A DNA stretch of 64,000 bases. It comes from Saprospiraceae bacterium. Its GTDB lineage: Bacteria; Bacteroidota; Bacteroidia; Chitinophagales; Saprospiraceae. A program made the position numbers and the translations under genes. Shown one piece after another: positions 1-64,000 of the stretch; position 1 is the stretch's first letter; each line of letters opens with the position of its first letter. The notes below the pieces were generated by a model. It was not told the DNA's origin. It saw only the letters and a program-made list of their open reading frames with translations, and searched no databases. The stretch is from NCBI GenBank assembly GCA_020630495.1, contig JAHDBH010000002.1:3273-67272 (forward strand), written 5' to 3'.

Positions 1-96
1 GTCCAGCATCTTGATCCCCAGGGAGAAACTCGTGCTGTAGTGGCGAGTCGTCTGGAGACTCATCTTTTGGCTTAGGAGATCGTAGTGCGCTTTCAT
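1..96 (-). CDS. crtB: Phytoene synthase, N-terminal fragment (runs off window start)
   Basis: Reverse complement from 96 reads MKAHYDLLSQKMSLQTTRHYSTSFSLGIKMLD, a CrtB-like N-terminus (YSTSFSLGI), next to crtI. Confidence 0.8.
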   Translation of the reverse strand, partial: MKAHYDLLSQKMSLQTTRHYSTSFSLGIKMLD

Positions 97-116
97 GATT
101 GGTATCAGCCTTAAAT

Positions 117-1598
117 CTACTGCCCTTTAGCGAGGCGCGCGTGGTTTTTCTTGATATACTGCGCGGCCATTTCTCCGCTGATGATGCTCGGTGGCACACC
201 AGGGCCTGGGACTGTGAGCTGACCAGCATAGAGCATATTGCTCAGTGATTTATTGATCAGTGTCGGTTTGAGTACTGCCGTCTGCCGTAGTGTGTTCGCC
301 AGTCCGTAGGCATTGCCCTTGTACGCGTGATAGTCAGCCTGGAAATCTCGATGAGCGTAGCTACGCTTGTAGATCACATGCTCGCGGATGGTCTGCCCAG
401 TGAGTCGCTCGAGTCGGGACATGATCATATCATAGTATCTCTCGCGCACCTTGGGCGTATCCTCTAGTCCTGCGGCTACGGGTACGAGGAGGAAGAGATT
501 CTCCTTTCCTGTAGGAGCTACGGATGGATCTATCATAGAAGGGCAGCACGCGTAGAAGAGCGGCGCATCAGGCCACTGAGGATCATCGTAGATCTGTGTG
601 CTGTGATGCTCCAGCGACTTATCAAAGAAGAGCGTGTGATGCTGTAGCCCCTGGAGCTTCTTGTCGACTCCCAGATAAAATAGTAGGCTGCTCGGAGACA
701 TCACCCGCTTGTCCCAGTACTCCTCACTATAGTTTCTTACTGCAGGCGGCAACAGCGACTCCATATGATGATAATCGCCCGTAGCCACTAGTGTTTCCAC
801 GGGGATTTCTCTACCTTTTATGTGCAGACTGCTCACCCGTCCTTGGTTTACTTGGATGGATTCCACAGGACTATCTGTGTGGATCCGCACGCCCTGCTCC
901 TCAGCGATCTTCACAAATCCCTTGATGATCTCATGCATGCCACCCATCGGATACCAAGTACCCATGTACAGGCCCGCATAGTTCATCAGGCTATAGAGAG
1001 CGGGAGTTCGCTCGCTGGATGCACCGAGAAAAAGCACGGGAAAGTCCATCAGCGCGATCAGTCGCGGGTCCTTGAAGAGTCTGCGCACATACTTACCAAA
1101 AGACCCAAAGAGATTCATTCTCAGCGCGGCGCTCATGACCTTGGGCTGTACAAATTCTAAGATGCTCAAGCCAGGCTTATACACCAGGTCATTCATAGAG
1201 ACATCATACTTTTCCTTGGCCTCTTTCATAAATCGCCGTAGCTTATCCGCCGCACCCGTCTCTATCTGCTCAAACAGTTCTAGGATGGCCGCTTCACCCG
1301 CTGGCAAGTCCACCACATCTCCTTTGCCAAAGTACATACGGAAACCAGGATCCAGCTCACGTAGGTCATAGAAGTCTGGGACCTTTCGGTCAAATGCCGC
1401 ATAGTACTTCTCAAACACATCTGGCATCCAGTACCAGCTCGGCCCCATGTCAAAAGTGAAGCCCTCCGCCTGGAACATACGCGCACGACCACCAGCCATG
1501 CTATTCTTCTCATAGACATCCACCTCGTGGCCATCTTTAGCAAGGTAAGACGCCGCACTCAGTCCCGCAAATCCTGATCCTATCACTTGACATCGCAT
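117..1598 (-). CDS. crtI: Phytoene desaturase (CrtI family)
   Basis: N-terminal FAD Rossmann motif VIGSGFAGLSAASYLAKDGHEVDVYEKN; C-terminal YAGQLTVPGPGVPPSIISGEMAAQYI. Confidence 0.93.
   Translation of the reverse strand: MRCQVIGSGFAGLSAASYLAKDGHEVDVYEKNSMAGGRARMFQAEGFTFDMGPSWYWMPDVFEKYYAAFDRKVPDFYDLRELDPGFRMYFGKGDVVDLPAGEAAILELFEQIETGAADKLRRFMKEAKEKYDVSMNDLVYKPGLSILEFVQPKVMSAALRMNLFGSFGKYVRRLFKDPRLIALMDFPVLFLGASSERTPALYSLMNYAGLYMGTWYPMGGMHEIIKGFVKIAEEQGVRIHTDSPVESIQVNQGRVSSLHIKGREIPVETLVATGDYHHMESLLPPAVRNYSEEYWDKRVMSPSSLLFYLGVDKKLQGLQHHTLFFDKSLEHHSTQIYDDPQWPDAPLFYACCPSMIDPSVAPTGKENLFLLVPVAAGLEDTPKVRERYYDMIMSRLERLTGQTIREHVIYKRSYAHRDFQADYHAYKGNAYGLANTLRQTAVLKPTLINKSLSNMLYAGQLTVPGPGVPPSIISGEMAAQYIKKNHARLAKGQ
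1380..1396 (+). repeat. GAAA-hairpin motif copy 1
   Basis: GACC-TTTC-GGTC-AAATG. Confidence 0.7.
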
Positions 1599-1763
1599 GC
1601 ATGCTTAAAGTCCAGAAGCAGACAGAATGTTGACTGATACGCTGCCTTATGTGGGGAGTCATGGTCCACCTCAGGATGGATGAAGCACTCTTTTCTGGAA
1701 CAATCCTAGGTACGCAACTGCGTAGTATGCTCCGCAGAAATCCGAGAATTGCCGCATGATACG

Positions 1764-1952
1764 GCAGGGTCAATCCTGCAGCTGTATCAAGTAGATGATT
1801 GACTTGATGATCAAGACATGGTTAGCTGCGGGGAATACCCCGCAGCTACCATTCAAAGTATTGCAGAACTGCAGGGTGAACCCTGCAGCTACAGAGCATT
1901 AATGATTAACAACATGAATCCAATATGTACATCTGCGGGGTTCACCCAGCAG
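1764..1952. repeat. Cluster of four short palindromes (REP-like)
   Basis: 1764-1779 GCAGG..CCTGC; 1823-1848 TAGCTGCGGGG-AATA-CCCCGCAGCTA; 1869-1888 CTGCAGGGT-GA-ACCCTGCAG; 1933-1952 CTGCGGGGT-TC-ACCCAGCAG (one mismatch). Confidence 0.65.
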
Positions 1953-2154
1953 CATGATCACCAGTGATAAAGAGCTGAAGCCATTTTATGAGTCGATCTA
2001 GGGCCATACATTACGTGCTCATCTCAAGAGATAAGCAGTCTGTCTATTATTATAGTGTACTAGATCAGCAGTCCTTAGCTTTAAGATCTCAAGCGGGGAC
2101 GCAGGATTCTCTGTTGATGAGCTCGTCGCCACATACTGCTTAATCACCACCACC

Positions 2155-2430
2155 ATGAAAAGAAAATACAAACCCACAGGCTGTCTTAAGTTCTTGATCT
2201 TTTTGATCATATTCGTTCCTATAGCATTTTTCGGTGCGCATCTCATCCGCGGTGAGGACTGGCGCGAGACCTTGCAGAAAGTGGGGATCGGTGGAGAACC
2301 CACAGAAAAGTCCACTCCTCGCGCCAGGTCTAGCAATAGCGAGTGTGAAGCCCTGGAGGACGAGGTCAAGAATCTCCGCCTCATCATCAAGAATCAAGAG
2401 CGCCGAATCGAAGAACTAGAATCACAGTAA
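2155..2430 (+). CDS. Small membrane-anchored coiled-coil protein, hypothetical
   Basis: 91 aa with an N-terminal TM segment (CLKFLIFLIIFVPIAFFGA) and a C-terminal coiled coil. Confidence 0.6.
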   Translation: MKRKYKPTGCLKFLIFLIIFVPIAFFGAHLIRGEDWRETLQKVGIGGEPTEKSTPRARSSNSECEALEDEVKNLRLIIKNQERRIEELESQ

Positions 2431-2560
2431 TCTGCCAATCTGTCTGTGATCTGCTCACTTGCCGTGCATCATGTCAGATATCATACGCCATGGTTGCCGT
2501 GGTATGACTTTTGACCCATGATGATCGCTCGCAACAGCGCGCATCACTAGAGCATAGCAC

Positions 2561-4984
2561 ATGAACTATCACCATATCAGACATCCGCAGCCCATGTCCC
2601 TGGCAGAAGAGGGAGAAGCGATCTCCTTCATTCCCATAGAGGATGAGGGCGAAGATGCACAGGGAACCGTATATCCAGATGAGCTTCCCCTCCTGGTACT
2701 CAAGAATACCGTACTCTTCCCAGGCATCGTCATACCTATTACCGTAGGCAGAGACAAATCTGTCAAGGCCGTCAAGCACGCGCATGACGATGACAAGATC
2801 ATAGCAGTCGTCACACAGCGCGACGCCAAGATCGAGGATCCAAGTCAGGAGGATCTCTACGAGACGGGCACAGTAGCCAAGATTCTCAAGCTTCTCAAGA
2901 TGCCAGATGGCACCATGACTGCCGTGATCCAAGGTAAGTCGCGGATGAGCCTGGAGAAAGTCACGAGTACTGATCCTTATCACCGCGCTCAGGTGAGACA
3001 TCTTAGCTATGAGCAAGCTGATGACGCTATGGAATTTACGGCTAAGATCAGCTCCATACGCGAGGCCGCAGAAAACATCATCAGCCTCAGTCCCAATATC
3101 CCCAATGAAGCCAATGTGGTCCTCGGCAATATCAAGTCAGACAGTTTTCTCCTAGACTTCATCGCCAGTAATCTCAATGTCGATGTAGCAGCTAAGCAAG
3201 ATATACTCGATCTGCACAGCATCCCGCAGAAAGCCGACGTCATCCTCACAGAAATCACTAAGGAACTCCAGATGCTCGAGATCAAAGATCAGATCGAGTC
3301 AAAAGTCCGTGGAGATCTAGAGAAGCAGCAGCGAGACTACTTCCTCAATCAGCAGCTCAAGACCATACAGGAAGAACTTGGAGACAATCCGCAAGCAGAG
3401 GCCATCAAAGAACTCGAGAAACGAGCCCAGAAGATGAAATGGTCCGAAGAGGTGAGCAAAGGCTTTGCTAAGGATCTGGCACGCGTGCGCCGCATGAATC
3501 CTCAGGTCGCCGAGTACAGCATCATGCTCAATTACCTGGAGATGATGCTCGACCTTCCCTGGGGCATATACACGGAGGACAACTACGATCTGCAGAAAGT
3601 ACGCAAGGTGCTCGACCAGGATCATTTTGGTCTAGACAAGGTCAAGGACCGTATCATAGAGCATCTCGCAGTGCTCAAGCTGAAGGAAGACATGAAAGCG
3701 CCCATCCTGTGCCTAGTAGGACCTCCTGGTGTAGGTAAGACCAGCCTCGGCAAGTCGATAGCACGAGCGCTAGACAGGAACTTTGTGCGTATGTCACTGG
3801 GTGGACTCCATGATGAGAGCGAGATCCGCGGTCATCGAAAGACCTACATAGGCGCTATGCCTGGTAGAGTCATCAAGTCCATCAAGAAGGCCGAGTCATC
3901 TAATCCTGTCTTCATACTTGATGAGATCGACAAAGTAGGCAAAGACATGCGCGGTGATCCGAGCTCGGCTCTGCTAGAAGTACTCGATCCAGAGCAAAAT
4001 ACTCGCTTCTATGATAATTACCTCGAGCATGAGTACGACCTGAGCAAAGTCTTATTTATCGCGACGGCTAATAATCTCAGTACCATACAGCCCGCCCTGC
4101 TAGACAGGATGGAAATCATAGAGATCAGCGGCTACAGCCAGGAAGAAAAGCGCGAGATAGCTAAGAAGCATCTTATACCCAAGCAGCGCAAAGCGCACGG
4201 TCTCAAAGCCACTGATCTCAAGGTACCTGATCCTACCCTCGACAAGATCATCTCCGAGTATACCCGTGAGTCAGGCGTGAGAAATCTAGATAGACAGATC
4301 GCTGGAGTGATGCGACATATCGCTCGCAAAGTAGCTGGCGAAGAAGACTACGTCAAGACAGTCAAGGAAGACAGCATCAAGGACATACTTGGTCCACGCC
4401 CCTTCTCTATGCGCAGCTATCAAGTGATAGATGCGCCAGGTGTATCAGTAGGACTAGCATGGACGCGCGTGGGTGGAGACATATTATATATAGAAACTTC
4501 GCTCAGCCGCGGCAAGTCCAAGCTACTGCTCACAGGCAATCTGGGCGATGTGATGAAGGAATCTGCGACTACAGCGCTCAGCTATATCAAGAGTCATAGT
4601 GAGCAACTCTCTATCCCTACAGAGAGATGGGAAGAGATGGACATCCATATACATGTACCAGCAGGTGGCATACCCAAGGACGGTCCCAGCGCTGGTATCA
4701 CCATGATGACGAGTATAGCCAGTGCCATACTCGATAAGCCTGTACAGCCCTATCTGGCGATGACAGGCGAAATCACACTGCGAGGGCAAGTGCTACCCGT
4801 AGGCGGTATCAAGGAAAAGATCCTTGCAGCACGTCGCGCTGGCATGAAGAAGATCATGCTCTGTGAAGAAAACCGCAGACATGTAGAAGAGATAGATGAT
4901 GAGTACCTCGTGGGACTTGAATTTGTCTATGTAGAGAAGATGCAGCAAGTGCTCCAGGAAGCGCTAGATATCTGGCACTTCTGA
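2561..4984 (+). CDS. lon: ATP-dependent Lon protease
   Basis: Walker [10 protein letters not shown], catalytic serine motif [11 protein letters not shown], full Lon architecture. Confidence 0.97.
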
Positions 4985-5047
4985 TCTGTGGTAGATCTAT
5001 TTTCTTAAAGCCTTGTTAATACTATCCAAACTGACCAGTGGCAACGA

Positions 5048-5758
5048 GTGAGTCCCGTTATTGCAGTAAATTTGGCATCTATGAAGTACTCTCGACTCTT
5101 TTCACTACTCCCTATGCTGTGCCTGATGATGCTAGCGACTACGCAGATCTCTGCTCAGGACAGCACTTCTACGGCAGGGCCAGACTATGTGCAGTTTTCT
5201 GGACGTGTCGTCTATGATGACCGTGGTGAGCCGACTTCCTTTCCCTACGTCAATGTCTACGTCAAGGGTAGCAGCCGAGGTACATCTACGGACCTGAGTG
5301 GATTCTTTTCGCTAGTAGCAGCACGAGGCGAGACAGTGGTCTTCTCCTATGTGGGATATCAGACAGCGGAGTATACGATCCCAGAAGACCTAGAGAGCAA
5401 TTGGTACACGATGATCCAGACCATGACGGAAGACACGATCTTCTTGCCTCAGACAGTGATCTATCCCTGGCCAAGCAGAGAATTCTTTGAGATCGAGTTT
5501 CTCGCCATGCAGCCTGATCAAGACTTACAAAATGCCGCTGAGAGAAATCTCAGCCCAGAAATCCTTGCCCTGCTCGATGAGCAAACCTTGCCTGACGGGG
5601 ACGAATCAGCCGATCTCATGCTTCGTGAGCAGGCTAAGTCATACTACTACAATGGTCAGGTGCGTCCACAGAGAATCTTTGATGCCATGGCTTGGAAAGA
5701 ATTTATCCAAGCCTGGAAGCGGGGTGACTTCAAGAAAAAGAAAAAGAGCAAAAAATAG
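5048..5758 (+). CDS. Carboxypeptidase-like regulatory domain protein (secreted)
   Basis: Signal peptide; GRVVYDDRGEPTSFPYVNVYVKGSSRGTSTDLSGFFSLVAARGETVVFSYVGYQ resembles CarboxypepD_reg-like. Confidence 0.75.
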   Translation: MSPVIAVNLASMKYSRLFSLLPMLCLMMLATTQISAQDSTSTAGPDYVQFSGRVVYDDRGEPTSFPYVNVYVKGSSRGTSTDLSGFFSLVAARGETVVFSYVGYQTAEYTIPEDLESNWYTMIQTMTEDTIFLPQTVIYPWPSREFFEIEFLAMQPDQDLQNAAERNLSPEILALLDEQTLPDGDESADLMLREQAKSYYYNGQVRPQRIFDAMAWKEFIQAWKRGDFKKKKKSKK

Positions 5759-5853
5759 CGAGCTCGGATCGCTTATTTGCCCGACAGGGCGCGAACTCTT
5801 ATCCTATCCTGGCAGTTAGCTGATCGTACCAGACGACTTACGCCATCTCAGAT

Positions 5854-6834
5854 CTCCTCATCACCACTTCCAAGGGCTGCTATTGTCCGCACGCTGATGT
5901 CTATATAGACCCGCGATTTCCTGTGGAGCACGCTGTCATCACACATGGCCATAGCGATCATGCGCGAGGCGGATCCAGGCAATATTATTCGACACCAGCC
6001 ACAGCGGATATCATGCGATACAGGATCGACGGTGATTTACAGATCAGTGAGTACGGATACGGTGATGGATTTGAAAAAAATGGCGTGCGCTTTGAATTTT
6101 TCTCTGCAGGACATGTGCTCGGATCTGCCCAAGTACGAGTCAGCTATGAAGGCGAATCCTGGATCAACACAGGCGATTATAAAGTAGAAAATGACGGCGT
6201 ATCAGGCGACTTTACGCCCACCACCTGCGACCACTTTATTACAGAATGCACTTTTGGTCTTCCCCTCTTCAGATGGAAGCCTCAGGCGGAAGTATTTGCA
6301 GAAATTAATGCATGGTGGGCTGCCAATGCCGCCGCAGGAGAACTCAGTATTATTTATAGTTATTCCCTAGGAAAAGCACAGCGTGTATTGCACGGTCTTG
6401 ACACGAGTATAGGCCCCATCTACGCTCACTACACGGTAGAGCAAATTAATGCCATCTATAAGAGACACGGAGCCACACTACCTCAGACGCAGTCCCTGAC
6501 AGATCTTACCGCCAAGACTGCTGACCCTAGAGGAATTATCGTAGCACCCCCAGGTCTACAAGATGGCAAACAAGTCAAAGCGCTCAAGGTAAAGCACGAT
6601 GCGATGGCCAGTGGATGGATGGCCATCCGAGGTATACGTAGACGCAGATCTTATGACAAGGGATTTGTACTGAGCGATCATGCTGACTGGCCAGGACTAC
6701 AAGAAGCCATAGCGAGCTCTGGCGCTTCCTGCATATATCCAGTACACGGATACACGGAGATCTTCACAAGATACCTTATTGATCAGGGCTTTGATGCACG
6801 CGATTTTCATCTAGATCTAGAGAGGACTACATGA
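5854..6834 (+). CDS. Ligase-associated DNA exonuclease (metallo-beta-lactamase fold); start approximate
   Basis: HSDHARGG metal motif and GFVLSDHADWPGL; in-frame upstream codons read SDLLITTSKGCYCPHADVYIDPRFPVEHAVITHGHSDH. First ATG/GTG/TTG in frame is 5923. Confidence 0.8.
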   Translation, partial: LLITTSKGCYCPHADVYIDPRFPVEHAVITHGHSDHARGGSRQYYSTPATADIMRYRIDGDLQISEYGYGDGFEKNGVRFEFFSAGHVLGSAQVRVSYEGESWINTGDYKVENDGVSGDFTPTTCDHFITECTFGLPLFRWKPQAEVFAEINAWWAANAAAGELSIIYSYSLGKAQRVLHGLDTSIGPIYAHYTVEQINAIYKRHGATLPQTQSLTDLTAKTADPRGIIVAPPGLQDGKQVKALKVKHDAMASGWMAIRGIRRRRSYDKGFVLSDHADWPGLQEAIASSGASCIYPVHGYTEIFTRYLIDQGFDARDFHLDLERTT

Positions 6835-8426
6835 GACGATTTGCGCAATTATATAAAGAAATTGACAGCACCACTCGCGTCCTCCCTAAGGTAAAGGCTC
6901 TGGTGGATTATTTTCGCGAAGCGCCAGATAGCGAGGCGATATGGGTCATCGCATTATTTACACATCGCCGACCAAAGCGACTTATCTCCACTACATACTT
7001 GCGAGAGTGGGCTATAGAAATCAGTGGATTATCTCCATGGCTATTCGAAGATAGCTACCATATCTGCGGTGATCTCGCTGAGACTATCTCTCTGGTGCTA
7101 CCGCCACCTAGTAAATACGTCAGCCATCCCCTTTCCTATTATTTTCAGCAAATGGTAAATCTGCGTGGTGCAGAGACAGAGGTAATCCGCGAGTGGATCC
7201 TGGACACGTGGGATAGCCTGCCGCATCAGGAGCGCTTTTTATTTTGTAAATTTATTACGGGTGGATTTCGTGTAGGTGTGTCAGATAAGTTACTCGTACG
7301 CGCACTGGGGCAAGCCCACGATGTAGAAGAGAGTGACATGGCTTACAAGCTCATGGGTGATTGGACGCCTATGGATACTGAATTAAAAGATTTACTCGCA
7401 GACGATCACTCTACCAATATCGCTCGACCCTATCCATTTTATCTAGCTTATGCGCTAGAAAAAGAAGCAGAAGATCTCGGAGATCCAGGTGAATGGAGCG
7501 CCGAGTATAAGTGGGACGGTATCAGATCTCAATTGATCAAGCGAGCAGGTGAGTGGTTTCTCTGGTCGCGCGGTGAAGATTTAATTAATGAGTCATTTCC
7601 AGAATTTTCTGGCTTACTGGATCTGCCAGATGGAACAGTCATCGATGGAGAATTAATAGCCCATGATCCAGACCACACTGATGTCACTCCCCATCCCAGC
7701 GAATTTAATGCTTTACAAAAAAGACTAGGAAGAAAAAAGCCTGGCAAAAAAACCCTAGAGAATTATCCAGTCACCATCATCGCTTACGATCTACTAGAAT
7801 GGAATGGTAAGGATCTAAGGGAGCGGGCTTTCGCCCAAAGGCGCGAGCTATTAAAGTCTCTCGTCATAGATCAAAACAATTCGCTCCTCCGCCTATCTCC
7901 CATCATAGAATTTAATGATTGGGATACGGTGCGAGAGCTACGAGAAAATGCTCGTAACTATGGTGCCGAAGGTCTCATGCTAAAGCGGCTAGATAGCCCT
8001 TATAAGGTGGGAAGAAAAAAAGGCGATTGGTGGAAATACAAAGTGGATCCATATACGATAGATGCTGTCATGACCTATGCCCAGAGTGGACATGGACGTA
8101 GGAGCAATTTATTTACAGATTTCACCTTTGGCCTGTGGGAGGATGGCGAATTAATCACATTTGCCAAAGCCTATAGTGGTCTTACAGACGTACAATTTAG
8201 AGAAGTCTCCAAATTTGTCAGAGCTCATACGCTCGAGAAATATGGTCCTGTGAGAAAAGTCAAGGCAGAACTCGTGATGGAACTGGCATTTGAGGGAGTG
8301 CATCTATCCAGTAGACACAAGAGCGGTGTGGCAGTACGCTTCCCACGTATCAAGCGCTGGCGCAAAGACAAAACCGCCGCCGAGGCCGATCAGCTATCCA
8401 CACTCAAAGCGCTGATAGGTAACTGA
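6831..8426 (+). CDS. ATP-dependent DNA ligase
   Basis: Nucleotidyltransferase motif EYKWDGIRSQL; downstream motifs EGLMLKRLDSPYKVGRKKGDWWKYK; ATGA overlap with exonuclease. Confidence 0.93.
   Translation: MRRFAQLYKEIDSTTRVLPKVKALVDYFREAPDSEAIWVIALFTHRRPKRLISTTYLREWAIEISGLSPWLFEDSYHICGDLAETISLVLPPPSKYVSHPLSYYFQQMVNLRGAETEVIREWILDTWDSLPHQERFLFCKFITGGFRVGVSDKLLVRALGQAHDVEESDMAYKLMGDWTPMDTELKDLLADDHSTNIARPYPFYLAYALEKEAEDLGDPGEWSAEYKWDGIRSQLIKRAGEWFLWSRGEDLINESFPEFSGLLDLPDGTVIDGELIAHDPDHTDVTPHPSEFNALQKRLGRKKPGKKTLENYPVTIIAYDLLEWNGKDLRERAFAQRRELLKSLVIDQNNSLLRLSPIIEFNDWDTVRELRENARNYGAEGLMLKRLDSPYKVGRKKGDWWKYKVDPYTIDAVMTYAQSGHGRRSNLFTDFTFGLWEDGELITFAKAYSGLTDVQFREVSKFVRAHTLEKYGPVRKVKAELVMELAFEGVHLSSRHKSGVAVRFPRIKRWRKDKTAAEADQLSTLKALIGN
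7825..7840 (+). repeat. GAAA-hairpin motif copy 2
   Basis: GGGC-TTTC-GCCC-AAAG. Confidence 0.7.
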
Positions 8427-8489
8427 AGTCAATGGGACTGACGCGGCTTGATAGGCAAGCGATGAGACTTGGAACATATTTCCGCTATT

Positions 8490-9857
8490 TTTATGCACAT
8501 GAATATACAGCAGATAGGCACGCAGCATATATATGTGCTCGTAGCTGCCTTCTTTCTATCATCCTGTGGAGTGAGTAAGAAAAGTCTAGAAAATATCAGC
8601 GCTCGCATGAGCAATCAGAGCAGTCAGATTCTCATACAGTCTGAGCTGTCTGCCAGCACCACTGATCTCGCGCGACTCGTAGAAAATATGCTCTCTGATA
8701 CGCTTGCCGAAGGCATGTATGAAGACTACGACCTAGATTATATCGTGCAGCGTAGCGGCGATATGACCATAAGTGCTACAGGTAGAACTCTTACGAGCAG
8801 TATGCCTATGACTGTAGCTATGCAAGGCGATCTAGGTATAGCTAACGTATCCGCCGAGGGCGAACTAGAGGTATCTCTCGTGAGTGACATAAGGATAGAT
8901 CCAGACTGGACTCTGCGGAGCAGTACTAGACTTGCTTCTCATGAGTGGATCGAGAAACCTCGTGTCAAGATGGGTTTTATCAATATAGGCGCTGAGAGAA
9001 TCGCAGACTACCTCATCAAGCGTATGGAAGCTGATCTCATCTCTCAGCTAGACACCGCACTGAGCGAAAATCTGAATCTACCTCAGGAAATTAGATCTAT
9101 GCAGGATCGTATGATCTCAGAGCTCGCTTATAAGGTGGGAGACCAGTGGGTCAATATCATACCCTCCGTCATCGCCATATCAGATCTCCAAGAATCAGAT
9201 GATAATCTCGGATTGCAAATAGGCCTCACTTCTGACCTGCGTGTAGCGGATACTTCCATAGCCTATGCAGAGGTCGACACTGCCAGGTATATGTATAGAA
9301 AGTGGGATGAGGACATCACCACAGGTCAGATCGTCTTATCACTACACGAGCGCGATCTTCAAAATCTCATGGGAGCCTACCTCGACTCCAATCGGATAGA
9401 TCTCGGTGGATCCAAACAGATACTACTCACAGATACTAAGCTCCAGGCCCAGTCAGGATCACTGCTCATAGCCATGAGAAGCTCTGGATACCTCAATGGT
9501 GATCTCGTGATAAGCGCACGACCCGAATACAACGAAAATCGCAATGAGATCATGCTGTCAGACTTTGTCATCAAGTCCAAAGTCAAGGGTATCATCAAGC
9601 GCGCAGGACTATCACTGGCCAAAGGAAAGATCAAAAGCAAGGTAGAAGAGGGCCTCAATGAAGTACTGTGGTCCTACCTCGATAGCTACAATACCATGAT
9701 CTCAGAGTGGTCTCGGGATCAGCAGCAAGGCGATGTACCTGTACTATGGGATGCCAGGGCACTCAAATTATCTCCCTCAGCGATCAACGTAAGTGACGAG
9801 CTCATACAAGCTCTACTCGTATCAGAGTCTACCATAGATCTACGGATACGTGAGTAG
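8490..9857 (+). CDS. DUF4403-like lipoprotein (start approximate)
   Basis: Lipobox-like AAFFLSSCG; long beta-rich body resembling DUF4403. ORF track starts at 8469; internal Mets are plausible starts. Confidence 0.65.
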   Translation, partial: FMHMNIQQIGTQHIYVLVAAFFLSSCGVSKKSLENISARMSNQSSQILIQSELSASTTDLARLVENMLSDTLAEGMYEDYDLDYIVQRSGDMTISATGRTLTSSMPMTVAMQGDLGIANVSAEGELEVSLVSDIRIDPDWTLRSSTRLASHEWIEKPRVKMGFINIGAERIADYLIKRMEADLISQLDTALSENLNLPQEIRSMQDRMISELAYKVGDQWVNIIPSVIAISDLQESDDNLGLQIGLTSDLRVADTSIAYAEVDTARYMYRKWDEDITTGQIVLSLHERDLQNLMGAYLDSNRIDLGGSKQILLTDTKLQAQSGSLLIAMRSSGYLNGDLVISARPEYNENRNEIMLSDFVIKSKVKGIIKRAGLSLAKGKIKSKVEEGLNEVLWSYLDSYNTMISEWSRDQQQGDVPVLWDARALKLSPSAINVSDELIQALLVSESTIDLRIRE

Positions 9858-11283
9858 ATCATGGGTGATAGCATCAGGTCACAAGATCACCAGCGAGGCA
9901 GGTGGTGAGGTGATGCGAGCTGGGGGAAATGCCTACGATGCACTCATTGCGGCCTACCTATCTGCTTGCACAGCAGAGCCTGCCATGGCATCTATGGGAG
10001 CCGGTGCCCTGATACTGCATCAGCAATCTGGTCAAAAGGTCGTCTATACAGATGCATTCTGTCAGACGCCTCAGCGCAAAGGCACTGACAAAGCCACTAA
10101 TCCGATTACTGTCAGCTGGGACGCGGTGGATGAAATATATCATACTGGGGCTGCAAGTGTCGCAGTGCCAGGCGTGATGATGGGACTATGGAATCTACAT
10201 CGGAGATATGGGCACATGACCTGGAAAGAATGCTGCCTACTAGGGCGTGATGTAGCCTCTAGTGGAGTAGCGCTCAACAGCTTTCAGCATCTAGATATCA
10301 ATCTACTACGGGATATATTCGCTCAATCGACTGACCTATCCGCTGCTGTGCTGGATGATCAGGGCGAGGTAAGGCCTATAGGATCACTGATCAGAATACC
10401 TGATCTCGCCGCGAGCATAGATGTCATAGCCCATGAAGGAATCGATATCTTATACCAGGGCGAAATAGCTCATGCAATCGCCGAGATCACAGGTGATGAG
10501 GGCCACTTGCGCGTCGCAGACTTGCAGCAGTACAGGACTATAGATTCGACTCCGCTACATTTCCTTTGGAAAGGTCACTCTATCTATACACCAGATAAGC
10601 CTAGCCTTGGCGGCTACATACTTGCTGCTCTCCTCCATGAGGTGCACACGCTAGATCTGCTCGTGCCCAGATTGGCACAGGTGCGAAGATGCGGTACGGA
10701 TCTAGCAGCGCTCGCTGAGATATCAGGAATCAACGCAAAGAACAGCCAGCAGTCTATCGCTGGTGGTACTTCCCATATGTCTATTGCTGACGCCAAAGGA
10801 AATCACGTCTGTATGAGCTTCTCACTTGGCGAAGGTAGCGGCGTAGTAGTGCCTGGTACAGGCATTCATCTCAATAATATGCTAGGCGAGCCATCTCTAC
10901 TCCCAGATGGCATAGGTAGTTGGATCCCTGCGAGCCGTCTGCGCAGTATGATGACCCCACTGATAGCTGTGAGTGATCAGGATACAGTGCTAGCTGGCAC
11001 AGGCGGCGCTGATCGTATACCTTACATCCTGGCCCAGTTTCTTGTGCGTTTCTTAAAAAGCAGCAATCTAGAAGAAGCCATCAAAGCTCCAAGATGTAAT
11101 CTCGCACACGGTACATTCCATACAGAGCCAGGATGGTCGGAGTCTATCGCAGAACAGGCTACCCAGAGTATATGGACAGAGCGCAATATGTACTTTGGCG
11201 GAGTGCATGCGATAGCGTCAAGCGCAAATGACACCTTGGGATCGGCCGACAATCGCCGTGAAGGATGTGTGCTGCGGGGGTAA
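9850..11283 (+). CDS. ggt: Gamma-glutamyltranspeptidase family protein
   Basis: GGNAYDALIAAYLSACTAEPAMASMG and the autocleavage-type threonine motif GGTSHMSIAD; GTG start overlapping the previous gene. Confidence 0.88.
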   Translation: MSRSWVIASGHKITSEAGGEVMRAGGNAYDALIAAYLSACTAEPAMASMGAGALILHQQSGQKVVYTDAFCQTPQRKGTDKATNPITVSWDAVDEIYHTGAASVAVPGVMMGLWNLHRRYGHMTWKECCLLGRDVASSGVALNSFQHLDINLLRDIFAQSTDLSAAVLDDQGEVRPIGSLIRIPDLAASIDVIAHEGIDILYQGEIAHAIAEITGDEGHLRVADLQQYRTIDSTPLHFLWKGHSIYTPDKPSLGGYILAALLHEVHTLDLLVPRLAQVRRCGTDLAALAEISGINAKNSQQSIAGGTSHMSIADAKGNHVCMSFSLGEGSGVVVPGTGIHLNNMLGEPSLLPDGIGSWIPASRLRSMMTPLIAVSDQDTVLAGTGGADRIPYILAQFLVRFLKSSNLEEAIKAPRCNLAHGTFHTEPGWSESIAEQATQSIWTERNMYFGGVHAIASSANDTLGSADNRREGCVLRG

Positions 11284-11371
11284 GCAGCACTTTACGATTT
11301 ATGGTATGTACTAATTTCTCTTTGAGTCAATCTTAGATCTTTTCTTCTTTCTTGCCTATGGCAAAAAAAAT

Positions 11372-11399
11372 AAAGGCAGCACGGGGTAGTGCTGCCTTT
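11372..11399 (-). terminator. Rho-independent terminator
   Basis: AAAGGCAGCAC-GGGGTA-GTGCTGCCTTT, 11 bp perfect stem; T-run on the minus strand (ATTTTTTTTGCC). Confidence 0.85.
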
Positions 11400-11437
11400 G
11401 ACCAAGGTTTTTTGGCGTGTGCTCCAGTGAGCATATC

Positions 11438-11659
11438 TTATAATCCCATACCCAGAATGCCTACCACAGACATCGTCATGGTCAATACATAGAGACTGAT
11501 CCATGTAAGTCTGGCGCTGATCTTTACTTCCTGAGCTAATTGCTCCCTTATGGTATTGTGAGCGTAAGAGAATCCTGCATTGGATCGTAGATCTGTGGAG
11601 GCGAAGTAATTACTCTTAGGAGATTGGAGTCTGGACCACTGGATAGATAGATTTCTCAT
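11438..11659 (-). CDS. Small hypothetical protein with C-terminal TM segment
   Basis: 73-aa ORF followed by a strong minus-strand terminator at 11372-11399. Confidence 0.5.
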   Translation of the reverse strand: MRNLSIQWSRLQSPKSNYFASTDLRSNAGFSYAHNTIREQLAQEVKISARLTWISLYVLTMTMSVVGILGMGL

Positions 11660-11946
11660 GATGTATTGGATCTGGGGGTTTAAAAAAAGTTGATAAATTA
11701 AATTGCTTTGTTGTCATGACCCTTTGGCCGCATTGACAAATCAAAGATGCCCCGTGGTCACACTGATCTCCACTCCGCTCGACGAATCCAAGTAGATTTT
11801 CGATGGAATAGGGTTAAAATCTATCGCTCCTAGGATTTTTATAATTCATTGAATATCAATAGATTATATAAATATAAAATTCTACTATAATTTTTACAAT
11901 TCACTCGTAATCAGTCTTTTAGATAACATATGTGAGAAAACAGAGG

Positions 11947-11964
11947 CATTTGCCCGAAAGGGCA
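11947..11964 (-). repeat. GAAA-hairpin motif copy 3 (noncoding)
   Basis: Plus strand CATTTGCCC-GAAA-GGGCA. Confidence 0.75.
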
Positions 11965-11977
11965 TATATTAGCTATC

Positions 11978-12652
11978 ATGTCTGTAAGTATTACTATCGA
12001 AGTCAACCCACAATGCTACCTCAGAGACCCACTGCAGACTAGCTTAGGAAAGCGCATCATACAGCACAGTATCGATGTATTGGCCGAGTCAGGATTTGAG
12101 GCATTTAATTTTAAGCAACTCGCTAAGGCGATGGGGTCTACGGAGGCCTCGATTTACCGATACTTTAAGAATAAGCACTACCTGCTGATATATCTGACGT
12201 CTTGGTACTGGGACTATATGAAATATCTGATCGAGATAGATATCCGCAATACTGTCTTACCAGCGGAGCGCCTGCAGCGAGCTCTGTCCACTGTCATAGC
12301 CGCTGCTGCGGAGCCTGATAGTGTAGAATTTGTCCATCAGAGAAGGTTGCACACCATCGTACTAGAAAACTATGGCAAGGCTTACCATACCAAGGATGTA
12401 GATCAGGAAAATCGTGCCGGGCTCTTTCGCAATTATAAGGAAGTCAGCAATCTGGTCGCAGATCTCATCTCAGCGGTGCGCGCTGACTTTGCCTATCCGC
12501 ATGCGCTGGCGACTAATCTGCTTACCATGGCACACGAGCATTACTACTATGCCGAGCATCTTCCGTCCTTGACAGAGATACAGCGTGACAATATCCCAGC
12601 AGAGATAGAGCAGATGCTACACTACTATGTAGAGCAGATGCTAGTCCGGTAG
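11978..12652 (+). CDS. TetR/AcrR-like transcriptional regulator
   Basis: HTH region GFEAFNFKQLAKAMGSTEASIYRYFKNKHYLLIYL. Confidence 0.9.
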   Translation: MSVSITIEVNPQCYLRDPLQTSLGKRIIQHSIDVLAESGFEAFNFKQLAKAMGSTEASIYRYFKNKHYLLIYLTSWYWDYMKYLIEIDIRNTVLPAERLQRALSTVIAAAAEPDSVEFVHQRRLHTIVLENYGKAYHTKDVDQENRAGLFRNYKEVSNLVADLISAVRADFAYPHALATNLLTMAHEHYYYAEHLPSLTEIQRDNIPAEIEQMLHYYVEQMLVR

Positions 12653-15600
12653 AGAAATCGCTTTTACTTCGCGCTCTCTGATGAGACGATTGTACTGAGG
12701 TATCATCTCTGTCTTGATCTGCTCATACCTGTCAAGCTGCTCATCTATCCTTGCTATCAACTCATCGCGCACTGCGATAGACTGTGCAGTGGGTGGTCCT
12801 TCACCCATCTGACTGAGGCTATTGAGATGGGCAAGCTTATTAGTGAGACGAATGGGAAAATTGAGCGGATCCTGTCCGCTGCGATTCTGCGTCTGATAGA
12901 GGGATTCTTCTATATCCGTCATCACGCTATCTATATCGCTTGCTAGTCCACGTATATCTTCCTCGTCCTCTGATAAGCGATGGTCATAAAATTCCATTTG
13001 TTCCCTTACCTGACGCATAGACTTGATAGCGCGATGCGCTTCATCAACTTTCTCATAGACACTCATTTCAAAATCGTACTGTGCCTGATAGTCAGCATCT
13101 TTCCACGACAGTCTGGGATCACTGTGTATGTGAAATGCTTGGGACGTCACGTCCTCACCATTCACAGAGAGGCGAGCGATGTATCCTCCAGGTTTTGCCA
13201 CGGGTCCGCTGAGGCTCGCCCACCATAAGATCATTCCATCAAATCGTGTAGCTGGCGGCAGTCGCATATCCCAAGAGAAAGTATTGGATCCGCTTTCTGG
13301 AGACCAACCTTCTGCACCCTTCTCGGCGGAGCTGAAGCTCCGCACAGTGTCCATCTGCTCTGTGAATATGGTCATGATGAGCGTGTCGTCCGTATGGACA
13401 CTGTCGATGTAGTAGTGTAGTTGCACGCCTGACGCATGATTAGTCCCAGCACTCCGTGAGCGACCTTGTCCACCGCGCATGCGATATGCTCCCTTGGCAG
13501 GATATATGACATAGTCGTCTGAGGACTGCACAGACAGCGTCCTGATAGCTGATAGATCGTCCATGATCCAGAGCGAGCGTCCCTGGGTGGCGACTACGAG
13601 AGACTCGTCCTTGGCCTTGAGATCCGTGATGGGCACCACTGGCAGATTGAGCTGCATGGGATACCATTGATTGCCATCATCGTAGCTCAGATACATGCCT
13701 GACTCGGTACCTGCGTACAGTAGCTCGGGTACTACTGGATCCACCTCTATGGCTCTGGTAAAGTGGGAGCGATCTATGCCCCGGTCGATCCTCTTCCACG
13801 TAGCTCCATAGTCTCTAGTACGGTAGAGATAAGGCTGATAGTCACCACTCTTATAGGAAGTGGCAGCGATGTAGCAGCCACCATCATGGTGCGGATCGGC
13901 TATGAGATCATTGATCTGAGCCCACTTGGGTAGGCCTGCGGGAGTCACTTCACTCCAGTTGTCGCCTCCATCTTGGCTCACATGGACCAGACCATCATCT
14001 GATCCAGTCCAGAGCACTCCCTGTATACGAGGCGACTCGGCTGCGGCAAAGATGGTGCAGTAGTATTCCACACTTGTATTGTCCTTGGTGATAGGGCCGC
14101 CACTGGATCCTAGCTTGGTACTGTCATTCCTGGTGAGATCGGGGCTGATGGTCTGCCAGCTCTGCCCCTCGTCCGTGCTCACGTGAAGATGATTGCTCGC
14201 TGTGTAGAGTCGATCGGCGGTATGCGGACTGAAGAAGATGGGAAAATTCCACTGAAATCTGTATTTCATCTCTTCAGCGCCGTGACCCATAGGATTGTCT
14301 GGCCATACATTGATGGCTCGCAATGCATCTGTGCGATGATCGAGTCGCGTAAGGAACCCATCGTAGCTACCGCCGTAGACGACTTCATTATTTTCGGGAT
14401 GGACTGCTATGTGTGCTGATTCTCCACCCGCTGTAGACTCCCAGTCGCGCTCTCCTATACTCCATCCTGTGGTACGGCTGGCGATTCTGATGGTGCTATT
14501 GTCCTGCTGTGCCGCATAGATGCGAAATGGAAATGCATGGTCCGTGGTCACCCGGTAAAACTGCGCTGTAGGCTGATTGTAATAGGTGGTCCAGTTTTCT
14601 CCTTTGTCCGTGGTGACTTGCGCACCGCCATCATCTGCGATCACCATCCGCTGATCATCATTGGGATCGATCCACAGATCATGGTGATCCCCGTGCGGCG
14701 TACCAAGTCGCTTCCAGCTCTTGCCGCCGTCAGAGGATTGATGATAGCCCACATTCATCACGTGTACATCATCTATGCTTTGTGTACCTGCATAGATGCG
14801 GGTGTAGTACCATGCACGCTGACGCAGAGATCTATCAGAATTGATGAGCTTCCATGAGTCTCCTCCGTCGTCAGATCTATAGACTCCGCCCTTGGCATTT
14901 TCTATGATGGCATAGATGCGATCTCCGTCCACGGGTGATACGGCCACCCCGCTGATACCCCATGTGCCGCCTGGCAGACCATCTCGGGCGGAGATATCCT
15001 CCCATGTGTCACCACCATCCATACTCTTCCACAGCGCAGATCCTTCTCCCCCTGAACTGAAGCTATAGGGTGTGCGCCTTACATTCCATGTGCTGGCATA
15101 CATGATACGATGATTGCTAGGGTCGTATGTGAGATCACAGGCTCCTGCATCTTGATTGACGTATAGGACTTGCTTCCATGTGACACCGCCGTCTAGTGAT
15201 TTGTAGATTCCCCGCTCTGATGTACCCTTGTAGATATCTCCTATCACTGCTGCGAGTACGATATCTGGATCATCAGGATGTACGCGGATCCGCGCGATGT
15301 GTCTGCTCTCTTTGAGCCCTATGCTCGTCCAGGTCTTGCCTGCATCTACAGACCGCCACATGCCATATCCGTAGGAGACATTACCCCGAAGGGTCTGCTC
15401 ACCGCCACCGACGTAGATGACATTGGGATCGCTTTGGCTCACCGCGATAGCTCCTATGGATCCACCGAAGTAGCCGTCGCTGATATTGTGCCAACTATTG
15501 CCTCCATCTGTAGTCTTCCACACTCCACCGCCTGTGCTGCCTTGGTAGTAGAGAAGTGGCTTTCCTTCTACACCTGCTACGGTACATGAACGGCCACCTC

Positions 15601-15769
15601 TATAGGGACCGATATGTCTCCACTCCAGAGCATCATATCGATGAAGTAAAGGATCCTCCATCACAGCTGCAGTACTGCTGCTACGCAATGCTTTTTTAGA
15701 CATTTTCCTTTGGGCGAAAGCCCCTATGCTCATAAGAGCCAAGAGAAATACAATGACAGACTTCTTCAT
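12641..15769 (-). CDS. Secreted sortilin/VPS10-like BNR-repeat (WD40/YVTN) protein
   Basis: Repeated SxDGGxTW motifs; signal peptide MKKSVIVFLLALMSIGAFAQ sets the start at 15769 rather than 15841. Confidence 0.88.
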   Translation of the reverse strand: MKKSVIVFLLALMSIGAFAQRKMSKKALRSSSTAAVMEDPLLHRYDALEWRHIGPYRGGRSCTVAGVEGKPLLYYQGSTGGGVWKTTDGGNSWHNISDGYFGGSIGAIAVSQSDPNVIYVGGGEQTLRGNVSYGYGMWRSVDAGKTWTSIGLKESRHIARIRVHPDDPDIVLAAVIGDIYKGTSERGIYKSLDGGVTWKQVLYVNQDAGACDLTYDPSNHRIMYASTWNVRRTPYSFSSGGEGSALWKSMDGGDTWEDISARDGLPGGTWGISGVAVSPVDGDRIYAIIENAKGGVYRSDDGGDSWKLINSDRSLRQRAWYYTRIYAGTQSIDDVHVMNVGYHQSSDGGKSWKRLGTPHGDHHDLWIDPNDDQRMVIADDGGAQVTTDKGENWTTYYNQPTAQFYRVTTDHAFPFRIYAAQQDNSTIRIASRTTGWSIGERDWESTAGGESAHIAVHPENNEVVYGGSYDGFLTRLDHRTDALRAINVWPDNPMGHGAEEMKYRFQWNFPIFFSPHTADRLYTASNHLHVSTDEGQSWQTISPDLTRNDSTKLGSSGGPITKDNTSVEYYCTIFAAAESPRIQGVLWTGSDDGLVHVSQDGGDNWSEVTPAGLPKWAQINDLIADPHHDGGCYIAATSYKSGDYQPYLYRTRDYGATWKRIDRGIDRSHFTRAIEVDPVVPELLYAGTESGMYLSYDDGNQWYPMQLNLPVVPITDLKAKDESLVVATQGRSLWIMDDLSAIRTLSVQSSDDYVIYPAKGAYRMRGGQGRSRSAGTNHASGVQLHYYIDSVHTDDTLIMTIFTEQMDTVRSFSSAEKGAEGWSPESGSNTFSWDMRLPPATRFDGMILWWASLSGPVAKPGGYIARLSVNGEDVTSQAFHIHSDPRLSWKDADYQAQYDFEMSVYEKVDEAHRAIKSMRQVREQMEFYDHRLSEDEEDIRGLASDIDSVMTDIEESLYQTQNRSGQDPLNFPIRLTNKLAHLNSLSQMGEGPPTAQSIAVRDELIARIDEQLDRYEQIKTEMIPQYNRLIREREVKAISLPD
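15708..15723 (-). repeat. GAAA-hairpin motif copy 4
   Basis: Plus strand CTTT-GGGC-GAAA-GCCC. Confidence 0.7.
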
Positions 15770-15809
15770 CTGACGAATATACGCATCCTCCCATCTCGGC
15801 ACACAATAA

Positions 15810-15837
15810 AGGGCCACCTTGCAAGCAAGATGACCCT
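15810..15837 (-). terminator. Terminator of the SusE/F-like gene
   Basis: AGGGCCACCTTGC-AA-GCAAGATGACCCT stem; short T-rich tail on the minus strand. Confidence 0.65.
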
Positions 15838-15863
15838 CCATATATCATGTCTATAATAGACTA

Positions 15864-17660
15864 CTACTTCACCATAAATTTCTTGCTGAGTAAGAAATTC
15901 TCTGAGCGAATCGTCACTATGTACATACCCGCACCAAGATCAGCCGTGTGAAGTGTCACCTGTGGAGCCGCCTCATGTAATGTCTGACGGATAGGCTTAC
16001 CTTGAAAATCGGAGAGCGTGATATCCATCTCACCCGTCACCTCTAGTACGCTCAGATCGATGGTGATCTGCTCGTCAGCTGGATTAGGAAATAGCAGGAT
16101 CGCCTCTGGCTTGATCAGATCACGAGTAGCTGATGACTCAGAGAAGATATACTCTCCACTTACATCATTAAATGCTATGTCATAGGTACCAGCTACTGGC
16201 TCGATGTTGGGTCCATTGGCTACACCTACTCCTGCCGGAAACTCTGCAGCCCCCCAGTTATTAGTCCATGCTGTGTCTGCTCTGAACTTCACTCCGCCAT
16301 CTTCTACATCAGCAAAGTTGCCCAGCTCTACGCCAGAGTATGACCATGCATTGACGTTTTCGCTGTCTTTTTCTAGGAAGAGATCTACAGCACCCATATC
16401 ACCGTCAGATGGCCACTCACCGAATGGACCAGACTTACCGACTAGCGCCATAGCGTCAAACTCTACGACGAGCTCAAAATTGTAAGCGCCCGAGACAGAG
16501 TTGAACGTGATGATATAGTCGCCTTCTGCGACTGGCACGAGAGCTCCATTTCGCTCTGCTACACCACTAGGAAAATCTCCGCCACCCCAGTTGATGGCTA
16601 GATCCTCATTAGCCACAAAGAGGAGATCACCGCTGGATAGATCCATGCGCACACTGTAGTCCTCGGCACTTAGCTTATCCATAGCAGATATGGTGGTGAA
16701 GTCACCATTGACCGCTGTACCCACGATACCCACTGTAGCGTAATCAATCAACTCAGTAAAGCTGTACTCCAGAGTCTCTACATTAAAGCTCACTCTGTAT
16801 CTTCCTGCGGTCACTGGGATATTATCTGGACTGTTTGATACTGCGATTCCGCTTGGAAAGTCCGTTCCGCCCCAGTTGTCTGCCCAGTCGTCATTAGCTC
16901 TGAACTTCACTTCACCATCTATGAGGTCTATATCTAGCTGATAGAGATTGGGATCATTGGCATCCTTGACCATATTAGTATCCGCATCCCAGCCTGAAGG
17001 TGTAGCGCTACCTATGAGACCGATGCTCTGGAAATTGACGTTTTCTCTAAATTCATAGATCAGCGTAGCTGTGTCAAATGTGATAAAGTACTCACCAGCT
17101 TGGTCGACGACTATGTTGCCCGCACTATTGTACTCCGCTGTATCCATAGGGAAATTACCGCCTCCCCAGTTGTCTGTCCAGTCATCATCAAGTCTAAACT
17201 TGCACTCACCAGCCACGAGATCGAGGACGATAAACCATGCATTAGGATTGCTCTGATCTGGATACATATTGATATCGCTATCCCATCCATTGGGCGTGGC
17301 ACTACCTATGATACCCATGGGTGACATGAGCTCAAATCGGTATTCTGGTACAGCTGTATCGAGCTCCACGTGATACTGACCTGCTATGACGGGGATATTG
17401 TCAAAGCTATTGAGGATGGCAGTGTCTGTAGGAAAATCAACGCCTCCCCAGCTGCGTGTCCAGTCATCATTTTCTCTGAACTTGGCTTCTCCATCTGTGA
17501 GAAAGATGTCAAGTTCCCAAGTCACAGAATCGCGCTGCACCATATTGGTATCTGCATCCCAGCCAAAGGGCGTAGCAGGTCCTATCATGCCTATGGAATG
17601 CTGTGCCATAAGCACTCCGCAGGAGATGGTTAATAGAAAAATGAGTAGATTTTTTTTCAT
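15864..17660 (-). CDS. SusE/SusF-like outer-surface starch-binding protein with T9SS sorting domain
   Basis: Five modules of type IGxIGxATPxGWDxDxNM...GEVKFRxNDDWxxNWGG..FP...AGxYxVxFdxxxxxYxF; C-terminal LLFPNPADEQITID...GMYIVTIRSENFLLSKKFMVK. Confidence 0.85.
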   Translation of the reverse strand: MKKNLLIFLLTISCGVLMAQHSIGMIGPATPFGWDADTNMVQRDSVTWELDIFLTDGEAKFRENDDWTRSWGGVDFPTDTAILNSFDNIPVIAGQYHVELDTAVPEYRFELMSPMGIIGSATPNGWDSDINMYPDQSNPNAWFIVLDLVAGECKFRLDDDWTDNWGGGNFPMDTAEYNSAGNIVVDQAGEYFITFDTATLIYEFRENVNFQSIGLIGSATPSGWDADTNMVKDANDPNLYQLDIDLIDGEVKFRANDDWADNWGGTDFPSGIAVSNSPDNIPVTAGRYRVSFNVETLEYSFTELIDYATVGIVGTAVNGDFTTISAMDKLSAEDYSVRMDLSSGDLLFVANEDLAINWGGGDFPSGVAERNGALVPVAEGDYIITFNSVSGAYNFELVVEFDAMALVGKSGPFGEWPSDGDMGAVDLFLEKDSENVNAWSYSGVELGNFADVEDGGVKFRADTAWTNNWGAAEFPAGVGVANGPNIEPVAGTYDIAFNDVSGEYIFSESSATRDLIKPEAILLFPNPADEQITIDLSVLEVTGEMDITLSDFQGKPIRQTLHEAAPQVTLHTADLGAGMYIVTIRSENFLLSKKFMVK

Positions 17661-17786
17661 GACGTTGTAGTATTAAGAGTGAAGAGTTAAACAAATGAGT
17701 CATCTGGTCACGAGATAGTGTACCACTGACACGAAGATAATTAAAGTGTAAGTATATTTGATCAAATTGTTACTAAATCTCCTCTG

Positions 17787-20726
17787 ATGCCAAACAAGCA
17801 ACTATTCTTGTCTCGACAGTTCTTGACGATATCGCTAGTCTTGATACTTACTAGTGGGGCTTTCGCCCAAATATCTGTCTCAGGAAAAATTACCGACGCT
17901 ACCACAGGCGAAGGCCTCATCTCTGCTAATATCACCGTGGAGGGCACTGATGATGGGACTTTCACGGATATCGAAGGTAACTATCAGCTCACCTGCGCTG
18001 CTGACGCTACTCTGCTGATCAGCTATGCGGGCTTTGAATCGCAGACCATCGTCGTAGATGGACGGACTACTATAGATGTGGCACTCACAGAAGGTAAATT
18101 ACTAGATGAAGTCGTGGTCATCGGCTATGGTGAAGTAAAAAAAGAAGATCTCACTGGCGCCATCCAGACTGTAGACTCCAAAGACTTTAATAAAGGTGTC
18201 GTCACCAGCGCTCAGCAGATGCTCGCAGGTAAAGTAGCGGGAGTATCCGTCACAGTAGGTGGAGATCCTGGTGCTGGTGCGACTATACGTATCAGGGGAG
18301 AATCCTCCATACGAGCGAGCAATGATCCGCTCTATGTGGTCGATGGTGTACCTTATGATTTTGGTGGTGTAGGAGGAAGCAGAAATCCGCTCAATGTCAT
18401 CAACCCTACTGATATCGCTACTATCACTGTACTTAAAGATGCTAGTGCCACGGCAATATACGGAAACCGCGCCTCGGGAGGTGTCATCCTCATCACTACC
18501 AAGACAGGACGCATAGGCACAGGCTGGAAAGTCAATTACTCTGGAAAGGCCTCTCTCAGCAACACCGTAGGTCGTGTAGATGTACTCGATGCGGATGAAT
18601 TCAGATCGCTGGTGACGGACAGATTTGGCGAAGAAAGTGATCAGTTTGCTCTGCTGGGCAATGCGAGCACAGATTGGCAAGATGAGATATATCAGCAGGC
18701 CTTTGGTATGGAGCATACGGTAGGTCTCAGCGGTGGTATAGGCAATGTACCTATACGCGCCTCTTTTGGTCTGTCTGATCTCGATGGAGTCTTGAGGACT
18801 GAGGAATTTAATCGCTATACAGCCAATATCAATATCAATCCCCGCTTACTTGATAATAAGCTTCAGCTCAACTTTGGCCTCAAGGCCTCGCGTGTAGAAA
18901 ATCTATTTGCTAATCGTGGTGCTATAGGTGCAGCTGCGAGTTTTGATCCTACGCAGCCTATCATTGATCCTCAGGGAAATGAATTTGGAAATTACTTCGC
19001 ATGGCTCAAGCCAAGTGATCGCTCTACCGTCGTAGGACTATCGGATGCTAATCCTATCGCTCTACTAGAGCAGTCTCGCGATGAGACCACAGTCAATCGA
19101 TTAGTGACAAGCTTCTCAGCGGATTACCGCATGCCCTTCTTGCCTGCTCTGAGAGCTAATATCAATGTAGCCTATGACTATAGCCAGGGTGAAGGGACCA
19201 ACTTTACTGATTCCATCGCAGCGCATTCTAATACAGGCTTTTTCAGTGAATTTAGCGGTGAGCGAAAAAACAGTCTGCTAGAATTTTATCTCAACTATAA
19301 GCAAGACATTAGCAGTAGGGCCAAGCTCGACCTGATGGCGGGCTATAGCTATCAGAGATTTGAAGAAGAAGGCAGAGCAAGAAGTGAAGAGCTGACTACA
19401 AAACTCGTGGTGGCTGACACCAGTGCGCAGGAGCTCGTCCTCATAGGTCTATTTGCCAGAGCTAATCTGGTGTGGAATGAGGATCTGATGCTTACAGCTT
19501 CTATCAGGCGAGATGGTACATCAAGATTTAGTCCAGACAATCGCTGGGGATTATTTCCCAGTGCTGCTATCGCTTATCGACTGGTGGATAATGACAAAGA
19601 CTATCTCAATAGACTCAAGGTGCGCGCAAGCTGGGGCATCACGGGCCAGGAGAATATAGGCCTGTACTACGCTTACCAAGGTCTCTACACTGAAAGCCAG
19701 GTCACTGCTCGATATCAATTTGGCGATCGATTCTTCTTCACACAGCGACCCAATGGCTACGACCAGTTTATCCGCTGGGAAGAGACCACTACTCTCAATG
19801 TCGGCATGGACTTTTCACTGGTCAAAGACCGTATCTCTGGAACACTTGATTTCTACAAGCGTGATACTCGCGATATCCTCAATGACATACCAGTATCAGC
19901 AGGCGCCAATCTCACTAATTTCCTCACTACCAATGTGGGTAATCTCACCAATCGCGGTGTAGAACTTGGTCTCTGGATCACGCCCGTGAAGAATGATAAA
20001 GTCACGTGGGAACTCTCTACCAATGCCGCTCTCAATAGTAACGAAGTGGTAAAGCTTACTGCTATCGACGATCCAGACTACATAGGTATCCTCACAGGAG
20101 GCATAGCAGGTGGTGTGGGATCCAATATCCAGATTCACAGCGTAGGATTCCCTCTGCGCTCCTTCTTTGTATTTGAGCAAGCATACGATGATGAGGGAAA
20201 TATCATCCCTGGAGAATATGTAGATAGAAATGGTGATGAGGTCATCAATGAAGCGGACAAGTATCGATTTGAAAATCCAGCGCCAGATGTAGTGCTTGGA
20301 CTTACGTCAAATCTCAATGTGGGAAATTTTGATTTCTCCTTTGCTGGACGAGCTAATCTGGGTAACTACGTCTATAATAATATCAAGACAGATGGTGGAT
20401 TCCTAGGACGAGTCAATCGTATCAGCGATGCTCTGAGTAATCTGCATCGCTCTGGCGTGGATAATCAGGTCGAGAATCAATCGCAAGTGACATTTAGCGA
20501 TCACTTTGTGGAGAAAGCTAGTTTCTTCCGCATGGACCACATTACCATGGGCTATAAATTTGAAGACGGTCTATTTGATTACCTACGTCTCTACGCTACC
20601 GTGCAGAATCCATTTATTATCACGCAGTATGATGGATTGGATCCGGAGGTATTTGGTGGTATTGATAATAATCTTTATCCGCGCTCAAGGATGTTTGTCC
20701 TCGGTGTGGATATCAACTTTAATTAA
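17787..20726 (+). CDS. SusC/RagA-family TonB-dependent outer membrane protein
   Basis: Carboxypeptidase-like N-terminus, LDEVVVIGYGEVKKEDLTGAI, plug domain PLYVVDGVPY...TVLKDASATAIYGNRASGGVILITTK. Confidence 0.97.
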   Translation: MPNKQLFLSRQFLTISLVLILTSGAFAQISVSGKITDATTGEGLISANITVEGTDDGTFTDIEGNYQLTCAADATLLISYAGFESQTIVVDGRTTIDVALTEGKLLDEVVVIGYGEVKKEDLTGAIQTVDSKDFNKGVVTSAQQMLAGKVAGVSVTVGGDPGAGATIRIRGESSIRASNDPLYVVDGVPYDFGGVGGSRNPLNVINPTDIATITVLKDASATAIYGNRASGGVILITTKTGRIGTGWKVNYSGKASLSNTVGRVDVLDADEFRSLVTDRFGEESDQFALLGNASTDWQDEIYQQAFGMEHTVGLSGGIGNVPIRASFGLSDLDGVLRTEEFNRYTANININPRLLDNKLQLNFGLKASRVENLFANRGAIGAAASFDPTQPIIDPQGNEFGNYFAWLKPSDRSTVVGLSDANPIALLEQSRDETTVNRLVTSFSADYRMPFLPALRANINVAYDYSQGEGTNFTDSIAAHSNTGFFSEFSGERKNSLLEFYLNYKQDISSRAKLDLMAGYSYQRFEEEGRARSEELTTKLVVADTSAQELVLIGLFARANLVWNEDLMLTASIRRDGTSRFSPDNRWGLFPSAAIAYRLVDNDKDYLNRLKVRASWGITGQENIGLYYAYQGLYTESQVTARYQFGDRFFFTQRPNGYDQFIRWEETTTLNVGMDFSLVKDRISGTLDFYKRDTRDILNDIPVSAGANLTNFLTTNVGNLTNRGVELGLWITPVKNDKVTWELSTNAALNSNEVVKLTAIDDPDYIGILTGGIAGGVGSNIQIHSVGFPLRSFFVFEQAYDDEGNIIPGEYVDRNGDEVINEADKYRFENPAPDVVLGLTSNLNVGNFDFSFAGRANLGNYVYNNIKTDGGFLGRVNRISDALSNLHRSGVDNQVENQSQVTFSDHFVEKASFFRMDHITMGYKFEDGLFDYLRLYATVQNPFIITQYDGLDPEVFGGIDNNLYPRSRMFVLGVDINFN
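17857..17872 (+). repeat. GAAA-hairpin motif copy 5
   Basis: GGGC-TTTC-GCCC-AAAT. Confidence 0.65.
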
Positions 20727-20738
20727 GCAAGAGATATC

Positions 20739-22949
20739 ATGAAATATAATTCAATGAAAACATCGACTTTCCTTATCAGCGTCTCCTTTGCAGCACTGCT
20801 TCTTTGTCTATCATCTTGCTTTGACGATCTAAATACTGTACCGCTGGATGATGAATTGACTACTGCTGATGCCGTATTTGAAAACGAGGAAGCTTACCTG
20901 GCTGTCCTCGCGAAGTGCTATGCTGGCTTGGCTGTCACAGGTCAATCAGGTCCTGCCGGAAATGGTGATATAGGCGGTATAGATGAAGGCTTCAGCTCCT
21001 ACCTGAGACTGTACTGGAAGATGCAAGAGCTTCCCACCGAGGAGGCAGTCATAGGCTGGAATGATCAGACCATCGCGGATTTTCATGAGCTAGACTGGAC
21101 AGCGAGTGACGGATTTATAGCAGCGATGTACTACCGCATCTTTTATCAGGTATCTGTGACCAATGAGCTTCTGCGTCAGACGACTCCCGAGCTCCTAGAC
21201 AGTCGCGGGGTATCAGCTGCCACGAGGGCTGAGATTCCGAGCTATCGTGCAGAAGCGAGATTTCTGAGAGCTCTGAGTTACTATCACGCCCTAGATCTGT
21301 TCAGGAATGTTCCCTTTGTGACGGAAGATGATGCTGTAGGAGCCTTCTTTCCAGAGCAGCGAGATGCAGATTTTATCTTCGACTTTATTGAGTCGGAGCT
21401 CCTAGATATCGAGGATGAGATAGCGGCTGTAGGCACCAGCGACTATGGTCGTGCAGATCAGGGTGCAGTCTGGACACTTCTTTCGCAGCTTTATCTCAAT
21501 GCAGAGACACACATAGGACAGGATCGATATGCTGATGCAGCGGCATATAGTGAACGAGTCATAGAGAGTGGCGCATACTCCTTGGAGCCTGCCTATAATC
21601 ATCTTTTCCTTGCTGATAATGACAGGTCACAAGAGATCATCTTCCCTATCACCTTTGATGGATTGAACACACGTACCTGGGGTGGTACCACATTTATCAT
21701 TCGTGCTAGTATAGGCGGTGTGCTAGATGCTGAGGAATTTGGAGTGGTGAATGGATGGGCAGGACTGCGTACTACGCCGCAGCTTGTCAACCAGTTTGAC
21801 CTAGAAAGTGCTGGCGGGATCGTATCAGATTTCAATCCAGGTGGGACAGCAGGATACAAGAAACTGTACGTACCAGGCGACTACAATGACTATCAATATG
21901 ATGATGTGAGTACGTCTATAAGTTCTGCAGCAGACGATGGAGTCTACGAGGGTATCAAGGTCTTTCCAGAGGACAATAGCACGTTTCTCATCACTCGCAT
22001 CCCAGCAAATGCTCTGGTCTTAGGTGATAATGAAGGTGACGGCATACTAGAGAGCAATGGCGGTGCCATCACTGTACCAGACGCAGGCATCTACTACCTC
22101 ACCGTGGATCTCAATGACAATAGCTATTCGCTCCAGCGGATCAGCTCTGTGGAACTAGAAGGATCATCAGTAGTAGGAGGCAATATTGAGCTCGTCTATC
22201 AAGAGGATCAAGACCTATGGTATACCGCGTATGACGGTCAGGCAGGTGATCTTTCTGTGCGCTTGCGAAGTGATGAGGGTGACATAGTGCTTGGCGACGC
22301 GGATACAGATAATATATTGACCCAGGGCTCCGCTCCTGCAAGTCTTGATGCAATAGGTCCGGCGGAGATATTCGTCAGATTAGGTCAGCGAGACTTTACC
22401 TATCGCTTAGGATCTACAAGCTTTGACCGGAGAGCGCTTTTCTCTACCGAAGGGCAGTCGCTCGAGATCGCCACGATCCCAGATTACAATCAAGGCTATG
22501 CCGTATCTAAGTTCAGAAATGTCACCAGTGACGGTAGTCCTGGAAGTAATATGGAGCATGCGGACACAGACTTTCCGCTCATGCGACTAGGTGAAGTGTA
22601 TCTTACTGCTGCTGAAGCTCTCCTCAGATCAGGTCAGGACAGGGCCAAAGCGACTGACTACTTCAATGCCGTACGTGAAAGGACGTATCAGGGACCTGGT
22701 GGAAATATCAGCCAAGACGAACTCAATCTTGATCTCCTCTTGGATGAGCGCGCTCGCGAGCTCTACTGGGAAGGCTACAGACGATCGGATCTCGTCCGAT
22801 ATGGTTTACTCACTAGCTCAGAGTATCTCTGGGCGTGGAAAGGTGGAGTCCCAGAGGGACGTGGTGCCTCAGAATTTAGACGAGTCTACCCTATCCCGTC
22901 AGCAGATATCAATGCCAATCCTAATCTAGAACAGAACGAAGGATACTAG
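20739..22949 (+). CDS. RagB/SusD-family lipoprotein with internal SusE/F-like insertion
   Basis: Lipobox LSSCFDDL; SusD motifs EARFLRALSYYHALDLFRNVPFVT, RLGEVYLTAAEALLRSG, YPIPSADINANPNLEQNEGY; 736 aa, unusually long. Confidence 0.92.
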   Translation: MKYNSMKTSTFLISVSFAALLLCLSSCFDDLNTVPLDDELTTADAVFENEEAYLAVLAKCYAGLAVTGQSGPAGNGDIGGIDEGFSSYLRLYWKMQELPTEEAVIGWNDQTIADFHELDWTASDGFIAAMYYRIFYQVSVTNELLRQTTPELLDSRGVSAATRAEIPSYRAEARFLRALSYYHALDLFRNVPFVTEDDAVGAFFPEQRDADFIFDFIESELLDIEDEIAAVGTSDYGRADQGAVWTLLSQLYLNAETHIGQDRYADAAAYSERVIESGAYSLEPAYNHLFLADNDRSQEIIFPITFDGLNTRTWGGTTFIIRASIGGVLDAEEFGVVNGWAGLRTTPQLVNQFDLESAGGIVSDFNPGGTAGYKKLYVPGDYNDYQYDDVSTSISSAADDGVYEGIKVFPEDNSTFLITRIPANALVLGDNEGDGILESNGGAITVPDAGIYYLTVDLNDNSYSLQRISSVELEGSSVVGGNIELVYQEDQDLWYTAYDGQAGDLSVRLRSDEGDIVLGDADTDNILTQGSAPASLDAIGPAEIFVRLGQRDFTYRLGSTSFDRRALFSTEGQSLEIATIPDYNQGYAVSKFRNVTSDGSPGSNMEHADTDFPLMRLGEVYLTAAEALLRSGQDRAKATDYFNAVRERTYQGPGGNISQDELNLDLLLDERARELYWEGYRRSDLVRYGLLTSSEYLWAWKGGVPEGRGASEFRRVYPIPSADINANPNLEQNEGY

Positions 22950-22987
22950 TCACGTCTTTGGTGGAAAAGGACTTATATCTTTAAGCT

Positions 22988-23383
22988 ATGCTCTCATATG
23001 CCTATACTATTCTATATGTCCAAGATGTAGAGCGATCGCTCGATTTCTTTGAGCAAGCCTTTGGTTTTCAAAGGAAATTTATCACTCCAGAAAAAGACTA
23101 TGCCGAGCTGGTCACAGGTGCCACTACTCTGGCCATGGCTTCTCTAGAGCTAGGTGCCTCCAATCTGAAAACAGGCTTCAGCGCCATAGGCCATCTGGAC
23201 AAGCCCGTAGGTATAGAGCTGGCCTTCGTCTCAGACGATCTAGATCAGGATTGGAAACGTGCCGTGGATGCTGGCGCTTTGGTCCTAGAGGATATCAGCA
23301 CCAAGCCTTGGGGACAGCGCGTGGGCTATCTCACAGAAGCTAATGGCTGTCTTATAGAGATGTGTACTCCGATGTCGAGCTGA
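22988..23383 (+). CDS. VOC-family (glyoxalase-like) protein
   Basis: YTILYVQDVERSLDFFEQAFGF ... GYLTEANGCLIEMCTP. Confidence 0.88.
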   Translation: MLSYAYTILYVQDVERSLDFFEQAFGFQRKFITPEKDYAELVTGATTLAMASLELGASNLKTGFSAIGHLDKPVGIELAFVSDDLDQDWKRAVDAGALVLEDISTKPWGQRVGYLTEANGCLIEMCTPMSS

Positions 23384-23460
23384 ATCTGAGATTCACTTAT
23401 GACTGATAGAGGCGCTTGACTCCCGTGGCTATGAGAAGACTTATAATATGTCCTGTAGCA

Positions 23461-23694
23461 TCAGTCCATGTCTATATCTGACTCATGGAGATGCTTTTCC
23501 CTATGATCTGCTAGCCGGATAGCAGCCGAGGCAATCATTCCTACACCCATACCTATAAATAAGAAGGTGGGTACATTTCCTGTAGCAAATCCAAGAGCCA
23601 GGCCAAAAAACATACAGGCGACAAATGCCATACCGCCTATGGATGACATGGTCTTTTTGGAGCTATGATCTCGAGTATATCTGCGTGTGTTCAT
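23461..23694 (-). CDS. Small membrane protein, hypothetical
   Basis: 77 aa with two hydrophobic helices. Confidence 0.55.
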   Translation of the reverse strand: MNTRRYTRDHSSKKTMSSIGGMAFVACMFFGLALGFATGNVPTFLFIGMGVGMIASAAIRLADHREKHLHESDIDMD

Positions 23695-23833
23695 TGCTTT
23701 TTTGTGATTTGAGTTAATGATAATTGAGTTCTGAACAGTTGTGAAAAGATTAAATCATCCCTTCATTGCTATCAAGATGTACTCTTGCTTGTACATAGCA
23801 GCATTTGATCGACAGATCGCTAGCTCGTATCGA

Positions 23834-25735
23834 CTATTGCATATCTTCCTTCTCCACTTGACGTATGATCAGATCTACACACTCTGGATTGAGTAATGTG
23901 GAGGTATCGCCGATCCCATCGCTTTCGCCGCATGCGATCTTGCGTAGGATACGGCGCATGATCTTTCCAGAGCGAGTCTTAGGTAGTGAGCTGACGATGT
24001 AGATGCGATCAGGCGTCGCTACAGGACCTATGATCTTGCGCACAGTGAGGCAGACGTCACTACTCAGATCTGGTCTGTCTATATCACAGATCACAAATGC
24101 ACATATGCCCTGGCCCTTGATATCGTGTGGGTATGCGACTACTGCAGACTCTATGACAGAGGATTGCTCATTGATGGCATTTTCTATTTCTGCTGTGCCT
24201 AGACGATGGCCAGATACATTGATGACGTCATCCACTCGCCCTATGACACGTATCCTACCATCGGCATCGCGGCGGGCACCGTCGCCTGTAAAGTATTTGC
24301 CTGAAAAGGCTGAAAAATACGTCTGTCTGCAGCGCTCATGATCTCCGTAGGTGGTCCTGATCATAGAGGGCCACGGATAGTCGATGCAGAGCAAACCCTC
24401 TTTCTCATTTTCCTCGATCAAGTCTCCCTCGGGTGATACAAGTACGGGTCTGATGCCTGGAAGCGGATATGCAGCGTAAGTCGGCTTAGTGTCAGTAATT
24501 CCTGGCAAGCTAGTAATCATGATACCACCTGTTTCTGTCTGCCACCATGTATCTACTATAGGGGCTCGGTGTCTGCCTATGTACTGATTGTACCAGTGCC
24601 ACGCTTCCTCATTGATGGGTTCGCCCACGGTGCCGATGACCTTGAGGGCGGAGAGATCGTACTGCTCAGGGAAGTGATGGCCATGCACCATGAGTGCACG
24701 GATGGCTGTGGGAGCAGTGTAGAACTGGGAGACGCGATGCTGCTCACATATCTGCCAAAATCGTCCAGCATCAGGATAAGTAGGAACTCCCTCATACATC
24801 ATGGTAGTCGCTCCAGCGAGTAGAGGACCATAAATGATATAGGTATGTCCTGTGATCCATCCTATATCAGCTGTACACCAGTAGATATCGCCTGGATCAT
24901 ACTGAAACACATTGGTAAAACTGTAGGCGGCGTAGACCATATATCCAGCCGTACTATGGACTACGCCCTTGGGCTTGCCGGTGCTACCAGACGTATACAG
25001 GATAAATAGCGGATCCTCACTCTCCATGACTGTCGCCTCACACGTCCGTGAAGCACGCTGCATCAGCTCTGACCATCTATGATCATGATCATGCCATGAT
25101 ATATCTCCACCTGTATGAGCGTGAACTATGACGTGCTGCACACTATCACAGGATAGCTCCATCGCGTCATCTACTACAGCTTTGATAGGAATGATCTTAG
25201 CTCCTCTACGACTATAGTCACTGCAGATGATCATGGATGCCTGCGCGTCATCTACTCGATCAGCGAGCGCCTGAGCAGAGAAACCAGCAAAGACTACGCT
25301 GTGTATGGCTCCTATGCGAGCACAGGCGAGTACAGCCACAGCTAGCTCAGGGACCATAGGCATGTACAGTACCACTCTATCCCCTTTTCCTATGCCCAGA
25401 TCAATCAGTGCAGAAGCACACGTACAGACTCGCTGGTGTAGCTCGGCGTAGCTGATGGAGACAGAATCCTCTCCAGGATCATTGGGCACCCAGAGGATAG
25501 CCGTCTGATCGGACTTATCCTTGAGATGTCTATCCAGACAGTTCTCACTGATATTGAGCTGAGCACCCTGATACCACTTTATACTCGGCTTTTCAAAGTT
25601 CCATTCTAGTGTGGTATGGTGTGGCTTTCGCCAAAAAAAATGCAGGGCCATATCTGACCAAAACCCTTCTGGATCAGATATACTCCGAGCGTACTGCTCC
25701 TGATAGTCTGCGGGCGTGCGCATGCGTAGCGGCAT
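23834..25735 (-). CDS. acs: Acetyl-CoA synthetase
   Basis: YTSGSTGKPKGVVHS, WWQTETGGIMIT, C-terminal PKTRSGKIMRRILR. Confidence 0.95.
   Translation of the reverse strand: MPLRMRTPADYQEQYARSISDPEGFWSDMALHFFWRKPHHTTLEWNFEKPSIKWYQGAQLNISENCLDRHLKDKSDQTAILWVPNDPGEDSVSISYAELHQRVCTCASALIDLGIGKGDRVVLYMPMVPELAVAVLACARIGAIHSVVFAGFSAQALADRVDDAQASMIICSDYSRRGAKIIPIKAVVDDAMELSCDSVQHVIVHAHTGGDISWHDHDHRWSELMQRASRTCEATVMESEDPLFILYTSGSTGKPKGVVHSTAGYMVYAAYSFTNVFQYDPGDIYWCTADIGWITGHTYIIYGPLLAGATTMMYEGVPTYPDAGRFWQICEQHRVSQFYTAPTAIRALMVHGHHFPEQYDLSALKVIGTVGEPINEEAWHWYNQYIGRHRAPIVDTWWQTETGGIMITSLPGITDTKPTYAAYPLPGIRPVLVSPEGDLIEENEKEGLLCIDYPWPSMIRTTYGDHERCRQTYFSAFSGKYFTGDGARRDADGRIRVIGRVDDVINVSGHRLGTAEIENAINEQSSVIESAVVAYPHDIKGQGICAFVICDIDRPDLSSDVCLTVRKIIGPVATPDRIYIVSSLPKTRSGKIMRRILRKIACGESDGIGDTSTLLNPECVDLIIRQVEKEDMQ
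25622..25642 (+). repeat. GAAA-hairpin motif copy 6
   Basis: TGGC-TTTC-GCCA-AAAAAAATG. Confidence 0.7.
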
Positions 25736-25759
25736 GGAGGTATGTATTGAGATGGTGAG

Positions 25760-28141
25760 TTATCTCACTAAGGTAACATCTCCACTCTGAATCAGCACCT
25801 CTCCTGATATCAAGGTATACCTGATCACGTAGCTAAATACGGCTGGTGTGAGTAGTTCCCCTTTGAATATGCCATCCCAGCCCTGCACAGTGACGCCTGG
25901 GGAGATATTCTGAGCTTGATAGACTTGATTACCCAGGCGGTCGTAGACGCTTACATCATTGAGCATCTCTATCTTATCCGTCAAGAGAGGTTCCCAGGTA
26001 TCATTAATGTTATCAGAGTTAGGACTGAAAACATTGGGTACATAAATTGTATTCCCTCGAGTGACATTGATGTATACCTCGTCTTCGCGTAGACAACCGA
26101 TATCATCAAGCAAGCGGATCGTATAGGTGCCAGATCGCTGTGGGGAGAGCATCTGCTGTAAGCAGGTCTCGCAATCAATGGCGGCTCCCGTCCATAGGAT
26201 CTCCACTAGCGCTGAAGGGTCCTTGTTGATGGCAGGATCTAGATCCACATTGTCCCCTAACTCTATTTCCAGATCGGGACCTATATCTAGCGTCAGATCT
26301 TGTATATCGGCAAAGTTGACTGTATCACGGAGTTCGCAGCCATTGTCATCTGTGACTAGCACAGCATACTCTCCGGATCCCAGGTCCGTCTGGCTTGTAG
26401 ATGCGACTTGCTGATCATTTATAAACACTCTTATGGGCTCGGTACCTCCTATGACATCCGTGATGGATATGACTCCCTGCTGTGGTCTTTCGCAGCTGGG
26501 CTCACGAGTTTCAAGTAAAAATCCTGATAGAGGAATTCCAAAGTCTAGCGTGTTCTCCGTGATCGTAGTCGAGCATCCATTAGCAGTATCGGTCACAGTC
26601 AAGCTATACTGACCTGGTGTACTTATCATAGGATTGACCAATGATTCTGTGAGGGCTGTGATTCCTGGACCAGTCCACAGCACATCCTCAAGTGGCACAT
26701 CAGCCGTGGCAATGAGCTGTGCTTCAAACATTTCACAGGGCACAGGGCCAGTCTGTGATATACTGATCTCAGGTGATACTGTATCGACTGTGACCAGCAC
26801 ACTATGTGCTGTGATGCAACCATTCTCTCCCGTAACTGTGGCAGTGTAAATGCCCATTTCACTGACTGTGAGCATCTGACTATCTTCACCTGGCACTATA
26901 CCTGGACCAGTCCATCGGACTGTATCATCGATTGCTACATCAGAAAGATTGAGCGTCGCAATCGGATTTCGACAAGTAATCTGCTCAAAAGAATCAATGG
27001 TGAATATGGGCTCTGCAATATCACCTACCACGGTAATGACGTAAGAGTTTTCGCAGCTGTCTGGATTCATCACCGTCACATTGTATGTACCAATGTCACC
27101 TACTACGACGGAGGTATTATTGTCACTTCCTATGATAGTTCCATTAGTCGTAGTCCATAGCACAGAATCTAGGGCAAGTGGATTGATGACAAGAGGGTCG
27201 ATCGTCAAACTTGTCTGACCACACTCGAACTCATAGACTGGGTCAAAGACCAGTTCGGGTACTTCAAACATGGATAGGCTGACTTCTATGCTTGCCGTAT
27301 CAAAACACAGAAGGCCACTCACTGGATCGGGTCCTTCTATCACCACAGTATAGGTACCGCTATCACCTACAGTGATCTCATTGGACCCTTGACCAGATAT
27401 GATATCACCATCCATAGTACTCCATGTATGTGTAAATAAGAGAGGATTATTTCCTTCGCGGATGGTGATATTCTCTCCCGTACAATCAAATATGTCATCT
27501 GGTAAGCTAGCCTGTGTAGCGTTACATATGGCTGTCTCGCACTTAAGCGCGCCTGTCAAATCACAAAAAGTAATTTCTAAATCTTGGATATCACCAAAGC
27601 TTCCTGGCAGATTATCTAAGAAATTAAGCTGCCATGTCCCATTGGCCGGTCCTGTATTAAAATTTTCTAGACAGCCAACAGCAGGATAGTAAGATCCTGA
27701 GTAATCTACGTCAAAAGTATTTTCAAAATCACAGTTGTCCCATCTATCAGTAAATCCTGGATCGGGAGATACTGGATCTCCACATGGTAAGAAGGTGACA
27801 TTCCAGGTGTTGCCCCCAGTAAAGCCACAGAGCGAAAAAGGCCCTACTAGTAAGACCGACGTCCCTGCTGGACTGACGAGCTCTATGGTCATATCTCCTA
27901 TATCCCCATGCACAAATTCTAGACGTACAGCACATATCCCCTGAGCAGGATCAGATAGGTCATCATTGGTGAGACCTTCTACAGATATAGGGATCGTTCC
28001 TGGCACGAGGTCCACGGTCCGTACAGGACACTGGGTACAGGAACAAGGTTGAGCGAGGCCATAAAAGCCTACCATCATACTTATCAAAAAAGTGATAAGC
28101 CTTACGTAGTTAGTCGTGGTAATTTTCTTAGGGTATATCAT
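25760..28141 (-). CDS. P-domain / Ig-like repeat protein with gliding-motility-type C-terminal domain
   Basis: N-terminal GDIGDMTIELVSPAGTSVLLVGPFSLCGFTGGNTW (P-domain-like); C-terminal NTIYVPNVFSPNSDNINDTWEPL...GWDGIFKG. Confidence 0.85.
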   Translation of the reverse strand: MIYPKKITTTNYVRLITFLISMMVGFYGLAQPCSCTQCPVRTVDLVPGTIPISVEGLTNDDLSDPAQGICAVRLEFVHGDIGDMTIELVSPAGTSVLLVGPFSLCGFTGGNTWNVTFLPCGDPVSPDPGFTDRWDNCDFENTFDVDYSGSYYPAVGCLENFNTGPANGTWQLNFLDNLPGSFGDIQDLEITFCDLTGALKCETAICNATQASLPDDIFDCTGENITIREGNNPLLFTHTWSTMDGDIISGQGSNEITVGDSGTYTVVIEGPDPVSGLLCFDTASIEVSLSMFEVPELVFDPVYEFECGQTSLTIDPLVINPLALDSVLWTTTNGTIIGSDNNTSVVVGDIGTYNVTVMNPDSCENSYVITVVGDIAEPIFTIDSFEQITCRNPIATLNLSDVAIDDTVRWTGPGIVPGEDSQMLTVSEMGIYTATVTGENGCITAHSVLVTVDTVSPEISISQTGPVPCEMFEAQLIATADVPLEDVLWTGPGITALTESLVNPMISTPGQYSLTVTDTANGCSTTITENTLDFGIPLSGFLLETREPSCERPQQGVISITDVIGGTEPIRVFINDQQVASTSQTDLGSGEYAVLVTDDNGCELRDTVNFADIQDLTLDIGPDLEIELGDNVDLDPAINKDPSALVEILWTGAAIDCETCLQQMLSPQRSGTYTIRLLDDIGCLREDEVYINVTRGNTIYVPNVFSPNSDNINDTWEPLLTDKIEMLNDVSVYDRLGNQVYQAQNISPGVTVQGWDGIFKGELLTPAVFSYVIRYTLISGEVLIQSGDVTLVR

Positions 28142-28270
28142 TCATTCTTCTTTAAAATTCCAGAAACACACAGTCTGCCCCTAGCCTTTTAAAGACGTCA
28201 AAATCAAGTGATACGCTGCCTGAGCACTGTATAATAACCAGAGATACTCACGGATATTTTGATAAGGTGA

Positions 28271-31200
28271 TTATTTTATTAGGGTCACGTCACCGCTTGT
28301 TTGTATCTGCAGACCATTGATGAGCGTGTACTGCATGATATAGGTGAATACACCCGGGTCAAGCGGCTGTCCTTGATACGATCCATCCCACCCTATCTGG
28401 TCTACTGACGGATCGAGCATGGTAGCCTGATAGACTCGATTACCTCCTCTATCGTAGACCTCGATTGCGTCTATATGCCTTACCTTATCAGACATGAAAG
28501 GTCTGAATCGATCATTTTCAGCATCGCCATTTGGACTGAATACATTGGGTATAAAGGCTGTATTTCCTATGGCCACATTAATGTACAGCTCGTCGTACGC
28601 AGTGCAGCCATCTTTATCCGTGAGGAGCAGAGAATATATGCCTGACCTCTGAGGGAGGAAGAATTGGTCCAGACAAGATGAGCAATCGATGTAGGGCCCA
28701 TCCCATAGTATCTCGGTGATATCACTACTATCCTTATTGATCAGGGCTCTGATATCAGCGTCATCACCTAATTCTAGATCTTGGTCCTCACCCACATCGA
28801 GCTGCAATTTCTCCAATTTCTGTAGAGTCAAAGTATCTGTGAGTGAGCAGCCGTTGGCATCGAGAATGCTTACGATATACTCACCAGGTAGGAGATTGGC
28901 AATTCGCGTATCTGCCAGAGGTATATCATTCAAGAAATATTCTATGGGCAGTACACCGCCTTGTATACCATCGATGGAGATGACGCCATCACTACCATCA
29001 TCGCAGCTTGGATCTCTCAGAGATATGAGCAGCTCCGTAGGGCGATTGTCTATTTCCTCTACACGCTGAATTCTTTGGGAAGTACAACCGTTCCTGAAGT
29101 CTGTAATCACCAGCGTATAATCACCTGGAATAGAGACTACTGGATTGTATGAGTTTTCGATTGTGGCTGTGATACCAGGACCTTCCCACAGAAAACCGTA
29201 AGCTGAACCATTATCTGATCCTTCACTGGACAGTATTACCTCGGGCTCAGCACAAGTGATGATTGCACTTACAGAAGTCGAAATCTCTGGCCTTCTCAGA
29301 TCATCATCGACTATGATCGTGGTATCTGCTCTACATCCAGTCGCTGCATTGTATACAATCAGATTATACTCACCGCTTTGGTCTACATCTATGATGGCTG
29401 CACTATCAAGAGTCACTATGCCAGGACCCTCCCAGAAATAAACCACTTCTTCTCCAGATTCTGATCCAGAGCCGTCCAGGGAAATTACCGGCCGAGCACA
29501 TGTAATGATTTCGTAGGGGTCTACCTGCAACCGCGGAAAATCGGCATCAATTTCTATCCCTATGGAATCAGTGTCCATACATCCATTTTGCTCATCTGTC
29601 ACCGTGAGCACATATACACCGGGACGACCAGTGGTAGAATAGACGCTATCGACCAATCCCTCTGGCACAGGTCCATCTACTCGCTCCCAGTCGTAGATGA
29701 GGGAGCCTATTCCAGAGCTTCGATCACCTAGGAGAGCGATATCTGGCTGTTCACATGTGATGACGAATCCATCCGTAGTGATCTGCGCGATAGGGGCTAG
29801 GGTGTCTATCTGGACTTCCAGCTCAAGCTCCGTCGTACAACCATTCTCTCCTATAAGCATGACAGTATACAGTCCAGCGAGATCTACTTCTGGATGTATG
29901 AAGTTTTCATTGACTACAGTAATTGATGGGCCCGCCCACAGCTGATCTGCAGCATCTGTCCTCAGATCAAGCACTACCTCTGACCTAGCACAGGTAATAA
30001 TCTCTGCTTCTACTGACCCTACAGGGCTGATAGTATCTGCTTGCACCGTCACGCTCGCAGAGGACGTACATCCATTGTCACCCGTGACCTCGACCCAGTA
30101 AGGTCCAGGAATACTCACTGAAGGTGACTGCAGATTGATACTCTCATCAGTAATCCCTGCTCCAGTCCAGACGTACTCTCTAGCAATGGAAGAATTCTCA
30201 AGGCGTATAGACTCCTCTATGCAGTCTATGGTATCAGCCATAAGTAAGATCACAGGTGCAGCCGTATCTGCGTAGATCGAGATCACTTCCTCGGTGGTAC
30301 AGCCATTGGCAGCAGTGACCGTAAGAGCATAGTCCCCAGCTAGATCTATACTAGGAGATACGACTGATTGCTGCCCAGCGGTGATGCTCGGACCAGACCA
30401 GCTATAGCTTATGGCCCTAGACGATATAGGTGACAAGTTTATCAAGATGGAGTCACAGCTGAGGGTATCAGTTGGTAAGATAAGGTCTGGAGCCAGTGTA
30501 TCTTGGAAGACTTCGATACGCTCAATTGTCTTACAGTCTTGTACCGTGGTAATCGTCAGCTCATAGGTACCTGGGATTGCTATATCTGGAGTGGCCTCTG
30601 AGCTATTGTTCACGTCAATATCGGGGCCCTCCCACTCGTAGACTACAGAGGCCGTGGTACTACTCTCCAAGCTTACTTGAGTGCGCAAGCAAGTAAGCGT
30701 ATCAGCACGCAAGCTGAGCGCTGGCGCATCATCTCTCAAGCCCACTTCTACCGCTGCACGACTTTCACAACCATTACTATTTGTTGCAATGACGCTGAAA
30801 GTGCCGGGGCCTTCGATCTCGGGATTCAAGGCTCTTTCTTGACCTGCCGCGATGGCTGGGCCAGACCAGATTATATCTACAGCGTTATCGATCGTTCCCG
30901 TAAGCACGAGGGATGAGGCCGTGCAAGATATCAGCGAATCACCAAAATGGATGCTTGGACTTACTGTATCAGCTACCACTTCTATCATGGTACTATTACC
31001 ACAGCCAAGGCTATCCATGATAGTCACAGTATATATGCCAGGCGCATCTACCTCAGGAGACGGGCTATTGACATTACTAGCATCTATTCCTGGACCTTCC
31101 CACATATAGGTCACTGTAGCATTGCTGGTAGAGGCAATCAGAGCTCTTGGATGGCTACAGCTGATCGTGTCCGCCCTCAAGTCGATACTGGGGATATCAG

Positions 31201-33265
31201 CGGATTCCTCTATATCGTATCGTATGGTATCAGTACAGCCATTGTCCTCAGCTACAATGAGTTCGTAGAGGCCTGCTTCCGAGCTTGTAATCGTAGGCTC
31301 GTTATCGATTTCAGTATCTATACCTGGGCCAGTCCAGAGATAGCTCAGTCCATCTTCTCCAGGCTCCACACCAATCGTGATACTTAGATCGTCGCAATCA
31401 AAGGAGTCAGTCAGAATCTCTATGTCAGGTGGCAGAGTATCCAGACGGAGGAATACAAAGCCTAAGACTGGACAATTGCCGTCCGTAGTCAAGATGACCT
31501 CATAGAGACCGGCTTGATCCACCACAGGGTTAGGCTCATTCTCATTCTCTGCCGTGATTGCTGGACCGCCCCACTGATAGCGCAGTGTATCACCCATGCC
31601 CTGCACATCTAGCACAATCTGCCTATTAAGGCAGTTCAGGGTATCCTCATAGGAGCTCAGTGTAGGAGGCATAGTCTCATCCAGCACGATATACGTGGTT
31701 TCTGACCGGCAGCCATTGATGACAGATGCAGCAGATACTGTATAGACACCTGGAGATGTGACGAGTATCGCAGCATTAAATCTTTGATCATCATCCACTC
31801 CAGCACCTGACCATATATGATCTGTGACAGGGATATCTGATGCTACAGACAACAAGACTTCTAGATCTAGGCAGGTCAGTGGTGCATCTTGACGGATTTC
31901 CATTTCTGGAGGTATAGTGTCAATAGTCACTGTGACGGCGTCTGTGTATACGCATCCATTCTCACCTGTCACTACGATTTCGTAGAGTCCAGGAATCGTG
32001 ACGGTTTGATTTTGACGATTTTCATTTCCAGGCAATATACCTGGACCTGCCCAAGATATGCTGTCACCTGGATCTATATCTATCAGATTCAGATCAGCAA
32101 AGAGAAATATACAATTCAGATCATTGTGTGACCCTATTCTAAATTCTGGCAGCTCAAAGTTTTCTACTACGTTAACTTCATAGGTATTACCACAGTCTTC
32201 AGGATTCTGTACTCGCACACGGTATGTTCCTGTAGCATCTACAAGAATGGACGGACCATCAGTCGCACCTATGATATTTCCGTTAGTCGTCTCCCATATA
32301 TATTCATCTGCTCCGCTACTATTGTTGACTGTAGGAGCTATCAGTACCTGTGACTGATTACAATTGAGCTCGTAGGGCTCGTCAAATATCAATTCTGGTA
32401 TAGGAAACGCTGTTGGCCGCACAAATACACTTGCCGTATCCGAGCAGAGGAGTCCACTTTCTGGATCAGGACCTTCGATCACCACAGTGTACGTACCGCT
32501 ACCCTCTATGGATATGACTTCGGTTCCCTGACCAGAAATGATGTTACCGTCTATGGTAGACCACTCGTGATCAAATACAGACGGGTCGTTCCCTTCTAGT
32601 ATAATCGTCTCATCGCCTGGACATACAAAGATGTCAGTCGGCAATTCAGCATTCACAGACTCACAGATCGGAGTTTCACAATCAAGCGCTCCCGATGGAT
32701 CACAAAAGATGATTTCAAATCCAGTGATGTTACCAAAACTTCCTGGGAGATTGTCCAGAAAATTGAGCTCCCAGGTGCCATTGGCAGACCCTGTGTTAAA
32801 ATCCTCGAGACAGCCACCCGCTGGATGGTAAGAACCCGTATAGTCTATATCAAATGTATTCTCAAAATCACAGTTGCTCCATACTGGCGGCATTCCCGGA
32901 TCTGGTGCTGGGGTCTCCCCGCATGGCAAGAAGAGCACATCCCATGTATTGCCTCCCGTAAATCCGCAAAGCGAAAATGGTCCCACTAATTGTACTAATG
33001 TACCTGATGGACTCACGAGATCTATCGTCATATCACCTATATCGCCATGGACAAATTGCATTCTGACGCCACAGATGCCTTGCCCAGGATCGGAAAGATC
33101 ATCATTAGTCAGTCCCTCGACTTCTACCGGTATCGTTCCTGGCACTAGGTCTACTGTCTGTATAGGACACTCCGTACAAGAGCAAGGCTGCGCATAGGCA
33201 GTCAAAGTCACAAAAAAACCTAATATACTCAAGCTCAGAGCCCTACACATCCTACTATCTATCAT
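28271..33265 (-). CDS. Giant P-domain / Ig-like repeat protein with gliding-motility-type C-terminal domain
   Basis: Same N- and C-terminal architecture as its neighbour, with about 15 Ig-like repeats (YxWxGPGI...PGxYxVxVTxxNGC). Signal peptide supports a start at 33265 or 33250, not 33439. Confidence 0.85.
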   Translation of the reverse strand: MIDSRMCRALSLSILGFFVTLTAYAQPCSCTECPIQTVDLVPGTIPVEVEGLTNDDLSDPGQGICGVRMQFVHGDIGDMTIDLVSPSGTLVQLVGPFSLCGFTGGNTWDVLFLPCGETPAPDPGMPPVWSNCDFENTFDIDYTGSYHPAGGCLEDFNTGSANGTWELNFLDNLPGSFGNITGFEIIFCDPSGALDCETPICESVNAELPTDIFVCPGDETIILEGNDPSVFDHEWSTIDGNIISGQGTEVISIEGSGTYTVVIEGPDPESGLLCSDTASVFVRPTAFPIPELIFDEPYELNCNQSQVLIAPTVNNSSGADEYIWETTNGNIIGATDGPSILVDATGTYRVRVQNPEDCGNTYEVNVVENFELPEFRIGSHNDLNCIFLFADLNLIDIDPGDSISWAGPGILPGNENRQNQTVTIPGLYEIVVTGENGCVYTDAVTVTIDTIPPEMEIRQDAPLTCLDLEVLLSVASDIPVTDHIWSGAGVDDDQRFNAAILVTSPGVYTVSAASVINGCRSETTYIVLDETMPPTLSSYEDTLNCLNRQIVLDVQGMGDTLRYQWGGPAITAENENEPNPVVDQAGLYEVILTTDGNCPVLGFVFLRLDTLPPDIEILTDSFDCDDLSITIGVEPGEDGLSYLWTGPGIDTEIDNEPTITSSEAGLYELIVAEDNGCTDTIRYDIEESADIPSIDLRADTISCSHPRALIASTSNATVTYMWEGPGIDASNVNSPSPEVDAPGIYTVTIMDSLGCGNSTMIEVVADTVSPSIHFGDSLISCTASSLVLTGTIDNAVDIIWSGPAIAAGQERALNPEIEGPGTFSVIATNSNGCESRAAVEVGLRDDAPALSLRADTLTCLRTQVSLESSTTASVVYEWEGPDIDVNNSSEATPDIAIPGTYELTITTVQDCKTIERIEVFQDTLAPDLILPTDTLSCDSILINLSPISSRAISYSWSGPSITAGQQSVVSPSIDLAGDYALTVTAANGCTTEEVISIYADTAAPVILLMADTIDCIEESIRLENSSIAREYVWTGAGITDESINLQSPSVSIPGPYWVEVTGDNGCTSSASVTVQADTISPVGSVEAEIITCARSEVVLDLRTDAADQLWAGPSITVVNENFIHPEVDLAGLYTVMLIGENGCTTELELEVQIDTLAPIAQITTDGFVITCEQPDIALLGDRSSGIGSLIYDWERVDGPVPEGLVDSVYSTTGRPGVYVLTVTDEQNGCMDTDSIGIEIDADFPRLQVDPYEIITCARPVISLDGSGSESGEEVVYFWEGPGIVTLDSAAIIDVDQSGEYNLIVYNAATGCRADTTIIVDDDLRRPEISTSVSAIITCAEPEVILSSEGSDNGSAYGFLWEGPGITATIENSYNPVVSIPGDYTLVITDFRNGCTSQRIQRVEEIDNRPTELLISLRDPSCDDGSDGVISIDGIQGGVLPIEYFLNDIPLADTRIANLLPGEYIVSILDANGCSLTDTLTLQKLEKLQLDVGEDQDLELGDDADIRALINKDSSDITEILWDGPYIDCSSCLDQFFLPQRSGIYSLLLTDKDGCTAYDELYINVAIGNTAFIPNVFSPNGDAENDRFRPFMSDKVRHIDAIEVYDRGGNRVYQATMLDPSVDQIGWDGSYQGQPLDPGVFTYIMQYTLINGLQIQTSGDVTLIK

Positions 33266-33417
33266 GGGATTATCAACTTCTCCGAAGGTACTTAAATTAT
33301 CTTTTACGCATCCGCTATACACATGAATACACAATGATAGAAGGATCACTTTATCGAACCATTCGTGGCCTACAGCGCTCGGACTGTTGTGTGATTGACG
33401 CATATCGTGTATTCTGG

Positions 33418-33434
33418 GCGCTTTCGCGCAAAAG
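33418..33434 (+). repeat. GAAA-hairpin motif copy 7 (noncoding)
   Basis: GCGC-TTTC-GCGC-AAAAG. Confidence 0.75.
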
Positions 33435-33489
33435 AACACTGAGATTAGCTACTTTTGATGACTAAGAATTATAAAAGACCACAGACTTT

Positions 33490-34410
33490 ATGAAAACGAC
33501 TAAACTCTTTACACTACTCTTCTCTCTCCTACTGCTCACCAGTTGTGTGAGCAAAAAGAAATTTGCTGGAATGGAAAGCGAGCTCGAGCTCGCTAAAGCT
33601 GATCTTCAGACCTGCAACAGCGATCTAGCACGCCAAGTAAAATCTCTTGACGCCTGCAATCAGGAAAAATCACGCCTGACCGCTGAGCTTAACTCTATGA
33701 AGAGCAATATGACCCTCCGCGAAGAGCAGATCGAAGATCTGAGATCTCAGATAGATGATATCAGGACACAGCGAGACAAGCAGCTCAGCACAGTGGATGA
33801 TCTGACCACGCTCTCTCAATCTGCTACACAAAATATAGAAAGGACACTCGATCAGCTCGATAAAAAGGACAGATACATAGGCTTACTTCAAGCTGCCAAG
33901 ACAAGAGCAGATTCTATCAATCTCGTACTGGCAGTCAATTTGAAAAATGTCCTAGCTGACGGCATCAATGATCAAGACATAGAAATTAAGGTAGACAAGA
34001 CCGTAGTCATGGTAAATCTATCTGATAAGATGCTCTATCGCAGTGGATCCGCCAATCTCAACGCTGACGCCAAGAGGGTACTCGGCAAGATAGCGCAGAT
34101 CGTACAGTCTAGACCCAATCTCGAGGTCATGGTAGAGGGCAATACCGATGACGACCCCATACGTACGGCCTGTCTGGATGACAACTGGGATCTGAGCGTG
34201 AAGCGTGCCACATCGGTGGTGCGAGTACTCCAGAAAGACTATGGAGTAGCCGCCAATAGACTCATAGCAGCAGGAAGAGGAGAATACAACCCCATAGCAG
34301 ATAATGAAACTAGTGAAGGCAAATCCACTAATCGCCGCACACGTATCATCATCATGCCAAAGCTGGATGAATTCTACGATCTACTCAATCCAGATAATGT
34401 GCCAGAATAA
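33490..34410 (+). CDS. OmpA-family lipoprotein with coiled coil
   Basis: Lipobox LLTSCVSKK; C-terminal EVMVEGNTDDDPI...LIAAGRGEYNPIADNETSEGKSTNRRTRI. Confidence 0.93.
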   Translation: MKTTKLFTLLFSLLLLTSCVSKKKFAGMESELELAKADLQTCNSDLARQVKSLDACNQEKSRLTAELNSMKSNMTLREEQIEDLRSQIDDIRTQRDKQLSTVDDLTTLSQSATQNIERTLDQLDKKDRYIGLLQAAKTRADSINLVLAVNLKNVLADGINDQDIEIKVDKTVVMVNLSDKMLYRSGSANLNADAKRVLGKIAQIVQSRPNLEVMVEGNTDDDPIRTACLDDNWDLSVKRATSVVRVLQKDYGVAANRLIAAGRGEYNPIADNETSEGKSTNRRTRIIIMPKLDEFYDLLNPDNVPE

Positions 34411-34438
34411 TCATTCTGGCTATCATCAAAAAAATGAG

Positions 34439-34480
34439 AAAGAGGTCATGCAGCGCACGCTGTATGATCTCTTTTTTTTT
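34439..34480 (+). terminator. Rho-independent terminator
   Basis: AAGAGGTCATGCAGCG-CA-CGCTGTATGATCTCTTTTTTTTT; long stem with two G:T pairs plus T-run. Confidence 0.88.
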
Positions 34481-34579
34481 AGAATCAAAACTACACAGAC
34501 AGACTCGTCAAGCGACTACTTCCACGGCCAGTAGATGACATAGTTTGCCCATCCATACGGCTGTCAACTACAGGGCGAT

Positions 34580-35053
34580 CTAGAGCCTTTTCTCCATAGC
34601 TATATGTGGTATGCCATCCTCAAGATAGGAATCACCTATAGCACGGTATCCCAGAGACTCATAAAATCCTCGTATGTACACCTGCGCAGAGAGATGAATG
34701 AGGCGGGCATCTGGCCATAGCCGCCTACTCTGATCTTCTGAGTAGATCATGAGCATCCTGCCTAGACCCATGCTCCTGTGAGAGCTAGCGACTACTACTC
34801 TACCTATGGACATACAGCCCTGCATATCAGGTGGCAGCAATCTTGATACGCCTACTATCGCATCTCCTGATAGAGCTAGACAGTGATAAGCGGATAGATC
34901 AGCATCGTCCATGTCTTGGTAGACACAGTCCTGCTCCACTACAAAGACCTCACTGCGCAGACGAAGCAGAGCATACAGAGAACCTACGCTGAGATCATCA
35001 AAGAAAGTGCACGTCATGTCACATCGCACTGCTGGAAGTCCAGAAGTCATCAC
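34580..35053 (-). CDS. GNAT-family acetyltransferase (ElaA-like)
   Basis: LRLRSEVFVVEQDCVYQDMDDADLSAYH; IGRVVVASSHRSMGLGRMLM. Confidence 0.85.
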   Translation of the reverse strand: MMTSGLPAVRCDMTCTFFDDLSVGSLYALLRLRSEVFVVEQDCVYQDMDDADLSAYHCLALSGDAIVGVSRLLPPDMQGCMSIGRVVVASSHRSMGLGRMLMIYSEDQSRRLWPDARLIHLSAQVYIRGFYESLGYRAIGDSYLEDGIPHIAMEKRL

Positions 35054-35343
35054 CTCGTTTCTCGAAAATCCAGAACCTGAGGGAGGAGATGACTAGCGAT
35101 GTCTCCTCCATAAATGTGCTCAGCGAAGGCCACCAAAAAACATACGACAATGCTCGCCGTCATCAATAAGAGATAGTCCCTGTAATATGATATGATGCCT
35201 ACCGTCAGTAGCACCAGACACATAGCTGGAGTGGCTAGTGGTAAGGTATCCAGAGATCCACCCATGCTCAGTGAGAATATCGCGGTCAACAGGAGAAGAC
35301 CAAAAACCTCAACCGTAGAAAATTTCAATTTTCGATTACTCAA
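35050..35343 (-). CDS. Small integral membrane protein, hypothetical
   Basis: 97 aa with three hydrophobic segments; ATGA overlap with the GNAT gene. Confidence 0.65.
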   Translation of the reverse strand: MSNRKLKFSTVEVFGLLLLTAIFSLSMGGSLDTLPLATPAMCLVLLTVGIISYYRDYLLLMTASIVVCFLVAFAEHIYGGDIASHLLPQVLDFRETR

Positions 35344-35352
35344 AACCTCTTA

Positions 35353-37926
35353 TTAATTAAGTCGCTGTGCAAGTACACAACTTTCCTTAACTGTACGCGT
35401 GACCCCGTCGAGGGTAAAAAACTCCCCAAAGATAATGTAGATGCCAGGTCTGGCTTGTCCTCCGCCTACTATTTCTCCCGACCATCTCAATATGTCACCT
35501 GTACCAAACAATGTATTGTCTGCAAGAGATACTATCTCCCGTCCTTCGATATCGTACACTTTTACGGTCCCTAGTGCTCCCACAAGATCCTCTTGCAGAT
35601 GTAAGACGAGAAAGTCCTTGTATCCGTCACCATCTGGTGAGAAAGTTTTATTCTCGATCTGAAGCATACTGCTAGTTTGAGCTACGATTCGCTGCGAGTT
35701 CACCGCTGTGGGAGTGGCGCCGCCCGAGCTTGCGGATGCGGAGAACCAGTTTTGTCTGTCTTGAGTGCTGGCCATCAGACTTAGCCTCTCGAGAGATACG
35801 CCCTTCGTCTCATCCAAAAGCGCGAAATGCAAATCCTCATCATAGTCAAAGGAATCAAGTGTAACGCCAGTAGGCCCTAGCAGACTTACATTGCCGTCAC
35901 TTTTATTGAAAGATGGTATATCCTGCTCTATGAGGAATGCTGGTTGAGCTACGCTGTATCGCGCCAGGATGTCTTCACGATCATCCGTGAAAACCATGAT
36001 GCCACCAGGCGCGATCAGAGAGACTCCAGTGATAGCATCTACTTCGTCCTTGGCAAGATTAGCTAGTTGTACGCCAGCTAGAGAGACGAAGCGATCTGTG
36101 GCGTTGATAATCTCGACAAAGTCCGCCCCGCCCGACTGAGGATCAGATAATATCTCGTGGATAAGCAGGTCTCCAGGACCAGGACTGAAAGGGCGCACAA
36201 GTAGCAATGTACTATCAGATCCTAATGGCTTACCTACGCAAGTGGAGACTGCACTGGAGACAGTCAGACTCAGCTCCATACCCAGCTCGGGTGCTTGAGA
36301 AAGGCTCAATATCACGCTAGTCTCCTCTGCTGATAGACCAGCGCCTACGATAGATATAGTAGCATCAGAAAGAGTGTAATTGGCTATCGCGGAGCTACTA
36401 GGAGCTAGTCGCTGATTAAATCGCAGCTCGTACATGGAATCTGATAGGAAGGCATGATCTACAAGTTTCAGCTCTACCGCAGTCGTGTCATAAATGCTAT
36501 TTCTAGCACCTGGTGTGCCACCGATAATGGCTTGACTAGCTGCCCAGTTGAGTCGAGAGAGGCACGACTTATCTGGATCGATTCTCTCAAGGGAATATCC
36601 CCCATCCTCTCGATCAGCATCCCTGTACCAGGCATCAGTCCAGTCCACATGATCGAGCAACTCACCACTTATAGAGCTTTCTATAGCGATGGGCTCGCCG
36701 CGATTAGTAATGCCAGGAAAAGTGCTTAATCCTATAGCCCGACCGAGAGAGATAAACTGATCTACATCTGAGTCATCACATAGGATGACGTAACTCTCAG
36801 GGAATAGCGTATCTAGCGGCAGGGCATCGCGCTCTGTACCCACGAGTAGATCTATGGATGAGAGGTCGATAAACTCTGACGAAGCATTGTATATCTCTAT
36901 CCACTCTGCATCTGGCAATCCCACAAGCGGTGTAGGGTCGGCCATGATCTCAGTGATGTACACCTGATCGGAGTGAGCATCTAGCAATTCCACATAGAAC
37001 AGTGATCCCCTGACGTCCGCTGTACTATTACCGTTGCAATTAAGTACTGTGGCGATATCGAGCTCATAGTCTTGACCACTGACTAGCGGTGTGGCTAACT
37101 CTAGGGTAAGGGATCGTCCATCTACGCTCACACTAGCGATATCTACCCCTGGACTCAGCGAGTAATTACTGATATCCATCGCTGACATCTCATCAAGAGT
37201 CTGAGACATCTCGACTTGCAGTGCAGTAGAGCTAAGAGCTTCTAAGGAAGTAATCTCTAAGGGTGCATCAAGTAAGGGATTTTCAGCGTCGACGTAGATA
37301 TCATCAAAGAAAAATTGCTTAGTCCTACTGCTCGTAAATGATGATCTGATTCCCAGATATACGTCGCTGGGAAGTGAGATGGCTTCTGTCCAGCTGAGTG
37401 TCTCTGTGAAGCACACATCATCACTATAGGTGATCTCTATCTTCCAGTCACTGGCCGACTGCGATACTCGACATCGCAGCTCAGAGTCCTGCTGGGCAAG
37501 TGAACCTAAAGACCCTCTCGCAACTACCGTGGTGGTGCCTGACGTATAGCGTATGACCTCTAGAGCGTCTTCACTCCCTGATTCACCCCACTCTAGCGCA
37601 AGCCCAGATGCCAGGGGATCTAGAGGATCTTCTGTCCATAGCAGGATCTGCACAGCATTACTACCACTCGGGGCAAATTCTAATCTCGCATAGATTTCCC
37701 AACTGTGATCTGCGCTAGCTAGCAGATTATACTGTCTGAATATCTGAGCCGATCCAGCGGCATCTGCATCAGAGCGTAGCTCACCGCTGATCACTGTAAA
37801 GTCACTCAGGTCACCTGACCAGAGCGGACTTTCCAGGACTGTGATGGTGCTGAAGTTCTCGGACATTTGCGCGAAAGCGCCCACGCACCAGAGGCTCACC
37901 ATAGACATCAACAGAATTCTCATCAT
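35353..37926 (-). CDS. Lamin-tail-domain secreted protein
   Basis: Signal peptide; two LTD-like segments (VYITEIMADPTPLVGLPDAEWIEIYNAS; LLIHEILSDPQSGGADFVEIINAT); FSPDGDGYKD C-terminal region. Confidence 0.8.
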   Translation of the reverse strand: MMRILLMSMVSLWCVGAFAQMSENFSTITVLESPLWSGDLSDFTVISGELRSDADAAGSAQIFRQYNLLASADHSWEIYARLEFAPSGSNAVQILLWTEDPLDPLASGLALEWGESGSEDALEVIRYTSGTTTVVARGSLGSLAQQDSELRCRVSQSASDWKIEITYSDDVCFTETLSWTEAISLPSDVYLGIRSSFTSSRTKQFFFDDIYVDAENPLLDAPLEITSLEALSSTALQVEMSQTLDEMSAMDISNYSLSPGVDIASVSVDGRSLTLELATPLVSGQDYELDIATVLNCNGNSTADVRGSLFYVELLDAHSDQVYITEIMADPTPLVGLPDAEWIEIYNASSEFIDLSSIDLLVGTERDALPLDTLFPESYVILCDDSDVDQFISLGRAIGLSTFPGITNRGEPIAIESSISGELLDHVDWTDAWYRDADREDGGYSLERIDPDKSCLSRLNWAASQAIIGGTPGARNSIYDTTAVELKLVDHAFLSDSMYELRFNQRLAPSSSAIANYTLSDATISIVGAGLSAEETSVILSLSQAPELGMELSLTVSSAVSTCVGKPLGSDSTLLLVRPFSPGPGDLLIHEILSDPQSGGADFVEIINATDRFVSLAGVQLANLAKDEVDAITGVSLIAPGGIMVFTDDREDILARYSVAQPAFLIEQDIPSFNKSDGNVSLLGPTGVTLDSFDYDEDLHFALLDETKGVSLERLSLMASTQDRQNWFSASASSGGATPTAVNSQRIVAQTSSMLQIENKTFSPDGDGYKDFLVLHLQEDLVGALGTVKVYDIEGREIVSLADNTLFGTGDILRWSGEIVGGGQARPGIYIIFGEFFTLDGVTRTVKESCVLAQRLN
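37864..37880 (-). repeat. GAAA-hairpin motif copy 8
   Basis: Plus strand CATTT-GCGC-GAAA-GCGC. Confidence 0.7.
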
Positions 37927-38033
37927 GACACAGTAAATGTAGACACCAGATAGCAGTGTCTCAGAACTGCAGTGGACAATTTATACACTCTTGCAGGCAC
38001 CTACGGCTGATGATAGGACGTTATGTGACGCAT

Positions 38034-39032
38034 ATGAGAATTGCAATTGTAGGAGTGACAGGCCTTGTCGGCCAAATGACTATGCGTATCCTGGAGGAGC
38101 GAGCTGTGAAGGTCAGTGAATTTATACCCGTGGCATCTGCTAGATCTGTGGGCAAAGAGATCGAATGGAATGGCAAAAGACACGTAGTGAAGAGCCTTGA
38201 ATGGGCACTTGATGCGGCCCCCGATATAGCATTTTTTGCAGCTGGATCCGGAGTAGCACTCGAGTGGGCCCCAAGATTTGCCCAAGCGGGAACCTACGTA
38301 ATAGACAAAAGCTCTGCCTATCGTATGCAGGATGATGTGCCGCTCGTAATTCCCGAGATTAATCAGCACACCATCACTGATAATACTAAGATCATAGCTA
38401 GTCCCAACTGCAGTACCTCGCAGCTCGTGCTGGCCTTGCATCCATTACAGGAGCGATATGGACTGAGTCGTGTGATCGTATCTACGTACCAGTCTATGTC
38501 TGGCAGTGGGACGTCGGCTCTCGAGCAATACAAAGCGGAGCAAGCGGGCGAGGCAGATCCACCACGCGTCTACTCACAGCAGATTTACGATAACTGTATC
38601 CCACACTGCGACGACTTCAGCACAGACGATTACACCAAAGAGGAGCTGAAGCTGATCCATGAGACCAGAAAGATCCTCGATCTCCCAGATCTCCCCATCA
38701 CCGCTACTGCTGTGAGAGTCCCCGTATCTGTAGGGCACTCTGAGTCTGTAAGCGTAAGCTTACAGAAGGAGTTTTCCCTGGCGGAGGTCAAGGAGTGCCT
38801 TGCTGCTATGTCAGGGGTCGACATTCTGGATGATATATCTCAAAATATGTATCCCACAGCCCTACAATCTAGAGGAAAAGACACGACATTTGTCGGCCGG
38901 CTGAGGATAGATCGCAGTCATGAGAATAGCCTGCACATGTGGGTCGTCTCAGATAATCTCCGCAAAGGAGCGGCAACTAATGCTGTACAGATAGCTGAAG
39001 TACTAGAAAGGCGCATGACCGTGTCTCTCTAG
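38034..39032 (+). CDS. asd: Aspartate-semialdehyde dehydrogenase
   Basis: MRIAIVGVTGLVGQMTMRIL; active-site SPNCSTSQLVLAL. Start at 38034 rather than 37956. Confidence 0.95.
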   Translation: MRIAIVGVTGLVGQMTMRILEERAVKVSEFIPVASARSVGKEIEWNGKRHVVKSLEWALDAAPDIAFFAAGSGVALEWAPRFAQAGTYVIDKSSAYRMQDDVPLVIPEINQHTITDNTKIIASPNCSTSQLVLALHPLQERYGLSRVIVSTYQSMSGSGTSALEQYKAEQAGEADPPRVYSQQIYDNCIPHCDDFSTDDYTKEELKLIHETRKILDLPDLPITATAVRVPVSVGHSESVSVSLQKEFSLAEVKECLAAMSGVDILDDISQNMYPTALQSRGKDTTFVGRLRIDRSHENSLHMWVVSDNLRKGAATNAVQIAEVLERRMTVSL

Positions 39033-39101
39033 TATAACGAAGAACTAAGTAAGAACTCGTGATCTACTAGCGTAGGATCACAGCAAATTAAACTACAAGA
39101 G

Positions 39102-40490
39102 ATGAAAACCAGACTGGTAGTGTGGGGAGAAAACGAGGCCAATGAGAAACTACTCATTACCGCCGAGCTCAAAGCCGCAGAAAACAAGGTAGAAATATGC
39201 AGTATTCCTGAATCTATAGCAACACAGGAACTGCATCAAGCCCTCATGAATGACTGGCGCAGCGGCAAAGACGTAGAGCTGCCCAGCGGATACCAGCAGA
39301 TTTCTCGACCTCTCAGCCTCACTGAAGGTCTCCTACCTGATCATCTTAAAGCACTCCGCACTGATGTACTGACGCGTGCCCAGACCGAGTGGCACTTTGT
39401 CGTCCTGTCTCACAAGCTCAGTCGCGCCTACCAAAGTGAAATAAGCGATCTCAAGGAGCGTGTGGACAACCTAGAAGGATGGGAAGATAGCATCTGGGAA
39501 GAGCTCAAAGAGTTTTGGAAAAAAGTCCAGGATCAGGTGCGGGAAAAAAATCTCTTCTGGGATCACTTTCGCGATCTAAGAGAACAGACAGATAGCCTGT
39601 TCGCTGATCTCAAGACTCGCCGCAAGGCCATGGATGAAATCTTCGACCAAAAATCTAAGGAGAACTTGACCAAGTTCTCTGGAATGCTCGAAGATCTGGA
39701 AACGAAAATCGAGAAAGGTCTCGGTATGCAACCAATCTTTCAGCAGCTCAAAGAATTGCAGTTTAAGATAAAAGACCATGACTTTACACGCGGTGATCGC
39801 AACAAGATATGGAAGCGGATCGATAAGAACTTTAAGTCCGTCAAGGCCAAGATGTTTGGTGAAGATGGGAAGAGTCGCAGCACATCCATAGATCGACTCA
39901 CTAAGCGATATGAAGGTCTCGTGTCAGCAATAGACCGTATGGAGCGATCTATCCAGCGCGACGAAAAAGATCTCACTTACGAGACTAAGCGAATGGAGCA
40001 AAGCGAGGGACAGCTAGAAAATCAGATCCGAGCCGCTAAGCTTGGTATGATCCAAGAGCGGATCAGGAGCAAGCGTGAAAAGCTCGATGACATGACTAAG
40101 ACTAAAGGGCATCTAGCTACCAAAATCGCCAAAGAGCAACAGCGCGAAGAGCAGCGAAAAGAGAACGAGATCATCAAACAAAAGCAAGAAGAGCTCAAGA
40201 AGCAGGTCCAACGTGACATCCAATCAGCTCGCGCCGAACTAGAAGGCGATCAAAAAATCATCTCGGCCGCTGCTCAGATAAAAGATGCCCAGCCCAGCCC
40301 CAAGGCCAAGGATAAAACCAAATCCGAGGCTACGCCAAAAGCATCTACCAAGAAGTCAAACCCTAAGCAGACCTCCGATACTACCTCCTCTACCTCCAGC
40401 AAGAATAGCGCGAGCAATGGAGTCCAAAGTAATCTAGTAAAGACCGCTGCGACTATATCTCTTATCCTTAGCGATACCGATACGGAATAA
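39102..40490 (+). CDS. Coiled-coil protein, possibly DUF349-like, hypothetical
   Basis: Trp/Phe-rich segments LFWDHFRDLREQTDSLFADLK and RGDRNKIWKRIDKNFKSVKAKMFG; low-complexity Ser/Lys tail. Confidence 0.65.
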   Translation: MKTRLVVWGENEANEKLLITAELKAAENKVEICSIPESIATQELHQALMNDWRSGKDVELPSGYQQISRPLSLTEGLLPDHLKALRTDVLTRAQTEWHFVVLSHKLSRAYQSEISDLKERVDNLEGWEDSIWEELKEFWKKVQDQVREKNLFWDHFRDLREQTDSLFADLKTRRKAMDEIFDQKSKENLTKFSGMLEDLETKIEKGLGMQPIFQQLKELQFKIKDHDFTRGDRNKIWKRIDKNFKSVKAKMFGEDGKSRSTSIDRLTKRYEGLVSAIDRMERSIQRDEKDLTYETKRMEQSEGQLENQIRAAKLGMIQERIRSKREKLDDMTKTKGHLATKIAKEQQREEQRKENEIIKQKQEELKKQVQRDIQSARAELEGDQKIISAAAQIKDAQPSPKAKDKTKSEATPKASTKKSNPKQTSDTTSSTSSKNSASNGVQSNLVKTAATISLILSDTDTE

Positions 40491-40537
40491 TTCTGGTATC
40501 CCTGAGACTCTGACTTCTCGGGAGATTGTCAGCACAT

Positions 40538-40577
40538 AAAAAGGGAGACTCCTCGATGGTAGGAGCCTCCCTTTTTT
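40538..40577. terminator. Bidirectional Rho-independent terminator
   Basis: AAAAAGGGAGACTCCT-CGATGGT-AGGAGCCTCCCTTTTTT between convergent genes. Confidence 0.88.
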
Positions 40578-40620
40578 ATTACACAAGCCATCATACTATA
40601 TTGATAGCTGATCTGCTCAT

Positions 40621-43600
40621 CTATTCTATAATGGCAGACTTCACAGCTCGCTGATCTGTGGTAGTGACGCTATAGTAGAGCATACCACGATATCCGCCTA
40701 GATCAGCAGAGGTAATCCTTAAAGTATGGTGGCCAGCATCATAAGCACCGTCCTTCCTGTAGAGCTCTACACCCTGTGCTGTGTAGATCACAAAGCTGGC
40801 GCGAGCGGCTTTCTCCATGCGGAAGGCGAAGTAGCTGAACTCACCAAATGGATTGGGACTGTTAGGAAAGAGGAATATCCCTTGATCCTTATCATCCTCA
40901 CTGATTGATCTATCTGTAGCTATAGGCTCATCCCTTAGAGCATTGCTACAAGAAAGTGTAAGTGTTACATTATCAAGATCCCAGGCATTGATCGGAATGT
41001 CCTCATTACCACTTGTGCAGTAGGGCAATAGTTCAAACATAAATTCGGCAGATCCATCAACCGTCATTTCATCTACACTACCAAAATCAAAACTTTCCAG
41101 CGTCCAATCTACGGTGGTCTCGATATCAATTTCTCTAAAGATCTCCACGCCATCTCTCAGGATGCGAATACCATATAATGTAGGACGATCATTCTCACCG
41201 CTCGTGCCACCTAGCCAATCAAAAATCTCAGGAGCCGCCTCCCAAAAGTCAAGTCTATCAATCCTCACCTTATTATCCCCTACTGCATTGACCGTCACTG
41301 AAAATCTCACAGCCCTTGCAGAATTCTCTACATAGTCGCAGCCATCCAGAGATGACACGCACATCGCACGGGTACTATCAGGACCGAGCGTACAGGAGTG
41401 TCGATTCCGCTGAGGATCTAGTCGGAAGATATTACTCACTTCGATCTCTGCACAACTGATTCCATCAAAGTCCAATACTTGAAACTCATCGTAGACCTTA
41501 GTCTGACCAGCACTAGCCTCACAGTCATTGAGATCCCAGAGGAGCTGGGTTGATTCTGGGACAAATACAGATATCTTCATTGTATCCGTACAGGTCTCCG
41601 TGCTGTCTGTCAGTGTAGCTACTAGGATAGCGCATCCTGCAGCGGCTTCGTCGTCGCTCAGCACATAGGTAGACATAGGATCACTGCGGTCAGAGAAAGT
41701 ACCAGTACCACCAGTCCATGCAAATGTCCCACATCCTGCAAATCTACCTTCTAGAAATGCTGTCTCATCAGGCGTACCGAGCTCTTGATCAGGGCCAGCT
41801 CGCAAGCTACCACAGTCAACTCCAGCTACAGTAATGACTAGCGATGCCTCATCAGAGCCCTCGCAGGATTCATCAGAGACACCCAATAGAGTCACAAAGT
41901 AGGTGCCAGGAATGGCATAAGTATGAGTAGGATTTACCTCTGTACTGCTGTTACCATCGCCAAAGTCCCATAGGAACCTATCTGCCCCTACAGAAAGATT
42001 AGTAAACTGGATCTCATCACCTAGGCATGTCGTCTCCGATTCTATCTGTGCATCTACACTGAGAGGCTCCAGCTGAAAATCAAATTTGAAGACGGCTATA
42101 TTGCAATTGGTAGAGTTATTAGTCTCAGATACCACTCCTGGAGTCACAGGGAAATCAGAGAACCCACCACATCCGGAGCATACAGCCTGATATACTATAC
42201 CCCGCTTATCAAATCTGCTGGTGCCGCCGTCTACATGCTCCGCAGCCAGTCCACCTCCGATATAGCTGCCATACGTAAGACTTCTTGCCTCAGGCTCGAG
42301 TACCATGAGATAAAAGTCACTACCATCTGTCGTGCTCTGAAAGGCATCGCTCGTAAGCGGCATTCCATTAATATCATCTGCACTATTGGTCAGGCCTCCC
42401 CATGCAGAAAGGTATATTCTACTGCAATTATCTATGAGAAAGGCAGTCGGTACTAAGCGACCACGTATCCCGCCTGATCCATTACCTAGCTGCGTAGACC
42501 ATATACTTTCAGATAAGTCCGCACTGAGCTTCTGAAGATATAGTGAGCTAGAAGGCACAGAGTATACGTCATCAGATATGGGGTAAGCTCCTCGAGCACT
42601 CTGACCTACTGCGTACACATTGCCTTCAGCATCTAGATCCAGTAGATATCCATAGTCTTCATTAGTAGTACCTAGAAAAGTGGACGCCATGAGTTCACTA
42701 CCATCAGCTGATAGCCTAGATACAAATGCATCTGCAGGGCCACCAGTGTAATTCGTTTTAAACGCCCCCTCTGTAGTAGGGAATTCAGATCCCATCGCCC
42801 ACCCCTGGACATACACACTCTGGTCAGATTCTGCAATCCGGACAGATATCCCGGCTTGGTCATCTTCTCCACCCAGATAGGTAGCCCATATCATAGAGCT
42901 CATATCCTTGCTCAGCTTAAAGACGCAGGCATCCTGCTCTGTCCCTGGATCCAATACTTCATCATATGCTCCCGCAGTCACAGGGAAATCAGGCGAATCT
43001 GTAGAGCTCACCACCACAACATTGTCATCTTGGTCTAAGATGATCTCACCGCGAAACGCGTCTCCATAATTTTGATTGACTGGTGATATCAGATTGAGAC
43101 CATCTGTCTCAGAACCGCCTACATATGTACTCGCAATCAACTCCGTACCATCTTCGCTCAGCGTGACCAGGCCTATATCCACACCCACTCTGTAGGTGAT
43201 GCTAGAGACGTCCTGAAAGTCTCCACCATTAAAACTTCTGTCGTAGCTATTTTCCAGGGTAGGCCAATCGGATGATCCTACGGATCCCATGACCACCAGC
43301 TGGCCCTCACTATTTACGATCATACTATGAGGCGCATCTGCGCCATCACCACCTATGAAGGTGGAGTAAATCAGCGTGGTGCCATCTTCGCTAAATTTGC
43401 TGATACTGACATCCGTATCACCGCCGCCGCGAGCTGTCTGAAAGGCCCCAGGTGTGGTGGGATAATTACCAAAAGCCACTCCGCCGCCATAGGTATTACT
43501 CTCATCATCAAATGTAGCTGTGAAGCCCCAGTTATCACCCGTGGCACCAGAGAAACTGGCAAACACAAGCTCGGGATCTATGATCAGCGGTACATCAGGA

Positions 43601-44364
43601 TTTACATGTCCCGTCACGTTATAGGTCACCACATTTCCCTGTAGTACGTATTCACACTCGATAGGATCCATCATCTGGGCGTCCTGATAGGCAACAGGTG
43701 CTCTCTCTATGACCTCATCGACCGATGTGCTCACATGCAGATCTCCATTGATGATACTCAGTCCATCAGTTCCTACATAGCGGATTTGTATATCCCTGAG
43801 GTCGGCTCCTGGTGCTACCACATAGTCATACTTCAGACCACCGTCTTTATTGTAAAAGCGCAGATCTATTCCTTCATAGAGATTTACATATTGGATCTCT
43901 TCGTAGACCTGTACACGTGATGCCCATTTGTCAGGATCACTTCCCAAAAAGTAATTTACGTAGTGATCAGCCGGCTTTTTCGCGACAGCGAGCGTGTGGT
44001 CATGCGGATTTACAAATTCCATATAGTAGTTATGACCTCTGACCTGATTCAGGGACTCTGCGGTGCTATGGCTATGATCGTGCTCTATAAGTCCACTAGA
44101 AGTGTGGGCATGACCGTGATTGTCAGCTTTCTGCACCAGCTGGACGGCTATACGATCCTTCTCTAGCGTCATCATGGCTCCAGGCGCTTCCATTTTGTAA
44201 AGCACTTCGGCTGGCCACTGGCCTTTATTTTCTATAAACTGATAAGGGCTTCCCTCGATTTCCTGCACGGTCATAGTCCCTTTCGGGAAAATGCCTGGCA
44301 GGACCACAAAGGCCATGGAAAATACAGAAAGAGGAAGCAAAAGAAGGATGGATCTCCTGATCAT
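40621..44364 (-). CDS. SBBP/beta-propeller and PKD-domain T9SS-secreted protein
   Basis: N-terminal YQFIENKGQWPAEVLYKMEAPGA; repeated STFIGG-type motifs; PKD WDFGDGNSSTEVNPTHTYAIPGTYFVTL; C-terminal LFPNSPNPFGEFSYFAF. Confidence 0.85.
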   Translation of the reverse strand: MIRRSILLLLPLSVFSMAFVVLPGIFPKGTMTVQEIEGSPYQFIENKGQWPAEVLYKMEAPGAMMTLEKDRIAVQLVQKADNHGHAHTSSGLIEHDHSHSTAESLNQVRGHNYYMEFVNPHDHTLAVAKKPADHYVNYFLGSDPDKWASRVQVYEEIQYVNLYEGIDLRFYNKDGGLKYDYVVAPGADLRDIQIRYVGTDGLSIINGDLHVSTSVDEVIERAPVAYQDAQMMDPIECEYVLQGNVVTYNVTGHVNPDVPLIIDPELVFASFSGATGDNWGFTATFDDESNTYGGGVAFGNYPTTPGAFQTARGGGDTDVSISKFSEDGTTLIYSTFIGGDGADAPHSMIVNSEGQLVVMGSVGSSDWPTLENSYDRSFNGGDFQDVSSITYRVGVDIGLVTLSEDGTELIASTYVGGSETDGLNLISPVNQNYGDAFRGEIILDQDDNVVVVSSTDSPDFPVTAGAYDEVLDPGTEQDACVFKLSKDMSSMIWATYLGGEDDQAGISVRIAESDQSVYVQGWAMGSEFPTTEGAFKTNYTGGPADAFVSRLSADGSELMASTFLGTTNEDYGYLLDLDAEGNVYAVGQSARGAYPISDDVYSVPSSSLYLQKLSADLSESIWSTQLGNGSGGIRGRLVPTAFLIDNCSRIYLSAWGGLTNSADDINGMPLTSDAFQSTTDGSDFYLMVLEPEARSLTYGSYIGGGLAAEHVDGGTSRFDKRGIVYQAVCSGCGGFSDFPVTPGVVSETNNSTNCNIAVFKFDFQLEPLSVDAQIESETTCLGDEIQFTNLSVGADRFLWDFGDGNSSTEVNPTHTYAIPGTYFVTLLGVSDESCEGSDEASLVITVAGVDCGSLRAGPDQELGTPDETAFLEGRFAGCGTFAWTGGTGTFSDRSDPMSTYVLSDDEAAAGCAILVATLTDSTETCTDTMKISVFVPESTQLLWDLNDCEASAGQTKVYDEFQVLDFDGISCAEIEVSNIFRLDPQRNRHSCTLGPDSTRAMCVSSLDGCDYVENSARAVRFSVTVNAVGDNKVRIDRLDFWEAAPEIFDWLGGTSGENDRPTLYGIRILRDGVEIFREIDIETTVDWTLESFDFGSVDEMTVDGSAEFMFELLPYCTSGNEDIPINAWDLDNVTLTLSCSNALRDEPIATDRSISEDDKDQGIFLFPNSPNPFGEFSYFAFRMEKAARASFVIYTAQGVELYRKDGAYDAGHHTLRITSADLGGYRGMLYYSVTTTDQRAVKSAIIE
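44277..44293 (+). repeat. GAAA-hairpin motif copy 9
   Basis: TCCC-TTTC-GGGA-AAATG. Confidence 0.7.
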
Positions 44365-44446
44365 AGTGTATACATTGATTAGTTAAGGTCTGAAAGTACT
44401 ACAGAAAGACGACTATTGCGCGAGGCATGCTGCCTAGATGTCATAA

Positions 44447-44478
44447 AAAAGGGGGACTCTGTCCAGAATCCCCCTTTT
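44447..44478 (-). terminator. Rho-independent terminator downstream of the M36 gene
   Basis: AAAAGGGGGACTCTG-TC-CAGAATCCCCCTTTT; T-run on the minus strand. Confidence 0.88.
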
Positions 44479-44503
44479 ACGGTCGCTTGCTGCGCTAGTT
44501 TTA

Positions 44504-47500
44504 CTACTCGGCGATGACAAGTTTCCTTACTTCTTGACCAGTTTCTGTAGCGATGCGTACCATATATACACCTGTAGCCAGATCCTTTACTGGCATTTCT
44601 AGTCTTAGGCGGTCTTGTAGGAGGACCTTCTGAGACTGTAACTCTCTTCCATCTACTGTGAGTAGCGAGATATCCGCCGTCCCTTGCTCCTGTGCATCGA
44701 TCTGTATATGGACCACATCGGTAGCGGGATTAGGGAAGAGAGACCAGCTCACATCCTTTAGTTGATCGCTCGTACTTACAGTCAGATCAGAGTCAATGAT
44801 GATGCCTTTGCCTTCCCACTGAGCGCAGCCCTCGTCTCCATCATCACTGGTGACGCAGACTTGGCTCTGATATGCTAGCATATCCATGACTTCTACATCA
44901 TCAATCCACCAGCCCGTACCGCCTACGGTAGCATTAGTTCCAAATCGGTATCTGATAAGTACATCCTCTCCTTTCCAGTCGCTCAAGTCTACAAATACGT
45001 CTTCCCATCCATCACTCGTACCCGTAAATGCCTCAAGATTAGGGATCACAAATGTGCTGTAGTCTACTGGTGATGGATAACCATTTCTGAAAGTCTGGCT
45101 TACATCTACAAATGTCCAAGTAGTCCCTCCATCTGGAGATATCTCTATGACTCCGCCGTCAAATCCTGCTTGTGTCTCATAGTTAGTCCAGAAGCGGAGC
45201 ACGGGGTTATCTACATCCAGCGATATCGGCTCAAATAAGAAGGCCGCCGCATCAGACTCTGTCTCTAGATTAGGGATGAAGTAGGAAAACTCACCACTGT
45301 TAGATGTGAAATCATCTAGGAAAAAGATATTAGCTCCTGCGGAAGAGGGAAGATCTGGCAACCAGTTGTCTTCACCGTTCTCGAAGTCATCAATAAAGAG
45401 CGTAGTACTCATCCTCGTCTCTGGAGTAGATAGTGTGTATGTCAACTCGCGCTGCTCCTCTATCTCCATATCACCCAGATTCCAAGTGATGACATTGCCT
45501 GCGAGTGTGCCGCCATCGCTTATAGATCCATCAACTACTGTAGCACCCTCTGGCACATCCTCTGTGACAATCACATTAGTCGCTGCTTCAAATTTGTAAT
45601 TGGCTACTGACACGTTCACTTCTACTTCATCACCAGATGTGATGACGGCATCTGCGGACTTTGTTATCAGCATCTTTCCTAGACACGGCAAGAAGGTAGT
45701 AAAGTCCTCTGTCTGGTCATTTCTGTCATTGGAGCTTCCCTGATCCGAGAAAAATCCAAATCCTCTACGAGCGAAGGTGTTCCATATAAGGCAGAAATTT
45801 TCTCCGCCATTATTAGCTTGATCAGCATCTATGATAGCATCTCGACCATCTAGGAATCCAGGGCTACAGGACTGCATCTTCATACCATCCATGACGAGCT
45901 GGACTGCTATGGCGTTACCAGATTCCTTATTCCTCCAGTCAGCGTCATAGCCATGGACATCTACTAGGTTCCAGTAAAGATCCCAGAGGGTTCCAGCCCA
46001 CACTTCACCAAGTGGATGTGGCGCTCCTGTACCGATGATGTCTACATGAGTATTTGGATAGATTGCCATATCAGTGCTATAGGGAGCGGATCTGATACCA
46101 TTGCCTAGTACAGTACTGCTCGTAGCATAGTTGCCTATACCTCTGCGATCGGTACCCGCATCACCAGGCTCCACAGTGGTCACTAGAGTAAAGAAATCAC
46201 TCCAGCCCTCTCCCATCTGCTCATCATTGTTCAAGCAGCCAGAGGCTGACGGTCCACCAGTGAGTCGATTACTGATACCATGGCCGTACTCGTGTGCGAT
46301 AATACCATTATCAAAGCTACCCCCGAGCTGTGTAGCGCCACCGTCATCTACATCTTCAAATCTCATTACTACATTGACGCCATCTTCTACGAGCATCTTG
46401 ATTCTGCTACAATCAGAGTTTTGCAGCATCACTGCTGGTATAGTGATTCCCACACCAGATCCGTCAGATCCTCCAGCCATGTTGATTACTCCTTCTTCAA
46501 AGTTGCAGATGATGACACCTATGGCTCCAGCATCTTGAGCCTGACGAGCCTTGAGAGAAAAGAAGCATCCACCTCTATCCACAAATGCAATTTTACCAGC
46601 TACATCAGCTGCATTGATAAGAGGCTCACATCCAAAGGAGCCATTCTGTGTACCGTCATCCACTATAGCGAGTGATCCTTCTACAGCCACATCAGTGATA
46701 CCTGGACCCCAATCTGTAGGCAATCCTACTTCATAGCTCTGGGCTATCTCTTCTGGCGACGAACCAAAGAAAACACCAGAACTAGCATTCCAGAGAAACA
46801 TCTGCATGCGTCCGCTATTCCCATCTGGAGGAGTAGCAAAGTTGGCATTGTTAGTCCCAGACCCATCTAGACCTTCTGCGATGACGCGATCGTTTCCGTT
46901 TCCGCCAAACTCAAAGTTGGATCCTTGGAAATTACCTGCCTCCTCTGTAAATCCGTAGAGGTAGGTAAGATCGTGCATCATATTGTTCATGTAAAACAGA
47001 TTGGTGATCGCTGCGTCTAGCATACCTGATGGCTCGAGCGACTCATCATAGTTAAAATCAAATACTAGACCCTCACCGCCATCTGGCTGAGGTGCACTCA
47101 TGGTATTGTCACCAGCTTGATCGGCGTAAGCCGTCACATTGTTTCCCTGTGTCGTGGTATTTACAGTAGGCGTGCCACCATTAATAGTGGTATGCCACCC
47201 AAATGGCGAACTCTCAGGATACTGCAGATCAGTGACCATAGATCTCTCACCGTGCAGTGGACTCTCTGCAGGTAGTACAAATACGTTGTAAGTCGCTCCC
47301 ATGGCAGCTGCAGTAGCACTAGTGCTTTGATTCTGCGTCGATAGTCCCTGTGTATTCATGACCCGTGGCTGGCACTCAGCGGTGTGGCTGTGTGAATGAT
47401 CACCAGCGCTACACTTGACTGTGTAGTTGTATTTTGCTAAGATTGCTCCCGTGCTGGCATCCACCATGGCATTCCAGTAGTCTACGGAGCCACGCTGATC

Positions 47501-48031
47501 CATCTCTACATTCCATGCAAGTCTGACTGTCTCACCTACCGGGAAATAGACCGCGTGTACACGAATCTGACTTTCGCTGTAGGATGTAGGCTGATAGACG
47601 ATATCCAGCTCAGAGGATTTCTTAGCTTCTACAAGAGGCTCTCTAGAGTAGATACCGAGATCTTGACTTAGAAAATCCACCGCCGCCTGTGGCGTGATGC
47701 TCGGAGTAGTCTGGGTGACTCGTGCTGACAGTCCTGAGATAAACCTCGTGTAAGCGCTCAGCACACTTCTATCCTCAAGGATATTTACCGTGGTGATAGC
47801 GCCATATACGTCTATATCACCATACTGCTGCTGGAGATATACATGTGTCACGCCATTGTGCTTGCTCGTGTAGAGATCACTGACACGAGTATCCAGGAGA
47901 TCAGATGGTTCTAGACCCATATCTGCAGCATGCTCAGCCATATGCGCAGAAGCAATATCAGGCATGAGAGACTGTGCCGAGAGAAATGCTCCCAGACTGA
48001 GAAAAATACCAAAGAGTAGTTGTTTTTTCAT
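44504..48031 (-). CDS. M36-family (fungalysin-type) metallopeptidase with PA domain and T9SS sorting domain
   Basis: HEYGHGISNRLTGG zinc motif; PA-like KIAFVDRGGCFFSLKARQAQDAGAIGVII; C-terminal WSLFPNPATDVVHIQI. Signal peptide start MKKQLLFGIFLSLGAFLSAQ at 48031. Confidence 0.93.
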   Translation of the reverse strand: MKKQLLFGIFLSLGAFLSAQSLMPDIASAHMAEHAADMGLEPSDLLDTRVSDLYTSKHNGVTHVYLQQQYGDIDVYGAITTVNILEDRSVLSAYTRFISGLSARVTQTTPSITPQAAVDFLSQDLGIYSREPLVEAKKSSELDIVYQPTSYSESQIRVHAVYFPVGETVRLAWNVEMDQRGSVDYWNAMVDASTGAILAKYNYTVKCSAGDHSHSHTAECQPRVMNTQGLSTQNQSTSATAAAMGATYNVFVLPAESPLHGERSMVTDLQYPESSPFGWHTTINGGTPTVNTTTQGNNVTAYADQAGDNTMSAPQPDGGEGLVFDFNYDESLEPSGMLDAAITNLFYMNNMMHDLTYLYGFTEEAGNFQGSNFEFGGNGNDRVIAEGLDGSGTNNANFATPPDGNSGRMQMFLWNASSGVFFGSSPEEIAQSYEVGLPTDWGPGITDVAVEGSLAIVDDGTQNGSFGCEPLINAADVAGKIAFVDRGGCFFSLKARQAQDAGAIGVIICNFEEGVINMAGGSDGSGVGITIPAVMLQNSDCSRIKMLVEDGVNVVMRFEDVDDGGATQLGGSFDNGIIAHEYGHGISNRLTGGPSASGCLNNDEQMGEGWSDFFTLVTTVEPGDAGTDRRGIGNYATSSTVLGNGIRSAPYSTDMAIYPNTHVDIIGTGAPHPLGEVWAGTLWDLYWNLVDVHGYDADWRNKESGNAIAVQLVMDGMKMQSCSPGFLDGRDAIIDADQANNGGENFCLIWNTFARRGFGFFSDQGSSNDRNDQTEDFTTFLPCLGKMLITKSADAVITSGDEVEVNVSVANYKFEAATNVIVTEDVPEGATVVDGSISDGGTLAGNVITWNLGDMEIEEQRELTYTLSTPETRMSTTLFIDDFENGEDNWLPDLPSSAGANIFFLDDFTSNSGEFSYFIPNLETESDAAAFLFEPISLDVDNPVLRFWTNYETQAGFDGGVIEISPDGGTTWTFVDVSQTFRNGYPSPVDYSTFVIPNLEAFTGTSDGWEDVFVDLSDWKGEDVLIRYRFGTNATVGGTGWWIDDVEVMDMLAYQSQVCVTSDDGDEGCAQWEGKGIIIDSDLTVSTSDQLKDVSWSLFPNPATDVVHIQIDAQEQGTADISLLTVDGRELQSQKVLLQDRLRLEMPVKDLATGVYMVRIATETGQEVRKLVIAE

Positions 48032-48211
48032 TTCCTTGTTTGTTTGATCTGTAATGACCCAAAAGTAATATGCGAGTCCCAAGAATGCTTAAGGAATTGA
48101 AACTTCTGACCTGAGCGTCGCGGAGCTACCTATTTTGTACGTGTAGGCGAACCATACTATCTAGTAGGCATTTGGCTGACAAGCCTAGAGAAAAGCAACA
48201 TCTTTGCACCT

Positions 48212-48952
48212 GTGAAACAAGAAATCATCTGCGGTCGAAAGATCGTCATCGAGGCTCTTGAGCGCCGAGAGTCCATAGAAAAAGTCTATGTACAGAATCA
48301 ATTGCGAGGCGAAGAAGAAATCATCATACGCCGACTCTGTGCCGAGCAACTTATACCGCTCAAGGTAGTGCCACTAGAGAAGCTACGCCAGCTCACTACA
48401 GCTAATCATCAAGGTGTGGTCGCTCTCAGCTCAGCGGTACGCTATCAGAATCTAGAGGAGATCGTCCCTTGGGTATTTGAGCAAGGGCGCATACCTCTGA
48501 TCCTGCTCCTGGATCGCATCACAGACATACGCAATCTGGGTGCTATAGCGAGGAGTGCTGAGATCTTTGGTGTAGATGCGATCGTATACTCCATGAAGAA
48601 GTCTGCCGAGATCAATTCACATAGCATACGTATCTCAGCTGGCGCCCTGCTACAGATACCAGTGTGCAGAGTCAAGAATAGCGTGGATGCGCTGCAAGAG
48701 CTGCGCGCCAGTGGTCTCAAAGTCTATGCAAGCAGCCTAGAAACCGCCGATCCCATCTCATCTGTGGACTTTACAGATCCATGCGTGGTCATCATAGGTA
48801 GCGAAGACCACGGTATCAGTCGAGAAATCGCTGCTGCCGCTGACGGACTCTTTAAGATACCTCAAGTGGGCCAAACCGAATCCCTGAACGCCAGTGTGGC
48901 AGCCGGCGTTACCCTATACGAAATCATGAACCAAAGAGCAAATAATGCATAA
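48212..48952 (+). CDS. rlmB: 23S rRNA 2'-O-methyltransferase (RlmB/TrmH family)
   Basis: SpoU-family motifs DRITDIRNLGAIARSAEIF, IIGSEDHGIS, SLNASVAAGVTLYEI. Confidence 0.92.
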   Translation: MKQEIICGRKIVIEALERRESIEKVYVQNQLRGEEEIIIRRLCAEQLIPLKVVPLEKLRQLTTANHQGVVALSSAVRYQNLEEIVPWVFEQGRIPLILLLDRITDIRNLGAIARSAEIFGVDAIVYSMKKSAEINSHSIRISAGALLQIPVCRVKNSVDALQELRASGLKVYASSLETADPISSVDFTDPCVVIIGSEDHGISREIAAAADGLFKIPQVGQTESLNASVAAGVTLYEIMNQRANNA

Positions 48953-49889
48953 TATTACCTCCAGTCTGCGCAGTCTCCTCGCGCTACTTCTTGTCATCTC
49001 CCTAGCAGCTTGTAGTACGACTAAGTCCTCTACCGCTGACACTATCAAGCCTAGTACTAAGAAAGACGCTCCTCTAGAAAAGAGTCTCCTCTGGGAAATC
49101 AGTGGCAAGAACATCTCGCAGCCGAGTTATCTCTTTGGTACGATACATATCATAGATGCTGACAGATACTTTTTGCCGAAAGGCACCCTCGAAGCAATCG
49201 ACAATACAGATATTATGGTATTTGAGATAGATCTGGCTGATATGGAGGATATGGATCAGATCATGGGTCTACTCATGAGCGCTATGATGGAAGGTAATGT
49301 CACTATCAAAGATCTGGTGAGCGAAGAAGACTACGCTATGATCAGCAAGCACTTCTCTGACATGGGCTTACCCTTCATGATGCTCGAGCGCATCAAGCCG
49401 ATGTTTCTCAGCATGATGGGCGGAGATATAGATATGGGAAGTCTGCAATCTGGCGAGATGACAAGCTACGAACTCAAATTTGGCGAGATGGCCAAAAGCA
49501 AAGGCATGGAAACCGCTGGGCTCGAAACTATGGAATTTCAGATGAGCCTATTTGATAGTATTCCCTATGATGATCAGGCTGTGATGCTCGTAGAAAGCAT
49601 CAAGTCTGGCGGTGGCGAATCAGATCTCATGGAGAAGATGATGGATACTTATACCACTCAGGATGTGGATGCCCTGGCGGAGTTCATCACCAGCGAGAGC
49701 GGTGATGTAGCAGGATTTGAAGACAATCTGATCACTAAGCGCAATCACGCCTGGATACCACAGATCAAGAAACTCAGCGGAGATCGACCAGCATTCTATG
49801 CTGTGGGGGCAGGGCATCTAGGAGGCAAAGAAGGTGTGATACGACTACTGCGCCAGGAGGGCTATACTGTCCAGGCGATCAATAAGTAA
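48945..49889 (+). CDS. TraB/GumN-family protein
   Basis: LLWEISGKNISQPSYLFGTIHIID ... FYAVGAGHLGGKEGVIRLLRQEGYTV. Confidence 0.92.
   Translation: MHNITSSLRSLLALLLVISLAACSTTKSSTADTIKPSTKKDAPLEKSLLWEISGKNISQPSYLFGTIHIIDADRYFLPKGTLEAIDNTDIMVFEIDLADMEDMDQIMGLLMSAMMEGNVTIKDLVSEEDYAMISKHFSDMGLPFMMLERIKPMFLSMMGGDIDMGSLQSGEMTSYELKFGEMAKSKGMETAGLETMEFQMSLFDSIPYDDQAVMLVESIKSGGGESDLMEKMMDTYTTQDVDALAEFITSESGDVAGFEDNLITKRNHAWIPQIKKLSGDRPAFYAVGAGHLGGKEGVIRLLRQEGYTVQAINK
49169..49185 (-). repeat. GAAA-hairpin motif copy 10
   Basis: Plus strand CTTTT-TGCC-GAAA-GGCA. Confidence 0.7.
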
Positions 49890-49892
49890 ATC

Positions 49893-50411
49893 ATGGCGCT
49901 CATCCGTAGCATCAGGGGTATCACTCCTACTATCCACGATAGCTGCTGGCTAGCGGAGTCGGCTACTATCATAGGTGATGTACTGATAGGCGAGCAATGC
50001 AGTATCTGGTACCATACCGTGCTGCGCGGAGATGTGTGCACTATCACTATGGGTAATCGATGTAATATCCAAGATGGAACTATCATACATGGCACACTAG
50101 ATGAATCATCTACCACACTCGCTGATGATGTGTCTATAGGTCATGGCGCCATATTACACGGCTGCTACATAGATCATCATGCGCTCATAGGTATGCGTGC
50201 CACTGTACTTGATCATGTGCACATAGAACCCTATGTGATCGTCGCAGCAGGAGCACTAGTGCCATCAGGAAAGCGTCTAGAGAGTGGGTGGATATATGCA
50301 GGCCTTCCGGCCAAAAAATGGAAAAAAGTAACAGAAGTGCAAAAAGAGAAATTGCTCTACGACACGCCAAAACGATACGTAAAGTATAGCGATTGGTATC
50401 GTGATCTATAG
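49893..50411 (+). CDS. Gamma-class carbonic anhydrase-like protein (left-handed beta helix)
   Basis: Hexapeptide repeats; CSIWYHTVLRGDVCTITMGNRCNIQDGTIIHG; SIGHGAILHGCYI. Confidence 0.92.
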   Translation: MALIRSIRGITPTIHDSCWLAESATIIGDVLIGEQCSIWYHTVLRGDVCTITMGNRCNIQDGTIIHGTLDESSTTLADDVSIGHGAILHGCYIDHHALIGMRATVLDHVHIEPYVIVAAGALVPSGKRLESGWIYAGLPAKKWKKVTEVQKEKLLYDTPKRYVKYSDWYRDL

Positions 50412-50557
50412 TCCAACGCTAGCCTGAGATAAATAGCCTATGCATAGGTGGATTATAAATAAATAGCAGAGCAGCCACATATATACACTCAGCATGCGAC
50501 CAAGATAAATCATCTATTGACAAAACTCCTTGTATCGCTGCGCTGTACTATAATATG

Positions 50558-50590
50558 AAAGGGCCAGTGCCTGTGCGGCCCTGACCCTTT
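50558..50590 (-). terminator. Candidate terminator/hairpin downstream of 50665 gene
   Basis: AAAGGGCCAG ... CTGACCCTTT; weak T tract. Confidence 0.4.
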
Positions 50591-50664
50591 GCGTAAGGAA
50601 TGAAACTTTAGCGCAGATAGAATATAAGATCATCGCTAAAAGCGCAATCAATATACTTCTCTAC

Positions 50665-50994
50665 TTATAACTGGCGTAGCTTGACTGGTAATACATATAC
50701 CGTATTTACCTGCATGTCGTGATTGACAAGTTTCTTGTAATTAAGCGATCGCTTCACAAATTTATCTAGCTCCTCACTAGAGGTCTTGAGGACTACGATT
50801 TCTGACTCAGAAGTTATCATAAAGCTGATACGTACTTCTGTATCGCTGCCCACTAAGTCAGTCGGAAAGTCCTGCAGATAATTACTTAGCTGTTCGTAGA
50901 CTTCTGGTTTTTTGGTCGGAGATTCTGATGCAAAGGTCACCTGTAGAGTAAAGGCAAGAAGCAGGACGAGTGTGGATTTCAAGAGAGTTTTCAT
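50665..50994 (-). CDS. Small secreted protein, TonB-C-terminus-like, hypothetical
   Basis: Signal peptide; EVRISFMITSESEIVVLKTSSEELDKFVKRSLNYKKL...VYVLPVKLRQL. Confidence 0.7.
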   Translation of the reverse strand: MKTLLKSTLVLLLAFTLQVTFASESPTKKPEVYEQLSNYLQDFPTDLVGSDTEVRISFMITSESEIVVLKTSSEELDKFVKRSLNYKKLVNHDMQVNTVYVLPVKLRQL

Positions 50995-51052
50995 AAGGAA
51001 ATAAATTAATGATTAGGTTAAATAATGGTTTTTAAAAAATCTGTGTACGGTA

Positions 51053-51107
51053 AAGTGCATAAACATCCCAGGAGCAACGAGACCACTCCTCATATCTAAA
51101 TGCACTT
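51053..51107. repeat. Nested inverted repeat
   Basis: AAGTGCAT(51053-51060) enclosing AGGAG...CTCCT and closing with ATGCACTT(51100-51107). Confidence 0.5.
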
Positions 51108-51120
51108 GTAACATCGCGGA

Positions 51121-51162
51121 GATCAATACCGCTACTTGTCTACAATCACAAGTAGCTTGATC
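51121..51162. repeat. Long hairpin
   Basis: GATCAA-TACC-GCTACTTGT-CTACAATC-ACAAGTAGC-TTGATC; 15 bp with a 4-nt bulge. Confidence 0.6.
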
Positions 51163-51177
51163 ATCAGGCTGAGTACA

Positions 51178-51361
51178 GGGTCCCTCCGAAAATCACATTC
51201 ATGGACTGACCATTTGGACATGGTCCAAATTCAGCGAAAGTGAAATTCATCTACCGCGTTATTCCTCAGTCACTTAGCTACGGCTAAGCTCCTTCGTCAC
51301 GCCTTGTATATGATCTCCACTTATCACCGTCAGCCTCATTCAGTAATATTCGGAGGGACCC
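51178..51361. mobile_element. MITE-like element with terminal inverted repeats
   Basis: GGGTCCCTCCGAA (51178-51190) and TTCGGAGGGACCC (51349-51361), perfect 13-bp TIR; internal hairpins ATTTGGAC-ATG-GTCCAAAT and CTTAGC-TACG-GCTAAG; no ORF. Confidence 0.5.
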
Positions 51362-51561
51362 AAAAGATTGCTTGGGGTCATATCTAGCCTTTGCTAAGAA
51401 ATGTGTTTTAGGTCATAGGTTTTTTGCAATCTCGGTCAAAGAACGGACGAGAATATCTAAAAGTTACAGCCTCTCGTCTTACATTAACAAAGATTCTGAA
51501 TTCTTAGCCTGAGACGATATTATCTCGATAAACTTCTAGGACTTATCGACAGAGAGAAATA

Positions 51562-53004
51562 CTACGATGGAGCCTTTAGCCCAAGCCGATCGGCTTGATC
51601 TAGCATATATTTCCATGCAGCCTCTCGCTCATTGGGTATTACGCCATCTAGTATGGCCTCTCGTATAGCGTCCTTGATGATTCCCACTTCTCTACTAGGG
51701 CGCAAGTCAAAAGCATCCATGATGTCCTCTCCAGATATAGGTGGCTGCCAGTTGCGCATATGATCTGCTTCCTCCACTTCTTTGATCTTCTGTCGGACGA
51801 GCTGATAGTTTTCGAGATAGCGCTCTACTTTGTCTCGATTCTTGGAAGTGATATCTGATTCACAGAGCAGCATGAGATCATCAATATCCTCGCCAGCGTC
51901 AAATAGCAATCGACGTATAGCAGAATCAGTGATCTCATCTCGGCTGAGGCATATAGGTCGCTGATGGAGACGTACCATCTTCTGCACATACTTCATCTTG
52001 TGATCCAGCGGCAGACGCATGCGTCTGAAAATCTTGGGCACCCACGTGGCGCCTAGCGCTTCGTGACCGTGGAAGCTCCAGCCTGTGCGAGGATGCCATC
52101 GCTTAGTAGCTGGCTTGGCTATATCATGCAATATAGCAGACCACCTCAGCCATAGATCCATAGATCTAAAAGCGAGATTATCCAGCACCTCCAGCGTGTG
52201 ATAGAAATTGTCCTTGTGAGCTTTGCCTCCACGGACATCTACACCCTGCAGATCTGCCATCTCAGGGAATATGATTTTGAGTAGGCCTGTGTCATAGAGT
52301 AGGTGAAAGCCCACGGATGGGATAGGAGATAAGATGATCTTATTAAGCTCCGTCGTGATACGCTCCTTGGATACGATGTGAATCCTACGGCGATTCTGTT
52401 TTATAGATGCGAGGGTCTCTTGTTCTATCTTAAAACCTAGCTGCGCTGCAAATCTGATAGCTCGCATCATACGTAGGGGATCATCGCTAAATGTCTGCCC
52501 AGGCTCCAGCGGAGTGCGAATAATCTTGTCCCCGAGATCCTTGAGTCCATCAAATGGATCACTTATCGTACCGAAGTCGTGCTCATTGAGACTGACGGCT
52601 AGCGCATTGATCGTGAAGTCCCTACGATTCTGATCGTCTGTAAGAGTCCCTTGCTCCACGATGGGTTTTCTACTATCAGATCTGTAAGATTCCTTTCTGG
52701 CGCCTACAAATTCGATTTCGACGCCTTGATGCTTGATACACGCTGTACCAAATCTCTTGTATACCGTAAGTCTAGGACGTGGTCTGAGATGCTTTGTGAG
52801 CTCTTGAGCAAGCTCGACGCCGCTGCCCACACAGACCACATCCAGATCTTTGGATTCTCTACCGAGCAATCGATCTCTCACAAAGCCGCCCACCACATAG
52901 GCGGGGTAGCCCAGACTCTGAGCTGCCTTACCGATGGTCTGTAGCAGCTCTTGCTCCTCCTTATATATAGTAAATATCACGTGTGGCGAAATCTGTAACT
53001 GCAA
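51562..53004 (-). CDS. cca: CCA tRNA nucleotidyltransferase with HD domain
   Basis: VVGGFVRDRLLGRESKDLDVV; RRDFTINALA; HD-domain ILHDIAKPATKRW. Confidence 0.94.
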   Translation of the reverse strand: MQLQISPHVIFTIYKEEQELLQTIGKAAQSLGYPAYVVGGFVRDRLLGRESKDLDVVCVGSGVELAQELTKHLRPRPRLTVYKRFGTACIKHQGVEIEFVGARKESYRSDSRKPIVEQGTLTDDQNRRDFTINALAVSLNEHDFGTISDPFDGLKDLGDKIIRTPLEPGQTFSDDPLRMMRAIRFAAQLGFKIEQETLASIKQNRRRIHIVSKERITTELNKIILSPIPSVGFHLLYDTGLLKIIFPEMADLQGVDVRGGKAHKDNFYHTLEVLDNLAFRSMDLWLRWSAILHDIAKPATKRWHPRTGWSFHGHEALGATWVPKIFRRMRLPLDHKMKYVQKMVRLHQRPICLSRDEITDSAIRRLLFDAGEDIDDLMLLCESDITSKNRDKVERYLENYQLVRQKIKEVEEADHMRNWQPPISGEDIMDAFDLRPSREVGIIKDAIREAILDGVIPNEREAAWKYMLDQADRLGLKAPS

Positions 53005-53190
53005 ATCTAGGACTTATACGCATCTGAACCTCATAGCGCTCAGGCATACATGGGCAGTATATCATGGCTCTAAAGATGGTAAGCGAGACCTACTTCCGCT
53101 CTCGATATTCCTCTGACCATATAGGGAGTCTGATCAGCTGCTAAGAACGTCCATAAGCAGAAAACATAGAACCTCTCTACCTGGCAGACT

Positions 53191-54195
53191 CTATACTACT
53201 GCCGCTGATTGCAGCATACCTGTGTAGCGTGTCCGGATCTGCTCTAGAGTGTCAAAGATCTCTGCTGGCTCTGAGTGCGTCACCAGACGCGCGCGATATT
53301 CCTTCACTCCTGGAAATCCCTTGAAGTAATTGGTATAGTGCCGCCGCATTTCTAATATACCCAGCTTGGTTCCTTTCCATGTGATACTGTGCTGTAGATG
53401 CTGTGTAGCGGCGTCTACCCTCTCGTCCACTGTGGGCGGATCTAGATGCTCGCCAGTGTCGACATAGTGCTTGATCTCGCGGAAGATCCAGGGATAGCCG
53501 ATACTTGCCCTTCCTATCATGATACCGTCTACGCCATAGCGGTTTTTGTATTCTACGGCCTTGGGTCCGCTATTGATATCGCCATTGCCGATGATAGGTA
53601 TATGTATACGTGGATTTTCTTTGATCTTGCCTATCTCGGTCCAGTCGGCTTCTCCCTTGTACATCTGCTTACGGGTCCGCCCATGAATAGACAAGGCTTG
53701 TATACCCACGTCTTGTAGGCGCTCTGCTACTTCAGTGATACGTATAGTATCATCGTCCCAGCCGAGTCTGGTCTTGACAGTTACAGGAAGCGCCGTAGAG
53801 TCTACGATGACCTTGGTAAGCTTGACCATCCTGTCTATGTCTTGCAGGATTCCAGCTCCTGCCATCTTGCAGACCACTTTTTTTACGGGGCAGCCATAGT
53901 TAATATCGAGCACCTCGGGTTGGGCCTCTTCTACGATCTCGGCTGCTCTACGCATACTGTCCTCCTCTGCACCAAAGATCTGTATACCTATAGGTCTCTC
54001 CTCTGGATAGATATCGAGCTTCTGCACGCTCTTGTGCGCATCGCGGATGAGTCCTTCTACTGAGATAAATTCCGTGTACATCATGTCGCAGCCCTGCTGC
54101 TTACACAGAGCACGGAAAGGTGGATCGCTTACGTCCTCCATAGGAGCAAGCAGGAGAGGAAAATCCCCCAGATCTATGTTGGCAATTTTGGTCAT
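53191..54195 (-). CDS. dusB: tRNA-dihydrouridine synthase
   Basis: LLLAPMEDVSDPPFRALCKQQGCDMMYTEFIS; NYGCPVKKVVCKMAGAGIL; IHGRTRKQMYKGEADW. Confidence 0.95.
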   Translation of the reverse strand: MTKIANIDLGDFPLLLAPMEDVSDPPFRALCKQQGCDMMYTEFISVEGLIRDAHKSVQKLDIYPEERPIGIQIFGAEEDSMRRAAEIVEEAQPEVLDINYGCPVKKVVCKMAGAGILQDIDRMVKLTKVIVDSTALPVTVKTRLGWDDDTIRITEVAERLQDVGIQALSIHGRTRKQMYKGEADWTEIGKIKENPRIHIPIIGNGDINSGPKAVEYKNRYGVDGIMIGRASIGYPWIFREIKHYVDTGEHLDPPTVDERVDAATQHLQHSITWKGTKLGILEMRRHYTNYFKGFPGVKEYRARLVTHSEPAEIFDTLEQIRTRYTGMLQSAAVV

Positions 54196-54355
54196 GACTT
54201 TCTTGCAGAGCAGCGGGAGGAGCAGTGTTTGCTCAGCCTCGGCATGAGCACAAAGATACTGGTGCCTCAGCAGTTAATGTCAGACGATGCACGACGGTTC
54301 TTGCCTGTAAATCGATAGCTTTCTATATCTCTTTCAGGCAGTGTACTTTTACGAC

Positions 54356-55687
54356 ATGCTAGCATTAGTCATCATCATATTCGTCATCGGATACATCACG
54401 ATTGTATTTGAGCATCCTCTTCATCTAGACAAGACAGTACCTGCGTTGATCATGGGCGCTCTGTGCTGGGCTGCTGTGGCGCTAGGAGACCTAGATGTAG
54501 TGAGTCACTTACACGAGGTGGCACCGATAGAGGATGTCCTCTTGCACCACATAGGCAAGATCGCTGAGATCCTGCTTTTCCTCATAGGGGCCATGACAAT
54601 TGTAGAGCTGATAGATCTGCACAGAGGCTTTGCTGTCATCACTAATCGGATCAATACTACCAAGAAAAGCTCCATGCTCTGGCTGATATGCATCTTGGCA
54701 TTTTTTCTATCTGCGACACTTGACAATCTGGCGAGTACCATCGTCCTGGTTTCCCTATTGCGCAAGTTGGTACCTGACCGTACGGAGCGCATATGGTTTG
54801 TAAGTATGGGAGTCATCGCGGCCAATGCTGGCGGAGCTTGGTCTCCCATAGGAGATGTAACTACCACGATGCTGTGGATAGGTAAGAAGGTGACTACGAT
54901 GGGTCTGATCACTCATCTTGTCCTTCCAGCGATTGTATGCATGGTCATCCCTACGTTGATCGCTACATTCTTACCAGCATTTAAGGGACACCTTACTGTC
55001 ACCGCGCCTGACAAGGATGAAGCACTACAGACTGAGCGCTTACTGAGCAGTCGCCTGATGCTATTTCTCGGTGTGGGTGCACTGATATTTGTGCCCATCT
55101 TTAAGACTGTCACGCATCTTCCACCCTATGTGGGCATGATGCTCTCCCTTGGTGTAGTATGGCTGGCTTCGGAGTACGTACACCCAGAAGAAGACTTCAC
55201 AGCGGAGCGAAAGCACTTGTACAGTGCTCACACAGCCCTGTCGCGTATAGAACTCTCTAGTATCTTGTTTTTCCTCGGTATCCTAGTGGCCGTAGCTGCT
55301 CTCGAGAGCGTGGTCAAGATGGACAGCGAAGGTCATGCCATGGGATTCCTCATGTGGGTTGCCGAGGGTATGCGCGCCGCTATACCTAATCAAAATGCCG
55401 TCATCATCGTACTCGGATTTGTCTCCGCAGTCATAGATAATGTGCCTCTAGTGGCAGCGTCTATGGGTATGTATCCTATGGATGTATTCCCCGTAGATGA
55501 CACGCTCTGGCACTTTATCGCCTACTCAGCTGGTACGGGAGGCAGTATGCTGATCATAGGATCGGCCGCTGGCGTCGCTGCCATGGGGATGGAGCGCATT
55601 GACTTCATATGGTATTTTAAGAAGATCTCTTGGATAGCGCTGACTGGATTCCTGGCAGGTGCAGCGGTCTTCATACTACTCAACTAG
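54356..55687 (+). CDS. nhaD: Sodium:proton antiporter (NhaD family)
   Basis: Polytopic; FFLSATLDNLASTIVLVSLLRKL; GVIAANAGGAWSPIGDVTTTMLWIG; AVIDNVPLVAASMGMY. ATG at 54356 or GTG at 54341. Confidence 0.93.
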   Translation: MLALVIIIFVIGYITIVFEHPLHLDKTVPALIMGALCWAAVALGDLDVVSHLHEVAPIEDVLLHHIGKIAEILLFLIGAMTIVELIDLHRGFAVITNRINTTKKSSMLWLICILAFFLSATLDNLASTIVLVSLLRKLVPDRTERIWFVSMGVIAANAGGAWSPIGDVTTTMLWIGKKVTTMGLITHLVLPAIVCMVIPTLIATFLPAFKGHLTVTAPDKDEALQTERLLSSRLMLFLGVGALIFVPIFKTVTHLPPYVGMMLSLGVVWLASEYVHPEEDFTAERKHLYSAHTALSRIELSSILFFLGILVAVAALESVVKMDSEGHAMGFLMWVAEGMRAAIPNQNAVIIVLGFVSAVIDNVPLVAASMGMYPMDVFPVDDTLWHFIAYSAGTGGSMLIIGSAAGVAAMGMERIDFIWYFKKISWIALTGFLAGAAVFILLN

Positions 55688-55709
55688 CCATAGCTCACAC
55701 AGCCACTAG

Positions 55710-57575
55710 CTAGTATTCCAAAATATATGCTCCAGGTCCGTCGAGGATCATATGATCGGCGCCTACGGTACATGAGGCACTCTGGATGACAATCTCAGGC
55801 GTGCCTTGGCTAGCTAGGCGCTCTGAGAATCGATTCAGATCGAGGCTGTAGGGCTCTTCATTCTTATTGATCACTACCATCACCGTGTGGTCATCATCAT
55901 ATCTAAAGTATACATACACACCGTCTTTTGGCACGTAGTGCATGAGCTGTCCATGATGTATGGTGGGATGTGATTTTCGCCAGGTAAACAGCTGTCTGAC
56001 CCATTCTTGGGCTGTACTCTCTGTCTCTGACAGGCCTTTGCCTGAAAAGGCATCCCGACTATCACCCCTCCATCCACCAGGGAAATCACTGCGTATGACA
56101 CCATGACTCTCTGTCCCAGGATGCGACATGAGGATCTCTGTACCGTAGTAGACTTGTGGTACACCTCGTAGAGTCGCTGTGAGGACAAGAGCCATCTGGT
56201 AGCTGGTATAGTCTTCGTTCACTTTCGTGAAAATGCGCGTCATGTCATGATTATCAGGAAATATGACGAGGTCAGCTGGATGAGGATAGAGATGATCCTG
56301 TGCTAGGGTCTCGTAGATCTGAATGAGTCCTGTGTTCCAGCCTTCATCCTCAGTCAATGCGGCATGCATAGACATGCACACAGGAAAATCCATCTGATGG
56401 CTCAAGCACGAGTGAAAATCAAACTTGTCTCTAGCGATCTTATTGTCGCGCATCCAAAAGGCGATAGTAGATGGATCGTCTGTCCACTCTTCTCCTACAA
56501 TCGTAAATCCTGGATACTCCTTGTAGATAGCACAGGTCCACCGTCCCATAAAATCTCTATCAGGATAGCTATAGGTATCTTGCCTGATACCGCTGATACC
56601 TGAGTCCTCTATCCACCAGATGGAATTTTGGATGAGATATCTCGCCATGTAGGGATTGCGCTGATTGAGATCTGGCATGGTAGGCACAAACCATCCGTCC
56701 GTCATAGTAGTCCTATCGATCTGGGAGCGATATGGGTCAAGCAGAGTAGCCTTGCGATGTGAGGTCTGCTGATAAGGACCAGTCTGATGATTGAGCCAAT
56801 CCTCAAAAGGTGGATCCCGCATCCACCAGTGCTCTGATCCACAGTGATTGGCTATCTGGTCCATGATCACTTTGATACCCATATTTCTAGCTTGAGACAC
56901 CATGTCTCTGTACTCGTCATTGCTCCCGTATCGGGGATCTACGCGGTAGTAATCTGTGGTAGCATAGCCGTGGTAGGATGCATGAGGCATATCATTTTCG
57001 AGTACAGGATTGAGCCATATGGCGGTAAATCCCATCTCACCGATATAGTCGAGATGCTCTGTGATACCTGCTATATCGCCGCCATGTCGTCCGTAGGGCT
57101 CTGCACGATGGAGACTATCAGCCATGTCAGCAAATTCATCATTACGTGGATCCCCATTGGCAAATCTATCTGGCGTGATGAGATAGAGTGCATCACTTTG
57201 ATCAAAGCCTTGGATCTCTGCCGCTCCTGCTCTACGAGCGCGTAGCTCATAGGAGATGCAGTCTAGCTGTCCATCTGAGGCCGTAGGACAAATATCAAAA
57301 CTACCTGGCGCTGAGGCCACTAGTGCAACATCAAGAAAAACATAATTATCGGAATCTGCCTTATGCTGCTCTAGGAGATCTACCTTATCACTGCTTATAG
57401 ACCAGGACCGCTGACCCACCTGAGGACCATGGATCATGATCTGGATCGTATCCATCTCCATACCTACCCACCAGTAAGGTGGCTCCACTATCAGTTCCTG
57501 CTGCTGCGCCGCGAGGTCTGTCATTGCTGTGACGAGTAGACATATATAGAGTATATGTAGTGCACGAGATATCAT
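55710..57575 (-). CDS. GH13 alpha-amylase family enzyme with cyclomaltodextrinase-type N-domain (SusA/neopullulanase-like)
   Basis: EPPYWWVGMEMDTIQIMIHG N-domain; catalytic motifs GIRQDTYSYPD, TIVGEEWTD, FPDNHDMTRI. Confidence 0.93.
   Translation of the reverse strand: MISRALHILYICLLVTAMTDLAAQQQELIVEPPYWWVGMEMDTIQIMIHGPQVGQRSWSISSDKVDLLEQHKADSDNYVFLDVALVASAPGSFDICPTASDGQLDCISYELRARRAGAAEIQGFDQSDALYLITPDRFANGDPRNDEFADMADSLHRAEPYGRHGGDIAGITEHLDYIGEMGFTAIWLNPVLENDMPHASYHGYATTDYYRVDPRYGSNDEYRDMVSQARNMGIKVIMDQIANHCGSEHWWMRDPPFEDWLNHQTGPYQQTSHRKATLLDPYRSQIDRTTMTDGWFVPTMPDLNQRNPYMARYLIQNSIWWIEDSGISGIRQDTYSYPDRDFMGRWTCAIYKEYPGFTIVGEEWTDDPSTIAFWMRDNKIARDKFDFHSCLSHQMDFPVCMSMHAALTEDEGWNTGLIQIYETLAQDHLYPHPADLVIFPDNHDMTRIFTKVNEDYTSYQMALVLTATLRGVPQVYYGTEILMSHPGTESHGVIRSDFPGGWRGDSRDAFSGKGLSETESTAQEWVRQLFTWRKSHPTIHHGQLMHYVPKDGVYVYFRYDDDHTVMVVINKNEEPYSLDLNRFSERLASQGTPEIVIQSASCTVGADHMILDGPGAYILEY
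56218..56235 (+). repeat. GAAA-hairpin motif copy 11
   Basis: TTCAC-TTTC-GTGAA-AATG. Confidence 0.7.
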
Positions 57576-57931
57576 AGTTGATCGTATCTATCAGTGATGA
57601 GAAGTGTATCGCCTGCGGTGAGATCTGCACGGCGATTGGGTTGATTGTACAGTTCTATCTGATCTCCGAGCTGGTACTTGTACTCCAGCTCATCCCATGG
57701 CAGATCAAAGGTCAGAGTGACTTCGTACGCACCGCCCTGCGATGCAGGCTTCATCTCGGTAGGCTTATTCCAGTCGAGAGGTGGTTCATTTCCTAGGATT
57801 TTTGGTCGTGCCGTACTGTCCACTTGAGTACTCACATCACAGACAAAAGTGATCGTAGTCTTCTGCGTATCCTGTACGCAGGCACCTCCGAGTAATAGTA
57901 GAGCAAATAGGCAATAGTTTCTAAGCTTCAT
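57572..57931 (-). CDS. CBM20-like starch-binding small lipoprotein
   Basis: Lipobox-like LLLGGAC; KILGNEPPLDWNKPTEMKPASQGGAYEVTLTFDLPWDELEYKYQLGDQIELYNQPNRRADL; ATGA overlap with the GH13 gene. Confidence 0.7.
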   Translation of the reverse strand: MKLRNYCLFALLLLGGACVQDTQKTTITFVCDVSTQVDSTARPKILGNEPPLDWNKPTEMKPASQGGAYEVTLTFDLPWDELEYKYQLGDQIELYNQPNRRADLTAGDTLLITDRYDQL

Positions 57932-58439
57932 TTCTACGTACTACTTTATGGATCAAGTAATCAAGACTCCATCTACCACCGCCTAGCACAGCAGTGTATA
58001 CAGCCACCCACAGAAAACCCATGGCTGGCAACATAGCCCATGTGCCCTGTCCCCATTTCTGACAGAGTATAGCTACCGCCATAGTGATGATGATCAAGAC
58101 CGCATGCCAGCGTGTAAGCAATCCTACTGCCAGCAATATGCCGCCTACTGCCTCAGCATATCCCGCCATCCAGGCAAAGAACTCTGGAAAAGCTGCAAAT
58201 AACCCACCGTACTCGGCTACATCCTGAGGAAACCAATAGATGATCTCAAAAAGATCTAGCTTCCTATGGTCTGGCGTCCAGGGCATACCAAATTTGCTTG
58301 CGCCAAATTCCAGAGCGAGCAGCATACCCATGATAAACCGTGGTATGGTGAGCGTCAAGTCTATCAGCCAATTGGCAAGTGGGACTTTCGTCCAAATGTG
58401 GCTGGTGCGACCAAGTAGTATCGACAGTGTCCTTTTCAT
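57921..58439 (-). CDS. DoxX-family membrane protein
   Basis: RFIMGMLLALEFGASKFGMP; EAVGGILLAVGLLTRWHAVLIIITMAVAI. Confidence 0.82.
   Translation of the reverse strand: MKRTLSILLGRTSHIWTKVPLANWLIDLTLTIPRFIMGMLLALEFGASKFGMPWTPDHRKLDLFEIIYWFPQDVAEYGGLFAAFPEFFAWMAGYAEAVGGILLAVGLLTRWHAVLIIITMAVAILCQKWGQGTWAMLPAMGFLWVAVYTAVLGGGRWSLDYLIHKVVRRNEA
58382..58398 (+). repeat. GAAA-hairpin motif copy 12
   Basis: GGAC-TTTC-GTCC-AAATG. Confidence 0.7.
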
Positions 58440-58758
58440 TGGCTGAAAGATACGATGAGTACTTTTCTATTCTAGTGGATATGGACGATGATCCTAGTAA
58501 AGTAACTATCACCTCTCTGATTTGCTCCATGTATCTATAGCAAAGTCAACTTATGGAGCCCTTAGTTATCCATCAAGTGAAGCTTAAGGCTTGAAAGAAT
58601 ATCCATTTTCAATATAGCTGTAATCAGATGTTCTAGGATGGATCTCACCACAAGAGATCTCGCCAATGCTCAGAATATTGAAACAGGACTGACAACAAAA
58701 ACCTTGATAATCAGTTACATATAAGACCATCAGCGAATAGTACGACTAAACCAAACTC

Positions 58759-59118
58759 ATGAGCGAAAAAGAAAAATTCTTCGAAAAAGCCATCAACTGG
58801 GCTCAGATCAGAGCTGGAGAGAATCTTCGTGCACAGCATGAGGGCTTTGATGCCCCAGTGACTTTCAGCAGTCAGAGTACAGAGAAAGAAATCACCCCAG
58901 ACATCAGCTATACGGGCAAGAGAGGTGGAAAACACTACGTAGAAATTGCCGTCAAAGATGACAACACTTCTAGACTCGTCACTCGATGGAAACTCCTCAG
59001 TACCATGGCAGACATGAAGAATGGCAGGCTGCATCTGCTCGCTCCGCGAGGACACAAAATGTTTACTACAAGATTGGTTGATTTGCATAATCTTGATGCC
59101 AACGTGGTTTCTATATAG
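58759..59118 (+). CDS. Small PD-(D/E)XK nuclease-like protein, hypothetical
   Basis: TPDISYTGKRGGKHYVEIAVKDDNTSRLVTRWKLLSTMADMKNGRLHLLAPRG: PD...ExK spacing. Confidence 0.6.
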   Translation: MSEKEKFFEKAINWAQIRAGENLRAQHEGFDAPVTFSSQSTEKEITPDISYTGKRGGKHYVEIAVKDDNTSRLVTRWKLLSTMADMKNGRLHLLAPRGHKMFTTRLVDLHNLDANVVSI

Positions 59119-59172
59119 CGCTATGAGCTAGATACTCCTACATGTATAGAGCAATATCTCCGCATAGTTGAA

Positions 59173-59955
59173 ATGATCAAGGTCTCCAAGCTATATGTCT
59201 ACCCTATAAAGAGTTTACAGACTAGAGTAAGCGATCAGCTGTCACTAGGAAATAAAGGGCCTGTGGGTGATCGTGAATGGATGCTCATCGATACGGATCA
59301 CAGAGCCGTCACACTGCGAGAAGAGCCGCGACTTGTAGATTTTAGCTGCCACCTTCGTCCTGATCAGATAGTACTGCAATACGGTAATGAAGAACTTATC
59401 ATCGATCACGCAGACGCTCAGCGTACTGACACAGAAGTAAAATTATTCTCTAAGCCATACACTGCTACAGCATACCACCAAGAGGCCAGCAGATGGATCG
59501 CCGAGCGCCTTGGTAGAGATGTAGCTCTCGTCAAAGCACCCGCTGATCGACCAGTTCGTACTCTGCCAAATTATCAAGTAAATTTTCCAGATTCCAGTCA
59601 GTACTTACTAGTCTCCCAAGCGAGTCTGGACCTGCTGGCTAAAAAGACTGGTGTATCAATTTCAGCGCAGCGATTTAGGCCCAATATTGTAGTCAAAGGG
59701 GTCGAGGCGCACGGAGAAGATCTCTGGAAAGACATCACCATTGGTTCAGAACGATTCACTTCTCACAAGCTATGTGGCAGGTGCAAAGTCATCACTATAG
59801 ATCCATCATCAGGGGAAATGGATTTATCTATACTTTCTCAACTGGCATCATATAGAAAGATCGATGGCAAGATTTGCTTGGGTGCATACTTCCTTCGGAC
59901 CACCACAGGTAGCTCTTATCTCTCGGTAGGTGACAGTGTCGGGGTCATGGCATAG
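59173..59955 (+). CDS. MOSC-domain protein
   Basis: KVSKLYVYPIKSLQTRVSDQLSLGNKGPVGDREWMLID; FRPNIVVKG; CGRCKVITIDPSSGE. Confidence 0.92.
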   Translation: MIKVSKLYVYPIKSLQTRVSDQLSLGNKGPVGDREWMLIDTDHRAVTLREEPRLVDFSCHLRPDQIVLQYGNEELIIDHADAQRTDTEVKLFSKPYTATAYHQEASRWIAERLGRDVALVKAPADRPVRTLPNYQVNFPDSSQYLLVSQASLDLLAKKTGVSISAQRFRPNIVVKGVEAHGEDLWKDITIGSERFTSHKLCGRCKVITIDPSSGEMDLSILSQLASYRKIDGKICLGAYFLRTTTGSSYLSVGDSVGVMA

Positions 59956-59971
59956 GTGGATATCTTGACTT

Positions 59972-60613
59972 TTATTTTTTAGTGATTAGACTAAGGCCGT
60001 CTCTCAGGGGTAGCAAAAGCACCTCTACTCGCGGATCGGCGAATATGTGCTGATTAAAGGCATGCAGTGCCGCTGTATCAGCATCTCTATTTCTCCTTGC
60101 GACTTTACCACTCCAGAGCGTATTATCTGCTAGCAAGAGCGCGCCAGCTGTCATCTTTGGGAGGAGCATCTCATACATCTCGGCGTAGGAAGATTTGTGC
60201 CCATCCATAAATACAAAATCATACAATTCCGTACGAGATGGAATATCCACGAGGGCATCAGCATGTCTCAGTTCTACCCGGGCGCTCAGATCTGCTCTGT
60301 CTACATACTCACGAGCTATCTCTAAGACTTCAGGGTTGACCTCATAGCTTATCATGGAAGCGCCAGTAGGGAGAGCCCGTGCCATATGTATGGTGGCATA
60401 TCCTGTAAATGTTCCGATCTCTAAGCAGCTGGACGGTTGACGAAGGCTAACAAGAAATTCTAAAAATCGCGCCTGTACAGCCCCGCTCATCATCTGTGGC
60501 GCAAGGGTCTTAAGAGCAGTCGTGCGTTCTAGTGAGGTAATGAGGTCATTGCCGCCATTACTCAAGCTTTCGCAGTACTGGATGACGGCGTTGTACTCAT
60601 TGCTATGATACAT
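59972..60613 (-). CDS. Class I SAM-dependent O-methyltransferase
   Basis: CLEIGTFTGYATIHMARALP; DFVFMDGHKSSYAEMYEMLLPKM; LLADNTLWSGKV. Confidence 0.93.
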   Translation of the reverse strand: MYHSNEYNAVIQYCESLSNGGNDLITSLERTTALKTLAPQMMSGAVQARFLEFLVSLRQPSSCLEIGTFTGYATIHMARALPTGASMISYEVNPEVLEIAREYVDRADLSARVELRHADALVDIPSRTELYDFVFMDGHKSSYAEMYEMLLPKMTAGALLLADNTLWSGKVARRNRDADTAALHAFNQHIFADPRVEVLLLPLRDGLSLITKK

Positions 60614-60625
60614 GGAGGCAGACCT

Positions 60626-60841
60626 TTATTTCTCCTCCATCTCTGAGAGAATCTCATGTGCTCGCTCCATGTCGGCCTCAGCTACAAGGATTCTGTGCCC
60701 AAAGTTTTGATCACCCACCATCATGTAGACACTATCCGAAGATGTCATATGCGGAATCTGGGCGTCGGTCAGTAGTTTCTTGGCCACTGTGAGTTGCACT
60801 TGTGAAGGATAATTCCTAATGATCTTGAAAGAAGTGTCCAT
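60626..60841 (-). CDS. DUF2007-like small protein
   Basis: FKIIRNYPSQVQLTVAKKLLTDAQIPHMTSSDSVYMM...RILVAEADMERAHEIL. Start at 60841 is more plausible than 60937. Confidence 0.7.
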   Translation of the reverse strand: MDTSFKIIRNYPSQVQLTVAKKLLTDAQIPHMTSSDSVYMMVGDQNFGHRILVAEADMERAHEILSEMEEK

Positions 60842-60974
60842 ATATCTGAGCATTTTGTTAAAAAATGGCACAGGAGCCAACGTTCCTGTATCTATACAGA
60901 GTCTAACCTGATAAACCAACGAATCGTTCGCGATCATGCAAGCATCATTTTTTCACCCTTTCATCTATTAAGCC

Positions 60975-61772
60975 ATGAAAAAACTCATCTACACTGCCTT
61001 GATTTTGTCTCTTTGTTTCATTTCGGCTCACGCACAAGTGAGCAGCACTGGCTGGGGCATAAAGAAAATAGGTATCCTCGTAGGCCAGGACTCTGATCAG
61101 ATAAGAGGCTTAGGTCACGCCCAGCTACTTTCACAAGCGGATGGAACACTACCCTTTGATCCTGCGGCTCTTGACTTTGAAGAGCAAGATCTCACGAGTA
61201 TGGTCTGCGAAAATCCGAATATCAAGTTTGAGCTTACCCTCAATACTCCTCTGCCCAATACGGAGCTCAGACTCGCCGCTGTAGGAATCTTTAATCGTAT
61301 AGAATCAGTCAACTATCGCACACCATATACCATGATCACAGGGCAAGGCAATAATAGGAGCCTCTTCATCAACGCAAGAGGAAACGAAATTGCCCTAGAT
61401 GGTGCTCTCATGAAATATCTACAACTAGGCAATAGCGTAAGACTATACGGTGGTGCAGGCCTACAGGTAGGAAGAGGATTTGGTACAGAGATGTACTATT
61501 CTGCTCGCAATATCAATCCCATCATGAATCCCGAGACTGATGAGGTCATCGATTATGAGCGTGAATCCTTCTACGGATATGTGGATGCACACGAAGGCAC
61601 ACACCTGCGTGGATATCTGCAGGGCGGCGTAGGCGTCACTATTCTCAGACGGGTAGAGCTCACTGTGGACTACCGTGGTGGACTAGGTCATAGATGGGTA
61701 GGACAAGCTGACCTGAGCAAAGGCACTACTAATCAGAGTATCAGCGTCGGAACCAAATGGGTCCTTCGATAA
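60975..61772 (+). CDS. Outer-membrane beta-barrel-like protein, hypothetical
   Basis: Signal peptide MKKLIYTALILSLCFISAHAQ; alternating beta-strand pattern and aromatic-rich C-terminus. Confidence 0.7.
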   Translation: MKKLIYTALILSLCFISAHAQVSSTGWGIKKIGILVGQDSDQIRGLGHAQLLSQADGTLPFDPAALDFEEQDLTSMVCENPNIKFELTLNTPLPNTELRLAAVGIFNRIESVNYRTPYTMITGQGNNRSLFINARGNEIALDGALMKYLQLGNSVRLYGGAGLQVGRGFGTEMYYSARNINPIMNPETDEVIDYERESFYGYVDAHEGTHLRGYLQGGVGVTILRRVELTVDYRGGLGHRWVGQADLSKGTTNQSISVGTKWVLR

Positions 61773-61826
61773 TACAACCCCCTCTCAAAAAAACCTAAAT
61801 CACGGAGACTAAAAATCTCAACACTG

Positions 61827-61862
61827 AAAGCTTGCCTACTTCCCCATAGGCAAGCTTTTTTT
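61827..61862 (+). terminator. Rho-independent terminator
   Basis: AAAGCTTGCCTA-CTTCCCCA-TAGGCAAGCTTTTTTT. Confidence 0.88.
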
Positions 61863-62011
61863 ATGGTCATTTCGTATCTGGGTATTAATTCGCGGTGCTC
61901 GGCTGGTATGATATCAATACCTGCGGCAATCAGTTGCTGTGCGCTAAGTACGAAGCTCATTCGCCCATCCCAGTCGTAGTCACTTAAGGAGCTCTATCTT
62001 ATCTTTATAGC

Positions 62012-62413
62012 ATGCATGATCAGATTCACTTGAGCGCTGATGATAAGCGCCATCTGCTACAGATGATGATCAGCCTGATCAAGGCTGATCAGCTAGAACA
62101 TCCTCACGAGTGGCAATATATCAGAGAAATATCACAGCAACTTGACTATCATCAAACAGAGACCACCACTTCAGAGCTGACTGTCCCCAAGGACGAGCCC
62201 AGCCGAATGGCTTGCTTTTATTACTTACTGTTTCTATCTAAGATAGATGGGAATGTATCCACAGCAGAAGAAAATAAGCTTTATGAGCACGCTCTCAAGT
62301 TGGGCTTGAATGAGCTGATGGCGCGTGACTTTGTAGATCTTCTGCGAGATCACCAAGGCAGACCAGTACCCCCTCAGAAAATGATTGCCGTGATACGCAG
62401 ATACATGAGCTAG
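62012..62413 (+). CDS. TerB-like fold protein, hypothetical
   Basis: FYYLLFLSKIDGNVSTAEENKLYEHALKLGLNELMARDFVDLL resembles TerB helices. Confidence 0.55.
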   Translation: MHDQIHLSADDKRHLLQMMISLIKADQLEHPHEWQYIREISQQLDYHQTETTTSELTVPKDEPSRMACFYYLLFLSKIDGNVSTAEENKLYEHALKLGLNELMARDFVDLLRDHQGRPVPPQKMIAVIRRYMS

Positions 62414-62600
62414 GGCATCCAGTAAGTAGCCACTTGCGCTTGCTCACCTCACTACATCTATATGAGAAATTGACAGCTTATCCGAGCAAAAATTACCCCT
62501 CATCTAAACCTTGATGTATTTCTGCTGTGTACAGTTAGTCTATGCAGCACATCTTTGCAAGACATTGCAACCAATAAATGAAATAAATTAAAGCAACACC

Positions 62601-63548
62601 ATGGCTCGAATCCTCGCCAACGATGGCATACACCCTAGCGGAAAACTAAAACTCGAAGCAGCAGGACATACAGTCCAGACAGATCATATCCCTATGGACA
62701 GCATCAGTGATCATCTCAATGAGTGGGATGCCATCATAGTTCGCTCAGCCACCAAAGTCCGAAAAGAGCACTTTGATCTGGCGCCCAATCTCAAGATGGT
62801 GGTTCGCGCTGGAGTAGGTATGGACAATATAGATGTAGAATATGGTCGCACTCTGGGCGTACACGTCACTAATACTCCAGAAGCAAGCAGTAGATCAGTA
62901 GCCGAGCTAGCCATGGCACATCTTCTGAGTCTTTCGAGAGGACTTCATCAATCACACTTGCATATGCCTACAAGTGGCGCGGTAGATTTCAAGAAATTAA
63001 AGAAAGCTTATTCGTCAGGATTTGAGCTAGAAGGCAAGACGATAGGTATCATCGGATTTGGTCGTATAGGGCAAGAACTAGCTAGGATATGTCTCGCGAT
63101 GGGTATGAATGTGCTCGCTTACGATCTCATGAAACAACCAAGAAATATAGCTATACCCACTGAGGCTGAAGGTAATCCTGTCATTCAGATACCCATCTTT
63201 GAAATGGATCAGTTATTGGCAGAATCCGATATCATCAGTGTACATGTCCCATCCGTGGGAAAAGCACTTCTAGGTGCTGACGAAATAGCGCAGATGAAAC
63301 CTGGCGTGGTCCTCATCAATACCGCAAGGGGCGGTGTCATAGACGAATCTGCTCTACTCTCTGCTCTAGCGTCTGGTCACGTACGCGCTGCGGGACTAGA
63401 TGTCTATGACAATGAGCCTACTCCCAGTCAGGCCATACTATCGCATCCTGATATATCCCTCACACCACACATCGGTGCCAGCACTGCCGAAGCTCAAGAA
63501 AAAATAGCTCTACTAGCAGCTGATAAAATCATAGCGCACTTCAGCTGA
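62601..63548 (+). CDS. serA: D-isomer-specific 2-hydroxyacid dehydrogenase (phosphoglycerate dehydrogenase-like)
   Basis: VVRAGVGMDNIDVEYGRTLGVHVTNTPEAS; GIIGFGRIGQELARIC; INTARGGVIDESAL; LTPHIGAST. Confidence 0.92.
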   Translation: MARILANDGIHPSGKLKLEAAGHTVQTDHIPMDSISDHLNEWDAIIVRSATKVRKEHFDLAPNLKMVVRAGVGMDNIDVEYGRTLGVHVTNTPEASSRSVAELAMAHLLSLSRGLHQSHLHMPTSGAVDFKKLKKAYSSGFELEGKTIGIIGFGRIGQELARICLAMGMNVLAYDLMKQPRNIAIPTEAEGNPVIQIPIFEMDQLLAESDIISVHVPSVGKALLGADEIAQMKPGVVLINTARGGVIDESALLSALASGHVRAAGLDVYDNEPTPSQAILSHPDISLTPHIGASTAEAQEKIALLAADKIIAHFS

Positions 63549-63577
63549 CCGATAGATCAGAAACGAGAAAATAATAA

Positions 63578-63608
63578 GCCCTAGATCGCAGTGCTATCTA
63601 GGGCTTTA
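63578..63608. terminator. Terminator hairpin between convergent genes
   Basis: AAGCCCTAGAT-CGCAGTGCT-ATCTAGGGCTT. Confidence 0.75.
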
Positions 63609-63625
63609 CTCATAGTAGCACAGCT

Positions 63626-64000
63626 TTATGACTCAGTCGTGGCAATCTGAGGAAGAGTAGAACGACGTGCGTGTCTACGACCGCGCAACATCGCAAACAG
63701 TATGAAAAACAATGTAATGCCGAGATAAATGCTAAATCCGCCTAGTTTATTACTGAGCACTTCAAAGACATCTTGCAATGCCTTGACTCGATAAGACGAA
63801 ATAGTCATTATTAAAAACGCAAAGCCAACATTGAGTAAATAAAATCCAATGCGAAATAATCGATTGGTCGCATGAGCTGCCTCGGCATCTCCACGAAAAA
63901 TCTCAAGCATAAATACTCTGCCATTCTGAAAAAGCACCTTCGCTACATAAAATGTAAGCACGATGGTCAGCGGAATATAAATGGCGTAAGCGATGGTAAC
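63626..64000 (-). CDS. Small integral membrane protein, 5' end beyond window
   Basis: Frame remains open from 63961 to 64000 (VTIAYAIYIPLTI upstream of the listed GTG), so the ORF is cut by the edge. Confidence 0.65.
   Translation of the reverse strand, partial: VTIAYAIYIPLTIVLTFYVAKVLFQNGRVFMLEIFRGDAEAAHATNRLFRIGFYLLNVGFAFLIMTISSYRVKALQDVFEVLSNKLGGFSIYLGITLFFILFAMLRGRRHARRSTLPQIATTES

Follow-up and report, generated by a model that had tools for sequence, protein, structure and literature searches.

A dispersed DNA hairpin element with a covarying stem and strand-specific spacing in a genus of Saprospiraceae

The chromosomes of two Saprospiraceae species carry a dispersed DNA-level signal consisting of a 4-bp stem of free sequence, a GN(A/C)A tetraloop, mostly with a C-G closing pair, and an unpaired 5'-CATTT flank, best written as 5'-CATTT-[NNNc-GN(A/C)A-gN'N'N']-3'. 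The signal is strand-specific, and its copies are regularly spaced along each strand taken by itself. We examined it in a 64-kb window (the whole stretch of DNA analysed for the list below), in the draft assembly from which the window comes (G000; 3.53 Mb in 331 contigs, of which 420 kb was taken for detailed analysis), and in a sister species of the same genus (G001, genus g1), a draft metagenome bin that is 99% complete and of which 1.98 Mb, about half, was analysed. With all loops counted, this part of G001 holds 814 sites, or one per 2.4 kb, and extrapolation from the analysed parts of the two genomes gives more than 1,000 copies per genome, on both strands and mostly within genes.

An earlier note on this DNA, made from the letters of the window, had listed 12 copies of a hairpin centred on CTTTCG, and all 12 are present to within about one base. 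Its hand count of about 24 hexamers, half of them with stem and A-run, is likewise borne out: the window contains 24 CTTTCG/CGAAAG hexamers, of which 12 combine AAA with arms that pair over 3 bp or more, and the remaining 12 pair over 0–1 bp. Nine further copies differ in the loop or the closing pair, one of them being a weak candidate, and bring the window total to 21. They are listed here with the TTTC strand as the element strand.

1380..1396, + strand, GAC-CTTTCG-GTC-AAATG: element
5774..5790, - strand, GCC-CTGTCG-GGC-AAATA: loop variant
7825..7841, + strand, GGG-CTTTCG-CCC-AAAGG: element; the sister species keeps the hairpin with the loop changed to CTTACG
11947..11963, - strand, GCC-CTTTCG-GGC-AAATG: element, intergenic
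15707..15723, - strand, GGG-CTTTCG-CCC-AAAGG: element
17857..17873, + strand, GGG-CTTTCG-CCC-AAATA: element
23802..23818, - strand, GAT-CTGTCG-ATC-AAATG: loop variant
24294..24310, - strand, GCC-TTTTCA-GGC-AAATA: closing-pair variant
25622..25638, + strand, TGG-CTTTCG-CCA-AAAAA: element
33418..33434, + strand, GCG-CTTTCG-CGC-AAAAG: element
37864..37880, - strand, GCG-CTTTCG-CGC-AAATG: element
43975..43991, - strand, TCG-CTGTCG-CGA-AAAAG: loop variant
44277..44293, + strand, TCC-CTTTCG-GGA-AAATG: element
48169..48185, - strand, GGC-TTGTCA-GCC-AAATG: loop and closing-pair variant
49169..49185, - strand, TGC-CTTTCG-GCA-AAAAG: element; the sister species keeps the hairpin with the loop changed to CTGCCG
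50301..50317, + strand, GGC-CTTCCG-GCC-AAAAA: loop variant
54978..54994, - strand, AAG-GTGTCC-CTT-AAATG: closing-pair variant
56035..56051, - strand, GCC-TTTTCA-GGC-AAAGG: closing-pair variant
56219..56235, + strand, TCA-CTTTCG-TGA-AAATG: element
58382..58398, + strand, GGA-CTTTCG-TCC-AAATG: element
62552..62568, - strand, GCA-ATGTCT-TGC-AAAGA: weak candidate with an A-T closing pair

CTTTCG, which the note had taken to be a constant core, is merely the commonest version in an unbiased scan over all hexamers. CTGTCG, CTTCCG, CTTACG, CTGCCG, CTTGCG, TTGTCA, TTTTCA, GTTTCC and GTGTCC belong to the same family and likewise show an excess of matching stems with an A-run, from which it follows that the closing pair covaries too and that the loop is T(T/G)NC. 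On the other strand this loop reads GN(A/C)A (GAAA, GACA, GGAA, GTAA, GCAA, GGCA and GTCA), and the CATTT flank is the complement of the AAATG that stands after the stem. Covariation of the arms is seen at all four pairs, the closing pair included, and a C-G closing pair predominates. At the position facing the initial A of the A-run, T is avoided (frequency 0.13–0.16), so that the stem stays at four pairs and the flank remains unpaired. The note had described a GNRA-type loop with C:G closure; GACA, GGCA and GTCA lie outside GNRA, and the loop set of the element differs from the GNRA set of RNA. The loops fall within d(cGNNAg), a class of stable DNA tetraloops; a paper on thermodynamically stable tetraloops of DNA, Nakano et al. 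2002 (cited in PMC5090098), lists it among the four motifs in its title. Predicted folding energies of single-stranded 23-mers range from -1.5 to -5 kcal/mol and are alike on both strands, so that the GNNA strand is indicated by the loop pattern and not by energy.

The pairing is far from chance, as had been supposed. In 420 kb of G000 stems of 3 bp or longer are found at 43% of CTTTCG hexamers, compared with 1.8% for the average hexamer, and among the 76 occurrences of CTTTCGNNNAAA, defined as CTTTCG with AAA three bases on and with pairing playing no part in the definition, all 76 pair over at least 2 bp and 68 over at least 3 bp, where chance would give 1/16 and 1/64 respectively. Over the whole of G000 there are 445 copies of the strict pattern CTTTCGNNNAAANG as against 17 of a reversed control pattern, and the corresponding numbers in G001 are 618 and 15. 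The note had named shuffled sequence as the comparison on which its reading should be judged, and the observed counts lie far above it: 726 sites versus 44 in codon-preserving shuffles of 1,479 G001 genes (332 versus 6.5 for the CTTTCG version alone), and 21 versus 0.35 in dinucleotide shuffles of the window. The note's reading as a recognition element that occurs throughout the genome and has a covarying stem is strongly supported.

Independent evidence for the whole figure as the functional unit comes from the orientation of neighbouring sites, determined in two species (G000 and G001, both metagenome or draft assemblies) with a loop set that was learned from the same data, spacing having played no part in the choice of loops. 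Opposite orientations are seen in 64.1% of the 794 pairs of adjacent sites in G001 (z 7.9), a value reached by none of 2,000 orientation permutations, and G000 independently gives 101 of 144 pairs (70%, z 4.8). In G001 the alternation holds at gaps above 1 kb (63.8% opposite), and there is no such effect for second and later neighbours. Three controls in the same genome stay near 50%: opposite orientations make up 50.2% for CTTTCG lacking a stem, 51.3% for hairpins that have the same loop but no A-run, and 51.1% for loop plus AAAT where the closing pair is missing. The effect therefore needs stem and A-run together. The alternation results from mutual exclusion of copies on the same strand over distances of up to about 4 kb. 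Within 4 kb, same-strand pairs are present at 0.59–0.82 of expectation, and at greater distances at about 1; opposite-strand pairs stand at 1.0–1.17 of expectation, rising to 1.43 below 250 bp. Same-strand gaps have a mean of 4.6–4.9 kb and a coefficient of variation of 0.72–0.79, more regular than random. Gene orientation would favour same-strand neighbours and so does not explain the alternation. Because the exclusion acts within a strand and not between strands, the unit counted would be a single strand of about 4–5 kb, or one direction of travel.

Such behaviour is the expectation for a directional signal, and a Chi-like signal is the main rival to the self-DNA tag proposed below. A helicase-nuclease of the AddAB/RecBCD kind, travelling from a double-strand break, would switch mode at a rightly oriented element, and each strand would need one element per few kb. 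Chi and the element have in common their dependence on direction or strand, their over-representation and their distances of a few kb, and both G000 and G001 encode an AddA-like UvrD-PDDEXK helicase-nuclease of 1,034–1,047 aa. Known Chi sites, however, are linear, unstructured strings of 5–8 fixed letters read in a tunnel of the enzyme, whereas the element is a hairpin with a flank, and its covarying stem would have no role in reading of that kind. The AddA-like protein is also present in motif-free relatives, a tblastn search of half of G001 found no AddB-like partner (the single weak match is a short unrelated protein), and, as a further difference from Chi, the element shows no replichore bias. 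We regard this explanation as possible but rather unlikely.

Regular sites on each strand would also be needed for chromosome organisation or replication restart, with a nucleoid, primase-loading or repair protein binding hairpins on an exposed strand; hairpin-dependent primase and restart sites are known from phages and plasmids. The per-strand regularity fits such a role, but a bias between leading and lagging strands is absent: motif strand is unrelated to GC skew, and strand counts on large G001 contigs are 119/121, 81/82, 65/78 and 55/59. Patchy occurrence and loss between sister species also argue against it, and rarity in atypical islands suggests exchange over housekeeping. In G001 the density of sites drops from about 0.5 per kb to 0.09 per kb in the windows of lowest GC, and a 13.8-kb stretch at 37.6% GC (C19:73500-87280), which from its predicted proteins looks like a surface-polysaccharide island, is free of sites; composition accounts for part of this low-GC depletion. 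An organising or restart site appears improbable to us.

The earlier note had also left room for recognition at the RNA level, in which the element would act in transcripts as a GNRA hairpin with a 5' U-run. GAAA, GGAA, GTAA and GCAA are indeed GNRA loops, and there is a slight excess of one orientation in genes, with 403 sense and 325 antisense coding sites in G001. This excess follows from codon phase, as sites in genes preferentially read GCT TTC GCC AAA, and coding copies are found on both strands; the GACA, GGCA and GTCA loops are not GNRA, the alternation of strands on a kilobase scale is independent of genes and replichores, and the window has no Rfam match at gathering score. Taken together these observations make an RNA element very unlikely. 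Site density in G001 is 0.40 per kb in genic and 0.55 per kb in intergenic DNA. An intrinsic terminator was rejected, in agreement with the note: the A-run follows the stem on one strand and a T-run precedes it on the other, no T-run comes after the stem, both orientations occur, and sites lie throughout genes.

Site positions are poorly conserved. Aligned at roughly 64–75% nucleotide identity, the two species share 5 of 31 sites; two of these, at 7828 and 49177 in the window, retain the hairpin with an altered loop. Non-conserved sites are mostly gap-free in the alignment, and so were gained or decayed by substitution in place and not by insertion. This is difficult to reconcile with REP-like hairpins mobilised by a Y1 (RAYT) transposase, or with another mobile repeat, even though a single-stranded hairpin whose 5' flank is short and conserved recalls the anatomy of REP and of IS200/IS605 ends, and even though G000 has one Y1 fragment. 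G001, at 99% completeness, has no Y1 transposase and yet carries about 600 strict-pattern copies; the free-sequence 4-bp stems vary among copies, which are not embedded in any longer repeat. Mobile hairpins are accordingly the least probable of the readings considered, and the minimal repeat family suggested in the note is not supported. A virus origin was also rejected: six viral contigs had one exact 17-mer, there was no run of strict copies, and several stretches were too short for a density to be given.

The taxonomic distribution is narrow and uneven. Among 395 genomes of the class, high density of the strict pattern is seen solely in the genus of G000 and G001, and with a loose pattern an excess among 138 genomes of the phylum is confined to Saprospiraceae. 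The kinship to marine flavobacterial GCTTTCGCGAAAGC palindromes suggested in the note is not supported, there being no excess beyond this family. Within Saprospiraceae (398 genomes) the excess is patchy both between and within genera: it is present in most genomes of g27 and missing from G661, present in G708 and missing from G730 in g311, and restricted to G687 among those sampled in g7 and to G696 in g34. The sequences of G571, G545, G708 and G027 constitute dialects in which the stem is shorter and the loops are mostly GNAA. Genus g30 was rejected as a carrier, its excess being due to an unrelated palindrome, GCCTTTCGGCGAAAGGC, beside T-runs. We found no earlier description of the motif in the literature on uptake or Chi sequences in Bacteroidota.

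Several of these properties, including copy number, unbiased orientation, sites in both coding and intergenic DNA, in-frame preference and dialects, fit the DUS of Neisseriaceae and the USS of Pasteurellaceae, and we considered a classical uptake sequence that is bound at the cell surface, on double-stranded DNA, by a pilus protein. DUS and USS depend on type IV pilus machinery, whereas no PilB/PilT-type ATPase (PF00437) was found above cut-off in G000 or G001, and DNA would thus need another entry route in this genus. DUS and USS are also fixed in sequence, whereas the element is a fold with free letters, and exclusion between its copies is confined to one strand, whereas USS uptake is reportedly orientation-independent (PMC1939737). 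An uptake sequence of the classical kind is therefore quite improbable. Membership fails for uptake sequences and Chi alike, as the element has no fixed sequence, and for uptake sequences also because the pilus ATPase is lacking here.

No gene that tracks the motif, and no reader protein, was found among the genes examined (DprA, ComEC, pilus ATPase, Y1 and AddA-like). DprA and ComEC, the cytoplasmic transformation genes expected for an uptake sequence, occur both in genomes that carry the motif and in genomes that lack it, and competence genes were rejected as the cause of motif presence or absence. The pilus ATPase was rejected in the same way, as it is absent from g1 and, in g34, is found in both motif-positive G696 and motif-negative G549.

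The likeliest job of the element, in our view and with slightly less than even confidence, is that of a self-DNA tag which acts on single-stranded DNA and promotes the uptake or protection of kin DNA, or its RecA-mediated integration. Selection can act on complementary arms of free sequence only where the strand folds, and extrusion of 4 bp from duplex is unlikely, so the reader probably meets single-stranded DNA. A self-DNA tag would be read as a folded mini-hairpin once its strand is single-stranded, in transfer or recombination of chromosomal DNA. It may have spread by point mutation and biased inheritance in the manner of uptake sequences, with which the element shares birth by point mutation, poor conservation of position, the lack of gene or replichore bias, rarity in islands, patchiness and dialects (PMC1939737, PMC2346458, PMC3630211). 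One site per approximately 4–5 kb of single strand would be enough, a second site nearby on the same strand would add nothing, and the other strand would need its own.

Among known structures the element is similar to the d(GCGAAGC) mini-hairpin and the promoters of the phage N4 virion RNA polymerase, which are small and very stable single-stranded DNA hairpins with a G-A type loop and a variable stem. The N4 promoters are few and belong to a phage, whereas the element is chromosome-wide, on both strands and without a link to transcription. Like the element, highly iterated palindromes such as HIP1 are very high in copy number, lineage-restricted and mostly genic, but HIP1 is presented in PMC4390886 as a single fixed duplex palindrome, whereas the stem of the element varies and its orientation matters.

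From copy to copy the letters of the element change and its shape is kept; the spacing shows separate counting on each strand. To our knowledge the genome-wide DNA signals described so far (Chi, uptake sequences, KOPS and HIP1) are fixed letter strings, and we know of no dispersed signal that has a covarying hairpin of single-strand DNA as its defining feature; on that view we judge the element to be a new kind of signal. Its features point to recognition of folded single-stranded DNA by a protein, an activity familiar chiefly from transposases, integrons and phage polymerases. If the reader were AddAB, the element would rank as a novel form of Chi. Same-strand exclusion is a statistical signature that can be sought in other genomes. 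We give an even chance to the broader interpretation that this is a fold-defined, chromosome-wide signal of single-stranded DNA, present once per 4–5 kb on each strand, by which Saprospiraceae would recognise or protect their own single-stranded DNA in exchange or repair, with lineage dialects that differ in stem length and loop. The element thereby opens the question of how DNA exchange or repair may proceed in Bacteroidota without type IV pili.

Genes identified in the window include the following.

6831-8426, three-domain (N-terminal, middle, C-terminal) ATP-dependent DNA ligase
15864-22949, SusE/SusF-like protein, TonB-dependent receptor (SusC-like) and SusD-like protein
55710-57575, alpha-amylase family enzyme

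The SusE/SusF-like, SusC-like and SusD-like set is a glycan-uptake locus. The ligase gene contains one copy of the hairpin motif and is adjoined by a gene for a DUF4403 protein.

Copies of the motif also lie close together in places. On contig C49 of the window genome (G000), three forward copies are spaced about 65 bp apart (9761-9905), and on contig C8 of the sister species (G001) a cluster within 350 bp has two forward copies followed by two reverse copies (141887-142237). We found no motif copies in a 13.8-kb island of 37.6% GC in the sister species (C19:73500-87280; L102-L104), which encodes sulfotransferase-like, aminotransferase-like and glycosyltransferase-like proteins and may be a recent acquisition.

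Among other Saprospiraceae, approximately 380 matches to the relaxed motif pattern in G030 (genus g30) are due to a distinct, highly repeated palindrome, GCCTTTCGGCGAAAGGC (loci L132-L159 and further places), which is often adjoined by T-runs or A-runs in a terminator-like arrangement. In genus g34, the motif-positive G696 and the motif-negative G549 each carry full-length T2SSE/PilB-type ATPases, whose presence sets them apart from most Saprospiraceae sampled.

The letters flanking the motif show weak preferences: the favoured letters in the window genome are a G at position -2 relative to the stem and a CGT following AAATG, whereas in the sister species G is favoured five bases after AAATG. 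These weak outer-letter differences are a species-level dialect outside the hairpin.
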